This document shows, piece by piece, positions 1 to 64,000 of a stretch of DNA of 64,000 nucleotides. Source of the DNA: a virus. Under the pieces are notes generated by a model. That model ran no database searches, had not been told where the DNA came from, and saw nothing but the letters and a program-made list of their open reading frames with translations. The translations under genes were made by a program, and so were the position numbers. How positions within the stretch are numbered: position 1 is the first letter of the stretch; every line of letters begins with the position of its first letter. Where the stretch lies: IMG/VR virus record IMGVR_UViG_3300044994_000386, positions 1 to 64,000 of that record, one strand, 5' to 3'.

Positions 1-66
1 TATACCATATTCCCGGCAAATTTGGTCAATTTGATTAAATTTAGAAGATTCTAGTAAATATTTCAT
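1..66 (-). CDS. LRR-family protein, N-terminal fragment (cut by window edge)
   Basis: This is the first 22 codons of another member of the LRR family that fills the next 11 kb. It reads MKYLLESSKFNQIDQICREY and then runs off the left edge. The start at 64-66 is placed by identity with the N-termini of its paralogs. The leader is the family's putative capsid-targeting segment. It shows that the array continues beyond the window, so the total copy number is unknown. Confidence 0.8.
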   Translation of the reverse strand, partial: MKYLLESSKFNQIDQICREYGI

Positions 67-96
67 AAACGTATATATTAATTTTTAGAGTATATA

Positions 97-1245
97 TTAG
101 ATATCCCCCATCATTTCCCCGAATCTAAACTCATCTAGGGTTCCGTTTTTTCTCCAAATTGAATAATCTTCTTGATTTTTAATAATTTCGTTAATCTTAG
201 CAATATTATCTAAAATTAGTTGGGGGAGTGGATTATTATGACAGTCGAAATCACCACCCACTTCTCTTGGAGCTCCCATAAGTGAAGTTAATTGACTATT
301 ACTACAATAGAAATTACCACCGACATATCTCGGGGCTCCTTCTAATGAAGTTAATAGATTATTGGAACAGGAGAAATCACCACCGACTTCCCCAGGAGCT
401 CCCTCCAGTGAAGTTAATTGATTATATTGACAGTAGAAATCACCGGGCACTTCTCTCGGAGCCTCCTCCAGTGAAGTTAATTGATTGTTGTCACAGTAAA
501 AATTGGCACCGACTTCTCTAGGAGCTCCCTCTAGTGAAGTTAATTGATTATTATGACAGGAGAAATCACCGGGGACTTCCCTCGGAGCTCCCTCCAGTGT
601 AGTTAATTTATTATAATGACAGTAGAAATTGCCGCCGACTTCCCTCGGAGCTCCCTCTAGTGAAGTTAATTGATTATTATAGCAATAGAAATTATCACCG
701 ACTTCCCTCGGAGATCCCTCTAATGAAGTTAGTTGATTACCACTACAGGAAAAATCACCACCGACTTCCCTCGGAGCTCCCCACAATGAAGTTAATTGAT
801 TATAACGACAGTAAAAACTACCACCAATTTCTATCGGAGATCCCCTTAATGATGTTAATTGATTATCATCACAGTAGAAATGACCATTAACTTCTCTCGG
901 AGCCCCCATCAGTGAAGTTAATTGATTATCACTGCATTCGAAAACACCACCGACTTCCCCCGGAGCCCCCTCCAGTGAAATCAATTGATTGCTACCACAA
1001 TTGAAATCACCACCAACTTTCCACGGAGCCCCCTCCAATGAATTTAATTGATTGCGATGACAGTAGAAATTGCCACTTACTATACCAAACCTAAGGGGTA
1101 ATTTTGATAATCCCCTATCACTTAAATCTACATCACCATCTACATCAATAGATCCATCCCCATTTAGAGTATAGTCCCTTATACCATATTGCTGGCAAAT
1201 CTGATCGATTTTTTTAAATATCGAGGATTCTAGTAGGTATTTCAT
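97..1245 (-). CDS. LRR-family protein, 14 repeats
   Basis: Predicted 382 aa. Residues 1-13 are the family leader (MKYLLESSIFKKI). Next comes a conserved acidic segment with GDGSIDVDGDVDL, and then LPLRFGIVSG opens the repeat domain. Fourteen 21-residue LRRs follow, each with F-x-C-x-x-N in the predicted beta strand. A C-terminal cap (NPLPQLILDN, then EDYSIWRKNGTLDEFRF) closes the protein. Repeats of 20-23 residues of this kind form curved solenoids that bind proteins or glycans in bacterial LRR proteins such as YopM. No catalytic domain, signal peptide or membrane segment is visible. Function is unknown; a packaged or injected binding protein is an inference from the leader. The one-Cys-per-repeat ladder is unusual. 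Confidence 0.88.
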   Translation of the reverse strand: MKYLLESSIFKKIDQICQQYGIRDYTLNGDGSIDVDGDVDLSDRGLSKLPLRFGIVSGNFYCHRNQLNSLEGAPWKVGGDFNCGSNQLISLEGAPGEVGGVFECSDNQLTSLMGAPREVNGHFYCDDNQLTSLRGSPIEIGGSFYCRYNQLTSLWGAPREVGGDFSCSGNQLTSLEGSPREVGDNFYCYNNQLTSLEGAPREVGGNFYCHYNKLTTLEGAPREVPGDFSCHNNQLTSLEGAPREVGANFYCDNNQLTSLEEAPREVPGDFYCQYNQLTSLEGAPGEVGGDFSCSNNLLTSLEGAPRYVGGNFYCSNSQLTSLMGAPREVGGDFDCHNNPLPQLILDNIAKINEIIKNQEDYSIWRKNGTLDEFRFGEMMGDI

Positions 1246-1248
1246 TAA

Positions 1249-1262
1249 GTTATATATTAAAT
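1249..1262 (-). promoter_or_regulatory. Late-type promoter overlapping the upstream stop codon
   Basis: On the minus strand the core TTAATATATAA lies at 1250-1260 and ends four bases before the ATG of the 14-repeat LRR gene. Its first TAA is also the stop codon of the preceding LRR gene. The same arrangement, with TTAATATATAC and a somewhat longer leader, recurs in front of most members of the array, so each copy looks like an independently transcribed cassette. Core position is observed; promoter activity is inferred from recurrence across the window and from the gp55-like sigma gene. Confidence 0.5.
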
Positions 1263-1901
1263 ATCCCGCATCATTTCCCTAAATCTAAACTCATCTATGG
1301 TTCCGTCCCTTCTCCAGATTGAATAATCTTCTTGATTTTTAATAATTTCCTTAATCTTAGCCATATTATCTAAAATTAGTTTAGGTAGTGGATTATTACT
1401 ACAGTAGAAGCCACCGCCCAATTTTCTCGGAGCTCCTACTAGTGAAGTTAATTGATTACCATAGCAGTAGAAATTGACACCGACTTCCTCCGGAGCTCCC
1501 CGGAGGGAGGTTAATCGATTATTACTACAGTGAAAATTGGCACCCACTTCTCTCGGAGCTCCCACCAGTGAAGTTAATTTATTATTATGACAATAGAAAT
1601 CACCACCCACTTCTTCCGGAGATCCTTCTAATGAAATTAATTGGTTACAATAACAATAGAAATTACCACCTACTTTTTTAGGAGCTCCTTTTAGTGTGTT
1701 CAATTTGTTATGACTACAATAGAATCCACCACTTACTATACCGAACTCCAACGGTAATTCTAATAATTCCCTATCAGTTAAATTTACATCTCCATCTACA
1801 TCAATAGATCCATCCCCATTTACAGTATATTTTTTTATATCAAATTTCTTGCAAATCCGGTCAATTTGGTTAAATTTGGAGGATTCTAGTAAATATTTCA
1901 T
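1257..1901 (-). CDS. LRR-family protein, 6 repeats
   Basis: Predicted 214 aa with the same leader, acidic segment and C-terminal cap as the neighbours but only six LRR units. The N-terminal part reads ICKKFDIKKYTVNGDGSIDV, a sub-type shared with the gene at 8070-8714. Its last two repeats (YGNQLTSLVGAPRKLGGGFYC) are almost identical to those of the four-repeat gene at 3036-3554, while the first repeats match the gene at 8740-9699. This mixed parentage indicates recombination between paralogs. A late-type core lies about 17 bp upstream of its ATG. Confidence 0.87.
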   Translation of the reverse strand: MKYLLESSKFNQIDRICKKFDIKKYTVNGDGSIDVDGDVNLTDRELLELPLEFGIVSGGFYCSHNKLNTLKGAPKKVGGNFYCYCNQLISLEGSPEEVGGDFYCHNNKLTSLVGAPREVGANFHCSNNRLTSLRGAPEEVGVNFYCYGNQLTSLVGAPRKLGGGFYCSNNPLPKLILDNMAKIKEIIKNQEDYSIWRRDGTIDEFRFREMMRDI

Positions 1902-1925
1902 AAAGGTATAATTTTAGAGTATATA

Positions 1926-3011
1926 TTAAATCTCCCGCATCATTTCCCTAAATCTAAATTCGTCTAGGGTTCCATCCCTTCTCCAGATTGAATAATCTTC
2001 TTGATTTTTAATAATTTCCTTAATCTTAGACATATTATCTAAAATTAGTTTAGGAAGGGGATTATTATGACAATAAAAACTGCCACCGATTTCTCTAGGA
2101 GCACCCTTTAATGAAGTTAATTGATTATCATTACAATAGAAGTCATAAGTGACTTCTATTGGAGCTCCCACCAATGAAGTTAGTTGATTATTATCACAGT
2201 AAAAACTACCACCGATTTCTCTCGGAGCTCCCTCTAGTGAAGTTAATTGATTATTATCACAGTGGAAACTTTCACCGACTTCCATCGGAGCTCCTTCTAA
2301 TGAATTTAATTCATTATTACTACATTCGAAAACACCATTTACTTCTCTCAGAGCTCCCATCAGTGAAGTTAATTTATTAAAATTGCAGTAGAAACTGGCA
2401 CCTACTTGTTTTGGTGCCCCTTTTAGCGTGATCAATTGATTATTTTGACAGTAGAAACTGACACCGACTTGCATCGGACCTCCCTCTAATGAAGTTAATT
2501 GATTATTACTACATACGAAATCACCACCGACTTGCATCGGACCTCCCTCTAATGAAGTTAATCGATTATCACTACAGTAGAAATGACCATTAACTTCTCT
2601 CGGAGCTCCCATCAGTGAAGTTAATTGATTATTACTACATACGAAAACACCACCGACTTCCCCCGGACCTCCTTCTAATGAAGTTAATCGATTATTACGG
2701 CAGTAGAAATTGGCACCTACTTGCCTTGGGGCTCCTTTTAGCGTGTTCAATTGATTATTTTGACAGTAGAAACTGATACCGACTTCCCTCGGAGCTCCCT
2801 CTAACGAAGTTAATTGATTATTACCACAGTAAAAATCACCACTTACTATACCAAACCTAAGGGGTAATTTTGATAATCCCCTATTATTTAAATACACATC
2901 ACCATCTACATTTATAGACCCATCAGTATTTAGAGTATAGTCCGTTATACCATATTGCTGACAAATCTGATCAATTTCGTTAAATTTAGAGGATTCTAGT
3001 AGGTATTTCAT
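1926..3011 (-). CDS. LRR-family protein, 13 repeats
   Basis: Predicted 361 aa (88 flanking residues plus 13 x 21). The repeats include several with Val or Glu in place of Tyr between the conserved Phe and Cys (FVC, FEC), and GGPMQV in place of GAPREV. One repeat pair (GGPMQVGGDFVCSNNQLTSL) is duplicated within the gene. Near its C-terminus it shares the YDFYCNDNQLTSLKGAPREI block with the gene at 8740-9699. The acidic N-terminal segment is a variant, NTDGSINVDGDVYL. Function unknown, as for the family. Confidence 0.87.
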   Translation of the reverse strand: MKYLLESSKFNEIDQICQQYGITDYTLNTDGSINVDGDVYLNNRGLSKLPLRFGIVSGDFYCGNNQLTSLEGAPREVGISFYCQNNQLNTLKGAPRQVGANFYCRNNRLTSLEGGPGEVGGVFVCSNNQLTSLMGAPREVNGHFYCSDNRLTSLEGGPMQVGGDFVCSNNQLTSLEGGPMQVGVSFYCQNNQLITLKGAPKQVGASFYCNFNKLTSLMGALREVNGVFECSNNELNSLEGAPMEVGESFHCDNNQLTSLEGAPREIGGSFYCDNNQLTSLVGAPIEVTYDFYCNDNQLTSLKGAPREIGGSFYCHNNPLPKLILDNMSKIKEIIKNQEDYSIWRRDGTLDEFRFREMMREI

Positions 3012-3035
3012 TTAAATATAATTTTAGAGTATATA

Positions 3036-3554
3036 TTAAATCTCCCGCATCATTTCCCAAAATCTAAATTCATCTAAGGTTCCATCCCTTCTCCAGATTG
3101 AATAATCTTCTTGATTTTTAATAATTTCCTCAATTATACCTAAATTATCTAAAATTAGTTGCGGTAGTGGATTATTACTACAATAGAAGCCACCACCCAA
3201 TTTTCTCGGAGCTCCTACCAGTGAAGTTAATTGATTACCATAGCAGTAGAAATTGACACCGACTTCCTCCGGAGCTCCCCGGAGGGAGGTTAATCGATTA
3301 TTACTACAGTAGAAATTGGCACCCACTTCTCTCGGAGCTCCCCGGAGGGAAGTTAATTGATTATTATGACAATAAAAATCAACAATTACTATACCGAACT
3401 TAAGGGGCAATTTTGATAGTCCTCTGTTGGTTAAATCCACATCACCATCTACATCGATAGATCCATCCCCATTTAGAGTATAGTTTTCTATACCATATTG
3501 CTGGCAAATCTGATGAATTTCGTTAAATTTAGAGGATTCTAGTAAATATTTCAT
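3036..3554 (-). CDS. LRR-family protein, 4 repeats (shortest intact copy)
   Basis: Predicted 172 aa, the shortest intact family member, with four LRR units between complete N- and C-terminal flanks. It defines the minimal natural architecture: leader (MKYLLESSKFNEIHQI), acidic segment, FGIVIVDFYC entry strand, three ordinary repeats and the NPLPQLILDN cap. The last three repeats are nearly identical at DNA level to the 3' part of the six-repeat gene at 1257-1901, suggesting a recent deletion or gene-conversion product. Confidence 0.86.
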   Translation of the reverse strand: MKYLLESSKFNEIHQICQQYGIENYTLNGDGSIDVDGDVDLTNRGLSKLPLKFGIVIVDFYCHNNQLTSLRGAPREVGANFYCSNNRLTSLRGAPEEVGVNFYCYGNQLTSLVGAPRKLGGGFYCSNNPLPQLILDNLGIIEEIIKNQEDYSIWRRDGTLDEFRFWEMMREI

Positions 3555-3579
3555 TTACATATTAAATTTAGAGTATATA

Positions 3580-4054
3580 TTAAATATCCTGCATCATTTC
3601 CCTAAATCTAAATTCATCTAAGGTTCCATCCATTCTCCAGATTGAATAATCTTCTTGATGATTTCCTGAATTATACCTAAATTATCTAAAATTAGTTGCG
3701 GCAGTGGATTATTAATACAGTAGAAGCCACCGCCCAATTTTCTTGGAGCTCCTAACAGTGAAGTTAATTGATTGTAATATCAGTAGAAATTGACACCGAC
3801 TTCCTCCGGAGCTCCCTCTAGTGAAGTTAGTTGATTATCTTGGCAATAGAAATTACCACTTACCATACCAAACTTAAGGGACAATTTCGATAATCCCCTA
3901 TTATATAAATCTACATCACCACTCACATCTATAGATCCGTCAGGATTTAGAGTATACTTTTTTATACCAGTTTTCCAGTTCAATCTCAGTTTCTATTTCC
4001 GGCAAATCTGATCGATTTTTTTTTAAATATCGAGTATTCTAGTATGTATTTCAT
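3580..4054 (-). pseudogene. Decayed LRR-family gene (3 repeats)
   Basis: A full family cassette can be followed from a leader ATG at 4052-4054 to the usual terminal TAA at 3580-3582, but it is broken at least three times. The leader is frameshifted within an A-run just after MKYILEYSIF. A conserved repeat Cys codon near 3780 is a TGA stop where paralogs have TGC. A 7-bp deletion in the C-terminal cap removes the reading frame of the QEDYSIW motif. A 67-residue open stretch (3780-3983) survives between the lesions but lacks the real start. It shows that copies are lost as well as gained. Confidence 0.75.
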
Positions 4055-4065
4055 TAGTGTATATA

Positions 4066-5088
4066 TTAAAATTCCGACATCATTTCCCGGAATCTAAATT
4101 CGTCTATGGTTCCATCCCTTCTCCAGATTGAATAATCTTCTTGATTCTTGATGATATATTTAATCACATATAGATTATCTAAAATTAATTTAGGTAGTGG
4201 ATTATTATAGCAGTAGAAATTACCACCCACTTCTGTTGGGGCACCACACAATGAGGTTAATTTATTATAAGTGCAAAAGAAATCACCACCGACTTCTCTA
4301 GGAGCTCCCTCTAATGAAGTTAATTTATTACGATTACAGTAGAAATCACCACCCACTTCTCTCGGAGCTCCCTGGAGTGAAGTTAATTTATTATTACTAC
4401 ATTCAAAGGTGGCACCTACTTTTTCAGGAGCTCCCTCCAGCGAAATTAATTGATTATCATTACAGAGGAAATCAGCACCCACTTCTCTCGGAGCTCCGTC
4501 CAGTGAAGTTAATTGATTATAATAACAGTAGAAATCACCACCCACTTCTCTCGGAGCTCCCTGGAGTGAAGTTAATTTATTATAACTACAGTAGAAATCA
4601 CCGGGGACTTCTCTCGGAGCACCCTCCAATGAAGTTAGTTGATTATTATCACAGTAAAAACTACCACCGACTTCTCTCGGAGCTCCCCGGAGGGAAGTTA
4701 ATTGATTATAAATACAGGAGAAATTATCACCCACTTCCCGAGGAGCTCCCTCCAGTGAAATTAATTGATTATTATAACAGTAGAAATTGGCACCGACTTC
4801 CCTCGGAGCTCCCCGGAGGGAAGTTAATTGGTTATTACCACAGTAGAAATTGGCACCCACTTCCATCGGACTTCCCTCCAGTGAAGTTAATTGATTATTA
4901 TAGCAATAAAAGCTGCCACTTACTATACCAAATCTAACCGGTAATTCTGATAGACTTTTGTAGGCTAAATCTACATCACCATCCACATCGATGGATCCAT
5001 CCCCATTTAGAGTATAGTTTTTTATACCATATTGCTGGCAAATCTGATCAATTTCGTTAAATTTAGAGGATTCTAGTAGGTATTTCAT
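4066..5088 (-). CDS. LRR-family protein, 12 repeats
   Basis: Predicted 340 aa (88 + 12 x 21). The leader is MKYLLESSKFNEIDQICQQY, and the acidic segment is GDGSIDVDGDVDLAYKSLSE, a sub-type shared with the gene at 6830-7915. Repeats contain an unusual FLCNDNQL and FFCTYNKL. The cap carries the variant LDNLYVIKYIIKNQEDYSIW. A long antisense open frame (4314-4937) overlies it; this is a by-product of the 63-bp periodicity rather than a gene. Function unknown. Confidence 0.87.
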   Translation of the reverse strand: MKYLLESSKFNEIDQICQQYGIKNYTLNGDGSIDVDGDVDLAYKSLSELPVRFGIVSGSFYCYNNQLTSLEGSPMEVGANFYCGNNQLTSLRGAPREVGANFYCYNNQLISLEGAPREVGDNFSCIYNQLTSLRGAPREVGGSFYCDNNQLTSLEGAPREVPGDFYCSYNKLTSLQGAPREVGGDFYCYYNQLTSLDGAPREVGADFLCNDNQLISLEGAPEKVGATFECSNNKLTSLQGAPREVGGDFYCNRNKLTSLEGAPREVGGDFFCTYNKLTSLCGAPTEVGGNFYCYNNPLPKLILDNLYVIKYIIKNQEDYSIWRRDGTIDEFRFREMMSEF

Positions 5089-5112
5089 TTAAGTATAATT
5101 TTAGAGTATATA

Positions 5113-5883
5113 TTAAATTTCCCGCATCATTTCCCTAAATCTAAACTTATCTAGTGTTCCATCCCTTCTCCAGATTGAATAATCTTCTTGATTTTTGATA
5201 ATTTCCTCAATTATACCTAAATTATATAAAATTAGTTGCGGCAGTGGATTATTACTACAGTAGAAGCCACCACCCAATTTTCTCGGAGCTCCCCTCAATG
5301 AAGTTAATTGATTACCATAGCAGTAGAAATTGGCACCGACTTTCTCCGGAGCTCCCCGGAGGGAGGTTAATCGATTATTACTACAGTAGAAATTGGCACC
5401 CACTTCTCTCGGAGCTCCATCTAATGAAGTTAGTTGATTATTATAGCAATAGAAACTACCACCAACTTCCTTCGGAGCTCCCTCTAATGAAGTTAGCCGA
5501 TTATATTCACAATAGAAGCTACCACCGACTTCTACCGGAGCTCCATCTAATGAAGTTAGTTGATTATTATAACAGTAGAAATCACCGGGTACTTCTCTCG
5601 GAGCCCCTTTTAATGAAGTTAATTGGTTATTATAACAGTGGAAATTGGCACCGACTTCACTCGGAGCTCCCCGGAGGGAAATTAATCGATTATTATGACA
5701 ATAAAAATCACCACTTACTATACCGAACTTAAGGGGTAATTCTGATAATCCCCTATTGATTAAATCCACATCACCATCCACATCAATAGATCCATCTCCA
5801 TTTAGAGTATAGTTTTCTATGTCATATTGCTGACAAATCCGATCAATTTGGTTAAATTTGGAGGATTCTAGTAAATATTTCAT
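5113..5883 (-). CDS. LRR-family protein, 8 repeats
   Basis: Predicted 256 aa (88 + 8 x 21). It shares a block of consecutive repeats with the gene at 6830-7915: NRLxSLRGAPSEVGANFHC, then NQLTSLKGAPREVPGDFYC, then NQLTSLDGAPVEVGGSFYC. The DNA there is nearly identical, a sign of gene conversion or recent duplication. Its 3' repeats instead match the short copies at 1257 and 3036. A late-type core (TTAATATATAC on the minus strand) precedes the start. No other domain is visible. Confidence 0.87.
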   Translation of the reverse strand: MKYLLESSKFNQIDRICQQYDIENYTLNGDGSIDVDGDVDLINRGLSELPLKFGIVSGDFYCHNNRLISLRGAPSEVGANFHCYNNQLTSLKGAPREVPGDFYCYNNQLTSLDGAPVEVGGSFYCEYNRLTSLEGAPKEVGGSFYCYNNQLTSLDGAPREVGANFYCSNNRLTSLRGAPEKVGANFYCYGNQLTSLRGAPRKLGGGFYCSNNPLPQLILYNLGIIEEIIKNQEDYSIWRRDGTLDKFRFREMMREI

Positions 5884-5908
5884 TTACATATTAAATTTAG
5901 AGTATATA

Positions 5909-6805
5909 TTAAATCTCCCGCATCATTTCCCAAAATCTAAACTCATCTAAGGTTCCATCCCTTCTCCAGATTGAATAATCTTCTTGATACTTGATGATAT
6001 GTTTAATAATATCTAGATTATCTAAAATTAGTTGGGGGAGTGGATTATTAAAACAGTAGAAATCACCACCGATTTCTCTCGGAGCTCCCTCCAGTGAAGT
6101 TAATTGATTATTACTACATACGAAAACACCACCGACTTGCATCGGACCTCCCTCTAATGAAGTTAATTGATTACTACTGCAGTGGAAATTAGCACCTACT
6201 TCTCTTGGGGCTCCTTCCAGTGAAGTTAATTGATTACCATAGCAGTAGAAATTGGCACCGACTTTCTCCGGAGCTCCCCGGAGGGAAGTTAATTGATTAT
6301 TATGGCAGTAGAAATTGGCACCGACTTCTCTCGGACCCCCTTCTAATGAAGTTAAATAATTATTATAGCAATAGAAACTACCACCAACTTCCTTCGGAGC
6401 TACCTCTAATGAAGTTAGCCGATTATATTCACAATAGAAGCTACCACTGACTTCTACCGGAGCTCCCTCTAATGAAGTTAGTTGATTATTATAACAATAG
6501 AAACTACCACCAACTTCCTTCGGAGCCCCTTTTAATGAAGTTAGTTTATTATTGTTGCAGTAGAAATCACCGCGGACTTCTCTCTGAGCTCCCCGGAGGG
6601 AAGTTAATCGATTATTATGACAATAAAAGCTGCCACTTACTATACCAAACTTAAGGGGTAATTCTGATAATCCCATATTGATTAAATCCACATCACCATC
6701 TACATCAATAGACCCATCTCCATTTAGAGTATATTTTTCTATACCATATTGCTGGCAAATCTGATCAATTTGATTAAATTTAGAGGATTCTAGTAGGTAT
6801 TTCAT
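5909..6805 (-). CDS. LRR-family protein, 10 repeats
   Basis: Predicted 298 aa (88 + 10 x 21). The repeats combine blocks seen in two neighbours: the NFYCYGNQL type from the 8-repeat gene, and the GGPMQVGGVFVCSNNQLTSL plus FYCFNNPL end shared with the gene at 6830-7915. The cap has DIIKHIIKYQEDYSIW. One repeat reads REVRGDFYC and another LTSLEVAPKEV, both departures from the GAP consensus. Function unknown. Confidence 0.87.
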   Translation of the reverse strand: MKYLLESSKFNQIDQICQQYGIEKYTLNGDGSIDVDGDVDLINMGLSELPLKFGIVSGSFYCHNNRLTSLRGAQREVRGDFYCNNNKLTSLKGAPKEVGGSFYCYNNQLTSLEGAPVEVSGSFYCEYNRLTSLEVAPKEVGGSFYCYNNYLTSLEGGPREVGANFYCHNNQLTSLRGAPEKVGANFYCYGNQLTSLEGAPREVGANFHCSSNQLTSLEGGPMQVGGVFVCSNNQLTSLEGAPREIGGDFYCFNNPLPQLILDNLDIIKHIIKYQEDYSIWRRDGTLDEFRFWEMMREI

Positions 6806-6829
6806 TTAAGTATAATTTTAGACTATATA

Positions 6830-7915
6830 TTAAATATCCCTCATCAATTCACTAAATCTAAATTCATCTAAGGTTCCGTCCCTTCTCCAAATTGAATAAT
6901 CTTCTTGATACTTGATAATTTCCTTAATCTTAGACATATTATCTAAAATTAATCGGGGGAGTGGATTATTAAAACAGTAGAAATCACCACCGATTTCTCT
7001 CGGAGCTCCCTCCAGTGAAGTTAATTGATTATTACTACATACGAAAACACCACCGACTTGCATTGGACCTCCCTCTAATGAAGTTAATTGATTATTATAA
7101 CAGTAGAAATTGGCACCGACTTCTATCGGAGACCCTTCTAATGAAGTTAATTTATTATCATTACAGTATAAATCACTACCGATTTCCCTCGGGGCTCCCC
7201 TCAATGAAGTTAATTGATTATTACCACAGTAAAAATTACCACCCACTTTTTTCGGAGCTCCATCTAATGAAGTTAATTGATTATTATAGCAATAGAAACT
7301 ACCACCAACTTCCTTCGGAGCTCCCTCTAATAAAGTTAGCTGATTATATTCACAATAGAAGCTACCACCGACTTCTACCGGAGCTCCATCTAATGAAGTT
7401 AGTTGATTATTATAACAGTAGAAATCACCGGGCACTTCTCTCGGGGCCCCTTTTAATGAAGTTAATTGGTTATTATAACAGTGGAAATTGGCACCGACTT
7501 CACTCGGAGCTCCCTCCAATGAAGTTAGCTGATTATATTCACAATAGAAGCTACCACCGACTTCTACCGGAGCTCCATCTAATGAAGTTAGTTGATTATT
7601 ATAACAATATAAACCACCACCAACTTCCTTCGGAGCCCCTTTTAATGAGCTTAATTGGTTATTATAACAGTGGAAATTGGCACCGACTTCACTCGGAGCT
7701 CCCCGGAGGGAAGTTAATCGATTATTATGACAATAAAAGTTGCCACTTACTATACCAAATCTAAGGGGTAATTCTGATAGACTTTTGTAGGCTAAATCTA
7801 CATCACCATCCACATCGATAGATCCATCCCCATTTAAAGTATAGTCCCTTATACCATATTGCTGGCAAATCTGATCAATTTCCTTAAATTTGGAAGATTC
7901 TAGTAAGTATTTCAT
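6830..7915 (-). CDS. LRR-family protein, 13 repeats, with internal tandem duplication
   Basis: Predicted 361 aa from the ATG at 7913-7915. A longer in-frame start exists at 7951, but it reads into the neighbouring mini-gene. The chosen start restores both the family leader MKYLLESSKFKEI and the exact length rule of 88 + 21n (n = 13). Three repeats are tandemly duplicated (see 7303-7680). Its last repeats match the 10-repeat gene. Family function is unknown; the leader suggests packaging in the head. Confidence 0.87.
   Translation of the reverse strand: MKYLLESSKFKEIDQICQQYGIRDYTLNGDGSIDVDGDVDLAYKSLSELPLRFGIVSGNFYCHNNRLTSLRGAPSEVGANFHCYNNQLSSLKGAPKEVGGGLYCYNNQLTSLDGAPVEVGGSFYCEYNQLTSLEGAPSEVGANFHCYNNQLTSLKGAPREVPGDFYCYNNQLTSLDGAPVEVGGSFYCEYNQLTLLEGAPKEVGGSFYCYNNQLTSLDGAPKKVGGNFYCGNNQLTSLRGAPREIGSDLYCNDNKLTSLEGSPIEVGANFYCYNNQLTSLEGGPMQVGGVFVCSNNQLTSLEGAPREIGGDFYCFNNPLPRLILDNMSKIKEIIKYQEDYSIWRRDGTLDEFRFSELMRDI
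7303..7680 (-). repeat. 189-bp direct tandem duplication inside an LRR gene
   Basis: Two adjacent segments, about 7303-7491 and 7492-7680, are nearly identical and exactly 189 bp (three 63-bp LRR units) apart. In both, the units DGAPVEVGGSFYCEYNQL and then NFHCYNNQL recur in the same order. The offset was measured from repeated landmarks such as gcaccgacttcactcggagc. It is direct evidence that repeats are gained in whole-unit steps. Confidence 0.75.
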
Positions 7916-7926
7916 TAGTGTATATA

Positions 7927-8040
7927 TTAAATATCCCGCATCATTTCCCAAAATCTAAACTCATCTAGGGTTCCATCCCTTCTCCAGATTGAATAATCTT
8001 CAATTTGGTTAAATTTGGAGGATTTTATTAGATGTTTCAT
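7927..8040 (-). CDS. Repeat-less 37-aa LRR-family mini-protein (deletion derivative)
   Basis: Reading from ATG at 8038-8040 gives MKHLIKSSKFNQIEDYSIWR and then RDGTLDEFRFWEMMRDI with a TAA stop at 7927-7929. It joins the family leader directly and in frame to the last 23 residues of the cap. The acidic segment, all LRR units and most of the flanks are missing. The junction falls in a short shared stretch (CAAATTGA / CAAGAAGA). The position, spacing and terminal TAA match the other cassettes. It may be a translated micro-protein or simply a deletion scar; conservation of frame favours the former only weakly. Confidence 0.5.
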   Translation of the reverse strand: MKHLIKSSKFNQIEDYSIWRRDGTLDEFRFWEMMRDI

Positions 8041-8069
8041 TAGGATATATATTAAATTTAGAGTATATA

Positions 8070-8714
8070 TTAAATATCCCGCATCAATTCACTAAATCTA
8101 AATTCATCTAGTGTTCCATCTTTTCTCCAGATTGAATAGTCTTTTTGATACTTGATAATATGTTTAATCATATCCATATTATCTAAAATTAATCGGGGGA
8201 GTGGATTAATATAGCAACGGAAATCACCACCGACTTCTCGCGGAGCTCCACGTAATGAAGTTAATTGATTATCAATACAGTTGAAATCACCACCTACTTT
8301 TCGCGGAGCTCCCTCCAATGATGTTAATTGATTATAATAACAGTAGAAACTAGTACCTACTTCCCTTGGAGCTCCTGATAATGAAATCAATTGATTATTA
8401 TTGCAGTAGAAACCGGCACCCACTTCCCTTGGAGCTCCTTCTAGATTAGTCAATTGATTACCATAGCAGTAGAAATTACCACCTACTTCTATAGGAGCTC
8501 CCTTCAGTGTAGTTAATTGATTACGATGACAGTAGAAATTAGCACTTACTATACCAAACTTAAGTGGTAATTCTGATAGACCTTGATAAGACAAATCCAC
8601 ATCACCATCTACATCAATAGATCCATCCCCATTTACAGTATATTTTTTTATATCAAATTTCTTGCAAATCTGATCAATTTGGTTAAATTTAGAGGATTCT
8701 AGTAGGTATTTCAT
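8070..8714 (-). CDS. LRR-family protein, 6 repeats
   Basis: Predicted 214 aa (88 + 6 x 21). The N-terminal segment ICKKFDIKKYTVNGDGSIDV is the sub-type seen at 1257-1901, but the repeats are different (NQLTTLKGAPIEV, NQLTNLEGAPREV, NQLISLSGAPREVGTSFYC), so leader type and repeat content have been shuffled independently. The last strand is FRCYINPL. It sits just upstream of the collapsed mini-gene. Function unknown. Confidence 0.87.
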   Translation of the reverse strand: MKYLLESSKFNQIDQICKKFDIKKYTVNGDGSIDVDGDVDLSYQGLSELPLKFGIVSANFYCHRNQLTTLKGAPIEVGGNFYCYGNQLTNLEGAPREVGAGFYCNNNQLISLSGAPREVGTSFYCYYNQLTSLEGAPRKVGGDFNCIDNQLTSLRGAPREVGGDFRCYINPLPRLILDNMDMIKHIIKYQKDYSIWRKDGTLDEFRFSELMRDI

Positions 8715-8739
8715 TTACATATTAAATTTAGAGTATATA

Positions 8740-9699
8740 TTAAATATCCTGCATCATTTCCCTAAATCTAAACTCATCTAGGGTTCCATCACTTCTCCAG
8801 ATTGAATAATCTTCTTGATTCTTAATGATGTGTTTAATCATAGTCAAATTATCAAAAATTAGTTCAGGAAGTGGATTACCATAGCAGTAGAAGTCACCAC
8901 CAACTTCTCTCGGAGCACCCTTTAATGAAGTTAATTGATTATCATTACAATAGAAGTCATAAGTGACTTCTATTGGAGCTCCCTCTAATGAAGTTAGTTG
9001 ATTATTATTACAGTAAAAACTACCACCGATTTCTCTCGGAGCACCCTCCAATGAAGTTAGCTGATTATTATCACAGTAAAAACTAACACCGATTTCTTTC
9101 GGAGCTCCCCGCAATGAAGTTAGTTGATTATTACTGCAGTGGAAATTGTCACCCACTTCTCTCGGAGCTCCCTCTAGTGAAGTTAATTGATTACTACTAC
9201 AGTGGAAATTACCACCTACTTCTCTTGGGTCTCCTTCCAGTGAAGTTAATTGATTATCATAACAGTAGAAATCGGTACCGACTTCTCTTGGTGATCCCTT
9301 TAATGAAAATAATTGATTACTAATACAAGAGAAACCACCACCCACTTCTTTTGGAGCTCCCTGCAGTGAAGTTAATTTGTTATTACTACAGTAGAAATCA
9401 CCACCCACTTCTTCCGGAGATCCTTCTAATGAAATTAATTGGTTACAATAACAATAGAAATTACCACCTACTTTTTTAGGAGCTCCTTTTAGTGTGGTCA
9501 ATTTGTTATGACTACAATAGAATCCACCACTTACTATACAGAACTCCAACGGTAATTCTAATAATTCCCTATCAGTTAAATTTACATCACCATCTACATC
9601 AATAGATCCATCCACATTTAGAGTATATTTTTCTATACCATATTGCTGGCAAATCTGATGAATTTTGTTAAATTTAGAGGATTCTAGTAAATATTTCAT
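8740..9699 (-). CDS. LRR-family protein, 11 repeats
   Basis: Predicted 319 aa (88 + 11 x 21). The beginning of the repeat domain (NLTDRELLELPLEFCIVSGG and the NKLTTLKGAPKKVGGNFYC repeat) matches the gene at 1257-1901, and its end matches the gene at 1926-3011. Several repeats are divergent, for example NQLFSLKGSPREVGTDFYC. The cap reads LIFDNLTMIKHIIKNQEDYSIW and ends MMQDI. Function unknown. Confidence 0.87.
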   Translation of the reverse strand: MKYLLESSKFNKIHQICQQYGIEKYTLNVDGSIDVDGDVNLTDRELLELPLEFCIVSGGFYCSHNKLTTLKGAPKKVGGNFYCYCNQLISLEGSPEEVGGDFYCSNNKLTSLQGAPKEVGGGFSCISNQLFSLKGSPREVGTDFYCYDNQLTSLEGDPREVGGNFHCSSNQLTSLEGAPREVGDNFHCSNNQLTSLRGAPKEIGVSFYCDNNQLTSLEGAPREIGGSFYCNNNQLTSLEGAPIEVTYDFYCNDNQLTSLKGAPREVGGDFYCYGNPLPELIFDNLTMIKHIIKNQEDYSIWRSDGTLDEFRFREMMQDI

Positions 9700-9724
9700 T
9701 TACATATTAAATTTAGAGTATATA

Positions 9725-10684
9725 TTAAATATCCCGCATCATTTCCCTAAATCTAAACTCATCTAGGGTTCCGTCGCTTCTCCAGATTGAATAATCTTCT
9801 TGATTTTTAATGATGTGTTTAATCATAGTCAAATTATCAAAAATTAGTTGAGGAAGTGGATTATCATAGCAGTAGAAGTTACCACCAACTTCTCTCGGAG
9901 CTCCCTCTAGTGAAGTTAATTTATTATCATAACAGTAGAAATTACCACCCACTTCTCTCGGAGCACCCCTCAATGAAGTTAATTGGTTATTATAGCAGTA
10001 GAAGCCACCACTGACTTCCTCCGGAGCCCCTCTCAATGAAGTTAATTTATTATTATGACAGTAGAAATGACCACCCACTTCTATCGGACCTCCCTCCAGT
10101 GAAGTTAATTGATTATAACCACAGTGGAAACTACTACCGACTACCTCTGGAGCTCCCCTCAATGAAGTTAATCGATTATAACAACAATAGAAAACACCAC
10201 CTACTTCTCTAGGAGCTCCCTCCAGTGTAGTTAATTGATTATTATTACAGTAGAAATTACCACCTACTTGTCTTGGAGCTCCCCTTAATGATGTTAATTG
10301 ATTATCATCACAGTAGAAACTACCACCAACTTCTTTCGGAGCCCCCTCCAGCGAAGTTAATTGATTATTACTACAAAAAAAGCCATCACCGACTTCCTCC
10401 GGAGCTCCTTCCAGTGAAATCAATTGATTGCTACCACAGTTGAAATCACCACCGACTTTTCTCGGTGAACATTCTAGTGAAGTTAATTGGTTACCATAGC
10501 AGCGGAAATCACCACTTACTATACCGAACTTAAGGGGTAATTCTGATAATCCCTTATTGGTTAAATTTACATCACCATCTACATCGATAGATCCATCCCC
10601 ATTTACAGTATAGTTTTTTATACCAAATTCCTTACAAATCTGGTCAATTTGGTTAAATATGGAGGATTCTAGTAGGTATTTCAT
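9725..10684 (-). CDS. LRR-family protein, 11 repeats (last intact copy)
   Basis: Predicted 319 aa (88 + 11 x 21), with the cap closely matching the preceding gene (LIFDNLTMIKHIIKNQEDYS). The leader is MKYLLESSIFNQIDQICKEF. Repeats include FYCCYNRL, FHCGYNQL and an aberrant NQLTSLECSPRKVGGDFNC where GAP is replaced by CSP. It is the most upstream intact cassette; beyond it only a decayed copy remains. Function unknown. Confidence 0.87.
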   Translation of the reverse strand: MKYLLESSIFNQIDQICKEFGIKNYTVNGDGSIDVDGDVNLTNKGLSELPLKFGIVSGDFRCYGNQLTSLECSPRKVGGDFNCGSNQLISLEGAPEEVGDGFFCSNNQLTSLEGAPKEVGGSFYCDDNQLTSLRGAPRQVGGNFYCNNNQLTTLEGAPREVGGVFYCCYNRLTSLRGAPEVVGSSFHCGYNQLTSLEGGPIEVGGHFYCHNNKLTSLRGAPEEVSGGFYCYNNQLTSLRGAPREVGGNFYCYDNKLTSLEGAPREVGGNFYCYDNPLPQLIFDNLTMIKHIIKNQEDYSIWRSDGTLDEFRFREMMRDI

Positions 10685-10713
10685 TAGGATACATATTAAA
10701 TTTATAGTATATA

Positions 10714-10985
10714 TTAAATATCCCGCATCAATTCTACAAATCTAAATCTAAACTCATCTAGGGTTCCATCCTTTCTCCAGATTGAATAATCTTCCTGATT
10801 TTTGATAATTTGTTTAATCATATACAAATTATCTAAAATTAGTTTAAGCAAGGGATTATCATAGCAACGGAAACCACAACAATCTCTTTTGGAGTTTCCT
10901 TTAATTAAGTTAATTTATTAAAATGACATAAGAAATCACCACCGACTTCTCTCGGAGCTCCCCTTAATGAAGTTAATTGATTATG
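10714..10985 (-). pseudogene. Truncated, decayed LRR-family gene at the array boundary
   Basis: The usual cassette end is recognisable: a TAA at 10714-10716, a cap related to EDYSIWRKDGTLDEFRF, and one or two LRR strands. The cap carries an insertion, the frame is damaged around 10880-10920, and the copy is truncated. Family similarity stops abruptly at about 10985 inside a repeat, where unrelated plus-strand coding remnants begin. This is the right-hand breakpoint of the array. Confidence 0.7.
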
Positions 10986-10987
10986 TC

Positions 10988-11395
10988 TCGTCAAAATGGA
11001 TAAAAGGTAGAACTAAAAATAAAAAATTTGGCGGTTATAATTTATCCGGTAAGGTTTGTTATTTTAATAAGTTGTTAAATAAAGAAAAATATTTTGAAAA
11101 CAGTGATATAATACCTGACGGGTAGATAAAGGGTAAATTGAAAAAAAAAAGACTTTGTTTTTATAATCCTAAATTAAATATAGAAAAATTATTTACAGAG
11201 GATTCACCAGAATTTAGATCTATTCGAGGTAGGTTACCTAAATTACCTTTTATTGAGGAGATTAAAGACATAAGTGAGTTTATAAGAATTTTTAGAAGTG
11301 ATGTGGATGAGGAATCCTTGATGTGGCATCGTGACCGTGAAGATGAAGCCACACATCAAATGAATCTTGAGATAAAAATTAAAAAATTATTTTAA
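10988..11395 (+). pseudogene. Remnant of a protein with IPDGWIKG-type repeats
   Basis: One plus-strand frame is open through 10988-11395 except for a TAG at 11123-11125. Before it the frame reads SSKWIKGRTKNKKFGGYNLS and ends DIIPDG. After the stop it reads IKGKLKKKRLCFYNPKLNIE. The TAG falls where the repeated pattern expects Trp (DG[W]IKG), so TGG to TAG is likely. Similar W-[IV]-K-G-R repeats occur in the tails of phage homing-type endonucleases. A TTG-started 85-aa frame (11138-11395) survives; its end contains WHRDRED, reminiscent of small phage cupin-like proteins. The 5' end is missing at the LRR boundary. Confidence 0.45.
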
Positions 11396-11439
11396 TATAT
11401 ACATAAAAAAATCTAAACAAATAAAATTCCATATAAAAT

Positions 11440-12192
11440 ATGAATAGAACATTAGCTGGAAAAAGAATCGAATTAATTAGAATGGAGGACCCATATACAA
11501 ACCTTAAAGAAGGTGATAAGGGTACTATTCAATTTATTGATGATATTGGACAAATTCATGTTAAATGGGATAATGGCTCGACTTTAGCTATCTCACCTGA
11601 GATCGATGAATTCAATATTATTGAAGAGTCTTTAAATAAACTGAGACATGTTAGACTATTTGAAGAGTTTATTTTAGGTTCAGATATTGGTTATATTAAT
11701 ACAAAAATGGAAGAGTTATCTGATCTAGTTGATTCAATTGATGATGAATTTATTTCTTTTGAGTGGTCACTGAATAATAATCTTTTAAATGTAACCCTGG
11801 AGATTAACCAAGAACAAATAATAATTAAATATGATATAGAAACCGGTAAATTAATTAGAAACATCAAAGGAAAACTTGATTCTGACCAATGTGATAATGT
11901 TGAAGAAGCTATGGATATTATTGAAGATTGTATTTACAATTTTTTGGGTGTTTCTGAGAGAGCAAAAACCAAAGGTGAAAAATATAAAGGTAAACACATA
12001 CCCGCTAAATATCTAACTAGTAAAAAAGATGCTATGAAAAAAGAAATTGAAGAGTTTCGCGGTAAGAAAAAATACAAAAAAGACTGGGAAGCTGATATAG
12101 ATAAAAGATCTGGTAAAAGAATTGAAACTAAAAAATCAGCCGCCACTAAAGCATATCATCGAATGTTTGAAAAAAAAAAATTAAAAATATGA
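11440..12192 (+). CDS. DUF4314-like domain protein with basic C-terminal tail
   Basis: Predicted 250 aa. Residues 1-60 (GKRIELIRMEDPYTNLKEGD, then IHVKWDNGSTLAISPEID) fit the DUF4314 family, a small beta-rich domain of unknown role. At about residue 68 comes RHVRLFEEFI, which looks like the capsid-targeting motif found at the N-terminus of other proteins here but lies internally. The last 75 residues are very Lys-rich (KGKHIPAKYLTSKKDAMKKE) and resemble small basic phage domains such as DUF5872; I am unsure of that match. It overlaps the next gene by 4 bp, implying coupled translation. A TTAATATATAC core lies about 45 bp upstream. Confidence 0.7.
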   Translation: MNRTLAGKRIELIRMEDPYTNLKEGDKGTIQFIDDIGQIHVKWDNGSTLAISPEIDEFNIIEESLNKLRHVRLFEEFILGSDIGYINTKMEELSDLVDSIDDEFISFEWSLNNNLLNVTLEINQEQIIIKYDIETGKLIRNIKGKLDSDQCDNVEEAMDIIEDCIYNFLGVSERAKTKGEKYKGKHIPAKYLTSKKDAMKKEIEEFRGKKKYKKDWEADIDKRSGKRIETKKSAATKAYHRMFEKKKLKI

Positions 12193-12749
12193 AATACTTA
12201 AAATTATTTGAAAACTTTAAACACGAAGACGTTGTTGCCGGTGATGAATATAATGAATTTGACGAAGACTCAAAAATTGATTTAACGATTGAATTAGAGT
12301 ATAAATTAAGGAATATGCCTCATGATTCTAAACTAACAGTAAATGATTTTATACAAGAATTTGGAATAGACCCAAAAGATATGACTAATTTTGGTTGGGC
12401 AGCAATTTTAAAAAATCGTAAAATTTACAAGGATATGTCAGATGAAGAATTTAATAAATTATATAATGAATATAAAAATTCAATGAATGAATCTAAAAAA
12501 TCTAATATAACTACTTCACTTAAAAAGAAATCTAAAGCATCTGGAATACCTATGAAAATTTTAAGAAAAGTATTCAATAAAGGAATGCAAGCTTGGAATG
12601 CTGGTCATAGACCAGGTGTGGCTCAACATCAGTGGGGAATGGGTCGTGTAAACTCATTCATAACTGGTGTTGGTGGTGCTAGAAAAGCCGATGCTGATTT
12701 ATGGGCTAAAGCCAAAGCTGCTAAATCAAGGTATAAGAAAAAGAAATAA
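12189..12749 (+). CDS. Putative internal (packaged) protein with DUF5824-like basic domain
   Basis: Predicted 186 aa. The N-terminus MKYLKLFENFK is one of the clearest matches to the recurring capsid-targeting-like leader and contains L-F-E. After an acidic middle segment, residues from about 115 on (GIPMKILRKVFNKGMQAWNA, then GHRPGVAQHQWGMGRVNSFI) form a conserved basic domain that I associate with DUF5824 of phages and giant viruses. The tail is Lys/Arg-rich. The start overlaps the stop of the preceding gene (ATGA). A role as a DNA-associated head protein is an inference. Confidence 0.7.
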   Translation: MKYLKLFENFKHEDVVAGDEYNEFDEDSKIDLTIELEYKLRNMPHDSKLTVNDFIQEFGIDPKDMTNFGWAAILKNRKIYKDMSDEEFNKLYNEYKNSMNESKKSNITTSLKKKSKASGIPMKILRKVFNKGMQAWNAGHRPGVAQHQWGMGRVNSFITGVGGARKADADLWAKAKAAKSRYKKKK

Positions 12750-12844
12750 TATATTAACCATCCTAAAAAAAAAATCAAATAACCTTTACAACAAATGAAA
12801 CAATTAGATTTAACAATTATTTTAATTTTAATTTTGTTCCTTAT

Positions 12845-13714
12845 TTAATAGTTTGTTATTATAAGGTGCTTAACTGAATTATCATATCTATTTTTAATAT
12901 TAGTTGAATACTTCAGATCATATTCATCTTTTATGAAATCTTTATATAATTCTGATGTAAAATCATCTTTGTTTATTATAACCATAACCTTTGCATTTTT
13001 AATACTTTTGAAGGTATTAAATAAATCTATTTGTTGATCTTTACCAAATACATTTTCATGTGAATATTCTTTAAATTCTCTTGTATAAGGTGGGTCTATA
13101 AAAATGAAAGTATTATCATCATCATTTTTAGTCATTACTTCTTTATATGAATCACAAAAAATATCAGTATTTCTTAATTTTTCTATATGCTCCTTTTTTA
13201 TATTTGGATTGAATGATTTATAATTACCATATGGTATATTGAATTCACCTTTTGAATTAAACCTTCTCATTCCATTAAATGCTAACTGATTTACTATTAG
13301 AAATCTAAATGCTCTATCTATATCGGATAGATTTTTCAATCCATCTTTTCTGTCTTTATTTCTCCACTCATAATATATAAGTCCTCTTTCTTTTTTTGCT
13401 TCTGATATAGTTAGTTTTTTCTCTTTTTCTTTTTTTGAGATCTCTGATATTTTATCAGAAAAAATTTTAGACATCTTTAATATTTCATCGGGGTTTTCTT
13501 TAAGAACTTTTAAAAAATTTATAAGTTCAGTGTCTATGTCATTTATAACATTTTTATTAGATTCTAAACTCCAATAAACCGCACCACCACCAAAAAACGG
13601 TTCAACAAATTTATAATCTTCATTATTTTTAACAAAATCTGGATAATATTTTGAAAAATTTTTTATTTCTTTTCGTTTACCACCTGTCCATTTATAAATC
13701 GGATCTAATTTCAT
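12845..13714 (-). CDS. dam: DNA adenine (N6) methyltransferase, Dam/D12 class
   Basis: Predicted 289 aa, the usual length for phage Dam enzymes, which transfer methyl from SAM to adenine N6, commonly in GATC. Motifs are in the correct order: YKWTGGKRKEI at residues 6-16, the SAM-binding FFGGGAVYW near 40, and the catalytic DPPY (FIDPPYTREF) near 208. NIPYGNYKSF in the middle matches the target-recognition region. In this context it probably protects phage DNA from restriction or marks it. The recognition site cannot be read from the sequence. It stands alone on the minus strand with its own upstream region. Confidence 0.9.
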   Translation of the reverse strand: MKLDPIYKWTGGKRKEIKNFSKYYPDFVKNNEDYKFVEPFFGGGAVYWSLESNKNVINDIDTELINFLKVLKENPDEILKMSKIFSDKISEISKKEKEKKLTISEAKKERGLIYYEWRNKDRKDGLKNLSDIDRAFRFLIVNQLAFNGMRRFNSKGEFNIPYGNYKSFNPNIKKEHIEKLRNTDIFCDSYKEVMTKNDDDNTFIFIDPPYTREFKEYSHENVFGKDQQIDLFNTFKSIKNAKVMVIINKDDFTSELYKDFIKDEYDLKYSTNIKNRYDNSVKHLIITNY

Positions 13715-13830
13715 AAATATCTTATATTAGTTTTAATTAAATGGTTTTAAAAAAAATAATCTACAAAAAAAAATTATATTATAAAAAATATCAATTATGT
13801 CGGAAGAATTTACCCTTTGAATGATAAAAT

Positions 13831-14976
13831 CTATTCTTTTTTGGAGTCGTAGTTTTCGTCATAGATTCTTACTATTTCATTAAATTCCTGTAGGACACCC
13901 ATTTTAATCTTTTCATCTGGATAACTTTGATTAGAAATATACTCACGAATCACATCTTTATATTCTAGTTCAATCTTTATTGATTGAGACAAATCAGAAG
14001 ATTCTTTGATGATTTCTAAAGTTGAATTAGTTTCTTCATCACTTAAATCTTTTAGTTTTTCATCTCGAATATCATCTATATAGTCAACCGAAGCAAAGTT
14101 ACCAGTCTCCAACATCAACTCCAATTTTCTTCTCAATTTACGATTACCGATAATTAAAGAATTAGAAATAAAAAGATCTATATAGTCTTTAGTAGAAACT
14201 TTGTCTAATTCTTCAATATGTTCTTCTTTAGTGATATAAAGTTTTCTAAATTTAGGTGAAATATTGTTAGGTATAAACTTCTCGGTTTCTTCTATGACAT
14301 CTAAAATGAAAATACCTTTTTGATTATTGATATCATTACGATCCATTTCATGAATAGAACCAACAAATGTAAAATTCTTATTAACTTGTTGAATATGAAT
14401 ATGTCCCGAATAAACGTGTTTATAACCTGAAAAGGCTTCTATATCAATTTTATCGTGATTTTTATGAGCTATTGAATTTAAGTGCATTTTAGCACCATTT
14501 AGATCAGAGTGACAAAAAAGATAATCACAACCTGAATATTTTTTTAAGATTTCAATTTGGTCTTTTCTTTTTTCGACCCAAGGAAGCATTAAGATAGATT
14601 TACCCATAAAATCAATCTTAGTAGGCTCTTCATAAACATTCACGTTAGGAATATACTTATAAAGTTTTACGGTATTGATATCATTAGAGCTTTTATTATA
14701 TAAATCGTGGTTGCCGATAATAACATGTACTTGACAAATTTGAGACATTCTTTCTAAAATAGACTGCGCATAGGTTAATATATTTATAGGCACTACGTTT
14801 CGATTATCAAAAAGGTCACCACAATGAACAATAATATCATTTTTAGTGAGTTCTTTTTTAAGAAGTGGAAATAAGAAATCTTCGAAGTATTCTTGAGAAA
14901 CTTTAAACCATTTATCAACTGAGTTTGGATAACCTAATCCTAAATGTGTATCACCAATAACTAAAATTTTAGACAT
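13831..14976 (-). CDS. 47: gp47-like SbcD/Mre11 recombination nuclease subunit
   Basis: Predicted 381 aa; T4 gp47 is 339 aa. It is the metallophosphoesterase subunit of the gp46/gp47 complex, which resects DNA ends for recombination-dependent replication. The five phosphoesterase motifs are present: GDTHLG (residues 8-13), HCGDLFDNR (about 51-59), IGNHDLY (about 92-98), CHSDLNG (about 150-156) and YSGHIHIQ (about 188-195). The C-terminal 130 residues would contact gp46. No gp46 gene is in the window. The ATG gives the family-typical start MSKILVIGDTHLG. Confidence 0.9.
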   Translation of the reverse strand: MSKILVIGDTHLGLGYPNSVDKWFKVSQEYFEDFLFPLLKKELTKNDIIVHCGDLFDNRNVVPINILTYAQSILERMSQICQVHVIIGNHDLYNKSSNDINTVKLYKYIPNVNVYEEPTKIDFMGKSILMLPWVEKRKDQIEILKKYSGCDYLFCHSDLNGAKMHLNSIAHKNHDKIDIEAFSGYKHVYSGHIHIQQVNKNFTFVGSIHEMDRNDINNQKGIFILDVIEETEKFIPNNISPKFRKLYITKEEHIEELDKVSTKDYIDLFISNSLIIGNRKLRRKLELMLETGNFASVDYIDDIRDEKLKDLSDEETNSTLEIIKESSDLSQSIKIELEYKDVIREYISNQSYPDEKIKMGVLQEFNEIVRIYDENYDSKKE

Positions 14977-15178
14977 TCATAAATATAATTTTTTTATTTA
15001 TATTAAATAAATACTCAAAAGTTATACTACATATTTAATTTCAGCATTTTCTAATAAAGCCCTTTTTTCGTTTCCTTTTGTTAATTTAATAAGTTAAATT
15101 ACAATTAGATTATTCTAAAAGAAAATCATAAAAATTATTATCGATTGAAAACTAATTAAAGTAACACTCAGTGATGTG

Positions 15179-15394
15179 ATGAAACATGTAGATAATTTTA
15201 TTGAAATTGATCCAAATCAAATTAAATATTTATTAATTGATACAAAAAAAGATCCTGTGAGAGTTGAAGCTGCTGATTATAAAAACTATCCAATTGTAAT
15301 AGATTCAAAAGCAGGTAAACCAATATCTATACTAGATGTACAACATCGTTTGGTCAAAGCATTACGTAATGTTAAAATAAAAGATCGAATTTAA
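15179..15394 (+). CDS. Small unknown protein
   Basis: Predicted 71 aa from the ATG at 15179; an in-frame GTG one codon earlier is possible. The sequence MKHVDNFIEIDPNQIKYLLI has no domain I recognise. Its first residues (M-K-H-V-x-x-F-I-E) resemble the recurring capsid-targeting-like leader, but the rest is short and globular-looking. The upstream 200 bp holds no gene. The bases 15076-15110 (TTTTG, about 19 bp, then TACAATTA) are a weak host-type promoter look-alike. Confidence 0.55.
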   Translation: MKHVDNFIEIDPNQIKYLLIDTKKDPVRVEAADYKNYPIVIDSKAGKPISILDVQHRLVKALRNVKIKDRI

Positions 15395-15496
15395 ATTTAG
15401 ATACTGCCCCTGTGAAATTTAAGTCTGTTTTTGATAAATAATTAGAAAAAAGTCAGATTTACTAATTAATATATATATAAAAATAATAAAAAGAAT

Positions 15497-16117
15497 ATGC
15501 CATTACCACATTTTACAAGATTATTAACAACCGGAAGTCCAGGTGGTCCCGGAACTAAGCCTCATGAGGCTGTATATTTGAATTTATTTGAGATTACTTT
15601 CATATTACCTACGATTCTACAAGCTCAGGGTAGAGATCCAATTTTAATGCTACAGAATGCGTTAAAAATTGATATAAGTCTAACAGAAGCAGATATAGGA
15701 GTACAGGAGCAAAGATTTAAGTACTCAACTCGAGCTTTCTTAACTACACCAACTAAGACTACAATTGAATTTAGTATACCATTTAACGTTAATGTTAATG
15801 ATGCTGGTTCAATGGAAATCTGGAACACATTAAAAGCTTGGTATGACTTAGTTTGGAACTCACAAAATGGTTCATTGCATTATAAGAGTGATATAATTGG
15901 CACTATCATCGTTAACCAACATGATAAAAAGGGTATTGTTTTAAGAAGGGTTACTTTCCAAAACTGCCAAATCAAGAAACTTGGTGGTATTTCTTTAGAT
16001 TGGACATCAAATGATATCTGGAAAGATGTTACTGCTGATTTCATAGCTGATTACTGGATTGATGAATACATAGATGGTAACTTCACAATTCAACCTCCTA
16101 TTATACCTGGTTATTAA
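15497..16117 (+). CDS. 19: Tail tube protein (T4 gp19-like)
   Basis: Predicted 206 aa; T4 gp19 is 163 aa. It forms the hexameric rings of the inner tail tube inside the contractile sheath. The family pattern is visible: an N-terminal FEITFILPTIL strand, a central segment with FKYSTRAFLTTPTKTTIEFS, then WNTLKAWYDLVW, LRRVTFQNCQIKKLGGISLD and a final acidic strand. A TTAATATATATA stretch about 20 bp upstream is the probable late promoter, and an intrinsic terminator follows at 16136-16167. The sheath gene lies nearby but on the opposite strand, unlike the usual T4 18-19 order. Confidence 0.8.
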   Translation: MPLPHFTRLLTTGSPGGPGTKPHEAVYLNLFEITFILPTILQAQGRDPILMLQNALKIDISLTEADIGVQEQRFKYSTRAFLTTPTKTTIEFSIPFNVNVNDAGSMEIWNTLKAWYDLVWNSQNGSLHYKSDIIGTIIVNQHDKKGIVLRRVTFQNCQIKKLGGISLDWTSNDIWKDVTADFIADYWIDEYIDGNFTIQPPIIPGY

Positions 16118-16135
16118 TATTTAAAAAATATAGAA

Positions 16136-16167
16136 TTAAAAAACCCACCATATAGTGGGTTTTTTTA
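16136..16167. terminator. Bidirectional intrinsic terminator
   Basis: The stem AAACCCAC / GTGGGTTT (16141-16148 and 16155-16162) is flanked by A and T runs. It sits between the convergent tail tube gene and the 82-aa gene, so it can serve both strands. Confidence 0.8.
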
Positions 16168-16413
16168 TTTGAACTTATTTATCATTCCTGACATCTGATT
16201 CATATAACTTGAAGGATTAAAATTAGGCATTGAACTCATTTGTTTTTCTTCTTCTTTTTTCTTTTGTTTTTCTTCTTCTTCAGCTAATTGATTAACTATT
16301 TTAATGTTTTCTTCTAGCATCCAGAAAGGCCACTCATCCATAGCCCATTCTTGAGTATGGTAATGTTTTTGTAAAAGTAGCTTATTCTTTAATAAACTGG
16401 TCAAAGGCATCAT
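16165..16413 (-). CDS. Small baseplate/tail assembly protein, unassigned
   Basis: Predicted 82 aa. A conserved-looking N-terminal half (KHYHTQEWAMDEWPFWMLEE) is followed by a charged Glu/Lys helix and a Met/Asn-rich tail. It starts inside the last 32 bp of the upstream gene in another frame, so translation is probably coupled. The pairing of a Cys-rich T4_baseplate-like protein with a small H-Y-H...W protein is common in myoviral baseplate-hub clusters, which makes an assembly chaperone plausible. A programmed frameshift joining the two genes would have to be +1, and I see no clear slippery site. Confidence 0.55.
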   Translation of the reverse strand: MMPLTSLLKNKLLLQKHYHTQEWAMDEWPFWMLEENIKIVNQLAEEEEKQKKKEEEKQMSSMPNFNPSSYMNQMSGMINKFK

Positions 16414-17311
16414 GAATAACGAAAATAGCTGACGGTCCGTCGGGAAATATCATATCGCTGTGCACCTCCAAACCACAGCTACAAGTTTTTACTAATTCTT
16501 TTATTCCAAAGGTCATTTTTTCAACTGCTGAATTCAAAAATTGGAAAGAAATGTCATCCATTTTTTGAAATTCATCTAATTTACTTTTAATGCCTTCAAT
16601 AGTAATCGATGTTCTGTCGTATAATAGGAAAGGAATAATCTTTAAAAACGAAAGATTAGGCTTTCTTTTTTCTGAATTTTCTTTAATAATATATTCAGTG
16701 AAACTTTTTTGTATACCTATAGTTGGTGGTGCTAAGTTATAAACTTTACCATTTTTAGTTTCAAATGTAAAGCATCTTAATGTTGGGTTGTAGAATTTAC
16801 TAATTCTCTCATTTGTTTCATAGTATCTGAAATTTTCTCTCTTGAGTTCAATGCTAACTTCTTGTCCACACTTACATTCACACTTAGTTACTAAATTTGT
16901 ACCTTGTTGAAAAGTTAATTCTCTAATTAAGAAAATTAAATAGTATCTATCTGGATCTCTTAAATCTAAATATGAGCCCATTTCACCACCTGTATATTGA
17001 ACACGTACACAGGAAGATAACATATCATTCATCTTTTCAACAATATCATAAAAATTATTATCATCAACCATAGAATAAGCTTGAATTTCCTTAACTTGTG
17101 CTGCTCTTACTTTTACTAAAGTACCAGGGGGATAGAAAATCGAACAAGGAAAATCTTTAATATCGAATGAAAAATATTGTAAATCTGTCAATCTTGAATT
17201 ATCAAACGTTACCTTTGGGTTTAAAGGTTGTTGTTTATAAGTTTGTTTAGAAGCCTCGAGTTCTTCTAGATGTTTCTTTAAATATTCTTCTTCTGATAGA
17301 TTTTGTGACAT
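16382..17311 (-). CDS. Baseplate hub assembly protein (T4 gp26/gp51-like), zinc-binding
   Basis: Predicted 309 aa. Residues 50-110 (LQYFSFDIKDFPCSIFYPPG, then VKVRAAQVKEIQ) resemble the start of T4_baseplate family proteins. Two Cys clusters, CECKCGQEV near residue 145 and CSCGLEVH near 280, could together bind a zinc ion. In T4, gp26 and gp51 build the central hub of the baseplate. The gene lies directly before the sheath gene's 3' end on the same strand and overlaps the small gene downstream, consistent with a tail-assembly operon. The family assignment is moderately confident; which T4 gene it replaces is not clear. Confidence 0.55.
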   Translation of the reverse strand: MSQNLSEEEYLKKHLEELEASKQTYKQQPLNPKVTFDNSRLTDLQYFSFDIKDFPCSIFYPPGTLVKVRAAQVKEIQAYSMVDDNNFYDIVEKMNDMLSSCVRVQYTGGEMGSYLDLRDPDRYYLIFLIRELTFQQGTNLVTKCECKCGQEVSIELKRENFRYYETNERISKFYNPTLRCFTFETKNGKVYNLAPPTIGIQKSFTEYIIKENSEKRKPNLSFLKIIPFLLYDRTSITIEGIKSKLDEFQKMDDISFQFLNSAVEKMTFGIKELVKTCSCGLEVHSDMIFPDGPSAIFVIHDAFDQFIKE

Positions 17312-17407
17312 AAAACAGTTTTTTTTTTATTTTTTCTTTTATATATTGAAAGAGATCAATTCTCTCTCTTTTTTTCATTTATATAAAAAAAAATAACAAT
17401 TGTTTAA

Positions 17408-17440
17408 AACAAAAAAAAAGACCCATGACTGGGTCTTTTT
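17408..17440 (-). terminator. Intrinsic terminator after the sheath gene
   Basis: AAAAGACCC / GGGTCTTTT around a 6-base loop lies 24 bp past the sheath stop, with a T-run on the minus strand. Confidence 0.75.
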
Positions 17441-17463
17441 ATTATTTTATTTTATTTTATGAT

Positions 17464-20400
17464 TTAAGAAATAAATCCACCTGATTGAATAGCACCTGTT
17501 CTAAGGATTTTAACGTTATTTACTATAACTCCCATACCCTTGATTGGTTCTACATAAGTATCAAGAACACCAATTTGGTTATCAATTATTTCAGGTGTGT
17601 TATTTTCTTCATCACACTTGTTGAAGTAATTGTATAAACCTTGTCTGTTTACATACTGTTCGCAAATAATATCAGCTCTCAATTTAATCTCAGATCTAAT
17701 CTCAGGGGTGTTAAATTTCCATTGGAAGTCTAACAACATTCTTGAAAGTTCTCTTTCAAGTTCAATTAATACTTCTCTTACGTGAATATAAGATAATGCT
17801 GATTTATAGAGTCTTTGGGCAGTGTTCTCAGTTTCAATTATATATCCACGATTTTTCTTGAATACTATAGGATTCATCTGAGCTTGGTTTAACCACTCAA
17901 TATCTTGGGGTGTGAAATCCATTTCAATTCCAGATATACCAGTGATTCTACCATTTGTAGTACCCGCTGCAATTGTCCAGGGAACAATATTTGTTACATT
18001 GGTAATTTGTTTTCTCATGTAAGTAGTTGCTACAAACATTGCTGGTGGGACATCTGTTGGTCTACCACCATCATTTACAGTTAAGTAAGGAGTAAAGTAA
18101 CCTACAGTTGTTGTACCCCTACCTTCACCGAATGAGTACAAGAAAGCGGGGTTGCTTTCAGGATCACCACCTTTTGAAACAAACTCAATACTCAATACGC
18201 CATTTTTTAAGAAACTTGGAGAAGACGAATTCTTGAATGACTTCATAGAAGGCATATTTATGAATCCAAAAACATCAAGCCTTTCACCGCATATATCAAC
18301 AAGTTGTTGTTTTGATCTTTCAGTTAAGCCTAAACCAAATGAGTCTACTAAGTATCTGAAGTCTAAAGCTTCTTTGTTTGTGATAGCTCTGAATAAAGGA
18401 GTACCTTTACCAACAAGATTTAATATAGCGTTTTGTCTTTCTTCTGTACCATCAGGCATTGAGGCTTCTCTGATTCTAAATCCTTTAAGAGAAATAGCTT
18501 TATATGCAGTAATATAATCTTCAATTGAAGTATATCTTGTAGTTTGTAGATCACCACTTGGACCGTATGATAACTTATTAATTCTAGCATCACAGATAAT
18601 TTCTACCAATGATGTATCAGCAGCATATATTTTTTTACTTAAAATTCTAGTAAGTTTCTTAGGAACCTGACCAGGTACTAATGTTGTAGTATCTACGTAG
18701 GCTTCTAAGAAGTCACCTACTTTAATCTCACTATATCTTGCAGCATTAACTAAAATCTTATTAGGTGCTTGAGTATATCCCAATGGAACTTCAATTTCGA
18801 TAGTTTGTTTGTAATTGGCTCTATTTGAGTGTATATCTATTGTAGTATTTGAGCTCAAATTATCAATTGTTTCGGGTGCACTTAGTGTAGAGTTCATGAA
18901 GGCAACATTTAAAATATTTGAGCTATCAAAGTACATTTGTAAATAGTGCTTCTTTGAACAATTCCATATTACTGAAACATTTTGTAAAACTTCGTTATTT
19001 AAGTTCTGAGCAACTTCAAACCAATATTCACCACCACTTGCGGTAGCAGGTGTGGAATTTGAAATTACGATCATGCCGTTGTTTAAAACTGAATTTGGAA
19101 CAATAAATGAATCACCGAACATTGCTATTGGATTTATTGGCCAACTTGAAGTAACAATTGGTGCATAGAATCTAACATAATTCATGCCATTTGAATTGAT
19201 AAATTCAACTTCGTTAATTTTTTCTGAAAGATAGTTTGAATAGAAGTAATCACCCGTGTTGATAATACCGTCGTTGTATCTTATATAGAACTGTGAGTAT
19301 TTTGCAACAACACCATCTGCTGGGGAACTAGGATTGAAAGCAGAGTTTCTAGTAGTAATGGTTTCTTCACCCAAAATGAACTCATCATCGATTCTGTATA
19401 AAACAAAGTTACCATTTAAAACATCTTGTAATTGCGTAACACTCAATCCGGTGTTTTGAATGATAAACGATTTATTAGCATTTGTTGAAGTTACGATATT
19501 TGTTATTGGCATACCTTCAAGTGAAACCTTCTCAAAAGTCGAGAAGTTATAAACCATAGCCATTTTATCTTTATTACTTGAATTTAATAGTGTAATCAAA
19601 TAGTTGAATAATTTAATTCTTCTGTATCTATGATAATTTGAAGTACTTGGAGTAGAAGCGGTGTCATTAAATTCGAACTTCAATGAAACATTACCAGATG
19701 TACCAACATTTGAAATAAAGTAGTCATTACTTCCTGTACCAAAAGTTAACTCTTTATAACCAGAACTATTAACAGTTACATGGTTAAATGAGTAAGTCAC
19801 AAATGATCCACTACTCACACCAACTGTTAAGTAGCCCAACACAATATCAGTCGGTGTGACTGAAGGATTCGTTGAATTGATAGTATTATCAATTTTAGTA
19901 ATATTACCTGTTGAGTCTAACACAATAACTGAACTAAATGTTCCGTTGTTTGGGTAATTAGATGGAACCAATTCAAATGAAGCTGTACCAGTAACGTTAA
20001 CTCTATTACCACCTATAATAGCATAAGAAGAAGTAGAGCCTACAATCGGGCCACCAACAACATTACTAACACTATATGTGAAGTTAATTGCAGAGGCAGT
20101 AAAAGATAAAGAATCGAATTTAACACCGGCTACAAATCCTTCAGCAAACCAGCCAGTTCTAGAACCATTGTTTACAAACCCACCTCTTACACCAATGGAG
20201 GTGCTGTCAATAGCCGCAACATTACCTGGTCTATCAAGGTATGTATTTGTGAATGATACGGTCTCCATAATAACATCGTTATAAGATAAGAAGTTGATCG
20301 ATGAAGCAGTACTGCCTACTAAATTATTACCAATTAAATCAACTAGTCCGTTAGTATATTCTGTTTCAAACAAATCAGTATTGAAAGCACAGAATAGACC

Positions 20401-21258
20401 TGTTCTGTCGGTGTCTTGGTTAATTACTGTTTCAATAAAAATATTTCTACCGTTAGTATCTCTGAAATAAGGAATTAAAGATAAGCCTTCGTAGAAAGAT
20501 AATAATGTTACATTTCTATCATTAGTAAAGTTATAAATTTGATCTTTTTTCAAACCCTTAGGTGAGAAATATTGAGACCATCTTGGATCAATTGACAATT
20601 CTTGATAATTTGACCAATCACCACCAACAACTATAACATCTACCATATAATCAGAAGCCCAATCAGTTTGATTTACATAATTTGGCATTTTTTCAACAGA
20701 ACCGTACCATTCAATTAAACTTCTATCGAAACCTTTCATTCTAGTTTTGAATATGAATATGGTAATATATCGATCTGATAAATTTGTAAAATTTAAAACT
20801 CTGTTATTATAGCCTACATTTGATTTAGTAATATCAATAAATGACTCAGTATCTCTTTTCCAAAAACCGGTAGTATCAAAAAATCTTCTATAAGCGCCCA
20901 GTTGTTCAACATCGTTAGATTTATCAGTAGCCGATGAAAGAGATCGATATTCAATTTTATCTAAAGTATCATCAGTTAACAACAAGTTGATCGCATAGAC
21001 TGGAGTTGATTCAAGCATTTTACTTATAGTTCTATGGAAGAAGCTGCCTTTTCTCTCAAGGTTTCTATCAATAGAACCGAAGATGGATTCTAAATCATTT
21101 ATGTTTTGTAAAAGTACCGGTGTGTTTACTGGACCTTTTTTTGAAAAACCCAATATCATTGATGTGACACCTTGTACAGTAGGACTGGTAATTACTGAAT
21201 TATCAAACTCCTCTATAAAGATACCTGGTCTCTTGTATTTTCCAATTTGAATTGCCAT
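17464..21258 (-). CDS. 18: Tail sheath protein (T4 gp18-like), unusually long
   Basis: Predicted 1264 aa, about twice T4 gp18 (659 aa). It forms the contractile outer sheath. The N-terminus (KRPGIFIEEFDNSVITSPTV, then GFSKKGPVNTPVLL) and the C-terminal third (CGERLDVFGFINMPSM near 990, VPPAMFVATTYMRKQI, NPIVFKKNRGYIIETENTAQ, and RELSRMLLDFQWKFN near 1185) are classic sheath segments. Residues about 280-860 are Ser/Thr/Asn-rich beta-type sequence absent from compact sheaths. They probably form extra domains on the sheath exterior, as in T4 gp18 domains I and II but larger. A terminator follows at 17408-17440. Confidence 0.9.
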   Translation of the reverse strand: MAIQIGKYKRPGIFIEEFDNSVITSPTVQGVTSMILGFSKKGPVNTPVLLQNINDLESIFGSIDRNLERKGSFFHRTISKMLESTPVYAINLLLTDDTLDKIEYRSLSSATDKSNDVEQLGAYRRFFDTTGFWKRDTESFIDITKSNVGYNNRVLNFTNLSDRYITIFIFKTRMKGFDRSLIEWYGSVEKMPNYVNQTDWASDYMVDVIVVGGDWSNYQELSIDPRWSQYFSPKGLKKDQIYNFTNDRNVTLLSFYEGLSLIPYFRDTNGRNIFIETVINQDTDRTGLFCAFNTDLFETEYTNGLVDLIGNNLVGSTASSINFLSYNDVIMETVSFTNTYLDRPGNVAAIDSTSIGVRGGFVNNGSRTGWFAEGFVAGVKFDSLSFTASAINFTYSVSNVVGGPIVGSTSSYAIIGGNRVNVTGTASFELVPSNYPNNGTFSSVIVLDSTGNITKIDNTINSTNPSVTPTDIVLGYLTVGVSSGSFVTYSFNHVTVNSSGYKELTFGTGSNDYFISNVGTSGNVSLKFEFNDTASTPSTSNYHRYRRIKLFNYLITLLNSSNKDKMAMVYNFSTFEKVSLEGMPITNIVTSTNANKSFIIQNTGLSVTQLQDVLNGNFVLYRIDDEFILGEETITTRNSAFNPSSPADGVVAKYSQFYIRYNDGIINTGDYFYSNYLSEKINEVEFINSNGMNYVRFYAPIVTSSWPINPIAMFGDSFIVPNSVLNNGMIVISNSTPATASGGEYWFEVAQNLNNEVLQNVSVIWNCSKKHYLQMYFDSSNILNVAFMNSTLSAPETIDNLSSNTTIDIHSNRANYKQTIEIEVPLGYTQAPNKILVNAARYSEIKVGDFLEAYVDTTTLVPGQVPKKLTRILSKKIYAADTSLVEIICDARINKLSYGPSGDLQTTRYTSIEDYITAYKAISLKGFRIREASMPDGTEERQNAILNLVGKGTPLFRAITNKEALDFRYLVDSFGLGLTERSKQQLVDICGERLDVFGFINMPSMKSFKNSSSPSFLKNGVLSIEFVSKGGDPESNPAFLYSFGEGRGTTTVGYFTPYLTVNDGGRPTDVPPAMFVATTYMRKQITNVTNIVPWTIAAGTTNGRITGISGIEMDFTPQDIEWLNQAQMNPIVFKKNRGYIIETENTAQRLYKSALSYIHVREVLIELERELSRMLLDFQWKFNTPEIRSEIKLRADIICEQYVNRQGLYNYFNKCDEENNTPEIIDNQIGVLDTYVEPIKGMGVIVNNVKILRTGAIQSGGFIS

Positions 21259-21327
21259 AATGTATAATTATTTTTGTTTAACATATATATAAAAAAAGAA
21301 AAATCATATTTTTTCTTTTTTTAACAA

Positions 21328-21897
21328 TTATGTTGATTGTTCTTTATTGATTCTTCGTTGAGAGTCAATAAGTTGTTTCTTTATTTTAGCTATTTCCGAG
21401 TCGATCTGTTTTTTCAAGATAATGATTTCAGAATTAAGTTTTTGGATTTCGGTTTTCTTAGATGCTATTTTTTCTTCAATTTCTTTAATTTCTTGTTTCA
21501 AATTATCCATCAGATCCTTGTTCCCTTTTGAAGCATCTTTTTTATTCGTTATTGTTTGTTGATCTGTTTTAATTAACTTCTCAATATCCATTATTTTTCT
21601 CATTTTTCGTGATATCTGAGCATGTATGGCTAGTAGAGGATTTGTAAATTTAATAGTTTTTGTATTACTATTATCTACCTCAATTAGTTTCTGATCTTTT
21701 AACTTATTAATTAAATCTTTATCATCAGTATAAGTCTTATAGATATTATCTAAATTTACTTTTTTAAGATTATACTCAGTGATGTTTTCTTCTAAATCAT
21801 TAAAAGATTTCTTTTGAGAGGCAATCTCAGGATCATCATTTGCGTCTAACTGATATTTCTCAGAAATAAATTTATTATAATTAGATAAATGTTTCAT
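21328..21897 (-). CDS. Putative internal head protein, coiled coil
   Basis: Predicted 189 aa. The N-terminus MKHLSNYNKFISEKY matches the capsid-targeting-like leader, with I-S-E a possible cleavage site. From about residue 90 on it is a long charged coiled coil (KEIEEKIASKKTEIQKLNSE). Its ATG shares one base with the TAA of the 893-aa gene upstream (TAATG), so the two are translationally coupled and probably functionally linked. No enzymatic motif is visible. Packaging in the head is an inference from the leader. Confidence 0.65.
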   Translation of the reverse strand: MKHLSNYNKFISEKYQLDANDDPEIASQKKSFNDLEENITEYNLKKVNLDNIYKTYTDDKDLINKLKDQKLIEVDNSNTKTIKFTNPLLAIHAQISRKMRKIMDIEKLIKTDQQTITNKKDASKGNKDLMDNLKQEIKEIEEKIASKKTEIQKLNSEIIILKKQIDSEIAKIKKQLIDSQRRINKEQST

Positions 21898-24578
21898 TAT
21901 TTTTTGTTATACTTTTCTTTTATATCACTAAGTCCAATAGACTTATCATACTTAGGTCTCATTTTGTCGGTGATAATATCTTTACCTGGTTCTATTTTAA
22001 CAATCTCCATAACATACTTATTATTTTTATCCTTTGGAATATTTAATATGAATCCTTTAACTATCTTAATCTCTTTATCTTTGAGCTCTACTTTATTAAT
22101 AAATTCATTTAGCTCTTGAGTCTTCATATTAAAGGTTCCTCTTAAAGATTCACCTTCAAAGAATCCTATATTAATTTTACCATTTTCACCAAGTTTATCT
22201 ATAAGATCTTGTTCTGGAGATTTAAATTTCTTAGATAATAAATATTTAAAAAGATCTTTATAACCAATCTGATATTTGAAAGCTACTATTTTTTTATTAT
22301 TATTATCAACAAAGGTACCCATGATATACATTACCATTGTATGCTTTTTACCATCTTCATCATAATTCAGTATCAAATATGAGTGTTTATCAAATTCCGA
22401 TTTAGATATACTAAATGGTCTAAGCTCTGATAATACAGTTTGATTCACTACTACTTCATCTTTAGGAACTTCTTTACCTTCCATTGTAGCCTGAGCTGGT
22501 TTTATGTTAGCTTTATCTTCAGCAATGTTAAAATATTTTGTTAATAATTTTCTTCTAGCGGCATCATAATCCTTCAAAGCGTCATCATCTAACATATCAT
22601 TAATAAAATTAAATAGTACTTGACCTGCACCTGGATTACCATTTATAGATAAGTTAGGATTGGCGAATATTTTACGAAGAGAGGGATTTTGTAAAATTGT
22701 CATAACTCCCTTCTTCCATTTATCAAGAACAACCTTTATTGCAAATGGGCCATTCGGGGCTCTATCTGGTTGCCAATCTCCGGTGCCTTTACCTAAGTAT
22801 TTATATTCTCTCCAAGTTTTCTGTGAAACTCGACCATTTGGACGACCGGACGGTATTTGTGGTGTGACAAAAATATTATAAGCGTCTCCAAAAATATCGA
22901 CTATCTTTATTATCGGATCTACATTTTGAGTAGTATCGATGTTTATCTTTATATTCTTGAATTTAGAATTCATGCTATATTTTTCTTCTTTTGAAGCAAT
23001 CCAGATTGACTCATCTTCTTTGGAAAAATTTTTTCTATATACTTCAAAAACAGGATTTTTATCTCCTTTTTTATCACTATCTGATTCATTTATTCTCATG
23101 AATTCTTTATATGATGATAAGAATTTTTCTTTCTTTGGTTTTTCTTCAGAAATTCTTGGTAATGTTTCTTGCATTGAGTCGAAAGAATCTATGATAGATT
23201 GGATGTCTTCGCTTAGACCTTCCATCATTTTTATTAATTCCGGTGAATTTTTGAAACCTAAAATGGGTTTACAAAACAAAGAAATGGATTTGGCCACATC
23301 ACTAAATTTAACGGCTTCAACAACCAATTCACTTGATTCAAGTGGTTTACCATTAGTTTTAAGATTATTTATTAATTGTTTACCAATATAGATTATTTTT
23401 GAATTTACAGTACCTTCTGTTGGCCAAATTATGCCCGCCCATTCAATGCCGGTTTTTTGTTCTGTTTTTGAACCGTCAATCATATCTTGAATCATTTTTA
23501 CATAATTAGAAATATTAGATGATTTATAATATTTTACTAAATTATTATAAGCGATCTTCGCTTTTGTATCTTCAATTGACTCAAATATAAATTTTTCGTT
23601 TTTATTAAATATTTTTGTTTTTTTAACATCACCTGTACCGCTTGAAGAGCTATCAATTGAAAGATTTTTGATGTCAACTTCCATAGTCGGATTATTTGGC
23701 AACGATTTACCAGAATCGTCTAACAATTCCACAAATACACTATTTGGATTACCAAGCTTTCCTTTCTTAACATCATCTTTTGTAATAAATTGTTTATCAT
23801 TACCAATACCGACTTGATTGGTAAATGAAATTAATTTTGCTTTTTTCTTTTCTCCATTTTTATTTGTGTATGTGTAAATACCACCAATCTTAAATTTATT
23901 CTTTTCTGGTGTGGTCTCTTTTTGTTCGGTTGGTTTATTAAGATTTTTGTTTAATAAATTATGTAATGAAATAACGGACTTAAAAATTTGAACCACTGAA
24001 GTCTTGAATTTTTCTTTTGGTTCATCAACTTCTAAGTCTTCATTTTCTATATCTTCATCATCATCTTCTCTTTCAATTTCAACATTTCCACTTTCTCTAA
24101 GTTCTTCTAAGTCTTTTCTAAATTGTTCAATTTGGTTTTTTAATGCTTCTTTTTCTGGGAACTCATTTATTTCATCTAATTCATTAACTAATTGATCAAT
24201 TAAGCCACCATTTTTCAGAAACAAATCAAGTGGCTCAGGCTTCATAGCGGCCTTTTTAATATTCTCAAATAAAGCATAAATAATCGCTTTTCGAAATATT
24301 TCTTTTTCTTTATTTAAATAATCTACTTCTAAAGACTCGAGTTGATATTTTAGCTTTTTTAATAATGGATTTATTCTAAGTATTTTAGTACCAATAATGA
24401 CTTTGCGAATAGTTGAATTTATTAATCTACCTAACAAAGAACCACCCCAAGTTATATCATTTTCTAAGACTTCTTTAACTAATGCGGAAGACTCTAAGTC
24501 TTGTGATTTATAGTTGTAGAATTCTTTGTATTTTATAAAATCTGTTAAAAATTCTTTTCTATTTTTTAAATACTTCAT
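21897..24578 (-). CDS. Large putative internal/structural protein, unknown
   Basis: Predicted 893 aa. The N-terminus MKYLKNRKEFLTDFIKYKEF is a variant of the capsid-targeting-like leader. A second copy of the motif (FLSSYKEFMRINESD) occurs internally around residue 495, as if two packaged proteins had been fused. Residues 165-190 are highly acidic (EIEREDDDEDIENEDLEVDE). The C-terminal half is Lys-rich and may be globular, but I recognise no domain. The promoter core TTAATATATAA lies about 35 bp upstream on the minus strand. It is coupled to the downstream coiled-coil gene. Confidence 0.65.
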   Translation of the reverse strand: MKYLKNRKEFLTDFIKYKEFYNYKSQDLESSALVKEVLENDITWGGSLLGRLINSTIRKVIIGTKILRINPLLKKLKYQLESLEVDYLNKEKEIFRKAIIYALFENIKKAAMKPEPLDLFLKNGGLIDQLVNELDEINEFPEKEALKNQIEQFRKDLEELRESGNVEIEREDDDEDIENEDLEVDEPKEKFKTSVVQIFKSVISLHNLLNKNLNKPTEQKETTPEKNKFKIGGIYTYTNKNGEKKKAKLISFTNQVGIGNDKQFITKDDVKKGKLGNPNSVFVELLDDSGKSLPNNPTMEVDIKNLSIDSSSSGTGDVKKTKIFNKNEKFIFESIEDTKAKIAYNNLVKYYKSSNISNYVKMIQDMIDGSKTEQKTGIEWAGIIWPTEGTVNSKIIYIGKQLINNLKTNGKPLESSELVVEAVKFSDVAKSISLFCKPILGFKNSPELIKMMEGLSEDIQSIIDSFDSMQETLPRISEEKPKKEKFLSSYKEFMRINESDSDKKGDKNPVFEVYRKNFSKEDESIWIASKEEKYSMNSKFKNIKINIDTTQNVDPIIKIVDIFGDAYNIFVTPQIPSGRPNGRVSQKTWREYKYLGKGTGDWQPDRAPNGPFAIKVVLDKWKKGVMTILQNPSLRKIFANPNLSINGNPGAGQVLFNFINDMLDDDALKDYDAARRKLLTKYFNIAEDKANIKPAQATMEGKEVPKDEVVVNQTVLSELRPFSISKSEFDKHSYLILNYDEDGKKHTMVMYIMGTFVDNNNKKIVAFKYQIGYKDLFKYLLSKKFKSPEQDLIDKLGENGKINIGFFEGESLRGTFNMKTQELNEFINKVELKDKEIKIVKGFILNIPKDKNNKYVMEIVKIEPGKDIITDKMRPKYDKSIGLSDIKEKYNKK

Positions 24579-24646
24579 ATATTCGCAATATTTATTTTAG
24601 TTATATATTAATTTTTATACTTCAAAAAAAAAATCATTTAATTTAG

Positions 24647-24677
24647 TTTGGTAAATTCAAAAAACTCCTTATATTTG
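24647..24677 (+). promoter_or_regulatory. Host-type (Bacteroidota) promoter, TTTG-N19-TATATTTG
   Basis: TTTG at 24647-24650 and TATATTTG at 24670-24677 are separated by exactly 19 bp. This fits the TTTG / TAnnTTTG consensus used by the primary sigma factor of Bacteroides and Flavobacterium. It ends 4 bp before the 134-aa gene and lacks the late core seen elsewhere. It is therefore probably an early promoter read by host RNA polymerase. Confidence 0.65.
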
Positions 24678-24681
24678 TTAT

Positions 24682-25086
24682 ATGATGTACGACATATTAA
24701 AGAATCTAATTTTAATCGATTTATCTAACATTAAACCAGAGAATATCGAAAAACTTTTGATTGATAACGGTCTTAATGATGAGTTGTGTCATGAGAAATT
24801 AGCTAAAATGAAAGATAAAGGTGTCGATAAGTTGTACTTAGACTCAAAAACTTTTGAAACTGTAGCTGCTGTATATAGTGATAATCCTCTTAGAGTCATG
24901 TGGGAAATAACTTTTTTGGTTGAAGTTCTCGATATGAAGCCCATCAAATTTAAAAGTCAAAAATTAAAGCCTAATAATGCCGGCTTTAATAAACTTGATA
25001 TTGATGCTATCTTAGATAAGATTAATGAAAATGGCATCGATTCTTTAACTGAAGAAGAAAAAAGATATTTGAAAAATAATAACTAA
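24682..25086 (+). CDS. Probable early protein, unknown
   Basis: Predicted 134 aa. The last 30 residues (LDIDAILDKINENGIDSLTE, then EEKRYLKNNN) resemble a short motif common at the C-termini of Bacteroidota proteins, consisting of a helix and the phrase I-x-S-L-T-x-E-E. The rest is unrecognised. It is the one gene in the window with a textbook host promoter immediately upstream and it has an intrinsic terminator downstream, so it forms a monocistronic early unit. A role in host takeover is conjecture. Confidence 0.65.
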   Translation: MMYDILKNLILIDLSNIKPENIEKLLIDNGLNDELCHEKLAKMKDKGVDKLYLDSKTFETVAAVYSDNPLRVMWEITFLVEVLDMKPIKFKSQKLKPNNAGFNKLDIDAILDKINENGIDSLTEEEKRYLKNNN

Positions 25087-25142
25087 ATTGGCTGACTTTG
25101 TGTTACTAAATTAAAGAAATCGGCTCCGTATAAACTTAACTT

Positions 25143-25178
25143 AAACACCAGATCATTTTAGATTCGGTGTTTTTTTTA
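25143..25178 (+). terminator. Intrinsic terminator
   Basis: The stem AAACACC / GGTGTTT (25143-25149 and 25166-25172) is followed by a T-run, downstream of the 134-aa gene. Confidence 0.65.
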
Positions 25179-25259
25179 TTTCTGATCCGTAAAAAATCTT
25201 AAAATTTTTAAAATCAAGTTATTTTTTAGCCAGAATAGCGAATATATAAATCATGAATT

Positions 25260-25547
25260 ATGAGATATAGATGTCTTGAATATTCGGGTAAAAGGATTTA
25301 TAACCAAAATAAAATTGAGCAAATCTTAGAGGAGAATAACCTCAGTTGGCTTATCGATTCAGAGTTTGAAGATGCTGATATTGAAATCAAGAATCGGACA
25401 CTAATTTGGAACTCAGGTAATTATTACTCTGGAATCTGGTATTATGGAATTTGGAAATCAGGAACTTTTTATGGCACATGGATGAATGGAATTTTTGAAG
25501 GAGGTATTTTCAAAGGCAAATTCATTAGTGGAATTAAATCTGTTTAA
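25260..25547 (+). CDS. Small MORN-like W-x-x-G repeat protein
   Basis: Predicted 95 aa. The C-terminal half consists of short repeats of about five residues: WNSGNYYSGIWYYGIWKSG, then TFYGTWMNGIFEGGIFKG. They are the aromatic/glycine beta-hairpin type seen in MORN-like repeats of phage and Bacteroidota proteins. The first 45 residues are charged and predicted helical. It may act as a binding or assembly protein, but no specific function can be assigned. It is the first gene of a plus-strand run of three. Confidence 0.65.
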   Translation: MRYRCLEYSGKRIYNQNKIEQILEENNLSWLIDSEFEDADIEIKNRTLIWNSGNYYSGIWYYGIWKSGTFYGTWMNGIFEGGIFKGKFISGIKSV

Positions 25548-25573
25548 GATATAAAAAAATCAAATTTTTCTCT

Positions 25574-26029
25574 ATGAAAAGAAAAAAATTAAATACCGAT
25601 TACAATGAAAATTACAAAAATCATCAAAATCAAGTTGTTATTACTACTGAAGTGACCGGTGAAACATTTTTTGAAATTGGTGATCAAGTAACAACAGACA
25701 TAGCTGAAGCAATAGCAATTCTAATGAGATCAAACATTTATGACGAAAAATTATGGAATCAAGAATTCAGTTTTGAATTAATTGAAAATGTTTGTCCTGC
25801 TAAATGTTTATATTGGTTAACCGGTGGTCCAAAAGAATGGAACGTATTAGATAATTATAAAAAACCTTGGTCAGAGTGTAATTTAATTTTTCAAGAAGAG
25901 TTTGGTTTTATGGTTATGAGAGTTCTCAAGAAATCTAAGAGATTAAAAGATATTAGAGATGGATTTAGAAAATATTTAAATTTACCTATTTTATATGATT
26001 TTGCGATAAGTCAAGATTTAATAAAGTGA
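25574..26029 (+). CDS. Unknown protein
   Basis: Predicted 151 aa of mixed alpha/beta character without a signal peptide or membrane segment. Noticeable phrases are VCPAKCLYWLTGGPKEWNVL and FGFMVMRVLKKSKRLKDIRD. I recognise no family. It follows the MORN-like gene by 26 bp and is closed by a strong terminator at 26043-26068. Confidence 0.6.
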   Translation: MKRKKLNTDYNENYKNHQNQVVITTEVTGETFFEIGDQVTTDIAEAIAILMRSNIYDEKLWNQEFSFELIENVCPAKCLYWLTGGPKEWNVLDNYKKPWSECNLIFQEEFGFMVMRVLKKSKRLKDIRDGFRKYLNLPILYDFAISQDLIK

Positions 26030-26042
26030 ATATATTTATTTG

Positions 26043-26068
26043 AAACCCACCAATTTGGTGGGTTTTTT
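26043..26068 (+). terminator. Intrinsic terminator
   Basis: AAACCCACCAA / TTGGTGGGTT with a minimal loop and a T-run, 14 bp past the stop of the 151-aa gene. Confidence 0.8.
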
Positions 26069-26071
26069 ATT

Positions 26072-26082
26072 TTAATATATAA
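26072..26082 (+). promoter_or_regulatory. Late-type promoter, 3 bp from the start codon
   Basis: The core TTAATATATAA ends three bases before ATG at 26086 and lies just after the terminator of the previous unit. There is no room for a Shine-Dalgarno sequence. If transcription starts about six bases after the core, as in T4 late promoters, the mRNA is leaderless. Confidence 0.55.
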
Positions 26083-26085
26083 TTT

Positions 26086-26370
26086 ATGGAACAAATGAAA
26101 TCAATTTGTAGAAATCCTTGGTGTAAGTCACATTTTTACTATACTGAGAATGATATGATTATAGTAGGTACAGATAAACTAAATGGTAAAATCGATGATC
26201 AAATTGAAAAAGTACCACCAACTGAATGTCCTAAATGTCGAAGCTTTAATCAAGAGTTGTCCGGAGGTGTTTCTTGGATTGAAAAGAAATATGAAGGCTC
26301 TCGCGATGATGGTTTACCACATACTATTTCAATCAACATTTCAAAATATATATATGGGAGAAAATGGTAA
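26086..26370 (+). CDS. Small zinc-ribbon-like protein
   Basis: Predicted 94 aa. Two Cys pairs, CRNPWC near residue 8 and CPKC near residue 46, are spaced as in a zinc ribbon. The C-terminal part (GVSWIEKKYEGSRDDGLPHT) has no known match. It overlaps the next gene by 7 bp, so the two are probably co-translated. Zinc binding is inferred from the Cys pattern. Confidence 0.65.
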   Translation: MEQMKSICRNPWCKSHFYYTENDMIIVGTDKLNGKIDDQIEKVPPTECPKCRSFNQELSGGVSWIEKKYEGSRDDGLPHTISINISKYIYGRKW

Positions 26371-27227
26371 AAGCAAATTTTTTTGATTTAGACGTAATTG
26401 TTAGTACAGATGCTAAGGCTTGGATTGTTGATAAAAATAATCCTTCGATTCCTATTATGAAAATTTCTAAGTCTGATTTTAATTTATATCAAAACGGCAT
26501 CTTCAGAAAGCAAGGTAACAAAATTGAATTCAATGGTAAAACGTTCTGGTTACCAACAGACATAGTCAATAAATTAAAAATTAAAGTAAAAAACCATAAT
26601 TCTAAATTTACAGATTTGGCCATTTCATTACAAGAATTTTTAAACAAAGATATTATTGATAATTTAAAATTTGAATTGAATATTCAATTATTATCTAAAT
26701 TAAAAAATACCACAGATGATATTTATATTATCTGTTCAAAACAAACTAAGCTTTCACATCAGTCTATTATTGATAAGTTTAAAGAGAAATTAAAAGAACA
26801 AGGATTACAAATTAAAAACTTCTATTTTATATCCGAAACATTCTACAATCAAAATAAAGATGATGTTGAATTTAAAAAAATAAGATTGTTAATTCAACAT
26901 TTGATTGGTTATAAAACTTCCGGAAATAAATTTATTGACGAAGAAATAACTAGATATGACCAAATCGAATACTATGATAATAATTTAGACACTATAGAAG
27001 TTACTAAACAAATTAACGATATTTTGAAAGTTATTTGGCAAAATTCTGATGATGGTTTAAAATCTGTAATCAAAGAAGATATTATTCAATATAAACCTCA
27101 GTTAATTGTTAATCAAGTCAATGATAATAAATTAAATCAGATTTCATCTGAGAAGATACTTCTATCACTTTCAAATTTAATAAAGACATTTGAGAGTTTT
27201 AATTTAGTAAATTACCGTTTTAGGTGA
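26364..27227 (+). CDS. Unknown phage protein
   Basis: Predicted 287 aa. Near residue 118 a strand-loop segment (DDIYIICSKQTKLSHQSIID) and near 195 a segment ending DEEITRYDQIEYYDNN look like parts of a Rossmann-like or HAD-like fold, but the nucleophile motif DxDxT is absent. I therefore do not call it a phosphatase. Its start lies inside the end of the zinc-ribbon gene. It has no visible terminator; the next 150 bp before the convergent gene contains nothing I recognise. Confidence 0.6.
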   Translation: MVKANFFDLDVIVSTDAKAWIVDKNNPSIPIMKISKSDFNLYQNGIFRKQGNKIEFNGKTFWLPTDIVNKLKIKVKNHNSKFTDLAISLQEFLNKDIIDNLKFELNIQLLSKLKNTTDDIYIICSKQTKLSHQSIIDKFKEKLKEQGLQIKNFYFISETFYNQNKDDVEFKKIRLLIQHLIGYKTSGNKFIDEEITRYDQIEYYDNNLDTIEVTKQINDILKVIWQNSDDGLKSVIKEDIIQYKPQLIVNQVNDNKLNQISSEKILLSLSNLIKTFESFNLVNYRFR

Positions 27228-27375
27228 ACTAGGATCGACTCTAAATACTTATAGAAAAATCAATCAATTCAATATAATATTACAATTAACTCAAATGTAG
27301 TAGGGTGTTATAGATATAATTAACTGGAAGAGTATTGATTCTAAATTTAAATTAGTTAATTTTCAATGAATCTGA

Positions 27376-27981
27376 TTATTCTTTATTCTTCAAGTACTTA
27401 TCAATCATTTCATTCAAACTACGAGAGTCAGTAATTTGACCAGTTTCAATTTTATTTTCTTCTTCTTCAATTGTTTCAGTTCTTTTTGGCATCTCATTTA
27501 GACCTAAATCTTTACGTATTTCTTTATAAAACTTTTCCAATTCGGTTCTTTGTGTTGTAGCAAACTTTGTGTTTTCGCGTATTTGAGAAATCGTTTGATT
27601 CACAACTTCATGCATACGAGCTGAATTATCACCATTATCTACTTGCCTTAATTGAGTTAAAAAATTTTTACGTGTCATTTTCTGTAAAAAAATAGTTTCA
27701 GCATAAACCATTGCATCTTCTTTCATCTTATTTCTAATATATTGATGTTGTGATACTGGAGAATCACCAAGATATAAATCAACTAAAGACTCGAGAATTT
27801 CATTGGCTTGTGACTTAGCATCTTGAATATCGTTATCATAGTCATAGATTTGAATCTCACCTAAATCTGGTAAATCATCTTTGGTTGCTAAGTATTTAGA
27901 AACGTCTAAATCTTTGTTTTGGTTTTGAATTCTATCAAATTCATCTTGTAGTTCGTTAATCTTTTGTTCTTTCTTGTTCAT
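27376..27981 (-). CDS. Unknown helical protein divergent from the large terminase (possible small terminase)
   Basis: Predicted 201 aa from the ATG at 27979-27981 (MNKKEQKINELQDEFDRIQN); the longer open frame upstream overlaps the terminase promoter region and is rejected. It is largely alpha-helical and charged. A central segment contains HEVVNQTISQIRENTKFATT, and it has an acidic tail. It lies back-to-back with gp17, 49 bp apart. Small terminases are coiled-coil oligomers of 140-200 aa usually next to gp17, so this is a candidate, but the opposite strand and lack of a clear motif keep confidence low. Confidence 0.55.
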   Translation of the reverse strand: MNKKEQKINELQDEFDRIQNQNKDLDVSKYLATKDDLPDLGEIQIYDYDNDIQDAKSQANEILESLVDLYLGDSPVSQHQYIRNKMKEDAMVYAETIFLQKMTRKNFLTQLRQVDNGDNSARMHEVVNQTISQIRENTKFATTQRTELEKFYKEIRKDLGLNEMPKRTETIEEEENKIETGQITDSRSLNEMIDKYLKNKE

Positions 27982-28030
27982 GATTATAAACGAGAATTTT
28001 AGATATATATTGAAAAATAATAATTCCTTT

Positions 28031-30175
28031 ATGATAAATAAAAAACCACCTGTAATTAAAAAAATTGTTTTTACCACAGATTTAGTTGAAAAAACAACCA
28101 AAAGAATTCATGATGGTGAAAAAGTGCAAAAATTTGAAAATCCGTGGTTTGTAGGTGAAATTGGTGTAAGGAGAGCCGGTATCGCATTTAAGCTAAGTGA
28201 AAATGAGATTCAAGAGTATATTCGTTGTAAATTAGATATTCATTACTTTGCTGAAAAATATTGTAAAGTAAAAACAGAAGATGGATCAATTCAAAATATT
28301 AAGTTAAGAGATTATCAAAAAGATATTTTAGATCTTTATACTAAGAACAGATTTTCAATTTTAATGGGTTCGCGACAGATTGGTAAAACAATTAATGCGG
28401 CAATTACAATGTTACACTTTATTACTTTTAATAATGATAAAAACATTATGATTGTAGCAAATATCCGAGGGACTACAATTGAAATTGTGGATAAAATAAA
28501 ATCGATTTATGTTAATTTACCATTTTTTTTGAAAGTAGGTATTAAAAATTGGAACCAACAATCCATTATCTGCGAAAATGGTTGTCGTATTAAGACTGCT
28601 GCTCGAAGTAAATCACCTGCGATTGGTTTTACAATTGATTTTCTTTACCTAGATGAGTTTGCACATATTCCATCAAATATTATCGAACCTTATTACACTG
28701 CGGCTTTCCCAGTAGTTTCGGCGATTGAAAACTCTAAAATTATTATTACTTCAACCCCAAAAGGTATGAATCTTTTCTATCGATTACTTATGGATGCTGA
28801 AAGACCAGAAGGTGATCCCCAAAAGAATAACTATCGAGCAATGAGAGTTTACTGGTATCAAGTGCCGGGTCGATTTGTAACTTATTATAGATTAAATAAT
28901 CATCGAATGTATGAACATGGGGTTACAAAAGAACAAATATTTGAACAAGTTAAAGAGCACTTTAGTGATTTTACAAAGGTAGAAATGAAATTCAACTCAG
29001 AACTTGTTAAATATGTAATTTATGTTTATAATAATGATACCTGTTCGGAAGAAATGGCTAAGAAATTTGAATTTATAAATTCAAAAGGCGAATCATTGCC
29101 GATACAAAATATCGCAGAAGTAACAACTTGGAAACAAGAAGCGATTAAAGATATCGGTGGTGAAGAAGCATTTAACCAAGAATATGGTCTTAGATTTATA
29201 AATACCACTCGTTCATTATTGAATGAAAGTATTATTGAGTCATTAATTGAGAATAAAAAACATTATGAATATGAAAAGATTTATGAATTCGATAAAAAAT
29301 TAAAATTTAGTTATTCTGACTTGAAATGGATAAAAGATGATGAAGTATTCACACCAGTGATGAGAAATTCGATCAGGGGAGTGATGTCAGTAGATATTTC
29401 TGAAGGTTTAGGTCAGGACTATTCGGTAATTAATATATTCAAAATTGCACCAAAACCAAAAGAAGTAATCGATGTTTTTAAACATACATATACTTCACTT
29501 TCAGATTTCTTTTGTCTGCAACAGATTGGTATGTACCGATCTAATTTTGTTTCAGTAAAACAATTGGCAGAAATTTTTTACCTACTAGTGTTTGAATATT
29601 TTAATTATGAAAATTGGAAAGTAGTACTTGAGGTTAATAACTATGGTAATGAGTTTTTAGCACATTTGCCACACGTTTTTGATGGCAATAATAATTATGG
29701 TTCTTCAATATTTTTTAGGTATAAGCATAGATTAGATGCGGTTGAAGAAAAAATAGGACTCAAAGTCGGTGATAATAAAAATATGTTAGTAAAAGAATAC
29801 CAAGAAGCTATGGAGAAGCGTAATTTTATAATTACACAAGAAGATAACATTCGAGAAATAACTACATTCGTAAAACACATAACTCCGTCTGGAAATGTGA
29901 GATATGCCGCAGATATTGGGAATGATGATACGGTAATGACTTTGGTAAACTTATCATCAGTATTCAGCAAACACGCATTCAAAGAAATGGTAGAAGATTA
30001 TGCTCCACAGATTGTAGATGCCACAACTTTAAATGAATGGAATCAATTCTTGAAAAATATTGAATATATAGAAGGTACTGATTATTCTTCGCTTATAAAT
30101 GTAAATCGCAAACGTAAATTAATAAATCAATATAGGAAAAATTTCAGACCAGGAAATAATTGGTTAGGAATTTAA
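28031..30175 (+). CDS. 17: Terminase large subunit (T4 gp17-like)
   Basis: Predicted 714 aa from ATG 28031; T4 gp17 is 610 aa. It is the ATPase and nuclease that pumps DNA into the prohead and cuts concatemers. The ATPase shows the Q-motif-like KLRDYQKDILDLY, Walker A variant MGSRQIGKTIN near residue 117, Walker B FLYLDEFAHI near 202 and the coupling ITSTPKG near 235. The nuclease has RGVMSVDISEGLGQDYSVIN near 450 and the acidic cluster VVLEVNNYGNEF, as in the RNase H-like domain. The start was chosen over an upstream one because the preceding codons overlap the divergent gene. A late-type core lies about 25 bp upstream. Confidence 0.92.
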   Translation: MINKKPPVIKKIVFTTDLVEKTTKRIHDGEKVQKFENPWFVGEIGVRRAGIAFKLSENEIQEYIRCKLDIHYFAEKYCKVKTEDGSIQNIKLRDYQKDILDLYTKNRFSILMGSRQIGKTINAAITMLHFITFNNDKNIMIVANIRGTTIEIVDKIKSIYVNLPFFLKVGIKNWNQQSIICENGCRIKTAARSKSPAIGFTIDFLYLDEFAHIPSNIIEPYYTAAFPVVSAIENSKIIITSTPKGMNLFYRLLMDAERPEGDPQKNNYRAMRVYWYQVPGRFVTYYRLNNHRMYEHGVTKEQIFEQVKEHFSDFTKVEMKFNSELVKYVIYVYNNDTCSEEMAKKFEFINSKGESLPIQNIAEVTTWKQEAIKDIGGEEAFNQEYGLRFINTTRSLLNESIIESLIENKKHYEYEKIYEFDKKLKFSYSDLKWIKDDEVFTPVMRNSIRGVMSVDISEGLGQDYSVINIFKIAPKPKEVIDVFKHTYTSLSDFFCLQQIGMYRSNFVSVKQLAEIFYLLVFEYFNYENWKVVLEVNNYGNEFLAHLPHVFDGNNNYGSSIFFRYKHRLDAVEEKIGLKVGDNKNMLVKEYQEAMEKRNFIITQEDNIREITTFVKHITPSGNVRYAADIGNDDTVMTLVNLSSVFSKHAFKEMVEDYAPQIVDATTLNEWNQFLKNIEYIEGTDYSSLINVNRKRKLINQYRKNFRPGNNWLGI

Positions 30176-30187
30176 ATATATATATTT

Positions 30188-30601
30188 ATGAAACATCTAA
30201 AAGATTTTGAAAAATTCAAAGAAAGACTTTTTGATATATTCTCAAGTAGTGAAAAAAATAGAGAAGAAATGAATGTATCAAAAAGACTTAAAGAAAATGA
30301 TATTGTTCAGATATTTGAAACAGATCCTGAAACTAAAAAACAAAATGACACTACTTGTTTTTTAATTTGGAAAGGTGAAGATGGTAAACAAAATAATAAG
30401 GTTGCTAAGATATCACTTGATAAAATGAATGAATATGGTAAACCTATTTTTAAATTAACAATATTCGAAGGTGATAAAGTCAAATCAACTAAATTTTTTC
30501 TAAGTCAAGAGTTAGCAACACATCAGTTCTTAAACTATTGGGAGTCTCAAACTGATGAGGGTAGAAAGAAAAATAAAAGCTACAAGATTAAGAAATTTTA
30601 A
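30188..30601 (+). CDS. Putative internal head protein
   Basis: Predicted 137 aa, starting MKHLKDFEKFKERLFDIF, a clear capsid-targeting-like leader. The remainder (ENDIVQIFETDPETKKQNDT, then TCFLIWKGED and a Lys-rich end) has no recognised domain. It lies 12 bp behind gp17, with an AT-only promoter-like stretch (AATATATATATTT) directly before the ATG. Its stop overlaps that of the convergent clpS by 4 bp. Packaging is inferred from the leader only. Confidence 0.65.
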   Translation: MKHLKDFEKFKERLFDIFSSSEKNREEMNVSKRLKENDIVQIFETDPETKKQNDTTCFLIWKGEDGKQNNKVAKISLDKMNEYGKPIFKLTIFEGDKVKSTKFFLSQELATHQFLNYWESQTDEGRKKNKSYKIKKF

Positions 30602-30879
30602 GCAACTTCCATTGTTGCTGATAAGCCTGCTGCTTTCAATTTCTCACACATCTTATTCAATGTTTCTTTATCACCGCGCTTTACTTCACATTTACCCCTG
30701 AAATGAACTATGTGTGCACATTGGCTAGCCTGTTCAAATTCATGTTTGCAAATCTTCATAAGACATTCTATAACCCAATCAAAGGTATTATAGTCGTCAT
30801 TATGTAGAATCAGTACATAAGGCTGACTTAGTATTTCATCTAGTTCGGTTTCTAATTTTTCTTTATAAATAGTTGCCAT
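30598..30879 (-). CDS. clpS: ClpS-like adaptor of Clp protease
   Basis: Predicted 93 aa, the full length of ClpS. ClpS delivers N-degron substrates to ClpA or ClpC. The family core is intact: PYVLILHNDDYNTFDWVIEC at residues 20-39, then ASQCAHIVHFRGKCEVKRGD. These include the N-D-D substrate-pocket residues and the A-x-x-x-V-H-x-x-G motif. It ends KAAGLSATMEVA, as typical ClpS does. A phage copy could redirect host Clp proteolysis. It shares the window with a clpP-like gene at 49434; no Clp ATPase is present. Confidence 0.9.
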   Translation of the reverse strand: MATIYKEKLETELDEILSQPYVLILHNDDYNTFDWVIECLMKICKHEFEQASQCAHIVHFRGKCEVKRGDKETLNKMCEKLKAAGLSATMEVA

Positions 30880-30882
30880 TTT

Positions 30883-31437
30883 TTATATAATATTATTTAA
30901 GTTTTTATTTGTTTTAAATTCTTTCTTATTAATTACATCAATAATCCTTACAGTTATTGATTGGTCATTTGCCCAATCTTCAAACATAATTAAATGTTCG
31001 TATCTATCATCGAAAATAATAAACTCTTCAGCCATTGGAAACTGTTTAATTTTTTGTTCAAAAAGGCGAGTTTTGAATTTGTAAGTTTCACCACCGGTAT
31101 TGCAATAAACACCCTTTGAATTATCTTCACTTGGTGTGAAAGTGATACTATGTAAATTCAATACATCTAGAACTTGCTTTTCAAGTTTATGTAGGCGACC
31201 AGTTGCTAAGAAGCAATATGTTTCTAAATCGTTGATGTATTTTTCGTAGAATTTATAAACCCAGCTATTTATTGTTAGATTAAAAACTTTAGTATTAAGC
31301 GATTCAGCATTTCCCCACCATCCTTTACCAGACCATTGCATACCAGTGGTTTTTTCCCACTCGCTTTTACCTAATTCAGGTGTGGGTGTATTAATTAATG
31401 TTTTATCGAAATCAAAGCAAACAATTTTTTTAATCAT
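30883..31437 (-). CDS. HAD-superfamily phosphatase (HAD_SAK-like)
   Basis: Predicted 184 aa. HAD motif I is KIVCFDFDKTLINTP at residues 4-18, with the DxD nucleophile pair. A motif II-like Thr/Gly lies in CFLATGRLHKLEKQV near 78. A late acidic pair occurs in FIIFDDRYEHLIMFEDWAND near 138. The layout fits HAD domains of the Swiss-army-knife RNA-repair type, which remove phosphates from nucleic-acid ends. The precise substrate is not determinable. It sits 3 bp upstream of clpS on the same strand, so they form an operon. Confidence 0.75.
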   Translation of the reverse strand: MIKKIVCFDFDKTLINTPTPELGKSEWEKTTGMQWSGKGWWGNAESLNTKVFNLTINSWVYKFYEKYINDLETYCFLATGRLHKLEKQVLDVLNLHSITFTPSEDNSKGVYCNTGGETYKFKTRLFEQKIKQFPMAEEFIIFDDRYEHLIMFEDWANDQSITVRIIDVINKKEFKTNKNLNNII

Positions 31438-31573
31438 TTTTATTATTTTTATTATTTTTATTTATATATATAGCAAATATAGTTAAAAATGTATAAAATA
31501 GAAAATCTTTCAAATGAAAATATATTCTAATATAATTAATAAATTTTAATTATAAAAATAAATATATATATTT

Positions 31574-31984
31574 ATGAAACTAAATCTAAAAACATTAATA
31601 ATAATAGCATTTTTTATATCTTTTGTAATATTTTTTACTAAATGTTACATAGAAGGAGACAATAATCGTAAAGAAAATAAAAAGCTTAAAGAAGAAATAG
31701 AACAAATAAAACATATCAGAGATTCGCTCAGTTCAGAAAGAAGAAAAATAGATCTTAAAGTTGATAGTCTAAATAGAGAATTGTTTGAAACTAAAAAAAG
31801 AATTGATAAATTGGATAATCAACTATTAACCAATAAAATTGAATTACAAATTGCTAAGGATAAGCTCAGTTCTCTACAACATCGCCTGAATGTTACTAAA
31901 AATAAAATTCAAGAATTGAAGGCAAATCCAATAAAAAGAAAAGGTGATGATTTGTTAAATTCTATAAAAGAAAAAACTAAATAA
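31574..31984 (+). CDS. Inner-membrane coiled-coil protein, i-spanin-like
   Basis: Predicted 136 aa. One N-terminal membrane segment (LKTLIIIAFFISFVIFFTKC, residues 5-24) is followed by a continuous coiled coil to the end (KLKEEIEQIKHIRDSLSSER, then DKLDNQLLTNKIELQIAKDK). This N-in, C-out topology is that of inner-membrane spanins, which bridge to the outer membrane during lysis of Gram-negative hosts. The next gene, 5 bp downstream, encodes a secreted coiled-coil partner. AATAAATATATATATTTATG at the start is a probable promoter. No endolysin or holin is recognisable nearby, so the assignment rests on topology. Confidence 0.55.
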   Translation: MKLNLKTLIIIAFFISFVIFFTKCYIEGDNNRKENKKLKEEIEQIKHIRDSLSSERRKIDLKVDSLNRELFETKKRIDKLDNQLLTNKIELQIAKDKLSSLQHRLNVTKNKIQELKANPIKRKGDDLLNSIKEKTK

Positions 31985-31989
31985 TTTTT

Positions 31990-32484
31990 ATGAAAATTAT
32001 AATAACAATCATTTTAAGTTGTTTATTAACTATTTCCGTTTTTGGTCAATCAAATGATTCAACATCCTATCCAAAGTATTATGTATTAAACAGTGATACA
32101 CTTGGTGTAATTTTAACTGTAGATCAATTGCAAAAAATAGATAATGATTTAGAGATTAAAAATCTATTAGAAAGTTCTTTAATAGATTGTGATTTATTAT
32201 CTTCACAATATATTATTGTTGTATCAAAACTTGAAAATAGAGTATCAATCTTAGAGTTAAAAAATTCAGAATTATTAAAGGTGACTGATCAACAAGATCA
32301 AATTATTAATCAATTAAATTTAAAATTGGTCAACTATGAAAAAGATTTGAATCTGTGTGATGATCAAAATAAAAAAAAGGACTCTATTATATCTAATCAA
32401 CAAATGACAATTAATAGGCTTTTAATAGGTAATGTTGTCTTGAATTTAGGTCTATTCGCTATAATTGTTGCAATTATTTTATAA
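31990..32484 (+). CDS. Secreted coiled-coil protein with C-terminal membrane anchor
   Basis: Predicted 164 aa. Residues 1-20 are a signal peptide ending VFGQ, the cleavage context typical of Bacteroidota; a lipobox reading (ILSC at 8-11) is possible but would be very short. A coiled coil covers about 75-140, and the protein ends with a hydrophobic segment, LLIGNVVLNLGLFAIIVAII. It immediately follows the i-spanin-like gene and may be its partner or a unimolecular spanin. It could also be an unrelated envelope protein. Confidence 0.55.
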   Translation: MKIIITIILSCLLTISVFGQSNDSTSYPKYYVLNSDTLGVILTVDQLQKIDNDLEIKNLLESSLIDCDLLSSQYIIVVSKLENRVSILELKNSELLKVTDQQDQIINQLNLKLVNYEKDLNLCDDQNKKKDSIISNQQMTINRLLIGNVVLNLGLFAIIVAIIL

Positions 32485-32545
32485 AGTGAAAAAAATGAGT
32501 TTTAATATATAATATATATTATACAAAAAATTATTAAATTTTAAG

Positions 32546-33211
32546 ATGAAACACATCAGAAAGTTTGAAAGTTACAGAATCTATAAAAAAAGAGAAGAAA
32601 TCATAAGAGAATCTGTAATTCAAGTAAATGACACTTACAAAGTAAGAACTATGGTTGATATTCCTCAATCACTAATAAATGCTTATGTAAAGAAAGTAAA
32701 AGACAACACAGGTAAAAATCTTAGACAATTCTTTGGTGATGTTGACATCGCAGAGGAAATTGTAAAATACATCACCTTAAATGGTTTAGATGTTGATAAA
32801 ATTTCAGCAAATGCTCTTATGGGCGGTTCACAAGGACAGTCCCAAGGTCAAGGTCAAATACAGTCTCAATCAGAGACACAGTCGCAAGCTCAAACTCAAG
32901 CACAAAGTCAAGCACAAACTCAAGCACAAAGTCAGGCACAAACTCAAGCACAAAGTCAAGCTCAAACTCAAGCACAAACTCAAGCAAAAAGTCAGGCACA
33001 AAGTCAGGCACAAACACAAGCTCAGGTTCAAGTTCAAGTTGAAGCCGAAACTCAAACACAACCACAAGCTCAAGATCAAGATGAATTTGAAGAAGTTCCT
33101 CAATCTAAACCACAGACTCAAGGCCAGGCACAAGAAGAAACAGAAGAAGATGAAGAAGTAGATCAATCTCAGGAAGAGACAGAAGAAGATGAAGAAGAAC
33201 TTCCTCTATAA
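32546..33211 (+). CDS. Putative internal head protein with Q-rich repeat and acidic tail
   Basis: Predicted 221 aa. The leader MKHIRKFESYRIYKKREEII is followed by a small folded region to about residue 90 (VRTMVDIPQSLINAYVKKVK). Next comes a low-complexity stretch of about 70 residues, almost only Gln with Ala, Thr and Ser (QAQTQAQS type), and finally an acidic tail (EETEEDEEVDQSQEETEEDE). The middle is intrinsically disordered and prion-like in composition. A promoter core TTAATATATAA lies about 35 bp upstream. Function unknown; packaging inferred from the leader. Confidence 0.65.
   Translation: MKHIRKFESYRIYKKREEIIRESVIQVNDTYKVRTMVDIPQSLINAYVKKVKDNTGKNLRQFFGDVDIAEEIVKYITLNGLDVDKISANALMGGSQGQSQGQGQIQSQSETQSQAQTQAQSQAQTQAQSQAQTQAQSQAQTQAQTQAKSQAQSQAQTQAQVQVQVEAETQTQPQAQDQDEFEEVPQSKPQTQGQAQEETEEDEEVDQSQEETEEDEEELPL
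32872..33050 (+). repeat. Short tandem repeat coding Gln-Ala/Thr/Ser-rich tract
   Basis: Six-base units of the type CAAGCA, CAAACT and CAAAGT alternate in near-perfect 12- and 24-base tandem order. Such sequence expands and contracts by slippage, so tract length probably varies between isolates. Confidence 0.8.
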
Positions 33212-33275
33212 TACGGGATGATTATTTCGTTTTTTTTTTTTTCTATTAAGTAATACATTTTTAACATAGATCTTA

Positions 33276-33308
33276 TAAAAAAGTATCAATAAATTGGTAC
33301 TTTTTTTA
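33276..33308 (+). terminator. Intrinsic terminator
   Basis: AAAAAGTATC pairs with GGTACTTTTT around an 8-base loop with a T-run, about 65 bp after the Q-rich gene. The rest of 33212-33408 shows nothing else except the next promoter. Confidence 0.65.
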
Positions 33309-33393
33309 TTTTATGTAGGATATTTGAAACAAAATTGCGATATTGATAATGACACAGAATTAATAGAAAAATCATAAAATTACTAAGGTTATT

Positions 33394-33404
33394 TTAATAT
33401 ATAA
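33394..33404 (+). promoter_or_regulatory. Late-type promoter, 4 bp from a GTG start
   Basis: The core TTAATATATAA ends four bases before GTG at 33409. The close spacing selects GTG as the true start, since only this codon gives the conserved leader MKHLKLFESF. Confidence 0.55.
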
Positions 33405-33408
33405 TCTT

Positions 33409-34131
33409 GTGAAACACTTAAAGCTTTTTGAATCATTTAAGAAATTTTATTTTGATAGTATAGATGAGATGGAAGTCGAGAATCCAATTTACCGTTGGTC
33501 TGTTTTCATTTCACCTAAGATCACGAGAATATCAGAATCAAACCAGAATGATTCAACACTCTTAATTGTTGATGTCCAGAAATCATTCAAGAAATGGTTC
33601 ACTGAAAAGTATGTAAATGAATTAAAGAAATATGCTTCTCAATTTACTAATGTTTATCAAATCTGGGATAACCATGTCGATGGTAAAAATGTAGATAAAG
33701 ATTATCTTTATGATCGAAATCCAAAAGTACCGGTACACAATGATTTATATACTTTTCCGAATCAAAAAGATCTCATTGAAAAAAGATACAACTATAATGT
33801 AAATGCTGATTTTTATAGAAAAATTCTTGATAAAGAAGTTTACCAAGAAATTATTAATAGAGAAAATAGAAAAGAATTAAAAAAAGGTGATATTTTTCCG
33901 ACTAAAGAAGGAACATATATTGTATATGTTGGAAATAATCATAAGTGGCACCATCTTAGTAAGAAATTATATGATCTATTAGTTAGTTTAAAAAATAAAA
34001 CGGTCACTATAGTTGGTGGATCGGACAGTGAGTGTCTAGAAGACATTTACACTGCTGCTTTATCGTTAGGTGTTAAAATAAAAAGAGATTGGAAGTTTAT
34101 ATATACATCCACAAGCTGTCCTATAAAATAA
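33409..34131 (+). CDS. Isochorismatase-like cysteine hydrolase with capsid-targeting-like leader
   Basis: Predicted 240 aa from a GTG. Residues 1-13 (MKHLKLFESFKKF) are a near-perfect version of the recurring leader. The rest is an isochorismatase-like hydrolase: STLLIVDVQKSFKKWF near 48-63 carries the catalytic Asp, QIWDNHVDG follows the next strand, and VGGSDSECLEDIYTAALSLG near 204-223 carries the nucleophile Cys. This superfamily includes isochorismatases, nicotinamidases and other amidohydrolases acting on small metabolites; the substrate here is unknown. An enzyme carrying a packaging leader suggests injection with the DNA, as with T4 Alt. Confidence 0.75.
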   Translation: MKHLKLFESFKKFYFDSIDEMEVENPIYRWSVFISPKITRISESNQNDSTLLIVDVQKSFKKWFTEKYVNELKKYASQFTNVYQIWDNHVDGKNVDKDYLYDRNPKVPVHNDLYTFPNQKDLIEKRYNYNVNADFYRKILDKEVYQEIINRENRKELKKGDIFPTKEGTYIVYVGNNHKWHHLSKKLYDLLVSLKNKTVTIVGGSDSECLEDIYTAALSLGVKIKRDWKFIYTSTSCPIK

Positions 34132-34176
34132 ATCTATTAAATAGATTGTCCTTTAAAAGTTTACTTACCCTATAAT

Positions 34177-34566
34177 TTAATTAATCCCGTAAATTGAACC
34201 AATTTGTGCAAATACTTTGTAATCTTGTATTTGAAAGTTAATAAACATGATATCTTGATAATTACCAGGATCTTGAGCAAAAACCACATCTAAGTCATAA
34301 TTAAGGTTAATAATTTCTGGAATGTATCTTTGTATCTGAGCATTCAACTGTCTTTTAACAAAATCGGCAGAAACACTAGTTTCATATAATAGCTCTTCGA
34401 GATTTCCGCCAAAATTTGGTTCACCTAAAACTTCACCTTGGTTTGTAAACAATATCATTTCATATTTTTGTATAATAACACGAATAATATCATCTTCATC
34501 TAATCGGTTAGGATTATAATTTGGATGATTTGGGTATTCGATGTATAAATCTATAAAATCAATCAT
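34177..34566 (-). CDS. 25: Baseplate wedge protein (T4 gp25-like)
   Basis: Predicted 129 aa; T4 gp25 is 132 aa. It seeds sheath assembly on the baseplate. The family hallmark, EVLGEPNFGGNLEELLYE (residues 45-62, an EPR-like loop before a helix), is intact, as are an N-terminal INxF-like strand and the C-terminal FINFQIQDYKVFAQIGSI. The start is fixed by a late-type core three bases upstream on the minus strand. Confidence 0.85.
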   Translation of the reverse strand: MIDFIDLYIEYPNHPNYNPNRLDEDDIIRVIIQKYEMILFTNQGEVLGEPNFGGNLEELLYETSVSADFVKRQLNAQIQRYIPEIINLNYDLDVVFAQDPGNYQDIMFINFQIQDYKVFAQIGSIYGIN

Positions 34567-34569
34567 AAA

Positions 34570-34580
34570 TTATATATTAA
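34570..34580 (-). promoter_or_regulatory. Late-type promoter of the gp25 gene
   Basis: Minus-strand TTAATATATAA lies three bases from the ATG of the gp25 gene, a certain late structural gene. This supports a late role for the core elsewhere. The rest of 34581-34742 contains no gene or clear structure. Confidence 0.6.
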
Positions 34581-34742
34581 CTTTATATATATACATTATA
34601 TGAAGTATTAAAAAATTATTTTTTTAACGACAAATAGTCTTAATTAATAATAGTAATAGTTTTAAAAAAAAATATAAGAGGTCAAGCAGTAAAAACGTTA
34701 AGGTTAAGAATTAATTAATTGGCTACAAAGAGTTAAAGATAT

Positions 34743-35720
34743 CTAAAATAATTCTTTGAATTTACCAATTACTGTCATTCCAAGTACAATAGGGTCTGTA
34801 CTAGTTTCTAATAATCTAGTATGTTCGGTGATGATATAATTAGCTTGAAACAATTTGTCTATATTTTCTCTTTTCTCATTAATTGACCACTCAATAAAAG
34901 GTCGACCTAAAAAAAATAACATTTCATCAATCTTTTCAGCACCAAAATTATTCATTAACCAATGATAACAATATTCATAAGATTTTGATTTATCATAAAT
35001 CAAATTATAAAGATCTAATTTTAATTTAATATTCATGTTTGGAGTTGAGGCACTACTTTCACCAGTTTGTTTAAAATTATCCACTTCAATTAAAATAGCA
35101 CGTATATCAGGAAATTTTTTGTTAATAATCCTGATCAACTCATCCTTTGAAATCTCAAATCCTTCATTCTTAGCGATCACATCTTGTACACGCTTGTAAA
35201 TTCCTATTTTAAGAGCCTTTTCTTCTTCCTGATTCTGGGCATCAAAATTAACCTCAACAAACCTTGAACGAATTCCAGCTGAAACTTTATTGATGTGATT
35301 TGTGTTTAAAATGAATCTTACATTCTTAGCTGAGTACTCTTCAATATAGGCTTTGAGTGCATCTTGATATTGTGCAGATGTTCTTTCAAACTCATCCAAA
35401 AAAACATACTTCATTGAATCAGATGTAATTGTAGATTCAATATCAAAGCCCATATAAACCCTAGAGCAAAAAGAATCAATCTTTTCGCGTAAAGTATCAA
35501 TCGAGGTATAAAACGAAGAATTAATTTCCAAAAAAGGTTTATCTTTAGTATACTTACCTATTAATATTCGAGCTAGTGTGGTTTTACCTGTGCCAAAATG
35601 ACCATATAAAATAACATTTTGTGTTAAACCTTTTTCAAAAATTTTACGGATTCTTGGAAGTAAGATAATTTCATCTAAGGTCTTAGGTCTATATTTTTCA
35701 GAAAGTAATAATTGCTTCAT
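34743..35720 (-). CDS. 44: Sliding clamp loader subunit (T4 gp44-like)
   Basis: Predicted 325 aa; T4 gp44 is 319 aa. It is the AAA+ ATPase that loads the gp45 clamp at primer ends. The family order is complete: SEKYRPKTLDEIILLPRIRK at residues 7-26, Walker A YGHFGTGKTTLAR near 40, Walker B YVFLDEFERTS near 107, sensor 1 FILNTNHINKVS near 137 and the arginine finger GIRSRF near 150. The partner gp62 and clamp gp45 are outside the window. No late core precedes it, consistent with early or middle expression. Confidence 0.92.
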   Translation of the reverse strand: MKQLLLSEKYRPKTLDEIILLPRIRKIFEKGLTQNVILYGHFGTGKTTLARILIGKYTKDKPFLEINSSFYTSIDTLREKIDSFCSRVYMGFDIESTITSDSMKYVFLDEFERTSAQYQDALKAYIEEYSAKNVRFILNTNHINKVSAGIRSRFVEVNFDAQNQEEEKALKIGIYKRVQDVIAKNEGFEISKDELIRIINKKFPDIRAILIEVDNFKQTGESSASTPNMNIKLKLDLYNLIYDKSKSYEYCYHWLMNNFGAEKIDEMLFFLGRPFIEWSINEKRENIDKLFQANYIITEHTRLLETSTDPIVLGMTVIGKFKELF

Positions 35721-35766
35721 ATCATTTATAATTTGTCATGATTATAAGTTGAAGCACATCTGAAGT

Positions 35767-36477
35767 TTATATTTCTTTTAATTGTAAAATAAAGGTATTT
35801 AGGTTTCCTAAATTTGATGAATCGGAAAAACATTCAATTTCTAAATTATGAGATTTGAAATCGATTTTTTTTAATTGTATTTTAATCAAATTTTTGATTC
35901 TAAAAAATTCTTTTTTAATCTCTTTCAATTTCTTTTTAGCATCTATCGAATCATAATGATCAAATTCTTTATATAATTGATCAATCTCATTCTTATCACA
36001 AGATAACTCTTCTTCATTAATGTGAAATTCTATTGAAAAAATGGGTTGTTTTTGCCAATTATAAAATTGATCAATTTCTAAACTATCAATAATTTTACCA
36101 CCTAAAATCTCATATTCTAAAACTGGTTTTAATAATTCTTTAATTTCTGATTTAGTGTGTTTTGCTTTCTTAGTTGTTATAGATAAATAATAAAGATCTT
36201 CAACTATCTGTAATTTTTCTTTTTTTCTGTAATCAGATTTTTCGAGTTCATTGATAAGACAATCTATGTTGAAATTGTATGGCTTTTTACCAGATCTTGA
36301 CCATCCTTTATTCATGTCTAAACAACCGGTAAATAAAGAACTACACTTACCATAAAATCCACCAAATGATTCTGTAGCACCAATTGACCAAAGATAATCA
36401 GACATATCAACTATTATTTCTAGTTTTTGCCTTAAGCTCACTCCGTTCTGTGATTCAAAATATTTTAAATACTTCAT
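35767..36477 (-). CDS. Putative internal head protein
   Basis: Predicted 236 aa, starting MKYLKYFESQNGVSLRQKLE with the capsid-targeting-like leader. A segment with conserved-looking Gly, Cys and Trp follows (GFYGKCSSLFTGCLDMNKGW), then a Lys-rich helical region. I recognise no domain. It lies just upstream of gp44 on the same strand; an alternative promoter-like stretch (AAAACTAATATAATCT) precedes its ATG. Packaging is inferred. Confidence 0.62.
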   Translation of the reverse strand: MKYLKYFESQNGVSLRQKLEIIVDMSDYLWSIGATESFGGFYGKCSSLFTGCLDMNKGWSRSGKKPYNFNIDCLINELEKSDYRKKEKLQIVEDLYYLSITTKKAKHTKSEIKELLKPVLEYEILGGKIIDSLEIDQFYNWQKQPIFSIEFHINEEELSCDKNEIDQLYKEFDHYDSIDAKKKLKEIKKEFFRIKNLIKIQLKKIDFKSHNLEIECFSDSSNLGNLNTFILQLKEI

Positions 36478-36607
36478 TATTAGATTATATTAGTTTTAAT
36501 AATATCACCGGAATATCACGACTTTTAAGTCTGACATATTCGTTGTTGTATTTTTTTTTATATATTATTTCGAGTAATGGAATTATGATAATTTTATATA
36601 TAACTCT

Positions 36608-37399
36608 ATGATTGGAGAAAGATTTAATTTTGACGACGTATTTTTTAGAGATTTAACTGTATGTGTTTTAGATACATTAGAAGGCCAAATTAAATGGACG
36701 AATCGATTTAGTTCGGGTAACCGAGTAGTTAATGTACCTTTTTATTATTCAATTACTGGTGATGAAAGATTCTTAATGGATTCTTTTTCTGATGACGTGG
36801 TTTCGGAAAATAGATTTGTAGATTTAAACACTGATATCATACCGCGCGGTCATTTGACGTTAACGGGATTTGATATTCGTTCTGATGAGTTTGCGAATCC
36901 GAATGTCTGGCTCAAGATGGTAATTGAAAATGATGCTGAAATTAGAAAAGTGTTAACTAAAATTAGAGCTATTCCTATTTCATGTAAATATGATCTTACT
37001 ATACTTTTAGAATCTGAAATTGATGTTTTTAAATGTAGCCAATCAATTATGGATACCTTGTGGCTCTATAAATTTATGTACTTTGAACATAACTTTATGA
37101 ATATTGATGCCGTGATGCTTTTACCAGATTCAAATCAAATCGAAATTTCAAGAGAAAAAAGCCTGACTTCTGATAATCAAATCAAGTTATCATTATCCCT
37201 TGAAGTTCAAACTTATTATCCAGCATTTAGAAAACCTACAGTAAATCCTGACGGTAGTTTTGACCTAACAAGTCAAGGAAACGGCAGTCCTAAAAATGAT
37301 TTATTTGATATCATGGTATATCCTAAAAAAACAAAGTGGTATACTAATATTTTAGAGGCCAGAAAACGATTCAAAGGGGGACAATCTAACACAAATTGA
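36608..37399 (+). CDS. Tail completion / sheath terminator protein (T4 gp15-like)
   Basis: Predicted 263 aa; T4 gp15 is 272 aa. gp15 caps the sheath and tube and joins tail to head. Matching features are VVNVPFYYSITGDERFLMDS near residue 45, PRGHLTLTGFDIRSDEFANP near 83, a mid-domain ISCKYDLTILLESEID, and a C-terminal LSLSLEVQTYYPAF strand. The pattern fits gp15-type neck proteins best, but gp13/gp14 roles cannot be excluded. TTTTATATATAACTCT directly precedes the ATG, the late-type arrangement. Confidence 0.6.
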   Translation: MIGERFNFDDVFFRDLTVCVLDTLEGQIKWTNRFSSGNRVVNVPFYYSITGDERFLMDSFSDDVVSENRFVDLNTDIIPRGHLTLTGFDIRSDEFANPNVWLKMVIENDAEIRKVLTKIRAIPISCKYDLTILLESEIDVFKCSQSIMDTLWLYKFMYFEHNFMNIDAVMLLPDSNQIEISREKSLTSDNQIKLSLSLEVQTYYPAFRKPTVNPDGSFDLTSQGNGSPKNDLFDIMVYPKKTKWYTNILEARKRFKGGQSNTN

Positions 37400-37490
37400 G
37401 ATAATCTAATAAGTTACCAAAATGAGAAAAAATGAGTTTTGGAACTAAATATATAGGTATAATAAACATAAAAAATAACAATTCACAATT

Positions 37491-38774
37491 ATGAAGAATA
37501 TTAAATTGGAGCTATTCAACTTCAGAAAAAAATTAACCGTTGATCAAGAGGAAGTATCTAGAATCATTGAGTCTCATATGAATGCTTGTAATGATTTCTC
37601 TGAGAAACAGATTATCATGTCGTTGAATGAAAAATTAAAGATGTATACTTTTGACAAAAAGGTTAAGTCTTTACTTGAGTCATTGAATAGTGACATGGAA
37701 AACTATAAATTGGTATATGAATTGAAACATTTATATAATGTGTTGAATAGTAAAAATCAAGGTGAACTTTATAGACAACCTATAAACGTACTTTTACAAA
37801 CAATTAATTTAGAAAGTGACCAAGATAGAATGGATAAGGTTCTTAATGAACTTGCTGTTTATGATTGGGTTCCTGAAATTAAATTATTTGTTCATAATTT
37901 AACTAAATCTCCAGAACAAAAAGCTAACTTACTTTCTGGTGGTAAAGGTGAATCAGTTTATACAATTGTTGAACAAGTTGAAAATGGATACTTATGTATG
38001 GTTAGCGACTCTTGGTTCTTACTTTCCGAAAATAATATCGAAAAGACTCTTTTAGATACTCATATTAAAGATGAAAATCAATTAAAAGTTCTTAATAACT
38101 TATCAACAGCAATGAAGTTTGCTTCAATTGATGAAGATAGAATAAACTTTAGAATTTCTGAGAACTTAACTATCGGTTTATCAGTTTCTAAAAAAGGTAT
38201 TATTTACATTAACGATGATGAGATGAACAAAGAAACTACATTAGAATCTTTATTCTCATCTCCTATTATCCCAATTGTAAACAAAAACTTTTATCCGTTG
38301 TTACTTGAAACATCAAATAACTTAGATAAATTTGTAGAGTTAGATGTTGTTAAAAGAGTTTCTAACTTAGTCAATCCTTACTTAGAGGTATACGCTTTTA
38401 ATTATAAAAATTCTATTTATCTTTATAGATGTGATGAGAGATATGGCAATTCATTTTTCAAATATGATTCGGCTCTTGAGTTAGTAAATGAAGTTAAAAG
38501 CGAATTAAATTATGATTTGACTTATTTTTATGAAAATAAATTAAGTGAAGAATTGATTGTTAAAAGAAAACTTGAAGATAAAGAAAGAGAAATTACTTTG
38601 AAACTCGAAGATGTTAATTTCAATATTTCAAAAATTAAATCATCAGTTCAATTTTTAGGCGAATCAGAAGTATTAAAAAAAGCTTTAAGTAACTTAGAAA
38701 AAAGAAAATCGGCTCTTGAGGTTGAATTACAATCAATAAAAGAAAGTCAATATAAAGAAAGAGTAAAAATTTAA
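37491..38774 (+). CDS. Unknown protein, possible structural role
   Basis: Predicted 427 aa. It is predominantly helical at the N-terminus (QEEVSRIIESHMNACNDFSE), with a mixed middle (GKGESVYTIVEQVENGYLCM) and a C-terminal coiled coil (EREITLKLEDVNFNISKIKS). No domain is recognised and there is no packaging leader; MKNIKLELFNF is only loosely similar. It forms its own unit: an AT-rich promoter region upstream with TATATAGGTATAATA and a strong terminator downstream. Such isolated strong units are often abundant structural proteins. Confidence 0.6.
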   Translation: MKNIKLELFNFRKKLTVDQEEVSRIIESHMNACNDFSEKQIIMSLNEKLKMYTFDKKVKSLLESLNSDMENYKLVYELKHLYNVLNSKNQGELYRQPINVLLQTINLESDQDRMDKVLNELAVYDWVPEIKLFVHNLTKSPEQKANLLSGGKGESVYTIVEQVENGYLCMVSDSWFLLSENNIEKTLLDTHIKDENQLKVLNNLSTAMKFASIDEDRINFRISENLTIGLSVSKKGIIYINDDEMNKETTLESLFSSPIIPIVNKNFYPLLLETSNNLDKFVELDVVKRVSNLVNPYLEVYAFNYKNSIYLYRCDERYGNSFFKYDSALELVNEVKSELNYDLTYFYENKLSEELIVKRKLEDKEREITLKLEDVNFNISKIKSSVQFLGESEVLKKALSNLEKRKSALEVELQSIKESQYKERVKI

Positions 38775-38784
38775 TCATAAAATT

Positions 38785-38816
38785 AAAAAAAAAGCTTCAT
38801 TGAAGCTTTTTTTTTT
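38785..38816 (+). terminator. Strong intrinsic terminator
   Basis: AAAAAGCTTCA / TGAAGCTTTTT, an almost loop-less perfect inverted repeat with a run of ten T, 11 bp after the 427-aa gene. Confidence 0.8.
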
Positions 38817-38863
38817 GTTTTTTAAAATAAACAATACGATTATATATAATATAACATGAAAGC

Positions 38864-39280
38864 ATGAAATTTTTAAGGGCTAATTGCTCTACAAAAAAAA
38901 ATAAATGCTTAATTATGTACCTACACAACAAAGATCTCTATGTAGAAATTATTGTATCGAAGGCACAAGGAAAATTGACGAACAAATCGAAATTAATGTT
39001 GGAAATCTTAGCAAAGCGGACTATTAAAAAAATGAGATATTGGAATAATGATGATAAGATGGATTGCTATCAAAGTGGTTTATTAGATATGTTTTCTAAT
39101 TGGTATAACTTCAATGAGGAAAAAAGTGACAATGCTTTTGCATACTTCACTGAAATCTTTAAACGGGGAATCGCCAAAGGTTACAACGAACTCTACAAAA
39201 AGAAAGGTGATAATGATCATCAAATTAAATTGATAAGTTTAGATTCTTCAAACGATGGAATGGGACTTCACTCAATTTAA
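38864..39280 (+). CDS. 55: Late-transcription sigma factor (T4 gp55-like)
   Basis: Predicted 138 aa; T4 gp55 is 185 aa. gp55 replaces the host sigma on RNA polymerase and recognises only a TATA-type -10 element. The sigma region 2 analogue is clear: KMRYWNNDDKMDCYQSGLLD, then FSNWYNFNEEKSDNAFAYFT, then EIFKRGIAKGYNELYKKKG. Alignment of the family start (MYLHNKDLYVEIIVSKAQGK) suggests the functional start could be the ATG at 38915 rather than 38864. It probably reads the TTAATATATAA cores in this window. Its own upstream sequence (GATTATATATAATATAAC) is similar, suggesting autoregulation. Confidence 0.8.
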   Translation: MKFLRANCSTKKNKCLIMYLHNKDLYVEIIVSKAQGKLTNKSKLMLEILAKRTIKKMRYWNNDDKMDCYQSGLLDMFSNWYNFNEEKSDNAFAYFTEIFKRGIAKGYNELYKKKGDNDHQIKLISLDSSNDGMGLHSI

Positions 39281-39285
39281 ACAAA

Positions 39286-39313
39286 AAAAAACCACCATAT
39301 GAGTGGTTTTTTT
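39286..39313. terminator. Bidirectional intrinsic terminator
   Basis: AAAACCAC / GTGGTTTT with flanking A and T runs, between the convergent sigma and glutamine synthetase genes. Confidence 0.75.
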
Positions 39314-39341
39314 GTTTACTAAAATTTAAGCATATATTTTA

Positions 39342-40448
39342 TTAAGCTTCGGTTTCTATTTCGACTTCACTATAAACAGTTTTGATCATTCTTTCAGATA
39401 CTAAATAAGGATCACAATTTGATGCTGGTCTTCTATCTTCAAAATAACCTCTACCTTCAACTAATGCTTGAGCTGGTATTCTAATCGAAGTATCACGTGT
39501 ACTATAACCAAAACTAAACTCATGTATACCAGATGTCTCATGAGCCCCAGTCAATCTCTTTTCATTGTGTAGACCATATACTTCAATATGGGCCATGTGA
39601 TTTTTTTCTAATTTACGCATTGTTTGTTTAATTATTTCAAATCCACCTTCTTGTCTCATTTCTTTACTTGAAAAATTAACGTGACAACCGGTTCCATTCC
39701 AATCCCCCTCTATTGGCTTTGGATGTAATGAAACATTAACGTTGTGTTTTTCAGCTACCCTTTGTAGAATATATCTTGCGACCCAAAGTTGATCAGAACC
39801 ATTTAGTGCGGTTACTGGACCAATTTGAAATTCCCATTGACCAAGCAAAACCTCGGCATTAATACCCGAAATATCTAAACCAATTTGTATACACATGTTC
39901 ATGTGCTCTTCAGCGATTTCTCTACCAACAACTGTATCCGCGCCAATGCCACAATAATAATCACCTTGTGGTCGAGGTTGACCAGATTTTCCTGACTTAA
40001 ATCCTAAAGGTAGACCAATTCCTTCACCAAAAGGCATTTCTGGCTTATGTGTTAAAGTATATTCCTGTTCCCAGCCAAACCAGGGTAGATCTGATTTATT
40101 ATTATAACCATTTGTATTCTCTTTTAATCCAAGTTTTTCTATAATTTCTTGTAATTTTCTACGGTGATTGGTTTTATGTGGATTGCCTTCTGGATCTAAT
40201 ACTTCACATAACACTAATTTATCCATTTTTCCTCTAAAAGGATCATTTGTTATAAAAACTGGTTTTAATAGACAGTCTGTGTTTTTATTTTTTCCAGATT
40301 TGGCTTGTTTGGTTGAACTACCATCAAACGACCAAATTGGATAATCTTCAGGATTTGTGGAATCAATCGATTCGGAAATTTTAGTTTTACTTCTTAATTG
40401 TTGTGGATTTGATCCATCTAACCAAATGTATTCTAGTTTAACTTTCAT
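39342..40448 (-). CDS. glnA: Glutamine synthetase, GSII (eukaryote-like) type
   Basis: Predicted 368 aa, the length of type II enzymes, which make glutamine from glutamate, ammonia and ATP. All signature segments are present: WSFDGSSTKQA near residue 40, PWFGWEQEYTL near 125, YYCGIGADTVVGREIAEEHM near 165, GQWEFQIGPV near 205, KPIEGDWNGTGCHVNFSS near 245, RLTGAHETSGIHEFSFG near 295 and RIPAQALVEGRGYFEDRRPA near 320. The gene appears intact. It is an auxiliary metabolic gene that could raise glutamine supply for nucleotide synthesis or counter host nitrogen signalling. The minus-strand upstream region contains TATAAATA, the exact T4 late element, 20-odd bases from the ATG. Confidence 0.93.
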   Translation of the reverse strand: MKVKLEYIWLDGSNPQQLRSKTKISESIDSTNPEDYPIWSFDGSSTKQAKSGKNKNTDCLLKPVFITNDPFRGKMDKLVLCEVLDPEGNPHKTNHRRKLQEIIEKLGLKENTNGYNNKSDLPWFGWEQEYTLTHKPEMPFGEGIGLPLGFKSGKSGQPRPQGDYYCGIGADTVVGREIAEEHMNMCIQIGLDISGINAEVLLGQWEFQIGPVTALNGSDQLWVARYILQRVAEKHNVNVSLHPKPIEGDWNGTGCHVNFSSKEMRQEGGFEIIKQTMRKLEKNHMAHIEVYGLHNEKRLTGAHETSGIHEFSFGYSTRDTSIRIPAQALVEGRGYFEDRRPASNCDPYLVSERMIKTVYSEVEIETEA

Positions 40449-40533
40449 ATATTTTTTTATTTTTATTATTTATACAATGACCTAAAAAACTAGTTTTGAT
40501 TTTTAAGATATAAACTAAAAAAATTTATAAGAC

Positions 40534-40836
40534 ATGAAAGTATACTTACAATATTGGGAAGAATCTGAAAGAGATTGGGGTGTTAGACCTGATGGCTGTT
40601 CTATTCATTTAGATTTAGAATCTCATGCAAATTACATTGATGAAGTTTATAGGGATAGAACATTTCATCAACATGTTCCTAATGAGTATGATAGAATCGT
40701 TGGTGATCCAATTAAAGTTAGGGTGTCTGAAAAATTATACGAGGATTTATTAAAAAAGAAGAGCCTCAGGTTATCTGAAGTTGAGACAAACAACTTAATA
40801 AAATTTAATGAAATAATTTTAAATGATCTGGCTTAA
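40534..40836 (+). CDS. Unknown small protein
   Basis: Predicted 100 aa (MKVYLQYWEESERDWGVRPD, then GCSIHLDLESHANYIDEVYR). The arrangement of aromatic and acidic residues resembles small phage proteins of unknown function. No motif is assignable. It overlaps the next membrane-protein gene by 14 bp, so translation is probably coupled. Confidence 0.65.
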   Translation: MKVYLQYWEESERDWGVRPDGCSIHLDLESHANYIDEVYRDRTFHQHVPNEYDRIVGDPIKVRVSEKLYEDLLKKKSLRLSEVETNNLIKFNEIILNDLA

Positions 40837-41161
40837 AATATTATTTTATTCACTTAGTTTTTTATTTGTATGGGTTGAGTTTTATCATATGATAAACAAA
40901 CACCTAATTTATGATAATAATCACCAAAAGTCTTTATTAGATAGGCTATTCTTTTTTTCAAAATTTATTTATGCTATTTGGATAATCGTGGGTTTATTTT
41001 CTAACTTATGGATTTATTTTCTTTGCATATTGATGATTTCTATTTTGAGATATCCTATACTATGGTTTAGTAACTCTAAAATGTTATTTCTTTATGAATT
41101 AGTAAATACACCAACATCAGTATTATTTTTGATGGTGATTTTTGGATTTGGATTATTTTAA
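40823..41161 (+). CDS. Small integral membrane protein
   Basis: Predicted 112 aa with about three membrane segments: LKILFYSLSFLFVWVEFYHM at the start, FIYAIWIIVGLFSNLWIYFL in the middle and TSVLFLMVIFGFGLF at the end. No conserved family is recognised. Position near no lysis gene gives no support for a holin, although a three-segment holin is formally possible. It converges with the gp4-like gene, overlapping by 9 bp. Confidence 0.55.
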   Translation: MIWLKILFYSLSFLFVWVEFYHMINKHLIYDNNHQKSLLDRLFFFSKFIYAIWIIVGLFSNLWIYFLCILMISILRYPILWFSNSKMLFLYELVNTPTSVLFLMVIFGFGLF

Positions 41162-41656
41162 CCTTTCCTCAGTTATAATAATAAACTCAAATCCTTTTCT
41201 TTCACACCATTCAATCATATATTTCCATTTACTCAAGTTCTTATTCCACATTTTGAGTGCATACTCGAAATTTTTTAACTGTTTGGCTGTTGGATTATGT
41301 GGTATCTTAGGTTCTTTTGTTTCCGAGCTATGTTTAACTTCGGCTACTACTTTAGCGATTGATCCATCGCTTCTTACAAGTTCATAGTAAAAATCGGGAT
41401 AATAGGTGTGTTTTGTAGTTTCCCACGTCTCTTTTTCATTCACATATTCTGTTTTTTCATATGGAATTTTAATATATTCTGAAGACCAAAATTTAATATT
41501 TTCATTATTATCTAAATAAATCATCATTTTATGTTCAAGACTTGAACGATAGTAGACACCACCTTTACTATTCGCTTTTATTAGCTTTTCTTTGTTTTTA
41601 GGAATAAATAATCCTTGTTTATATAGACCGCCAGAACGAGGAGCAATATTCAACAT
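41153..41656 (-). CDS. 4: Head completion nuclease (T4 gp4-like, PD-(D/E)xK fold)
   Basis: Predicted 167 aa; T4 gp4 is 150 aa. gp4 is needed to finish DNA-filled heads before tail joining. The TnsA-like nuclease pattern is visible: YRSSLEHKMMIYLDNNENIK near residue 35, FWSSEYIKIPYEK near 55, the metal ligands in HTYYPDFYYEL near 85 and VVAEVKHSSE near 102 (D...ExK). The C-terminal KWKYMIEWCERKGFEFIIIT strand is also typical. Confidence 0.7.
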   Translation of the reverse strand: MLNIAPRSGGLYKQGLFIPKNKEKLIKANSKGGVYYRSSLEHKMMIYLDNNENIKFWSSEYIKIPYEKTEYVNEKETWETTKHTYYPDFYYELVRSDGSIAKVVAEVKHSSETKEPKIPHNPTAKQLKNFEYALKMWNKNLSKWKYMIEWCERKGFEFIIITEERLK

Positions 41657-41705
41657 AACTTATAGATTTAATTATTATATATATGTATAATATATATATT
41701 TATTT

Positions 41706-42383
41706 ATGAAGCATCTAAATAAATTTAATGAAATTTGGAAACAAGAACCAGAAGAACGTTACATAATAAATAAATATTTAGATATTTTAAAGGATGGTAA
41801 AGAATTAAATCAAAATCAAAAAGATTTTATTAATAGGTATTTCGAATATCCGGATCTTTATGACATCACATCTAAATGGCTTCAAAATAAATTTGATACT
41901 TTTTCAAAATATAATATCGAAGAAATCGAAGATAGATTGGTAGAATTCTTTGATCAAATTATTCATTGGGATCCATATTTGATGTTTTCATTATATATGA
42001 AATACTCAGGCGGTGAAAGCTGGCTTAGTATATATCCAGAAAAATTAAATGACCCAAAATATTTACTAACCGAACTATCATATGTTTTTTCAGATTTACT
42101 ATTCCACACAAAGACTAGAAAATATTCTAAACCAGAATTCACAATAGATTATTATTTAGAAAATAAAAGACCAGCCATAAGCATCCATTTCAATAGAGCC
42201 TATCAAAGTCGAGAGTCTTACAACTTGTTGTTTTTAGAAGATTTAAGTGATAAAATTGTTAATCGCCTTTCTCAGTTGTATAAAATAGTCGATGTCATGT
42301 CAGATAATAACAGACATAACAGTAGATTATATGATCCGGAAACTGATGTAAACGATTATATTTTGACTTTAATCATTGAATAA
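41706..42383 (+). CDS. Putative internal head protein
   Basis: Predicted 225 aa, starting MKHLNKFNEIWKQEPEERYI with the capsid-targeting-like leader. The rest is an alpha/beta protein without recognisable motifs (ESWLSIYPEKLNDPKYLLTE; ISIHFNRAYQSRESYNLLFL). The upstream AT-only stretch (AATATATATATTTATTT) is a probable promoter next to the ATG. Packaging is inferred from the leader. Confidence 0.63.
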   Translation: MKHLNKFNEIWKQEPEERYIINKYLDILKDGKELNQNQKDFINRYFEYPDLYDITSKWLQNKFDTFSKYNIEEIEDRLVEFFDQIIHWDPYLMFSLYMKYSGGESWLSIYPEKLNDPKYLLTELSYVFSDLLFHTKTRKYSKPEFTIDYYLENKRPAISIHFNRAYQSRESYNLLFLEDLSDKIVNRLSQLYKIVDVMSDNNRHNSRLYDPETDVNDYILTLIIE

Positions 42384-42404
42384 TTCATTTAGGGGTTTTG
42401 AGAT

Positions 42405-42415
42405 TTAATATATAA
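42405..42415 (+). promoter_or_regulatory. Late-type promoter of the tail-fibre cluster
   Basis: The core TTAATATATAA ends 21 bp before the 524-aa fibre-type gene. It leaves a short real leader, unlike the cores that touch the start codon. Confidence 0.5.
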
Positions 42416-42436
42416 ATCAAAATTGATTAATATTTA

Positions 42437-44011
42437 ATGTCAACTTATAGCTATAGTACACCACCAACTGATGCAACTAATCTAAACGACATTACTGCGA
42501 TACTGAATCAGTTACCAGATAATACATCTAAGCAAATCACACCAAAGGATGTAAGAGATGCCATTTTTTCTACTTGGGAAAATATTATTTTCAAACCGAC
42601 TGGATTGACATCTGGACACGGCTATATCGGATTAGATTCAGGTATCAATGGCTTAACACAGAGTAAAGTTTATTTTGGTAAAAGACGAGCTTCTGGTAAA
42701 GATGTTATGAATCCTACACTTTTGGGTAGTAATACTGATTTTTTCTTTTTCAATAACAAAAGTGATACAGCTACACAAAACACTAAAATTTCTATTTTAT
42801 CAGGTACTAATTCATCATTATATAGTTTGGCTCCCTATCTGGAATCTAAAATTGTAAACGGACTCTCTTATTCCTATATAGACTTAAATATTATAAATAA
42901 CTCGACTGATAGTAATGGCTTGTATGGTGGAAATATCAATATAGGTACTGATGGAGTAAGAGGCTACACAGCGGGTGGAAACGTCTCTATTAATGGAATG
43001 ATATTTCCAAAATATATTGCTCCAAATTCACCTGAAGCAAATGCCATAGATGGTTATGTTTTAAAGTATAACAGTAATGGGTATTTGACTTGGGAAAGTT
43101 CAGCGGGTACTATTGATAATATCACATCATCTGGTACCGTTTCAATTATTGGAAGTCCTGTTTTAATTAACAACCAAGAGACTAATTTTTTAACAGACGC
43201 AACCCCTGTTGTTCAAGCGATTGGCTCTATTCCAGTAGGCTACACGTTTAGCAATGAAAATATCGTTGAGGTTGTTAGAAAAATAATTTATCCTTATTTA
43301 TCTCCTCAAGTTTCAATGGTTTTAAATGCAACACCAATTGGAACAAATCCGCCATCATACACGACATCAGGAACAAATAATTTGATAGTTGAAATGGGTA
43401 ACGTTGCTACGTTTACTTATACATATACCATAACAAAGAGGAGTAATAATATAACATCTGTAACATCAGTAAATCTTTGGAACTTACCCGGTGTTCCAAT
43501 TACATCAACAGTCACCTCAACTCGAACAAATAACCCATCAGCAGCAGAAGTTTCTATATTTGGAACCAAAACCTTCACTTTAACTGTAAGTGACGGTACA
43601 TCAAGTGATTCTTCAAGTGCTACTATTAGAAAAATATTACCTTTCTTTTATGGCACCAGTACTACGGTAGTTAATTTTAATTCTTTTCAAAGTATTGTTT
43701 CAAGTTTGACAAAAAACGTTAAGGATAAAAGTGACACAACTGTACCATTATCAGGTAACAATGTTTGTATTTATTTTGCTTATCCTTCTTTACATGGAAC
43801 ATTAAGTGCCATAATAGATAATAATGGGTTTGATATCACATCATCGTTTTCGACTAGTCTAATTTCGATTAATTCACCTGAGGGCTATTGGTCATTGCAA
43901 AATTATAGAGTTTATATATACACAAGTGGTGGGACATCACCCGCTACAACATCTGTTGGTTTACCACCAACATATTTAAATCCGGTAAACTATCAATTTA
44001 AGTTTTTTTAA
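42437..44011 (+). CDS. Tail-fibre or baseplate-appendage structural protein
   Basis: Predicted 524 aa. It has the Gly/Ser/Thr/Asn-rich beta composition of phage fibre proteins. The N-terminal segment (DITAILNQLPDNTSKQITPK, then DVRDAIFSTWENI) is like the attachment region of fibres. The middle repeat-like region includes YGGNINIGTDGVRGYTAGGN. Residues 300-400 (NLIVEMGNVATFTYTYTITK) look like an Ig-like domain. It heads a three-gene plus-strand run with the next two genes. Receptor-binding specificity cannot be read. Confidence 0.65.
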   Translation: MSTYSYSTPPTDATNLNDITAILNQLPDNTSKQITPKDVRDAIFSTWENIIFKPTGLTSGHGYIGLDSGINGLTQSKVYFGKRRASGKDVMNPTLLGSNTDFFFFNNKSDTATQNTKISILSGTNSSLYSLAPYLESKIVNGLSYSYIDLNIINNSTDSNGLYGGNINIGTDGVRGYTAGGNVSINGMIFPKYIAPNSPEANAIDGYVLKYNSNGYLTWESSAGTIDNITSSGTVSIIGSPVLINNQETNFLTDATPVVQAIGSIPVGYTFSNENIVEVVRKIIYPYLSPQVSMVLNATPIGTNPPSYTTSGTNNLIVEMGNVATFTYTYTITKRSNNITSVTSVNLWNLPGVPITSTVTSTRTNNPSAAEVSIFGTKTFTLTVSDGTSSDSSSATIRKILPFFYGTSTTVVNFNSFQSIVSSLTKNVKDKSDTTVPLSGNNVCIYFAYPSLHGTLSAIIDNNGFDITSSFSTSLISINSPEGYWSLQNYRVYIYTSGGTSPATTSVGLPPTYLNPVNYQFKFF

Positions 44012-44030
44012 AAATTAAAAAAAAAATAAT

Positions 44031-45566
44031 ATGCCAATATCAATAATAGATAATTTTCAAGTAAATAAATTGGGACCAATTGATGTAAGAATGATTGCGA
44101 CCAATTCAGCCGCAAGAGACGCAATTACATTTAAGTATGATGGTTTGAAAGTTTTTCAAACTGATAATCGTATCACATATACTTGGAACGCCAGTGCATC
44201 ATCATGGGATGTCGATCCAGTCGGTTCTATATCTGGAACCGGTAGTGCTGGTTTTATTTCAAGGTGGACTGCACAATCATCACTTGGTAATTCACCTATC
44301 TATACAAATGTCACTGGATCTCTAAATGGATCACCTGTTGGGACTGTTGGTATAAACACACCGCCAATAGGGTCACTTTCACCAAAAGGTATTTTTCAAA
44401 TTAATGCACCATTTATTGGCGGTGCTGCACCTACCGTAATTACAAAAGGTACAACTACAACAATATCTGAAAATTGGTATAATAATAATGGAGATCAGGT
44501 TTTTAATTCGGCACTTGCTTCAAATAAAATCGTCTTTAATAACGGACACTTAGATTTTTTTGTAAGACAACCTGGTGCTCTTTCTAACTCTTTTGCTCTA
44601 CGAGCCAGAATAGGTTTAACGAATAGTGTTTTCTTAGGAGGCATTAATGTATTCTCTGGTAACCTTGTGCTGAGTGATAGTGATGGTAGAATTAGCGCAC
44701 CATTTGGTATATTTCAAAAGGGACTGACCACCAATGATATATTTATTCAATCAAAAGGAACAAACACATCACCGAATAATATAGGGGTTGTTAATATTAA
44801 TTATTGGGCAAATAATTTCACATCTGGTGGTAATTTGATAGATTTAAATTGTTCTTCTAGTCAAGTCAGATATATAAGGGCAATATCACCGGGCACAAGT
44901 ATTAAATTTAACATAATCAATGGAACCGCTAGTTTTATACATTTAACAGCTACGGCTCCTGGTGATCCAGCTTCTGGATACAAAAAAGTTTGGACACCCT
45001 GGGGTATTAATGTTTGGAATTTATTTCCGGGATCAATAGTAGAATTGACTGAAGATACAACTTATTGGAAGATAACAAATGTTAGGCAAAATAATCAACC
45101 ATTTATTGACATCAACATCAACAATGCATTAGCAGATGGTTGGACTGTCACTAATTTCCCATTACCAAATCCTGGTTATAGAGTGATTTATGAACAATCG
45201 AATGCTTATATAGAAATGAGAGGTTCTGTGTCATATAATGGTTCAATACCGCTGAATAATATACCATTTTATCAATTTCCTTCTCAGTTTGGTTCATTCC
45301 CAACACCACATATGTTTAGTACCGTTTGTTTTGCTTCTACTAACGCAGATATAAATGCATTTAATTCGTCGAAATATCTAACACAAGCACAAAATACTTG
45401 GATATACGTAGATACTAATAGAAATATGTATGCTGATCCGGTATCTTGTTTCCAAAAAGACCTATCACTTTTTGGAGTTAGAATAAGATTAAACAACACT
45501 AATGATATAACAATAAATACTACAACTACAACAACCGGAGGTGGAGGCGGTGGTGGATCATCATAA
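44031..45566 (+). CDS. Tail-fibre-type structural protein
   Basis: Predicted 511 aa. The N-terminus (VNKLGPIDVRMIATNSAARD) resembles fibre and baseplate-appendage modules. The body is beta-rich, with phrases such as GTGSAGFISRWTAQSSLGNS that recur in Bacteroidota phage fibres. The C-terminus ends in a Thr run and a poly-Gly stretch. It lies 19 bp after the preceding fibre-type gene and 2 bp before the next gene. It is probably part of the same adsorption apparatus. Confidence 0.65.
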   Translation: MPISIIDNFQVNKLGPIDVRMIATNSAARDAITFKYDGLKVFQTDNRITYTWNASASSWDVDPVGSISGTGSAGFISRWTAQSSLGNSPIYTNVTGSLNGSPVGTVGINTPPIGSLSPKGIFQINAPFIGGAAPTVITKGTTTTISENWYNNNGDQVFNSALASNKIVFNNGHLDFFVRQPGALSNSFALRARIGLTNSVFLGGINVFSGNLVLSDSDGRISAPFGIFQKGLTTNDIFIQSKGTNTSPNNIGVVNINYWANNFTSGGNLIDLNCSSSQVRYIRAISPGTSIKFNIINGTASFIHLTATAPGDPASGYKKVWTPWGINVWNLFPGSIVELTEDTTYWKITNVRQNNQPFIDININNALADGWTVTNFPLPNPGYRVIYEQSNAYIEMRGSVSYNGSIPLNNIPFYQFPSQFGSFPTPHMFSTVCFASTNADINAFNSSKYLTQAQNTWIYVDTNRNMYADPVSCFQKDLSLFGVRIRLNNTNDITINTTTTTTGGGGGGGSS

Positions 45567-45568
45567 TA

Positions 45569-46207
45569 ATGATTTTTGATAGTTCAGTGTGGCAATCAAC
45601 CACCTCATCATCGGAATTTTTTGAATATCAAGTTGGTCCAATAATAACTAAAAATCCATGGGGTAGACCATCTTATGATAAATTGAAATCGATTTTAATA
45701 GATGCTTATCAAAATACTATGCTTGGTGAGTATGATGTTGATATCTATGGTGGTGTCTTATTTAGTTGGAATGAAACTTGGGATGTCGATATATCAATCA
45801 GAAACGGGTTACAAGACTATGAATTAATTGAAAGTTTGATGAATTATATAACAGATATATCACTCAATAAATATTCAACATTAGTTGATGTCAAATATAA
45901 TTATCATAAATTCACTGAAGGTAAAAATTATTACGAAGAAGGGAAACCACATTTGAAGTATTTCTACTATAGAAAACAATGCGGTGATAGATGGCATGAG
46001 TTATACTTGGATCGAGAAGATACAATTAAGGTTACAAAAAATTTAATTAAGTCTGGTTGGAGATCACAAAAAGAATCTCAGGCTACTAAGTTATTAAATA
46101 GACTATTAAAATATGGTCCAAATATGGTCACAACATTTGATGCAAAAATATTTATTGAGAAAGACGAAGAATATTTTAATAGTCACACAAATAGAAATTT
46201 ATTCTAA
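45569..46207 (+). CDS. Unknown protein with nucleotidyltransferase-like segment
   Basis: Predicted 212 aa. VDIYGGVLFSWNETWDVDIS near residue 58 resembles the G-[GS]-x9-13-D-x-D core of the polymerase-beta-type nucleotidyltransferase fold. The third carboxylate may lie in STLVDVKYN near 107. It follows the tail-fibre gene directly, and its end overlaps the convergent gene. Activity is unproven; a structural role linked to the fibre operon is equally possible. Confidence 0.5.
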   Translation: MIFDSSVWQSTTSSSEFFEYQVGPIITKNPWGRPSYDKLKSILIDAYQNTMLGEYDVDIYGGVLFSWNETWDVDISIRNGLQDYELIESLMNYITDISLNKYSTLVDVKYNYHKFTEGKNYYEEGKPHLKYFYYRKQCGDRWHELYLDREDTIKVTKNLIKSGWRSQKESQATKLLNRLLKYGPNMVTTFDAKIFIEKDEEYFNSHTNRNLF

Positions 46208-46882
46208 TCTCTTAAACCACCAATTAAAATAAATATAATTGTCACCCACCATATGATAATAATCGTTTGAGTATTTGATTAAGATTTTATTCTCAAATGA
46301 TCTAATAACTTCAACTTCTGTATTTTTTTCGAGTTTTAATAATCTACCAGTTTCAACAGAAAAACAGAATGCTTCATCATTTAAAAGTTTGTAATTACCT
46401 TTTTCTGGATTTAACCACTCTTTAACTGCTTTGATAATCAATCCTTTGATTTTTATTACCCACTCTTTAGATTGAACTAAATCATAATCTTTGAATATTT
46501 CTGAAGTAAAAGATGGATTTTTATCTAAGATATTTTTTATTTGACCCCAATACTCTTTATCAGCAACATTAAAACTAATATAAACATCATAATTAATATT
46601 ATTTGATTTGACAATTCGTAAGACTCTCATCGATTGAATGTTTTGATCTTCTAGAGTCAAATTTGATTTTAATTGTTTAAAAGAGGTCGAATTAGATAAG
46701 GTTTGTAAAATACTATTGATTCGAGCTATTCCCATTCTAATGGCATCTTGGTGCTTATCAAACGCATTTATTGAAAGTTGTGGGTTGTCTACGTTTGGCA
46801 TCGGATAATTAACCGAATCTGGATTCATTCTATTTAAGTTAAATTCGGTAAACTCTAAAATTAATCTATTTCTCTTTTTCAT
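46199..46882 (-). CDS. Probable internal/structural protein, unknown
   Basis: Predicted 227 aa from ATG 46880-46882. The longer frame to 46945 adds a hydrophobic stretch read through the divergent promoter region and is rejected. The start MKKRNRLILEFTEFNLNRMN has an L-x-E and F-x-x-F arrangement similar to, but longer than, the usual leader. A conserved-looking block NVDNPQLSINAFDKHQDAIR follows. The promoter region towards the divergent coiled-coil gene contains minus-strand TTAATATATAG. Confidence 0.6.
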   Translation of the reverse strand: MKKRNRLILEFTEFNLNRMNPDSVNYPMPNVDNPQLSINAFDKHQDAIRMGIARINSILQTLSNSTSFKQLKSNLTLEDQNIQSMRVLRIVKSNNINYDVYISFNVADKEYWGQIKNILDKNPSFTSEIFKDYDLVQSKEWVIKIKGLIIKAVKEWLNPEKGNYKLLNDEAFCFSVETGRLLKLEKNTEVEVIRSFENKILIKYSNDYYHMVGDNYIYFNWWFKRLE

Positions 46883-46924
46883 AATTAAATATATACTATA
46901 TATTAAAAACAAAAAAACATGATA

Positions 46925-47236
46925 ATGAAAATTAAAAGATTCCAAGAAGCACTCGATGAAAAAATTGAAATTTCTCTGGAAAGAATTGAAGAGATAATAT
47001 CAGAATTGACTAATATTTCAACTAATTTAGACGCATCAAGAGAAAGAATTGAATCATTTTCTAATGAATTATCAAACTACCAATCTAAATCAAAAAATTA
47101 CAATGACCAGATCGATGATTCTGTAATTAATTTAGATATAGTGAAATCAAATTTTGATCAAATAATTTCTTCGATTGATACGGTTGTTACTAATCTTAAA
47201 GACTATAAAGATAAAGGTCGTAACTTCTTATACTAA
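46925..47236 (+). CDS. Small coiled-coil protein, possible internal protein
   Basis: Predicted 103 aa from ATG 46925; an in-frame ATG two codons earlier is equally possible. The start MKIKRFQEALDEKIEISLER is a shortened form of the leader. Almost the whole protein is an alpha-helical heptad pattern (IEEIISELTNISTNLDASRE). It may be a packaged or scaffold-type helper. It is divergent from the preceding gene, 42 bp apart. Confidence 0.6.
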   Translation: MKIKRFQEALDEKIEISLERIEEIISELTNISTNLDASRERIESFSNELSNYQSKSKNYNDQIDDSVINLDIVKSNFDQIISSIDTVVTNLKDYKDKGRNFLY

Positions 47237-47340
47237 TGTCAATATAATTCTTTGATATACATTATTTAAATCCAAAGACTGATTTATTTTTGTAATTAAA
47301 AGTGTTTTCTTTTCAAACGTTTCAAAGCTTTTGCCTTATA

Positions 47341-47853
47341 TTATTTATTAAATTTCAATTTATAAAGTAAGATATAAATCAAAGATAAAATTTCATCTAC
47401 AATATTTAATAGATGTGAGTCTTCAACATCAATACACTTCCTTTCAGTTTTAACAAAGTTTGCTAATTCTTCAAAGTATTGCACTTTATCTTTTGAAGTG
47501 GCTTCTTTGGTATCTATTGGCGTATATTGCTCAATCAAACCATACTGACCTTGATAAACTTCAATTAATTTATCGATAAAGTCTAATAAATCATCATAGA
47601 AGTCACTTAATGCGATGTGTGCTGCATATGATCCCATATCACCTTTAACTTGTAGGTGATATACATGTGCCATCTGACGAGCTTCAAATAATTTAGAAAA
47701 GAAAGCACTTATATTAGTATTGTTTTTAGGTTTTTGTTGTTCAATGTATTGATTTTTATCTTGATTATCAGTTTTTTGTTCTGATTGTTCAGGTTGTTCA
47801 GTAGTTTGTAGATTATTCTTTTGTTTAAATAATTTAAATTTTTTAATTTCCAT
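47341..47853 (-). CDS. DUF5856-like four-helix protein with packaging-like leader
   Basis: Predicted 170 aa. The start MEIKKFKLFKQKN is a leader variant, followed by a Gln/Glu/Asn linker. Residues 48-165 form a helical bundle (FFSKLFEARQMAHVYHLQVK, then YAAHIALSDFYDDLLDFIDK) matching the family I know as DUF5856 in phages and giant viruses. Its H-x-x-H-L-Q and H-x-x-x-x-x-F-Y patterns recall Dps or ferritin-like folds. DNA or metal binding is conjecture. The gene is 9 bp downstream of the next minus-strand gene. Confidence 0.62.
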   Translation of the reverse strand: MEIKKFKLFKQKNNLQTTEQPEQSEQKTDNQDKNQYIEQQKPKNNTNISAFFSKLFEARQMAHVYHLQVKGDMGSYAAHIALSDFYDDLLDFIDKLIEVYQGQYGLIEQYTPIDTKEATSKDKVQYFEELANFVKTERKCIDVEDSHLLNIVDEILSLIYILLYKLKFNK

Positions 47854-47862
47854 ATCAATATA

Positions 47863-48252
47863 TTATATTTTTCCTTTTAATGCATTGAAAATAACCATAC
47901 CATCAAATCCAGCATTTCTAAGTTGATGATAAAATTCCATTTTTTCAGTTTTATTTGGTGTTTTATCTGCAAAAGTATTATTCCATGCAGTTTTAATTTT
48001 ATCCTCGGGTGTTAAATCATTTGGTAGATTATCTAGATCTAAGTCTAAAGATTCTTGAATTTTCATTTCAGACATTTTCTCAACCGAATTTATAGTATAT
48101 CCGGATTGATTCTTAACAGCTGCTAATATCGAGTCAGCTAAATAAGAAGCCTCGCCTTGATTCTTAGCCTTTAAATTCAATTCAATATCAGCTCGAATTT
48201 TATAAAGAGAATCAAATTTATTAGATTCAACTAATTTTGAGAATAGTTTCAT
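47863..48252 (-). CDS. Putative internal head protein
   Basis: Predicted 129 aa, starting MKLFSKLVESNKFDSLYKIR, a leader variant containing L-V-E. The rest is helical with an acidic stretch (ESLDLDLDNLPNDLTPEDKI) and ends in a small conserved-looking segment (FYHQLRNAGFDGMVIFNALK). It is transcribed away from the metalloprotease gene from the shared palindromic promoter. Function unknown. Confidence 0.62.
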   Translation of the reverse strand: MKLFSKLVESNKFDSLYKIRADIELNLKAKNQGEASYLADSILAAVKNQSGYTINSVEKMSEMKIQESLDLDLDNLPNDLTPEDKIKTAWNNTFADKTPNKTEKMEFYHQLRNAGFDGMVIFNALKGKI

Positions 48253-48259
48253 ATAAATA

Positions 48260-48295
48260 TATATATTAAAATTTAAATTTAAATTTTAATATATA
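48260..48295. promoter_or_regulatory. 36-bp perfect palindrome forming two divergent late promoters
   Basis: The sequence is identical on both strands. It starts TATATATTAAAA, has a TTTAAATTTAAA centre and ends TTTTAATATATA. Each end supplies a TTAATATA core, four bases from the plus-strand ATG at 48301 and seven from the minus-strand ATG at 48252. It could drive both genes equally and may be a site for a dimeric regulator. Confidence 0.6.
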
Positions 48296-48300
48296 AATCA

Positions 48301-49344
48301 ATGAATTATTTAAAAAATTTCTATATGTTTGAGGAAGTTAGGGGTGTTGCTGAAGCTACGCTTTACCTATCTGATTTTCTATGTCAATTTATCACAAAAG
48401 AATCAATTGAGTTTCAAAAAGAAAATGAAGATAAAGAATCAGCAGAATCAACTGAAGAATATATTTTCAATTACAACGATTTAAAACCATATCTTCCAAA
48501 AAAATCAATCTATGCTTACTTCCCAGTTTCAAGGATCAATCTCACACTTTTATTAAAGAAGGAAGTTAAATCGGATACATATCCTTTCAAAATAGGTGGT
48601 TGGGCCGTAAGATTTGGAAAAAAGAAAAAAGGTTATTCTTATTTTAAAAAAGGTGTAAAAAAAAATAAAGATCATTCAATATCTATTTCTATGGGTATAG
48701 AAGTATATGTTGGTAATCTTGACTTAGAGTTGGATACTGATAATAGTTTTCAGATAAAACTCGAAGCTGTAATTTTACATGAATTAAATCACTTCTATGA
48801 ACATTATAATAGAAGTTGGGATCCATATGGTAGAGAAATTGAAACAAGTGTAACTTGGGCGTCTATTGGTGATATACCAAAAAATGTGAATGAAAAAGTA
48901 TATATTTTCTGGCAAGATAATTTTACTTATTATATTTATCAATCTGAACCTCATGAAGTAAATGCTCAAATTCAAGAAGCTAAGCCATATGTTGATAAAT
49001 TAAGTTTTAAAGAACTTAAAAAAACAAACTTTTGGAAAAATATTAAGGCTATGCAGAATTACGATGAACAAAAGTTTTTACAGAAATTTCATGAGGAAGT
49101 ATTAATTCATGATCCTACTTTAATTGAATCAGAAGTGCTTTCACAATATATAAATATTTGGAAAAAAGAATATAAAAAATTATATAAATTACAAAAAGAT
49201 AAAAATAGTCCAAGACCAGAATTCTTCGAAAAAATGTCAGATAGTCAATTTATGAATTACTGGGGTAAAAAAATCAGAGAGGCTGGTGGTAAAATAGTAA
49301 GAAAAATTATTAAACAATATTCAAATAAACAAAAAGAGGACTAA
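48301..49344 (+). CDS. Zinc metalloprotease-like protein with capsid-targeting-like leader
   Basis: Predicted 347 aa. The leader is MNYLKNFYMFEEVRG. Near residue 160, AVILHELNHFYEHYN has the HExxH zinc-protease motif, and EPHEVNAQIQEA about 60 residues later supplies a plausible third ligand Glu in the right position. The C-terminal third is a charged helical region. No signal peptide is present, so it is not secreted in the usual way. A packaged peptidase could act in the head or after injection. Only the HExxH pattern is seen directly. Confidence 0.65.
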   Translation: MNYLKNFYMFEEVRGVAEATLYLSDFLCQFITKESIEFQKENEDKESAESTEEYIFNYNDLKPYLPKKSIYAYFPVSRINLTLLLKKEVKSDTYPFKIGGWAVRFGKKKKGYSYFKKGVKKNKDHSISISMGIEVYVGNLDLELDTDNSFQIKLEAVILHELNHFYEHYNRSWDPYGREIETSVTWASIGDIPKNVNEKVYIFWQDNFTYYIYQSEPHEVNAQIQEAKPYVDKLSFKELKKTNFWKNIKAMQNYDEQKFLQKFHEEVLIHDPTLIESEVLSQYINIWKKEYKKLYKLQKDKNSPRPEFFEKMSDSQFMNYWGKKIREAGGKIVRKIIKQYSNKQKED

Positions 49345-49358
49345 AAGTCCTCTTTTTT
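49331..49358 (+). terminator. Intrinsic terminator overlapping the stop codon
   Basis: AAAAGAGGACT / AGTCCTCTTTT, an almost perfect hairpin with a 3-base loop. It begins inside the last codons of the metalloprotease gene. Confidence 0.8.
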
Positions 49359-49433
49359 ACACTGACCATCAAGAAAAAAAAAACAGAATTTGATGAATTT
49401 GAACTTTAGTGACTCAAAACACTAATGTGTAGT

Positions 49434-50156
49434 TCATATTAATTGATTTTGCTTTTTGTAGTATTCATCGAATCCTTCAAGAAGTTTAGACATTGTAGGT
49501 GATTTTTCAGTGCCAATAATTTCATCAATGATTCCAAATTCAAGAGCTTCGTCAGAATTATACCACTTATCACGTTTAGAAAATTCAAGTATTTGATCAA
49601 AAGTTTTACCACAATTTTGAGCTAAAATTTTTAATAGAATGTAATTATATTTTTCGGCTTCCATTTGATTGATACGGGTATCTTGAATGTTACCTTGTGT
49701 ACCATGTGAAACCTGGTGTGTCATTACTTTTGAGAATATCAAAGATGATCGTTTACCTTTTGTTCCTGATGAAAGAAGTACAGACCCCATAGAGGCACAA
49801 ATACCTGTGTTTATAGTGGCTACATCAGAATTGATATAATTCATCACGTCTATAATACCTAATCCTGATTTAACAGAACCACCGGGCGAGTCAATGTGCA
49901 TTGTGATATCTTTTTTCTCAACTGAATCAAGATAAATTAATTGTGCTTGAATGATAGTAGACATATTATCATCCACAACACCAGTTGCCCAGATTAATCT
50001 TTCTCTCATTAAACGAGAAAAAACATCCATTTGAGTTACATTCATTTGTCTTTCTTCAAGAATGTAGGGAGTTAAAGCGTTTTCAAAATAGTCCATCTTT
50101 AATGATGAGATACCTCTGCTTTGTGAGAATTTTCTGAAATCCTTTGCGTAATCCAT
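49434..50156 (-). CDS. clpP: ClpP-like serine protease
   Basis: Predicted 240 aa; bacterial ClpP is about 195-210 aa. The fold and triad are present: HIDSPGGSVKSGLGIIDVMN near residue 86, the Ser nucleophile in GICASMGSVLLSSG near 118-131, and His in KVMTHQVSHGTQG near 144. A Clp-type tail follows (YNSDEALEFGIIDEIIG). The N-terminal 35 residues (MDYAKDFRKFSQSRGISSLK) are extra. It could partner a host Clp ATPase, especially with the phage ClpS, or serve as the prohead maturation protease; the sequence does not decide. Confidence 0.88.
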   Translation of the reverse strand: MDYAKDFRKFSQSRGISSLKMDYFENALTPYILEERQMNVTQMDVFSRLMRERLIWATGVVDDNMSTIIQAQLIYLDSVEKKDITMHIDSPGGSVKSGLGIIDVMNYINSDVATINTGICASMGSVLLSSGTKGKRSSLIFSKVMTHQVSHGTQGNIQDTRINQMEAEKYNYILLKILAQNCGKTFDQILEFSKRDKWYNSDEALEFGIIDEIIGTEKSPTMSKLLEGFDEYYKKQNQLI

Positions 50157-50447
50157 TTTTTTTTATTTTAATATAGTTTAACCATTATTTATTTGTTTCT
50201 CTGGCATAACGACTATTTGATCATTTATAAATCAAAGACTAATGATTTTGATATTGTTATCTGATCGACCTATTCAGTTACTAATTTTTTGGCTAATACA
50301 AATTTTACCAGTGCCAGTAAGGTTGTAAAATTTATCATGAAATATATACTCTTGGTAATCTTTTTTGTTATGTATTGGTTTTATTTTCATAAAATATAAT
50401 TTTTGAGTTAAAAAAATTAATATATATTACAAATATAATATTTCTAT
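50157..50447. other. Intergenic region with a possible 20-residue membrane peptide
   Basis: This divergent region of 290 bp holds the clpP upstream sequence and an AT-rich promoter-like stretch (TTAATATATATTAC near 50419). A tiny open frame at 50337-50399 encodes MKYILLVIFFVMYWFYFHKI, a single hydrophobic segment. In DNA this AT-rich such frames arise by chance, so it is noted only as a possibility. Confidence 0.3.
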
Positions 50448-50705
50448 ATGAAACCAATTAAAAAGTTTGAAGAGTTTATTTATAGCGGTGGTGATACTCA
50501 ACCATCACCAGGTACAAAACCTATCGAGACACCAACAAGACCAAGTACTAAACCTTCACAAAAACCAAACAAGCCTTCGCCTATTAGAAGAGATAAACCA
50601 GCCGTAGTACCAGCCCCAAAAGCTAAAAAAGAAAATGAGTTACCAACCGCTACGGTTGATGATGTAATTCAAAAATTTGCAAAATTGACAAATCAAAAAA
50701 AATAA
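50448..50705 (+). CDS. Putative internal head protein, Pro/Lys-rich
   Basis: Predicted 85 aa, starting MKPIKKFEEFIYSGGDTQPS, a clear leader. The remaining sequence is disordered, with Pro, Lys and Thr repeats (PTRPSTKPSQKPNKPSPIRR), and ends in a short helix. The size and basic, disordered nature resemble T4 internal proteins IPI to IPIII. It begins a plus-strand run of three probable packaged proteins. Confidence 0.68.
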   Translation: MKPIKKFEEFIYSGGDTQPSPGTKPIETPTRPSTKPSQKPNKPSPIRRDKPAVVPAPKAKKENELPTATVDDVIQKFAKLTNQKK

Positions 50706-50715
50706 TCATTATGTA

Positions 50716-52200
50716 ATGAAAAGCTTCCAAAAATTTTTAGAAGAAGTAACAATAAAAGGTAATCCTGCTATACCAGGTGAAAATGGAAAAAAACCTGGTG
50801 ATAAAGACTATTTAAGAGACATTGAGTCTAGAGCAAAAGCTAGATTGGGCATTTCAGGAAGAGAAAATCCTATGCAGTTTGGTGGAAGAATTATGCAATT
50901 ATTATCTCTATCACAAAGAATGACTCGTGGTCATGAAAAAGAGTTAGAGAAATTAGCAAAAGAAATCATACTTAAAAACTATGGAGAAATCTTAGATGGT
51001 GTTGAATTAGATATAAAACTTTTTGGTTCTGGTCAACAAATTGCTAAATTTATGAAAAATGTTAGTAAAGAACAAAAAGAACAACAAGAAGTTGAAAATA
51101 ACAAAAATTATCCGGTTATGAGACAGATTAAAGATCCGGATACCATCAATAAAATTCACAAAGCAAAAATAGGAAATAATATTATTCAAGGTGAAGCTAA
51201 AAACACAAAACATATTATCGCAACCGAAGAAGTTAAAAATGGCTTGATTAAAATTTTTGGAGATAAAGCTGAACAATTATTAAATATATGGAAAGAAATA
51301 AGTAATTTGGCTGATAAAATGGATTGGATTATTCCAATTGATAATAAAGCCGAAATGATGGAACGTGTCCCTGATGGAATGGCAGGAGCTGTTTCGATAG
51401 ATTGGAAACCTAAAGAAGACCAATCTAAGGAGGATGAAAATAAAGATTTCGCTACAAAAATATTGAATGATTTAGCAAATGAAATAGAGCCTGAAGAAAA
51501 AGATATAGAAAAATTACAAGACGAGTTTGAATTGATGCAGCCTCGAATTAGAGCAAGAGGCATAGATTTCCCTATGTTGATTCATGAAACTGTTAAAGGT
51601 ATTTACGAATTAATCGCTTCAGTTCAATTTCCAAGTAAAAATGCTTCAGAGGATGAAATTAAAAAAGCACAAACTGTTGAATTAAACGTAAGTTCTTTTA
51701 TGGATGAAGCAGAAGATTTTAGAACAGGTCCAGAAATTGCTGCTGATTTTAGAGATTTCATTAATGCTAATCCAAAAGCAACTCATCCAAATATGAGAGC
51801 ATTTATATTTGGGATGTTAATGGATTCAAATTATATCTCAGATGAAGAATTTTTAAAACTATTTAGAGGTATATTGAATGGCACACAAGAGGCTCGTAAA
51901 AAAATCGATGAAATGATAGATGAGGTAAATAAAAAATTAAACCAATATGAACTGAGTCAAGTTATTGATATTGAAGAACCAGAGATCGAAATTCCTCAAA
52001 ATTCGAATCAGAAAAAAGATTATTCAGAAATGTCACAAAAACAAATTCAAGAGTTAATTGATGACGCTTTAGATGCAGGTGATATGGATAAAGTAAAAAT
52101 ACTTTCTCAATATTTAAAAGAAGGTGCTAAAATTTACCTATCAGAATTAAAAAAATTAAATGAAGGTTATATACCTCATAATAAATTAAAAAAAAAATAA
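50716..52200 (+). CDS. Putative internal/structural head protein
   Basis: Predicted 494 aa. The start MKSFQKFLEEVTIKGNPAIP is the leader variant closest to T4 MKTYQEFIAEA, with L-E-E. The protein is helical, with conserved-looking segments SRAKARLGISGRENPMQFGG near 38 and RGIDFPMLIHETVKGIYELI near 285. It ends with a helix-rich regulatory-looking tail (EMSQKQIQELIDDALDAGDM). It starts 10 bp after the Pro-rich gene. Function unknown; comparable large proteins occur as head-associated products in other myoviruses, but I cannot name a family. Confidence 0.66.
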   Translation: MKSFQKFLEEVTIKGNPAIPGENGKKPGDKDYLRDIESRAKARLGISGRENPMQFGGRIMQLLSLSQRMTRGHEKELEKLAKEIILKNYGEILDGVELDIKLFGSGQQIAKFMKNVSKEQKEQQEVENNKNYPVMRQIKDPDTINKIHKAKIGNNIIQGEAKNTKHIIATEEVKNGLIKIFGDKAEQLLNIWKEISNLADKMDWIIPIDNKAEMMERVPDGMAGAVSIDWKPKEDQSKEDENKDFATKILNDLANEIEPEEKDIEKLQDEFELMQPRIRARGIDFPMLIHETVKGIYELIASVQFPSKNASEDEIKKAQTVELNVSSFMDEAEDFRTGPEIAADFRDFINANPKATHPNMRAFIFGMLMDSNYISDEEFLKLFRGILNGTQEARKKIDEMIDEVNKKLNQYELSQVIDIEEPEIEIPQNSNQKKDYSEMSQKQIQELIDDALDAGDMDKVKILSQYLKEGAKIYLSELKKLNEGYIPHNKLKKK

Positions 52201-52208
52201 ATAGGTAT

Positions 52209-53960
52209 ATGTTAATCATAAAATATAATGATTTCTTAGATATAAGATTAAATGAGAATGTTCAAGCAGCAAAGGCTTACTTGAGAGATTTAGCTTTGGC
52301 CAAAAAGAAAAATATAGATAAAAATGCAGAGCTAACTCCTGAAGAAGTACGTAGAGTAGAAAACAATCCAGATTTCTTAAAAATAAAAGAAATGCTGAAA
52401 GATAACCCAGGATACACCTATGCTTTCACAAGGTTTTTCTTTGATGAGGGAATTGATATTAATGAGTTGCAAAGAGTCTATAACAAGCTTAAAGAATTAA
52501 GACAATCTCTTAATTTATTATCAATGCCCATTGATAAGTTTGCTGATGTAAAACCATCGAATGAAGATCCACGTAAAGGTTTTGAAAGATTACTTGATGA
52601 TATTGCTAAAATTGAGATTTCTCGTACTGTTAAGAAATGGGTAAATCAATTACCAAGTGATTTAAAACGCGAATACCAAAATGCTTCAGTTGTTCAAAAA
52701 GAAAAAATTAAAGGTATTGCAATAGCATTTGATGAATTTGGTAAAGAACTAGACGGTACTAAAAATTGGGAAAAAAATAAAGAATTACAGGATTTATTTT
52801 TCTTAAAAGTTAAAAGATATAAAAATATATCCGACTTAATTATAGCTGCAAATAATTATATTAAGGCCGCAAATAATGCTCAAATTTCTAAATTCTTACA
52901 AGCTATTCAAAAAGTTAATGTTAAATATGGCCAGATGAATGGTGTTGAAATCATTTTTGATGAGAATAGAATTTTGATTATTGAGGTTAAATCTTTTTTT
53001 GCTAACAGAGAATTAAACTCTAATACAGCACATTGTATTGCTTCTTCTCATAGTCAGTGGGATAATTACGTCGGTGCTGATAATATATATAACAAGCAAT
53101 ATTATATTTACAATTTTAATTTACCACCATCTGATAACTATTCAGTTATTGGTATTACAATTGGACCTGGAAATAAAATCACTGCATGTCATGCTAAAGA
53201 TGATAGAAATATATCCGGTTCAATTAAAACTATCCTAAAACAATGGCAGAATAATTATAATATAAATGTTAATATATTAGAATTATTAGCTGCAATGACA
53301 CCAGACGAAATTGAAGCCAAAAAGAAAAGAATTGCTGCAAATAAAGAAATTGTTAAACCTGGTCTTTCTATTGATAAAATTAAACATTATCTTGAAGAAG
53401 GTGCTGATCCAAATGCTCAACAAGGTAAGCCTTTAAATAATGCGGTTAAAGAAGATGATTATGATAAGGCTAAACTTTTATTGGAAAAAGGTGCCTCACC
53501 AAATATTGGTAATTCAATTAAATATGCCAAAAACCTTGATATGATTAAGTTACTAGTTGACTATGGTTCTGAAATCAATAATGATGTTTTCCTCAATATT
53601 ATCAATGATTATGACGCAGTTGAGTATGTATTAAAAGCAGGAATTGATCCAAACTTTGAAAAAGGTCTTCCATTAAGAAATGCTGCTAAATTAGGTAGAA
53701 CTGATATTATGAAGCTTCTTATCAAATATGGTGCTAGAATTTCTGAAAGAAGATATATGGTTGTTAAATGGGCACTTGAATGGGCACAGATTGATGCGAT
53801 TAAACTATTATTTCAAGAACTTGAAAAATCAGGTAATAGTGTTGATAAAGAATTCTTAGAAAAATCACAATTCAAACATTGGGTACAAACTTCTGATAAA
53901 GTATCTGAAGATAAAATTAAAAAAGTTCTAGACTTCTTAGATCAATATGGAACTAATTAA
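52209..53960 (+). CDS. Ankyrin-repeat protein with unknown N-terminal domain
   Basis: Predicted 583 aa. The start MLIIKYNDFLDIRLNENVQA resembles the leader without the second-position Lys. Residues 90-370 form an unknown domain with NTAHCIASSHSQWDNYVG near 275 and VIGITIGPGNKITACHAKDD near 320. From about 390 on there are four to five ankyrin repeats (KHYLEEGADPNAQQGKPLNN, KLLLEKGASPN, KLLVDYGSEINN, EYVLKAGIDPNF, KLLIKYGARIS). Ankyrin repeats bind proteins. In this position the protein may be a packaged host-interaction factor. It is the last gene of its run, followed by a terminator. Confidence 0.7.
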   Translation: MLIIKYNDFLDIRLNENVQAAKAYLRDLALAKKKNIDKNAELTPEEVRRVENNPDFLKIKEMLKDNPGYTYAFTRFFFDEGIDINELQRVYNKLKELRQSLNLLSMPIDKFADVKPSNEDPRKGFERLLDDIAKIEISRTVKKWVNQLPSDLKREYQNASVVQKEKIKGIAIAFDEFGKELDGTKNWEKNKELQDLFFLKVKRYKNISDLIIAANNYIKAANNAQISKFLQAIQKVNVKYGQMNGVEIIFDENRILIIEVKSFFANRELNSNTAHCIASSHSQWDNYVGADNIYNKQYYIYNFNLPPSDNYSVIGITIGPGNKITACHAKDDRNISGSIKTILKQWQNNYNINVNILELLAAMTPDEIEAKKKRIAANKEIVKPGLSIDKIKHYLEEGADPNAQQGKPLNNAVKEDDYDKAKLLLEKGASPNIGNSIKYAKNLDMIKLLVDYGSEINNDVFLNIINDYDAVEYVLKAGIDPNFEKGLPLRNAAKLGRTDIMKLLIKYGARISERRYMVVKWALEWAQIDAIKLLFQELEKSGNSVDKEFLEKSQFKHWVQTSDKVSEDKIKKVLDFLDQYGTN

Positions 53961-53962
53961 AA

Positions 53963-53994
53963 TAAAAAACCCACTAAAATTAGTGGGTTTTTTT
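53963..53994. terminator. Bidirectional intrinsic terminator
   Basis: AAAACCCACTAA / TTAGTGGGTTTT with flanking A and T runs, between the convergent ankyrin and Ro60 genes. Confidence 0.8.
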
Positions 53995-55441
53995 ATAACT
54001 CAATTGAGTTGATTCGGTTGTATAAGGCTCGTTTGTCTTCCTCCATCATTTTCATGATGTCAAAGACTCTATCAGAGAAACCAGCTAAAGCAAATACTTT
54101 AGGCTCTGGGAATTGAAGAGTTCCATATCCTTGTAAGTCCCAAGAGTAAACATAAGGATTACAGTTGAACTTCTTCTTGTAGTCGGCAAACTGAGCAGTG
54201 GGTGTATTGTAGCCAATCCAGCCCTGCATATCTGATAAGATAATTACTCTATCATAAGATTTATTAGCCTTAATGAATATATCTTTGAAGTTAGTTCCAC
54301 CACCTGAAAAATTGAACTTACTACGGATAGTAAAAATAGAATCCATTGGATTATATTCAATGTAGCTAGCATAATTCGCAAAAGTCATAACATCACAGCT
54401 ATTAGCTTTAGCAATCATAGCACCAAATAGAGATGCAATTTCAGAAGGACGACCACTCATAGAACCAGATACGTCAATGACAACCAAAGTTTCGCCATTA
54501 AATCTTGGAACATTTACTACCGAAAAATCTAAAGCTTTATTGATGGCAACCAATACTTTACGAACTTCAGATGAAGAGCCAAGTTTTGAGACTTCTTCAT
54601 AAGCAGTCGAAAAACGGAAAGGTAGAACTTTAGATTTTCGAATCATTGATTCGTCAATTAAAAGAGTACAAGCTGCATCTACCACTGATGGTGCCTGAGA
54701 AATAATATTTCTCAAGTTTTTCAAAAGAGCAAAGTAACCAATCTTACGAGTTTGAATTAACTCAGACCATGCATCGGCTTTAAGTTGACTTAATTCTTCT
54801 TCGTTAGAAGCATTTTGACCAGCCTGAGAAAGCATAGCCTCCCAAGTATCAGTGTTTTTTAATTTACCGCTGATCAAGGCTTTCAAAGCTTCGGAATTTT
54901 TCTCGGTAGGAACCGGATGAACCAAGTTTACCACGTCAACTAATTTGAATTTTTTAGATTCACCTTTGTACTTAGCCAATTGATAAGTATCAAACTTATC
55001 GAAAGCTTTAGCAAATCCTTTTTTTAAAGAATTTGGAAATTTAGGTTTATTCTTATCGGTTTTGTAGTTAACATAGTAAGACATAATTTCAGTCATATCA
55101 TCAACACGACTAACAACCTTATTATAAAAATTTTTAGACCATTCTTGACCAGAGATATATAATGCTAATTCAGCGGCAAGTACATGAGTAATACTTCTCA
55201 TTCCGAATTCATCACGAGCAAAAATAGCAGCTTTAGCCGCAAATTTAGGATCAACTTTAGATAAGAGAGCCTTTAAATCGTCAATTGATTGGTCAGCCGA
55301 TCGGTAAAACTGGTTGTTAACAAATGATGTCAACAACAAAGAAACAAGAGACAGTTCATCAGTTTTGCGATAGGCTTCACCACCAGCAAGATTAATTGTT
55401 TTTGTTTTTGGTTTTGATTCTGTTTTGTTAAACTTTGACAT
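53993..55441 (-). CDS. rsr: Ro60-like TROVE + VWA RNA-binding protein
   Basis: Predicted 482 aa from ATG 55439-55441; a TTG-started extension to 55537 runs into an upstream terminator and is rejected. The N-terminal two-thirds is a TROVE domain (FVNNQFYRSADQSIDDLKAL, DPKFAAKAAIFARDEFGMRS, GYFALLKNLRNIISQAPSVV). The C-terminal third is a VWA domain with the MIDAS motif DVSGSMSGRP near residue 325 and FSGGGTNFKD. Ro60 proteins form a ring that binds non-coding Y RNAs and misfolded RNAs; in Deinococcus the complex with PNPase degrades structured RNA. The upstream non-coding region may hold its RNA partner. Confidence 0.87.
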   Translation of the reverse strand: MSKFNKTESKPKTKTINLAGGEAYRKTDELSLVSLLLTSFVNNQFYRSADQSIDDLKALLSKVDPKFAAKAAIFARDEFGMRSITHVLAAELALYISGQEWSKNFYNKVVSRVDDMTEIMSYYVNYKTDKNKPKFPNSLKKGFAKAFDKFDTYQLAKYKGESKKFKLVDVVNLVHPVPTEKNSEALKALISGKLKNTDTWEAMLSQAGQNASNEEELSQLKADAWSELIQTRKIGYFALLKNLRNIISQAPSVVDAACTLLIDESMIRKSKVLPFRFSTAYEEVSKLGSSSEVRKVLVAINKALDFSVVNVPRFNGETLVVIDVSGSMSGRPSEIASLFGAMIAKANSCDVMTFANYASYIEYNPMDSIFTIRSKFNFSGGGTNFKDIFIKANKSYDRVIILSDMQGWIGYNTPTAQFADYKKKFNCNPYVYSWDLQGYGTLQFPEPKVFALAGFSDRVFDIMKMMEEDKRALYNRINSIEL

Positions 55442-55534
55442 ACTATATAAATTTATTTTGTTTTCTATAGACAAGGACTCGTAGAAATCATTATTGGCTT
55501 TTGAATCATGCGAGTGTATAAAACTCAATCTATA

Positions 55535-55576
55535 CAAAAAAAAAATCAGAGTTACTTAAACTAAATAACTCTGATT
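55535..55576 (-). terminator. Intrinsic terminator upstream of the Ro60 gene
   Basis: An 11-bp perfect inverted repeat, AATCAGAGTTA / TAACTCTGATT (55544-55554 and 55566-55576), is followed on the minus strand by a run of about ten T. It lies about 95 bp before the Ro60 ATG, so it must end a separate transcript arriving from 55577-56111. This supports a short non-coding transcript there. Confidence 0.65.
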
Positions 55577-55975
55577 ACAAATATATATATAAAATTAGAC
55601 AAATAGGAAAAGCTAGTTGAGCTTTTTTTTATATTTAACTTTATCTAAATAAAAGTTAAAAAATAGTTGATTGATTTTTAGGTCTATCATCAAAACCCCA
55701 ATCTTTGGTTCATTTTGGTCAGAACTGCTATTCGTAGCAAACGTCTATTTTTTTTTAATCTTCCTCTCCAAAGTATTAAGTTTTTTTTTGGATATAGAAG
55801 CATCTAAAACCATAGATAGTTTTTAGAACTTTCATGATAGTTTTGAATTTTTCTTATCGAAGTAACTCATCCTATCACCATATTTGTCTAATAATTTTAA
55901 CATGTAATCAGAGTAAGTTTTAGAAAAGTATTTTTCTATGCACGCGAAGTAACTTTTCTAATCACTACTGATTTT
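55577..55975 (-). ncRNA. Candidate structured non-coding RNA(s), possibly a Y-RNA-like partner of Ro60
   Basis: The 570 bp between nrdA and the Ro60 gene has no plausible coding frame but several stems. One is a 10-bp stem (55920-55929 with 55952-55961) nested inside AATCAG / CTGATT (55906-55911 with 55968-55973). Another is TGCTA-TTCG-TAGCA at 55726-55739. A third is a TCTAAAA / TTTTAGA pair around 55811-55835. A minus-strand terminator closes the region. In Deinococcus the Y RNA gene lies upstream of rsr, the same arrangement. Boundaries and number of transcripts are guesses; stems could also form by chance in AT-rich DNA. Confidence 0.35.
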
Positions 55976-56111
55976 ATTGTTATACATAAGGTTTTTAAAA
56001 AGTTTACAAAAATAATAATTTTTTTTAATAATTTGTACATATATATATGAACATATAAAATTTAATTTTTTTTAAAGTGGATTTTTTATAGTCCATTTTC
56101 TATATACTTTA

Positions 56112-58670
56112 TTAAGATCCACATGCTAAACATTCTCCAGGTTCCGAATCTAAGCTACAAGCAATTTCCGACATTTGATCTTCTACTGACTTAGGCTTTT
56201 CTTCTTTTTGTACAGTAAACTTAACAGCATCAGCAGCACTCTTAGTTCTGAAATAATACATACCGGTTTTTAGATTGGTTCTTTTGTCGCGATAAAATTT
56301 TGGATTACCGGATTTATCATAAACTACTTCAATGGTCGGATCTTTAGGAATGACAACTTGGCCTTTTTCATCAGTGATTAGATTTCTACGTCCCCAACCA
56401 TAAAAATGCATTGATGTTAGCTTTCCGAAGTTAGCATTATCCATAAATATATTCATTGATTGTGTTTGGTCAATAAAAGCACCTCTATCAGCCGCCATAT
56501 CAATAACATCTTTTTGTTTAATTTCCCAAACTGTCTTGAATATTTCTTTAAGATTAACTGGAATTTCAGGTACATTTTGAACAGAACCGTTAGAAGCAAT
56601 GATTTTATTCCTAACCGAATCTGACCAGATTCCAAGTTTAACTAATTCTTTCACAAGATATTTGTTTACATTTATAAACTCACCTGAAAGTACACGTCTT
56701 ACATAAAGGTTTGAAGTTTGTGCTTCACAGGATGCTTCATTTCCTAAAATAGAAGCGGTTGATGCAGTTGGCATAATACATGTTGTTAAAGAGTTTCTAA
56801 CGCCAAATTTTTTAATATCTTCTCTTAATTTTTTCCAATCCCATCTATCTGTTGGTGTGACACCCCATAAATCAAATTGGAATTTACCTTTAGAAATAGG
56901 GGATCCCTCATATGAAGCATAAGGACCCTTTTCTTTAGCTAAGTCACAAGAAGCCCTCATCGCTGAATAATAGATAGTTTCAAATATCTCTTTATTCAAC
57001 TTTTTAGCTTCATCAGAATCATAAGGTAAATTTAATAAGAAGAAAACATCGGCTAATCCTTGAACACCTAAACCAATTGGTCTGTGTAAGAAGTTTGAGA
57101 ATTTAGCAGAAGGCGATGGATAATAATTAACATCGATTACATTATTCAAGTTAATTGTTGCCGAGTAAGCCACTTCATATAATTTCTTGAAGTTATAAGT
57201 TTTGTTTTTATTAACAAATTTAGACAAAGAAATTGATGCTAAGTTACATACAGCAGTTTCATTTACATATTCTTTACCATAAAATTCACCTAAGCCTAAA
57301 GATTCAAGTAAAGATTTATTCTGAAGAACTTTACTTTGAAATTTAGTAACACCAGTTGCTTCTACAATTTCAGCACAAAGATTTGAACTACGTATAATAC
57401 CAATATTTGATTGATTTGATTTTTCATTGATAGCATCTTTATATAAGATATATGGTGTACCGGTCTCAACTTGTGATTCAAGAATTTTGTTCCATAATTC
57501 ACGAGCTTTAATAGTCTTTTTGCCACGACCTTCAGACTCATATTTTAAGTAAAGTTTTCTAAACTCTTGACCATAAGTCTCGGTCAAACCTGTACATTCG
57601 TGTGGACACATCAAAGTCCAATCTTCGTCTAAGTCAACTCTTTCCATGAAAAGATCATTCATCCAAATAGCTAAGAAAAGGTCACGAGCACGTAATTCCT
57701 CTTTACCTTGATTTTTTCTTAAATCTAAAAATTCGAAGATGTCGGAGTGCCAAGGTTCAATATAAATAGCAATTGATCCTTTACGTTTTCCACCACCTTG
57801 GTCTACCGCACGAGCCGTCTCGTTGTAGATTTTCAAAAATGGAATAATACCATTGGAAGTCCCATTTGTACCAGCAATGTAAGATCCTTTGGCTCTAACT
57901 TTAGAGAATGAAATACCAATACCACCAGCATTTTTTGAAATCTGTGCTGACTCTTTTAAGGTGTTAAAGATTCCTTCAATTGAATCTTGTTCAACATCTA
58001 ATAAGAAACAAGATGATAATTGTGGCCTGATAGTGCCTGAGTTGAATAAAGTAGGTGTCGCGTGAGTATAATATCCTTCCGATAGTAAATTATAAGTTTC
58101 AATTACCTTAGGAATATTTTCGCCCCATATCTGAATTGCGGTTCTCATGTACATATATTGAGGTCTCTCTGCGACTTTACCATTGATTTTCAATAAGTAA
58201 GATTTTTCCAAAACTTTATATCCAAAATACTCAAAGTTATGATCTCTCGAGTGGACTATTGCTGAATCTAACTCATCAGCATGTTTTTGTACTATTTTGT
58301 AAAAACTTTCTGAAATTATGGGTGAGTGTTTACCAGTTTTCGGATTCACATAATTATATAAATCTCCCATTGTTTCGGAGAAACTTTTTTTAGTTTCTTT
58401 GTGTAGACTAGTTATTGCTAATCTAGATGCTAAAATTGCATAATCTGGATGTTTTGTTGTTAGTGATGCCGCAGTCTCCATTGCAAGTTTGTCTAGAACC
58501 CTTGTTTCAACATCAGGAGTAATTCCTTCGATTACTTTTTGTGCAACTTCAAAAGGAACGATCCATTTTGTGTCCAAACCATATGTCTGTTGATTAATGC
58601 GTTCTAAGATTTTATCTAACATCAAGGGTTCTTTTTTACCATTTCGTTTTGTTACTTTTATCATACTCAT
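56112..58670 (-). CDS. nrdA: Ribonucleoside-diphosphate reductase large subunit (class Ia)
   Basis: Predicted 852 aa; T4 NrdA is 754 aa and bacterial forms are 760-850 aa. It makes deoxynucleotides from ribonucleotides for phage DNA synthesis. The ATP-cone is at residues 3-95 (KVTKRNGKKEPLMLDKILER). Active-site cysteines lie in QLSSCFLLDVEQDSIEG, SSNLCAEIVE and ETAVCNLASISLSKF, and the tail ECLACGS has the C-x-x-C redox pair. About 25 residues (TKFQSKVLQNKSLLESLGLG) are inserted between the second and third cysteine regions, which is too short for an intein. nrdB is not in the window. No close late core precedes it. Confidence 0.95.
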   Translation of the reverse strand: MSMIKVTKRNGKKEPLMLDKILERINQQTYGLDTKWIVPFEVAQKVIEGITPDVETRVLDKLAMETAASLTTKHPDYAILASRLAITSLHKETKKSFSETMGDLYNYVNPKTGKHSPIISESFYKIVQKHADELDSAIVHSRDHNFEYFGYKVLEKSYLLKINGKVAERPQYMYMRTAIQIWGENIPKVIETYNLLSEGYYTHATPTLFNSGTIRPQLSSCFLLDVEQDSIEGIFNTLKESAQISKNAGGIGISFSKVRAKGSYIAGTNGTSNGIIPFLKIYNETARAVDQGGGKRKGSIAIYIEPWHSDIFEFLDLRKNQGKEELRARDLFLAIWMNDLFMERVDLDEDWTLMCPHECTGLTETYGQEFRKLYLKYESEGRGKKTIKARELWNKILESQVETGTPYILYKDAINEKSNQSNIGIIRSSNLCAEIVEATGVTKFQSKVLQNKSLLESLGLGEFYGKEYVNETAVCNLASISLSKFVNKNKTYNFKKLYEVAYSATINLNNVIDVNYYPSPSAKFSNFLHRPIGLGVQGLADVFFLLNLPYDSDEAKKLNKEIFETIYYSAMRASCDLAKEKGPYASYEGSPISKGKFQFDLWGVTPTDRWDWKKLREDIKKFGVRNSLTTCIMPTASTASILGNEASCEAQTSNLYVRRVLSGEFINVNKYLVKELVKLGIWSDSVRNKIIASNGSVQNVPEIPVNLKEIFKTVWEIKQKDVIDMAADRGAFIDQTQSMNIFMDNANFGKLTSMHFYGWGRRNLITDEKGQVVIPKDPTIEVVYDKSGNPKFYRDKRTNLKTGMYYFRTKSAADAVKFTVQKEEKPKSVEDQMSEIACSLDSEPGECLACGS

Positions 58671-58765
58671 AATTTTCTATTTTTGTGTTTTTATATATCG
58701 CCTATATTTGTTAATTTTTTACTCGATTTTGATTTTTTTTAAGATTTTTTATAGTGTCATTTTTT

Positions 58766-59695
58766 TTATAAAAAATCGATGTTATTTAGCTTATTTAAAT
58801 TATGTTTAAACTTAGTGTTATTAAGGATTTTAGTGATATCTGACAATTTTACATAATAAATATTTTCAAAAGAATCTACTTTATACATTGATTCTTCATA
58901 ATTAGTTTCTAACACAACGCCAGTAACATGAATAGGATTACCTTCAATATCTTTAGATAAGAACTCAATTTCAGTACCTTCAAAAATATTACGGTTCATA
59001 ACTTCTTTCGAATATGATTGTTTACCGATGTGATCTTGTAATTCTGCTATGATCATCATACGCCATTTATTATCTAAAAGTTTAAACATATTAAATAAAT
59101 TGTCAGAAAAATAAACCGCCAATTCATTAAATAATTCTACATTACTAAAATTTTCAGATTTTAGATGTGTCTTTAGAAGGTAGTAATAATTGTTAAAGTC
59201 TGTTTTAGAAGGCTTTCTCCTATTATTTGTAAAATTCAAATCAGTATGTGTAGATAAAACTTCATAGACTTTTTCTTTAACTCTTTTTTGTTTAATGTAG
59301 TTTTCGTTATCTACAGATTCAAACCAATAATTAGAAGATTTATCTACTTCAAATGTCTCATTGAAGTACATTGAGGATCCTTCACCCTCACCTTCTTGTA
59401 TTGGTTCTTCTTTTCTTCCTTTAAATATTGAATCATACTTTAACGAGTGTTTACCCTCAAGAGAGTGTTTTGATAAAATAATGTCATTACTTTCGGTTTC
59501 AAGTTCATCTTCTTTGCTCAGATCAAATTCTAAATCATCCTCATCAATTTCAATAACCAAATCACTTGATTCATCATCCGAATCTATAAAATCATGAATA
59601 ACATTATCAATTTGGTCTTCATATGATTCTTGATTATCATTTTCATCCGGAGTAAAGTCTAACTCCTTTTCAATGTTATTTTTCTTTTTAGTCAT
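58766..59695 (-). CDS. Acidic protein of unknown function next to the helicase
   Basis: Predicted 309 aa. Residues 1-110 are strongly acidic and disordered (VIHDFIDSDDESSDLVIEID, then EDDLEFDLSKEDE). The C-terminal 170 residues are ordered and contain an SH3-like or KOW-like beta segment near 240 (IEGNPIHVTGVVLETNYEES). It lies 23 bp downstream of the helicase gene on the same strand and may work in replication, for example as a helicase accessory factor, but no gp59 motif is recognisable. Confidence 0.6.
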   Translation of the reverse strand: MTKKKNNIEKELDFTPDENDNQESYEDQIDNVIHDFIDSDDESSDLVIEIDEDDLEFDLSKEDELETESNDIILSKHSLEGKHSLKYDSIFKGRKEEPIQEGEGEGSSMYFNETFEVDKSSNYWFESVDNENYIKQKRVKEKVYEVLSTHTDLNFTNNRRKPSKTDFNNYYYLLKTHLKSENFSNVELFNELAVYFSDNLFNMFKLLDNKWRMMIIAELQDHIGKQSYSKEVMNRNIFEGTEIEFLSKDIEGNPIHVTGVVLETNYEESMYKVDSFENIYYVKLSDITKILNNTKFKHNLNKLNNIDFL

Positions 59696-59718
59696 AAACG
59701 ATTTATTATTTTTTTTTA

Positions 59719-61059
59719 TTAAACGATATCTAAAAAGACATCGTTTTCAAGTGTGAGATAAGTAGGATTTAAATTCAATCTAACTTGTGATTTTAAAAAA
59801 TCACCATCTCTTTGTTTTAGTAATTTAAAACGATAGAGATTTTGTCTTTTCATCTCTTCAGTTCTTATTATAGCAAAAAATGTATCTGCTGTTTCGGCAA
59901 TCGCTTTAGATTCCGGTACTTGTTCAAGTGTGATATTATTAGAGTTCCAAGCATCTTTCGAAACTTGTACTCCAGTAATTACCGGACACTTATATTTAGC
60001 ACCAATTGCGCGAAGCCCTTCGGCTAATGATTTGCCTTTAGAATAAAGATTATCACTAGCAATACCCTTTGATGATGCGATTAATGTAATATAATCTACA
60101 ATAACCAAATCGATTTTAATTCCTTTTTTATCCTTTAGCTTTGTTAAGTAGTTATCAAAATCATTTATGGTTGCGGTACCAGCTGCCCAAAACTTAGTGA
60201 TAATTTTCCCAACTTTTTTCTCAAAAAGGTCACCACCAAAACCAGAAGATTGATTTTTGAGAGCTTCAATTTTCTTTTTAATAAGTTCTGTGTCTTTAGA
60301 AACCTTGTCATATTCATTAATTGGAATTTTAAGTCTCATGGAACCAATTCTTTTCATTACTTTACGCTCACTCATCTCAAGTGTTATGTAGAGAACATTA
60401 TAGCCTAAATCAGCAGATCTGGTGGCAAAGTTTTGCATCCAAAGTGATTTACCATTATTAGTTTCAGCCATGATTACATTTAGTGTCATTATATCCCAAC
60501 CCCCGCCTAATATATGGTCTAGAGTTTCGAAGCCAGACCTAACCTTATATTTAGCACTATCTTGAACATGTGATTCTGGATCATCAAAATCGGCTCCTAA
60601 GTCATCTTCTTTAATGAAGTTTATATTAGCCATATTATCAACAATTTCTTTAATTTTATTAGCTGATACAACAATTGATTCGAAGTCAGTGATTTGATCT
60701 AAATTTCTTATTTCATCAATGATATTAACTGTACCGCTTTTAAGTCTATTGGCTAAAATCCAAGCATTAAGTTTCGGAACAATAAAATTTTCTTCGTGGT
60801 ATTTGGATAAATTAACACTCAACATTGCTTTTAAAATACTTGGAGTGATGATTCCATCCTTATCTTCCAAAGAAACCATTTCTAAAATTTGTTTTGGCGA
60901 GGGTACATCCACATCTGAATTTTTTAACATATATTTGCGAATGATATTATAAACCAATTCGATTTCTTTATTTTTGAAAAAATAAGATTCTACGATTTCA
61001 AAATATCTTTTATTTTCAATGATGTAATTAAAAAAAATCTTTTCAAGTGAAACTGTCAT
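59719..61059 (-). CDS. 41: Replicative DNA helicase (DnaB family, T4 gp41-like)
   Basis: Predicted 446 aa; T4 gp41 is 475 aa. It is the hexameric helicase that unwinds DNA ahead of the replisome. An N-terminal helical domain (residues 1-150) is followed by the RecA core: GFETLDHILGGGWDIMTLNV near 180, Walker A MAETNNGKSLWMQN near 202, NVLYITLEMSERKVMKRIGS near 225, Walker B DLVIVDYITLIASSKG near 325 and the VQVSKDAWNSNNITLEQVPE motif 4 region near 368. The primase gp61 is not in the window. Confidence 0.92.
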   Translation of the reverse strand: MTVSLEKIFFNYIIENKRYFEIVESYFFKNKEIELVYNIIRKYMLKNSDVDVPSPKQILEMVSLEDKDGIITPSILKAMLSVNLSKYHEENFIVPKLNAWILANRLKSGTVNIIDEIRNLDQITDFESIVVSANKIKEIVDNMANINFIKEDDLGADFDDPESHVQDSAKYKVRSGFETLDHILGGGWDIMTLNVIMAETNNGKSLWMQNFATRSADLGYNVLYITLEMSERKVMKRIGSMRLKIPINEYDKVSKDTELIKKKIEALKNQSSGFGGDLFEKKVGKIITKFWAAGTATINDFDNYLTKLKDKKGIKIDLVIVDYITLIASSKGIASDNLYSKGKSLAEGLRAIGAKYKCPVITGVQVSKDAWNSNNITLEQVPESKAIAETADTFFAIIRTEEMKRQNLYRFKLLKQRDGDFLKSQVRLNLNPTYLTLENDVFLDIV

Positions 61060-61181
61060 GTGGTATGTTTATTTTTATACTTAATTATATTATTAAGTAA
61101 ATTTAAGTTTATTATATATACTTCACCAAAATCATGACTTCTTCTACATCTTATAAAATTTTAGAGAATTATTGAATCAAT

Positions 61182-64000
61182 TTAAATTATTTTTATTAAA
61201 AATTGTGACAAGAATTTAATCTTATATGAATCGAGTGGATTTTCACAAAGATCTGACCAAACAATCTCTTTTATATAATTTTTTAAATAATATCCATCAA
61301 TTCTATTCTTTGATGCGAATTCATATATATATTCTGCTACTTTAGATTTGATTTGATCACCAGCATCGTATCTCAAAAATTGTTTTATTAGATAGAAACC
61401 GTTATCTGTATAACCATTTATGTAACTTTTAAGTGATTGATAGTCTTCTTGATCATATTCTTTAACAAAGTCTTTTAAAATTAATAAAGAGTCAAAAATA
61501 GAACCACATAAGCTATAGAAGAACATACACAATTTAAAGTATTTTATTATAGTCATAATCTCAATTGAATTAGTATCTATACTTGAATATAAACCTTTAG
61601 CGCAAGATAAGATAAAATCTATTATATTTGAAGTATTACCTCTATAATTCCAACTAGAACTAGACTCTAATTCTTCAAATGCCTTATTAAATATTTCACT
61701 ATAAAATTCCATGTAATTTTCATCTGGTATCTTTTCTGCGACATCATTAATAAAGACATATCGACTACTTTTTTCTTTTTGCAAGTTGTGAATAGTCTCT
61801 GCTAACTTAATTCTTTTGGATTTCAGATCCTGTGGCGCATTTGATTTATTAATTAGATTTAATATTCTTTTGAAAATAGAAGATTTAAAATTTTCCAAGT
61901 AATCGAAAGCACAGACCCAAGAGGTGGATTCTTTGTCGACATTGATATCAAATACTTCTGCGTCAAGTTGTGTTACCCATATTTTATTATTATATTGAAA
62001 AAATATTGAAGATAAGTCTGAATTTTGAGATGGTGATACTACTTGATACATAGGGTAAGAAATAAAATCTACTTGATTATCTCCTCTATAATCTATTACT
62101 TTTAATTCATTCGAGAATGAACCTATAATTATAATTGGTGATGTATCAGGTGTAAAAGTTTCTGATTTCAAACCTTTAACTAATTTAAGGACGCTTGATT
62201 TATAAGATTTAATATCAATCCACTTATCTAACGGATCTATTTTATCACCTGTGTAGGCAACTATTACATCGACTACCATGCCGCTTAATATTGGACCAAA
62301 AGTTTCATGATTCTCCATTTTAGATTTAGGTATCCAGTCTTTAACAATATCGTTATAAACACAATTTGATTTCAAAAATCTTTCTGATAAATGATTACAA
62401 ATTACAGTTAGTTCTTCATTTACCCAAGAATCAACATCAATTGCCCAAACCGCTTTGTTTTTTGGTATCCATTTCTTTAAGTAATCTGACCACGTATAAT
62501 TTTTTATATCACTCCCACCTTTTGTATCTTGTATAAACCTAACTAGATACCCATTATAAGAATCCATATCATCTTTATTATATTTATTTGAGACAAAGCC
62601 TGAACCAGTTAATTGACCATTTTCATCAAGTTCTTGATATAGATAACACATCGTATCGGCATACGGATATAGATTTTCTACCGCCTTTTTAAGACTACAT
62701 CTCATAACACTACTATTACCTTTGTAGTGTGATGGCATATTATTTGGATTATCATTACCAATATTTTTCAAAGCCCAATTATAAACAAAATCAAAATCAG
62801 AATCTTGAATTGTATAAATTCTATCTAGATAAATTCTACCATCATCTAATTCCCAAAATAGGGCTCTCGCAATTAATTTATCAAATTGCTTTAAAATTAT
62901 CATTGATATCTTGTCTGGATTGTCTGCATATATTCTCAAAAATTCAGACCTCTTAGCATGTCTCATGCAAGAGTTACCTAATGTACCACTATTTTTGAAA
63001 TAGTTACTTTCATTATACCAATATATAATATCATCACCTTTAACAATCTCAATTTCTCTACCCACACCATGTTTCATATCCCAAATTGCCTTGAATTGAT
63101 TAACAAATGTTTCAATATCCGATTCGGTAAAAGAATAACCATTATCTTTAAGAATCTGACGAATCATTCTACCAATCTTTGCTTTACTCTTAGTTTTTGA
63201 TTCTAAATTTTCTCCCTTTTCTATGAATCTTAGGTACTGATTATCTGGAATGAATGATATTTCATCATTTTTATCGGATTGATCTATATAGTTATATTTA
63301 GTCTTGATATCTTTTTTGTAATCAATAATATTATATATCTCATCAGCAATTTTATTGTCCGATGGCATATCATTTATTATATCTTTAAATTCCTTACTAG
63401 TAACTAACAATGATTCGATGAGTAAATCTAGCGAATAATTTTTATCTAAAGAATGAGTATATTTTTTTATTTGTGATTTATCTAAGTCTTGTGTAATTTT
63501 ATCTTTTTTAAGATTGAATTTATCACCTAACTTTTTTATCATGTAATCAATTCCTTTTTTTGTAATTATAGTCAAAACACCAACTCCTATAGATAAAAAG
63601 TTGCTTTGTAAAGTATCTAGATTTAAGTTATACTTATCTACAAATAAAGCAATTACATTCATAGATGGAACTAATAAAGAAGTATAAGCAAATATATCGA
63701 TGAACCCATTGATGGTATTATACACATTTTTGAAGATAATTTTAATTAAGTTACCAATAGCTATTAGAGATTTAACAACCTTTTTTACAATACCATTGCC
63801 AATACCCCTTAGTTTTAATTCCATTAATAAAGACTGAGCATTTTCTTTAATTTCTTGATCTGATATATCAAGATTCATTTTAGTGCTCTTATTTTTTCTT
63901 TCTTCTAAATAAGAAATCACAACAGCTGTGATGGTAAGTAACACGATATTTTCCTTTCTGGGTTCTATACTTAGATTACTATTATCGATTAACTCATTTA
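61182..64000 (-). CDS. Large protein of unknown function, 5' end cut by window edge
   Basis: At least 939 aa. An in-frame GTG at 63944 could be taken as a start, but the frame stays open to the window edge and reads NELIDNSNLSIEPRKENIVL before it, so the real start is probably outside; NELIDN would fit the end of the packaging-like leader. A hydrophobic region lies at about 65-150. Near 340, the segment YFKNSGTLGNSCMRHAKRSE, then FLRIYADNPDKISM and DDGRIYLDRIYT, resembles a Cys/His domain found in PcfJ-like phage and plasmid proteins. The C-terminal 250 residues are helical. Function unknown. Confidence 0.62.
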   Translation of the reverse strand, partial: NELIDNSNLSIEPRKENIVLLTITAVVISYLEERKNKSTKMNLDISDQEIKENAQSLLMELKLRGIGNGIVKKVVKSLIAIGNLIKIIFKNVYNTINGFIDIFAYTSLLVPSMNVIALFVDKYNLNLDTLQSNFLSIGVGVLTIITKKGIDYMIKKLGDKFNLKKDKITQDLDKSQIKKYTHSLDKNYSLDLLIESLLVTSKEFKDIINDMPSDNKIADEIYNIIDYKKDIKTKYNYIDQSDKNDEISFIPDNQYLRFIEKGENLESKTKSKAKIGRMIRQILKDNGYSFTESDIETFVNQFKAIWDMKHGVGREIEIVKGDDIIYWYNESNYFKNSGTLGNSCMRHAKRSEFLRIYADNPDKISMIILKQFDKLIARALFWELDDGRIYLDRIYTIQDSDFDFVYNWALKNIGNDNPNNMPSHYKGNSSVMRCSLKKAVENLYPYADTMCYLYQELDENGQLTGSGFVSNKYNKDDMDSYNGYLVRFIQDTKGGSDIKNYTWSDYLKKWIPKNKAVWAIDVDSWVNEELTVICNHLSERFLKSNCVYNDIVKDWIPKSKMENHETFGPILSGMVVDVIVAYTGDKIDPLDKWIDIKSYKSSVLKLVKGLKSETFTPDTSPIIIIGSFSNELKVIDYRGDNQVDFISYPMYQVVSPSQNSDLSSIFFQYNNKIWVTQLDAEVFDINVDKESTSWVCAFDYLENFKSSIFKRILNLINKSNAPQDLKSKRIKLAETIHNLQKEKSSRYVFINDVAEKIPDENYMEFYSEIFNKAFEELESSSSWNYRGNTSNIIDFILSCAKGLYSSIDTNSIEIMTIIKYFKLCMFFYSLCGSIFDSLLILKDFVKEYDQEDYQSLKSYINGYTDNGFYLIKQFLRYDAGDQIKSKVAEYIYEFASKNRIDGYYLKNYIKEIVWSDLCENPLDSYKIKFLSQFLIKII

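What the first reader, a model, noticed from the sequence alone, without database searches (positions are those of the whole stretch)
12189..53960. A recurring capsid-targeting-like leader on more than fifteen unrelated proteins
Genes starting at 12189, 21897(-), 24578(-), 30188, 32546, 33409, 36477(-), 41706, 48252(-), 48301, 50448, 50716 and, more loosely, 46882(-), 46925, 47853(-) and 52209 begin with variants of M-K-[HY]-[LI]-x-x-[FY]-[EN]-x-[FY], such as MKHLKLFESF, MKYLKLFENF, MKPIKKFEEF and MKSFQKFLEE. The LRR family starts MKYLLESSKF. T4 internal proteins begin MKTYQEFIAEA, a signal for loading into the prohead, and gp21 cuts after [LI]-x-E; here L-F-E, L-L-E, L-E-E and I-S-E lie at the same place. 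This predicts an unusually large packaged and probably injected proteome.
Basis: partly seen in the sequence, partly recalled or inferred. Interest (0 to 1): 0.88.

Follow-up and report, generated by a model that had tools for sequence, protein, structure and literature searches.

The report
T4-type capsid-packing tag in megaphages
Dozens to over a hundred unrelated proteins of the largest known phages (Mahaphages, to which this window belongs) begin with the same short, probably removable tag that phage T4 uses to load proteins into its head, and their head scaffold appears to be built from tandem copies of that tag, so these phages may pack a very large set of proteins with their DNA.

Summary
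The window is part of an 86 kb fragment of a Mahaphage-type virus (TerL 64% identical to the 642 kb phage LR756502). Non-paralogous N-termini match the strict leader pattern 9 times in 74 genes, against 0.17 expected from shuffling. In LR756502 about 153 of 949 genes carry the leader (about 4 expected by chance); in the 735 kb phage 125 of 982 (about 19 expected); T4 and Tenacibaculum phage PTm1 show no such excess. (1) The best-conserved leader positions, 4 and 7, are those shown genetically to target T4 IPIII. (2) The clade encodes a T4 gp21-type protease with the catalytic His and Ser conserved, plus gp20 and gp23 homologues. (3) The likely cleavage sites of its capsid protein (INE|N) and protease ([IL]NE|S) recur in the leaders. 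(4) The protease is fused to a scaffold with 8-10 tandem copies, 14 residues apart, of the T4 tag motif (YSEYIAEN; T4 has YQEFIAEA). (5) Leader genes share a late-type upstream AATATATA with structural genes. Packaging and cleavage are inferred with good confidence; injection is plausible but untested. The gene starting at 24578(-) is a doubtful member. No virion proteomics was found.

The parts
12189..12749 (+). leader MKYLKLFE|NF on a DUF5824-domain protein (186 aa)
   Evidence: pattern; Pfam DUF5824 E=1e-15, domain at 83-165, after the leader
21328..21897 (-). leader MKHLSNYNKFISE|K; coiled-coil-like protein next to the tail sheath gene
   Evidence: homologues at 32-40% identity keep it: MIKKYSEFILEN, MIKKYKDFISEK, MIRTYKSFVNEL; 17 of 19 homologues
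21897..24578 (-). 893 aa protein with N-terminus MKYLKNRKEFL; doubtful member, cleavage site not conserved
   Evidence: only 1 of 14 homologues fits
30188..30601 (+). leader MKHLKDFEKFKE|R; variable cargo slot between TerL and clpS; AATATATA 13 nt upstream
   Evidence: this slot holds 8 different cargo families in relatives, nearly all with the leader; upstream motif
32546..33211 (+). leader MKHIRKFESY with a further h-x-E site EIIRE|S; Q/E-rich tail; conserved family
   Evidence: 58 homologues; leader conserved, e.g. MKHIRQFESY in LR756502
33409..34131 (+). leader MKHLKLFE|SF plus a 35-residue insertion ending RISE|S directly before the enzyme-like domain
   Evidence: in 9 relatives a short leader such as MKYLKTFE|SY abuts the same domain without the insertion; AATATATA 13 nt upstream
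35767..36477 (-). leader MKYLKYFE|SQ
   Evidence: 4 of 4 homologues keep it
41706..42383 (+). leader MKHLNKFNE|IW; AATATATA 17 nt upstream
46199..46882 (-). N-terminus MKKRNRLILE|FTEF; weak member
   Evidence: start supported by orthologues MKDRKSRLILEF and MKRKNKLILEF
46925..47236 (+). leader MKIKRFQE|A
   Evidence: orthologues MKKIRKFNE|S and MKIRKFNE|D
47341..47853 (-). N-terminus MEIKKFKLFK on a DUF5856 protein; weak member
   Evidence: no h-x-E in the first 37 residues; Pfam
47863..48252 (-). leader MKLFSKLVE|S; AATATATA 15 nt upstream
   Evidence: orthologue MKKFTKLLE|E
48301..49344 (+). leader MNYLKNFYMFE|E on a 347 aa protein with HELNH motif; AATATATA 13 nt upstream
   Evidence: orthologue MGIINFKNFQLNE|K
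50448..50705 (+). leader MKPIKKFEE|F on a small Pro-rich protein
50716..52200 (+). leader MKSFQKFLE|E; nearly the register of T4 MKTYQEFIAE
   Evidence: orthologues MKNFSKFLE|E and MKSFEQFLKE|E
52209..53960 (+). leader MLIIKYNDFLDIRLNE|N on an ankyrin-repeat protein
   Evidence: orthologues ..KYNQFIGKPLTE|N and ..KYNQFLGEKPLNE|N; Ank_2 E=4e-12 at 466-537
97..10684 (-). LRR paralogue array; copies start MKYLLE|SSKF; possible very short leader
   Evidence: N-termini; LRR_4
27974..30175 (+). TerL, used to place the phage among Mahaphages
   Evidence: 64% identity to LR756502 and LR745206

Best explanation
The leader is a T4-type capsid-targeting propeptide, expanded in Mahaphages to roughly 60-150 proteins per genome. 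Step 1 (shown): many otherwise unrelated proteins carry a short N-terminal motif, hydrophobic or aromatic residues at about positions 4 and 7, then hydrophobic-x-E followed by a small residue. Step 2 (inferred): the motif docks the protein on the assembling prohead core, because the core scaffold is itself a chain of the same motif repeated every 14 residues. Step 3 (inferred): the gp21-type S77 protease, fused to that scaffold, cuts after h-x-E in the capsid protein, in itself, in the scaffold repeats and in the leaders, freeing the cargo inside the head. Step 4 (speculative): many cargoes are ejected with the DNA and act early in infection, like T4 IPI-III and Alt. Cargo genes are interchangeable; the leader is what is kept.
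For: Excess of leaders: 153/949 genes in LR756502 with about 4 expected, 125/982 in the 735 kb phage with 19 expected, 63/449 in a 385 kb contig with 6 expected. Conserved positions: in LR756502 position 4 is L/I in 89% and position 7 is Y/F in 85%; T4 IPIII targeting maps to residues 4 and 7 and processing to 8 and 10 (PMC9026906). Cleavage: h-x-E follows in 103/125 leaders against 139/355 other M[KRIVL] starts (p about 1e-17); hNE[SANG] is 7- to 13-fold enriched at N-termini in four Mahaphage genomes and about 4-fold in a fifth. Protease: PF03420 matches, gp21 crystal structure 5jbl E=2e-6, His (GEFDHP) and Ser (SSR) aligned with T4 gp21, and [IL]NE|S just after the protease domain where T4 has ITE|S. 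Capsid protein ..SINE|NAYVNA, T4 FLTE|AEIGG. Scaffold: [FY]xx[FY][ILVM]xE[ASGNH], modelled on T4 IPII/III, occurs 8-10 times in one protein per Mahaphage, the protease-scaffold fusion; elsewhere 0.9-2.4 per 1000 aa at N-termini against 0.06-0.08 internally; spacing 14 aa. Portal, protease and capsid genes lie beside two leader genes. Late-type AATATATA: leader 71/143 against 112/787 in LR756502; T4-late homologues 13/22, T4-early 1/46. Codon use in the leader matches the genome, so the constraint is on protein. About 100 cargo families; cargo swapping in one slot.
Against: The protease and capsid protein are not on the window's own 86 kb record; they are inferred from relatives. No packaging, N-terminal or injection data exist. 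41 of the 153 LR756502 leader proteins belong to one divergent family. The upstream motif is not significantly associated with leaders in the 735 kb phage (p=0.08). PTm1 has a gp21-type protease but no leader excess, so the protease does not imply the leader. Leader sequences are degenerate and ORF starts are mechanical.
Confidence: 0.85

Rival explanations
1. The leader is a packaging and cleavage tag, but most tagged proteins are core or structural parts degraded or kept in the head, not effectors injected into the host.
For: Several conserved members look structural (32546 with a Q/E-rich tail; 21328 coiled-coil-like; 221232 and 222007 beside the portal in LR756502).
Against: Most are variable, interchangeable accessory genes (about 100 families), some with enzyme domains such as GNAT, SET, RNA ligase or NUDIX, which a scaffold does not need.
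Confidence: 0.3
2. The leader sends proteins to some other place (membrane, phage replication compartment, tail) and its resemblance to the T4 signal is superficial.
For: A short Lys-rich hydrophobic/aromatic helix could bind a membrane; two leader-like genes lie beside the tail sheath gene.
Against: The same motif makes up the scaffold repeats, and the h-x-E sites match the protease's own and the capsid protein's sites.
Confidence: 0.07
3. The shared start is a DNA-level relic: gene starts with their promoter are copied by recombination and the peptide has no function.
For: Leader genes share an upstream AATATATA about 13 nt before the start.
Against: Leader codons follow genome codon use, and homologues at 30-40% identity keep the amino-acid pattern with different residues.
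Confidence: 0.04
4. Chance: AT-rich genes often start with MK and aromatic residues.
For: K is common at position 2 in these genomes.
Against: Observed counts exceed shuffles and internal-Met decoys many-fold; PTm1, with a related terminase and many MK/MN starts, shows 1 of 297.
Confidence: 0.01

Closest known systems
T4 capsid targeting sequence (IPI, IPII, IPIII, Alt) with gp21 protease
   Same: 10-20 residue N-terminal tag, key residues at 4 and 7, h-x-E cleavage by an S77 protease, variable cargo behind a constant tag, homologous portal, protease and capsid protein
   Different: T4 has a handful of tagged proteins, Mahaphages dozens to about 150; clade-specific consensus (MKHLKKYNES, MIKKFxxFxNE); protease fused to the scaffold; scaffold with 14-aa repeats of the tag motif
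phiKZ/SPN3US head ejection proteins
   Same: many head proteins, several processed by a gp21-type protease after a glutamate; identical N-termini on divergent SPN3US gp53 and gp54 (PMC5694885)
   Different: those propeptides are mostly longer, cleavage is A-x-E or S/A-x-E, no short tag on over a hundred proteins
T-even ip loci
   Same: interchangeable cargo genes at one place with a conserved tag (the TerL-clpS slot)
   Different: here spread over the whole genome

Membership tests
T4-type capsid targeting sequence | short N-terminal tag shared by unrelated proteins | tested here: met
T4-type capsid targeting sequence | conserved targeting residues at positions 4 and 7 | tested here: met
   LR756502 leaders: L/I at 4 in 89%, Y/F at 7 in 85%; shifted by one residue in the 735 kb phage
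T4-type capsid targeting sequence | protease site [LI]xE (here h-x-E) at the end of the tag | tested here: met
   103/125, 37/40 and 56/65 leaders; single proteins lack it
T4-type capsid targeting sequence | gp21-type S77 protease encoded by the phage | tested here: met
   met in relatives; not found on the window's own incomplete record
T4-type capsid targeting sequence | tagged protein enters the prohead | not testable with these tools
   needs virion proteomics or a reporter fusion
T4-type capsid targeting sequence | tag removed by the protease | not testable with these tools
   needs N-terminal mass spectrometry or an in vitro digest
injected internal proteins | delivered into the host with the DNA | not testable with these tools
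   no data
S77 prohead protease | catalytic His and Ser at gp21 positions | tested here: met
   alignment with T4 gp21 and with 5jbl, whose chain carries Ala at both places
Mahaphage clade | terminase (and capsid protein) closest to the 634-735 kb phages | tested here: met
   TerL 64% to LR756502 and LR745206; the paper names the 634, 636, 642 and 735 kb genomes as its largest and puts them in Mahaphage; no tree built here

The most novel reading that the evidence does not exclude
The tag works by imitating the scaffold: the prohead core is a polymer of the 14-residue tag motif, tagged proteins join it as extra repeats, and one protease releases them all. This would explain how the T4 tag recruits cargo, and it would let the largest phages deliver around a hundred different proteins at infection.
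Probability: 0.45. Interest if true: 0.88.

Novelty: new variant of a known kind. Interest (0 to 1): 0.8.

Why it matters
Most genes of the largest phages have no known function. A readable tag sorts dozens to about 150 of them per genome into one predicted fate, the virion interior, and so gives a candidate list of injected early effectors and anti-defence proteins. The tandem tag repeats in the scaffold give a concrete hypothesis for how the T4 signal, known since 1996, recruits cargo.

Tried and rejected
Pfam PF03420 and PF07068 on the window's own record: nothing, and the controls were silent too. The EM model on the small window record and on T4/PTm1 alone over-calls, so those counts were not used. 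The topoisomerase and D12 methyltransferase hits among leaders are likely false positives (posteriors 0.50 and 0.89). The ClpP at 49434-50156 as head protease (PHROG label): rejected; it is an ordinary Clp protease (Pfam E=5e-52) and relatives have an S77 protease. Structure of the 33409 cargo: poor model (pLDDT 59), no fold match; its profile has no credible PDB hit. Model of the protease-scaffold fusion: low confidence (pLDDT 45), though the repeats come out as one long helix. Phage PAU: weak and not significant for the tag patterns.

Full report
WHAT THE WINDOW IS. The window is bases 1-64000 of an 86,435-base virus record. Its terminase (27974-30175) is 64% identical to those of LR756502 (642 kb) and LR745206 (635 kb), and 41-43% to LR756504 (636 kb) and LR756501 (735 kb). 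Al-Shayeb et al. describe four complete genomes of 634, 636, 642 and 735 kb and place all their largest genomes in the Mahaphage clade (PMC7162821). The window is thus a fragment of a Mahaphage-type genome; I built no tree. Gene order around the terminase matches LR756502 over some 20 kb.

THE OBSERVATION. All the listed starts exist. With LRR paralogues removed, 9 of 74 genes match ^M[KN]x[LIVMF]xx[FY][END], against 0.17 with residues shuffled and 0.18 with internal segments; internal methionines give 0 of 399. A looser pattern gives 19 of 76 against 4.3 and 2.9.

IT IS CLADE-WIDE. I tiled LR756502 and LR756501, most of a 385 kb contig (G002), the first 381 kb of LR756504, and as controls T4, PTm1 and PAU. 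A two-component model of positions 2-13 finds 153 of 949 leader genes in LR756502 (about 4 expected from internal-Met decoys), 125 of 982 in LR756501 (about 19) and 63 of 449 in G002 (about 6). LR756501 uses a variant, M-I-K-K-F-x-x-[FY]-x-x-E, for example MVKNYSTYINE|A. LR756504 has MKNIKKFIDFINE|S and similar. By strict pattern PTm1 has 1 of 297 and T4 1 of 254. After removing 14 residues the 153 proteins form 126 BLAST clusters; an iterated profile shows that 41 of them belong to one divergent family, leaving about 100 families.

IT IS A PROTEIN SIGNAL. Codon use inside the leader follows genome use. Homologues of 21328-21897 at 32-40% identity keep the pattern with different residues: MIRTYKSFVNEL, MIKKYSEFILEN, MIKKYKDFISEK. 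Over the window's leader families, 90 of 111 comparable homologues keep the core, leaving out the 24578(-) family, where only 1 of 14 does; background is about 20%. That gene is therefore a doubtful member.

LINK TO T4. In T4 IPIII (MKTYQEFIAEA) targeting depends mainly on residues 4 and 7 and processing on 8 and 10; gp21 cuts after L/I-x-E (PMC9026906). In LR756502 leaders, position 4 is L/I in 89% and position 7 is Y/F in 85%. An h-x-E follows in 103/125, 37/40 and 56/65 leaders of three genomes, against about 40% of comparable other genes.

THE MACHINERY. Relatives encode a T4-type portal (E=1e-57) and Gp23 capsid protein (E=4e-28), and an S77 protease. A five-sequence profile of the protease hits 5jbl, T4 gp21, at E=2e-6. 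T4's GELNHPP and SSRG align with GEFDHPD and SSRA; the 5jbl chain carries alanine at the His and at the first Ser (seen in the alignment). Just after the protease domain, [IL]NE|S stands where T4 has ITE|S. The ten capsid proteins read (nine Mahaphage-type and PTm1) have [IM]NE|N in the N-terminal region (SINE|NAYVNA in most), where T4 gp23 has FLTE|A. The leaders use the same words: hNE[SANG] is 7- to 13-fold over-represented at N-termini in four genomes.

THE SCAFFOLD IS MADE OF THE TAG. The protease is fused to about 500 further residues. I scanned whole proteomes with [FY]xx[FY][ILVM]xE[ASGNH], modelled on T4 YQEFIAEA. In each of four Mahaphages one protein stands out with 8-10 copies: this fusion (YSEYIAEN and variants). 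In the remaining proteins the motif is 14- to 30-fold denser at N-termini than inside. In T4 it occurs in IPII, IPIII and gp23 among others. The repeats lie exactly 14 residues apart, two heptads. The structure model shows one long helix there, at low confidence.

LATE EXPRESSION. AATATATA, usually about 13 nt before the start, precedes 71 of 143 LR756502 leader genes and 112 of 787 others (p=4e-19), 24/58 against 76/376 in G002 (p=6e-4) and 11/17 against 16/57 in the window's record (p=0.007); in LR756501 the difference is not significant (p=0.08). It precedes 13 of 22 homologues of T4 late genes and 1 of 46 homologues of T4 early genes over four genomes; orthologues in related genomes are not independent, so that p value is optimistic. 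The motif was found on the same data it was tested on in LR756502; the other genomes are the fairer test.

CARGO. In the slot between terminase and clpS, relatives hold 8 different cargo families, nearly all with the leader. In 33409-34131 the leader is followed by a 35-residue insertion ending in RISE|S directly before a domain that in nine relatives abuts a short leader. Pfam hits among LR756502 leader proteins include GNAT, SET, RNA ligase 1, FkbM, NUDIX and lysozyme, each on one or two proteins; the leader set matches 33 families against 115 for an equal number of other genes, so it is mostly uncharacterised.

MECHANISM. Shown: the shared tag, its clade-wide expansion, the protease with conserved active site, the site matches and the scaffold repeats. 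Inferred: docking on the core, cleavage, packaging. Speculative: injection and host take-over; T4 Ip1-3 are injected and block type IV restriction enzymes (PMC12373910), a precedent only.

NOVELTY. The tag is a known kind. New, as far as the held papers show, are its expansion to dozens to about 150 proteins in the largest phages and a scaffold built from tandem copies of it. The passages of the jumbo-phage survey found here do not mention it (PMC7824862). Papers outside the library were not searched.

LIMITS. Gene starts are mechanical; leader counts carry an estimated false share; the window's own protease and capsid gene are not on its record; no experiment was possible.

Noticed in passing
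window 30598-30879 (-) and 49434-50156 (-): The phage encodes both ClpS (N-end-rule adaptor, E=2.5e-19) and ClpP (E=5e-52). Whether it edits host N-end-rule degradation while producing many proteins with new N-termini is open.
   Followed up: partly
upstream of leader and structural genes, e.g. 13 nt before 30188, 33409 and 48301: AATATATA looks like a late promoter element of Mahaphages, comparable to T4 TATAAATA.
   Followed up: partly
window 11440-12192 (+): DUF4314 protein with an internal leader-like stretch LNKLRHVRLFEEFILGSD after the domain; possibly a fused gene pair.
   Followed up: no
L036, L052, L053, L061, L063 and others: In several relatives the terminase match is much longer than its aligned residues or begins near residue 139, as if the gene were interrupted by an intein or intron.
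   Followed up: no
LR756502 10-45 kb and 419-426 kb (L102-L104, L125): Runs of small leader genes, many of one divergent family (motif like DILLELEDDGF, 51 members by profile), resembling an amplified cargo locus.
   Followed up: partly
window 97-10684 (-): Array of about 11 LRR paralogues, nearly all starting MKYLLESS.
   Followed up: no
window 53993-55537 (-) and 39342-40448 (-): A protein resembling TROVE/Ro60 and one resembling glutamine synthetase, judged from sequence only.
   Followed up: no
LR756501 609226, 623865, 699854: Three separate ORFs in the 735 kb phage match T4 terminase large subunit.
   Followed up: no

What the first reader, a model, noticed from the sequence alone, without database searches (positions are those of the whole stretch)
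53993..56111. Phage-encoded Ro60 with a structured, separately terminated non-coding region upstream
Ro60 (TROVE + VWA with intact MIDAS) is rare in phages. The 570 bp before it has no credible gene, but nested stems, a TTCG-loop hairpin and a minus-strand terminator about 95 bp before the Ro60 ATG. That placement implies a short RNA transcribed from this region, as the Y RNA is beside rsr in Deinococcus. A phage Ro60-Y RNA particle could control RNA turnover during infection.
Basis: partly seen in the sequence, partly recalled or inferred. Interest (0 to 1): 0.75.

Follow-up and report, generated by a model that had tools for sequence, protein, structure and literature searches.

The report
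Phage Ro60 with paired Y RNAs
A huge-phage relative carries a gene for the RNA-binding protein Ro60 and, directly upstream in a separately terminated unit, two of its partner 'Y RNAs', one with a large domain unlike any described Y RNA, which suggests that phages build and perhaps self-regulate their own RNA-handling particle.

Summary
The window is a fragment of a huge-phage relative (nearest phage-record Ro60: 634-kb LR745206, 71%). Ro60 (53993-55441, minus) is intact. Upstream on the same strand lie two Ro60-binding modules sharing one consensus: basal stem, U-AGYRA, second stem, UUACUUCG, effector, U-rich 3' strand, stem. Module 1 (55906-55973) is a short Y RNA: a covariance model built only from other clades finds it at E=6e-10, the only significant hit in 64 kb, and also hits beside Ro60 in Deinococcus, Hymenobacter, crAss-like and Arthrobacter phages. 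Stems show strong compensatory change. Module 2 (55597-55889) encloses ~240 nt that is not a tRNA mimic, unlike described 90-150-nt bacterial Y RNAs. A terminator (55576-55536) closes the unit. Corrections: phage Ro60 is not that rare (93 phage records); 'TTCG' belongs to UUACUUCG, not a tetraloop. New: in all 24 clade genomes the terminator's 5' arm can pair with module 1's 3' strand, and the window changed all four strands in concert, suggesting Ro60-controlled attenuation (unproven). Transcription and binding are untested. New variant of a known kind.

The parts
53993..55441 (-). Ro60/Rsr protein, 482 aa, TROVE ring plus vWA with intact MIDAS; H175 in the HPxP motif aligns with the HPKT of D. 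radiodurans Rsr
55906..55973 (-). Module 1: short Y RNA, AAUCAG-U-AGUGA-UUAGAAAAG-UUACUUCG-loop-CUUUUCUAA-AACUUACU-CUGAUU
   Evidence: CM hit E=5.7e-10 with a model built without this clade; covariation in relatives; shuffle test
55597..55889 (-). Module 2: Ro60-binding module (AGACAAAUA-U-GGUGA-UAGGAUGAG-UUACUUCG ... CUCAACUAG-CUUUUCC-UAUUUGUCU) closing a ~240-nt effector domain that is not tRNA-like
   Evidence: six of nine closing pairs show a change on both sides in five relatives; no Rfam match for the window region or for the subtype A domain; no tRNA
55536..55576 (-). Intrinsic terminator ending the Y RNA unit; arms conserved in the clade and complementary to module 1's 3' strand
55903..55914 (-). 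Module 1 3' strand ACUCUGAUUACA, able to pair (12 bp) with terminator 5' arm 55568-55579 as a candidate antiterminator
55980..56005 (-). Promoter-like element AAACTTTTT...TATAA just upstream of module 1, similar sequence in many relatives; weak (0.65 expected by chance in the window)
56112..58670 (-). Upstream neighbour: ribonucleotide reductase large subunit (not part of the unit)

Best explanation
The 670 nt between the ribonucleotide reductase gene and Ro60 encode a Y RNA transcription unit. Shown by sequence: two Ro60-binding modules in tandem (a short hairpin Y RNA, then one enclosing a ~240-nt effector domain), followed by an intrinsic terminator and then the Ro60 gene, all on one strand. 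Inferred: the unit is transcribed from just upstream of module 1, and phage Ro60 binds the bulged basal stems to form one or two phage Ro ribonucleoproteins. By analogy with D. radiodurans (Rsr tethered by Y RNA to PNPase), the RNA gates Ro60's central hole and its effector docks a partner. In this clade the tRNA mimic of other Y RNAs has been replaced by a different structured domain, so the partner may differ. Ro60 mRNA is probably made by read-through of the Y RNA terminator, because most relatives leave only 20-49 nt between terminator and ATG.
For: Same-strand module arrays in the 700 nt upstream of Ro60: 83 motif hits on the Ro60 strand against 0 on the other. 83 of 101 sites have complementary arms beyond shuffles. 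Model R1, from 13 modules of other clades (95.9% paired, 14/15 pairs with changes on both sides), finds module 1 at E=5.7e-10 with the next hit at 0.08, and hits 23 of 23 other clade loci searched. R1 also hits beside Ro60 in Deinococcus plasmids next to Rfam YrlA matches, and in three bacterial genomes only at the Ro60 locus. A 57%-identical Ro60 has a YrlA-type RNA in the same place. Module 1 covariation in 22 clade members: 98.3% paired. Terminator-to-ATG distances.
Against: No transcript, binding or infection data exist. R1 does not detect module 2 as a whole; module 2 rests on motif, arms and covariation in five sequences. Subtypes A, B and C of its large domain were handled as separate alignments, and only modest internal covariation was seen in subtype A. 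The promoter is a weak guess. No PNPase, RtcB or RNA ligase was seen among the 25 window proteins scanned, so the partner would have to be host-made or encoded outside the fragment.
Confidence: 0.87

Rival explanations
1. Ro60-controlled attenuator (an extension of the best explanation). Module 1's 3' strand can pair either with its own 5' strand (Ro60-bound form) or with the terminator's 5' arm (antiterminator). Free Ro60 would lock module 1, let the terminator form and shut off its own mRNA.
For: 7-12 bp complementarity in all 24 clade genomes compared. The UC at the end of module 1's UCUGGUC is kept although unpaired in module 1, and terminator arms GACCAGA/UCUGGUC are kept although a terminator needs no fixed sequence. 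In the window all four strands changed together. Antiterminator duplex -17.1 versus basal stem -4.0 kcal/mol. Only 20-49 nt between terminator and ATG in 21 of 24 genomes. A locus with module 1 and terminator but no Ro60 lost the final C of UCUGGUC (L118; one case).
Against: The terminator hairpin (-15.8) is local and nearly as stable as the antiterminator, so switching would have to be kinetic. Few independent compensations. No such complementarity was noticed by eye in other clades. The window itself has 94 nt before the ATG, room for a promoter.
Confidence: 0.35
2. Purely cis-acting leader: Ro60 binds these structures in its own mRNA leader to regulate translation or transcription, and no stable Y RNA accumulates.
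For: Modules lie immediately upstream of Ro60 on the same strand.
Against: A strong terminator separates them from the gene. The same modules occur far from Ro60 among tRNA-like sequences in huge phages. A module-terminator unit exists without Ro60 next to it. Other members carry tRNA mimics like YrlA.
Confidence: 0.08
3. The RoRNP serves tRNA or RNA repair or decoy defence (for example competing with host anticodon nucleases) rather than RNA decay.
For: Phage Y RNAs often sit in tRNA arrays and mimic tRNAs; in Salmonella the YrlA tRNA-like domain was proposed as a nuclease decoy (PMC7790460); jumbo-phage TROVE proteins were linked to RNA repair (PMC7824862).
Against: The window's own two RNAs carry no tRNA-like domain, and no repair genes were seen in the window proteins scanned.
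Confidence: 0.15
4. The region is an ordinary AT-rich spacer whose stems are chance and whose terminator simply ends the ribonucleotide reductase operon.
For: Very AT-rich sequence; stems are easy to find in such DNA.
Against: Independent covariance-model hit, compensatory changes and conservation across many phages and bacteria.
Confidence: 0.01

Closest known systems
YrlA / bacterial Y RNAs (Rfam RF02553; D. radiodurans, Salmonella, M. smegmatis)
   Same: Next to Ro60/rsr; basal stem with conserved internal loop; relatives of this clade carry the permuted tRNA mimic and match RF02553; R1 hits beside Ro60 in Deinococcus
   Different: Window RNAs have no tRNA-like domain; one is a bare ~70-nt module, the other ~290 nt, outside the 90-150 nt given for YrlA (PMC8394870); no Rfam match
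RYPER (Rsr-Y RNA-PNPase) of D. radiodurans
   Same: Ro60 and Y RNA genes adjacent; same domain plan of the protein
   Different: No evidence for PNPase binding here; the tRNA-like part said to bind PNPase (PMC8394870) is missing
Thermus phage phiLo Ro60 (PDB 9l5y, 9kop) and other phage TROVE proteins
   Same: Phage-encoded Ro60 fold
   Different: R1 found nothing convincing beside the phiLo gene
Listeria phage CKA15 Rsr homologue with abundant ncRNAs nearby (PMC12282133)
   Same: Rsr plus putative Y RNAs proposed in a lytic phage
   Different: There the Y RNA identity is a suggestion from expression; here it rests on covariation and a cross-clade model, without expression data
Ribosomal-protein leader attenuators
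   Same: Candidate logic: a protein-bound stem decides terminator formation
   Different: Would use a Y RNA as the sensor; untested

Membership tests
Ro60/Rsr | TROVE domain | tested here: met
   Pfam PF05731 E=1.1e-19
Ro60/Rsr | vWA domain with MIDAS (DxSxS, T, D) | tested here: met
   Invariant D323, S325, S327, T383, D404 in 28 relatives; Pfam vWA_Ro60 E=5e-4, below its cut-off
Ro60/Rsr | Overall fold of solved Ro60 | tested here: met
   Foldseek E 1e-10 to 1e-16 to phiLo, D. radiodurans and vertebrate Ro60; model pLDDT 82
Ro60/Rsr | Y RNA-binding histidine (mouse H187; H187S loses Y RNA binding, PMC11277228) | tested here: inconclusive
   H175 in HPxP, nearly invariant in relatives, aligns with HPKT of D. 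radiodurans Rsr and HPRP of phiLo; equivalence to mouse H187 is from memory, as the vertebrate alignment did not cover it
Bacterial Y RNA | Encoded beside Ro60 | tested here: met
Bacterial Y RNA | Basal stem with internal loop shared with RNAs beside Ro60 in other bacteria, with covariation | tested here: met
Bacterial Y RNA | Binds Ro60 | not testable with these tools
   needs pull-down or EMSA
YrlA (RF02553) | tRNA-like domain (T and D arms) | tested here: not met
   No tRNA and no YrlA match in the window; met in relative L004
YrlA (RF02553) | Score above the Rfam gathering cut-off | tested here: not met
RYPER | Y RNA tethers PNPase | not testable with these tools
   needs co-purification
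Attenuator | Mutually exclusive pairing conserved with compensation | tested here: inconclusive
   Complementarity in 24 of 24 genomes, one clear concerted change

The most novel reading that the evidence does not exclude
A phage Y RNA doubles as the sensor of an attenuator: Ro60 bound to module 1 decides whether transcription stops at the Y RNA terminator or reads into the Ro60 gene, and a second Y RNA carries a large new effector domain that replaces the tRNA mimic and docks a partner not yet known.
Probability: 0.33. Interest if true: 0.8.

Novelty: new variant of a known kind. Interest (0 to 1): 0.62.

Why it matters
It gives a sequence-level definition of a Ro60-binding module that works across phages and bacteria and finds Y RNAs that tRNA and Rfam searches miss. 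It indicates that huge phages maintain Ro ribonucleoproteins with several effector types: short, permuted tRNA mimic, canonical-order tRNA-like, and a large unknown domain. That makes 'what does Ro60 do for a phage' testable, and offers a candidate self-regulating Ro60 circuit.

Tried and rejected
Rfam at gathering and E-value thresholds on the window: no Y RNA match, mostly terminator look-alikes. Large domain as a known RNA: no Rfam match for subtype A, and blastn against phages finds only LR745206. The first motif pattern over viral contigs gave 28 stretches, probably near chance level for that pattern, so Ro60-anchored loci were used instead. CTATAAAAAATCC as a phage promoter repeated in the window: not enriched. 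Sigma-70 scan: no excess. An automatic arm finder with a greedy anchor misplaced module 1 arms and was replaced. MAFFT of 18 short modules misaligned several, so 13 were kept. Attempts to read Chen 2014 and the Sim and Wolin reviews failed (not held), so novelty against them is judged from papers citing them.

Full report
WHAT WAS CHECKED. The window is part of an 86-kb IMG/VR virus record. Its relatives are huge phages: the nearest Ro60 among phage records is in LR745206 (634,780 bp, 71% identity), and a stretch of LR756502 (642,428 bp) is the only near DNA match of 40-64 kb. A T4-like terminase, a tail-sheath-like protein, ribonucleotide reductase, a DnaB-like helicase and ClpP in the window fit a large tailed phage. 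The Ro60 gene runs from ATG 55441 to 53993 on the minus strand. TROVE matches at 1.1e-19, the MIDAS residues are invariant in 28 relatives, and the predicted structure matches phage phiLo Ro60, D. radiodurans Rsr and vertebrate Ro60. Phage Ro60 is uncommon but not exceptional: 93 of 50,697 phage records and 52 IMG/VR loci with relatives. One phage Ro60 has a solved structure (9l5y).

THE NON-CODING REGION. Upstream sequences of the relatives share a motif, refined to: basal stem (4-9 bp, free sequence), U, [AG]G[UC][GA]A, second stem (8-9 bp), [AU]UACUUC[GA], effector or loop, second-stem complement, a 6-8 nt strand close to AUUUUCU, basal-stem complement. In the 700 nt before Ro60 the motif occurs 83 times on the gene's strand and never on the other. 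With the 5' side fixed, the best downstream complement beats dinucleotide shuffles (at most 2% as good) in 83 of 101 sites. For the window's two copies 0/200 and 2/200 shuffles did as well.

INDEPENDENT TEST. A covariance model, R1, was built from 13 short modules of other phage clades and bacteria. On that alignment 95.9% of cells pair and 14 of 15 pairs have changes on both sides. Searched over the 64-kb window it hits 55905-55974 minus at E=5.7e-10; the next hit is 0.08. It hits all 23 other window-clade loci searched, two crAss-like phages and Arthrobacter phage Atuin. In whole bacterial genomes (about 20 Mb in four genomes) it hits only beside Ro60, in three of the four. It also hits just upstream of Ro60 on two Deinococcus plasmids, next to Rfam YrlA matches. 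Within the window's clade, module 1 is 98.3% paired over 22 sequences, with 9 of 13 pairs changed on both sides.

MODULE 2. The second copy (55889-55597) closes about 240 nt. Its basal stem in the window (AGACAAAUA/UAUUUGUCU) differs from that of its nearest relatives (UUGAGGACA with UGUCCCUCA or similar) at most positions while staying paired: six of nine pairs have a change on both sides, and 0/500 shuffles reach the overall count. The enclosed domain occurs in three subtypes in the clade, which were aligned separately. The window belongs to subtype B. No tRNA and no Rfam family fits the window region or the subtype A domain. Elsewhere the same module encloses a permuted tRNA mimic (T arm then D arm) as in YrlA: L004 hits RF02553 at 1.8e-5, below the gathering score. 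The window's second RNA is therefore a Y RNA by its Ro60-binding part, with a different effector. Bacterial Y RNAs are described as 90-150 nt with a tRNA-like domain; the basal stem binds Rsr and the effector binds PNPase (PMC8394870).

TRANSCRIPTION UNIT. The terminator (55576-55544 and U tract) ends the unit. In 21 of 24 clade genomes only 20-49 nt separate it from the Ro60 ATG, too little for a usual promoter and leader, so Ro60 mRNA is probably made by read-through. The window is one of the three exceptions with 94 nt, so a promoter there is not excluded. A promoter-like sequence (55980-56005) lies just before module 1 but is weak on its own.

CANDIDATE ATTENUATOR. In all 24 genomes compared the terminator's 5' arm (GACCAGA in most) is complementary to module 1's 3' strand (UCUGGUC in 21), over 7 to 12 bp. 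The last UC of that strand is not paired within module 1 in most members, yet it is kept. The terminator arms are kept although their loops vary. In the window all four strands have changed together, to AAUCAG / UCUGAUUAC / UAAUCAGAG / CUCUGAUU. This is what mutually exclusive pairing would produce. The duplex (-17.1 kcal/mol) outcompetes the basal stem (-4.0) but not clearly the terminator hairpin (-15.8), so any switch would be kinetic or Ro60-dependent. One concerted change is suggestive, not proof.

MECHANISM AND STATUS. Shown: the genes, the module structure, covariation, the terminator. Inferred from Ro60 biology: Ro60 binds the modules, the RNA gates its central hole, and the effector docks a partner; in D. 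radiodurans the partner is PNPase (PMC7790460, PMC4726728). Unknown: whether the RNAs are made, what the large domain binds, and what the particle does in infection. Phage Y RNAs have been suggested before (mycobacteriophages, as cited in PMC12282133; Listeria phage CKA15, PMC12282133), so this is a new variant of a known kind. The primary bacterial Y RNA papers were not held, so some of the short or tRNA-bearing forms may already be described there.

Noticed in passing
L087 (OR575929, phage csAssE-Sib) 3480-3920: Annotated tRNA-Tyr (3666-3738) and tRNA-Lys (3811-3884) lie inside Ro60-binding modules; they look like Y RNAs carrying a canonical-order tRNA-like domain rather than ordinary tRNAs.
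   Followed up: partly
LR745206 at 342958 and 369032; L111 and L112 (huge-phage contigs): Further Y RNA modules far from Ro60, next to tRNA-like sequences: one short, one with a permuted tRNA mimic, two enclosing a canonical-order tRNA-like domain with an anticodon arm.
   Followed up: partly
L118 around 7617: Module 1 directly followed by the terminator, with module 2 missing and no Ro60 next to it: a stand-alone Y RNA-like unit.
   Followed up: partly
L137 (Streptomyces phage BRock) 2350-2930: Four Y RNA-like modules, two with YrlA-like T/D arms, between a tRNA array and the Ro60 gene.
   Followed up: partly
window 39342-40448 (-): Glutamine synthetase-like gene (N and C domains) in the phage.
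   Followed up: no
window 52209-53960 (+): 583-aa ankyrin-repeat protein convergent with Ro60, apparently sharing a bidirectional terminator at 53964-53993.
   Followed up: no
L136 (Allomeiothermus plasmid) 4426-6234: An RNB-domain ribonuclease gene lies directly downstream of Ro60, a possible alternative nuclease partner of a Ro60 RNP.
   Followed up: no
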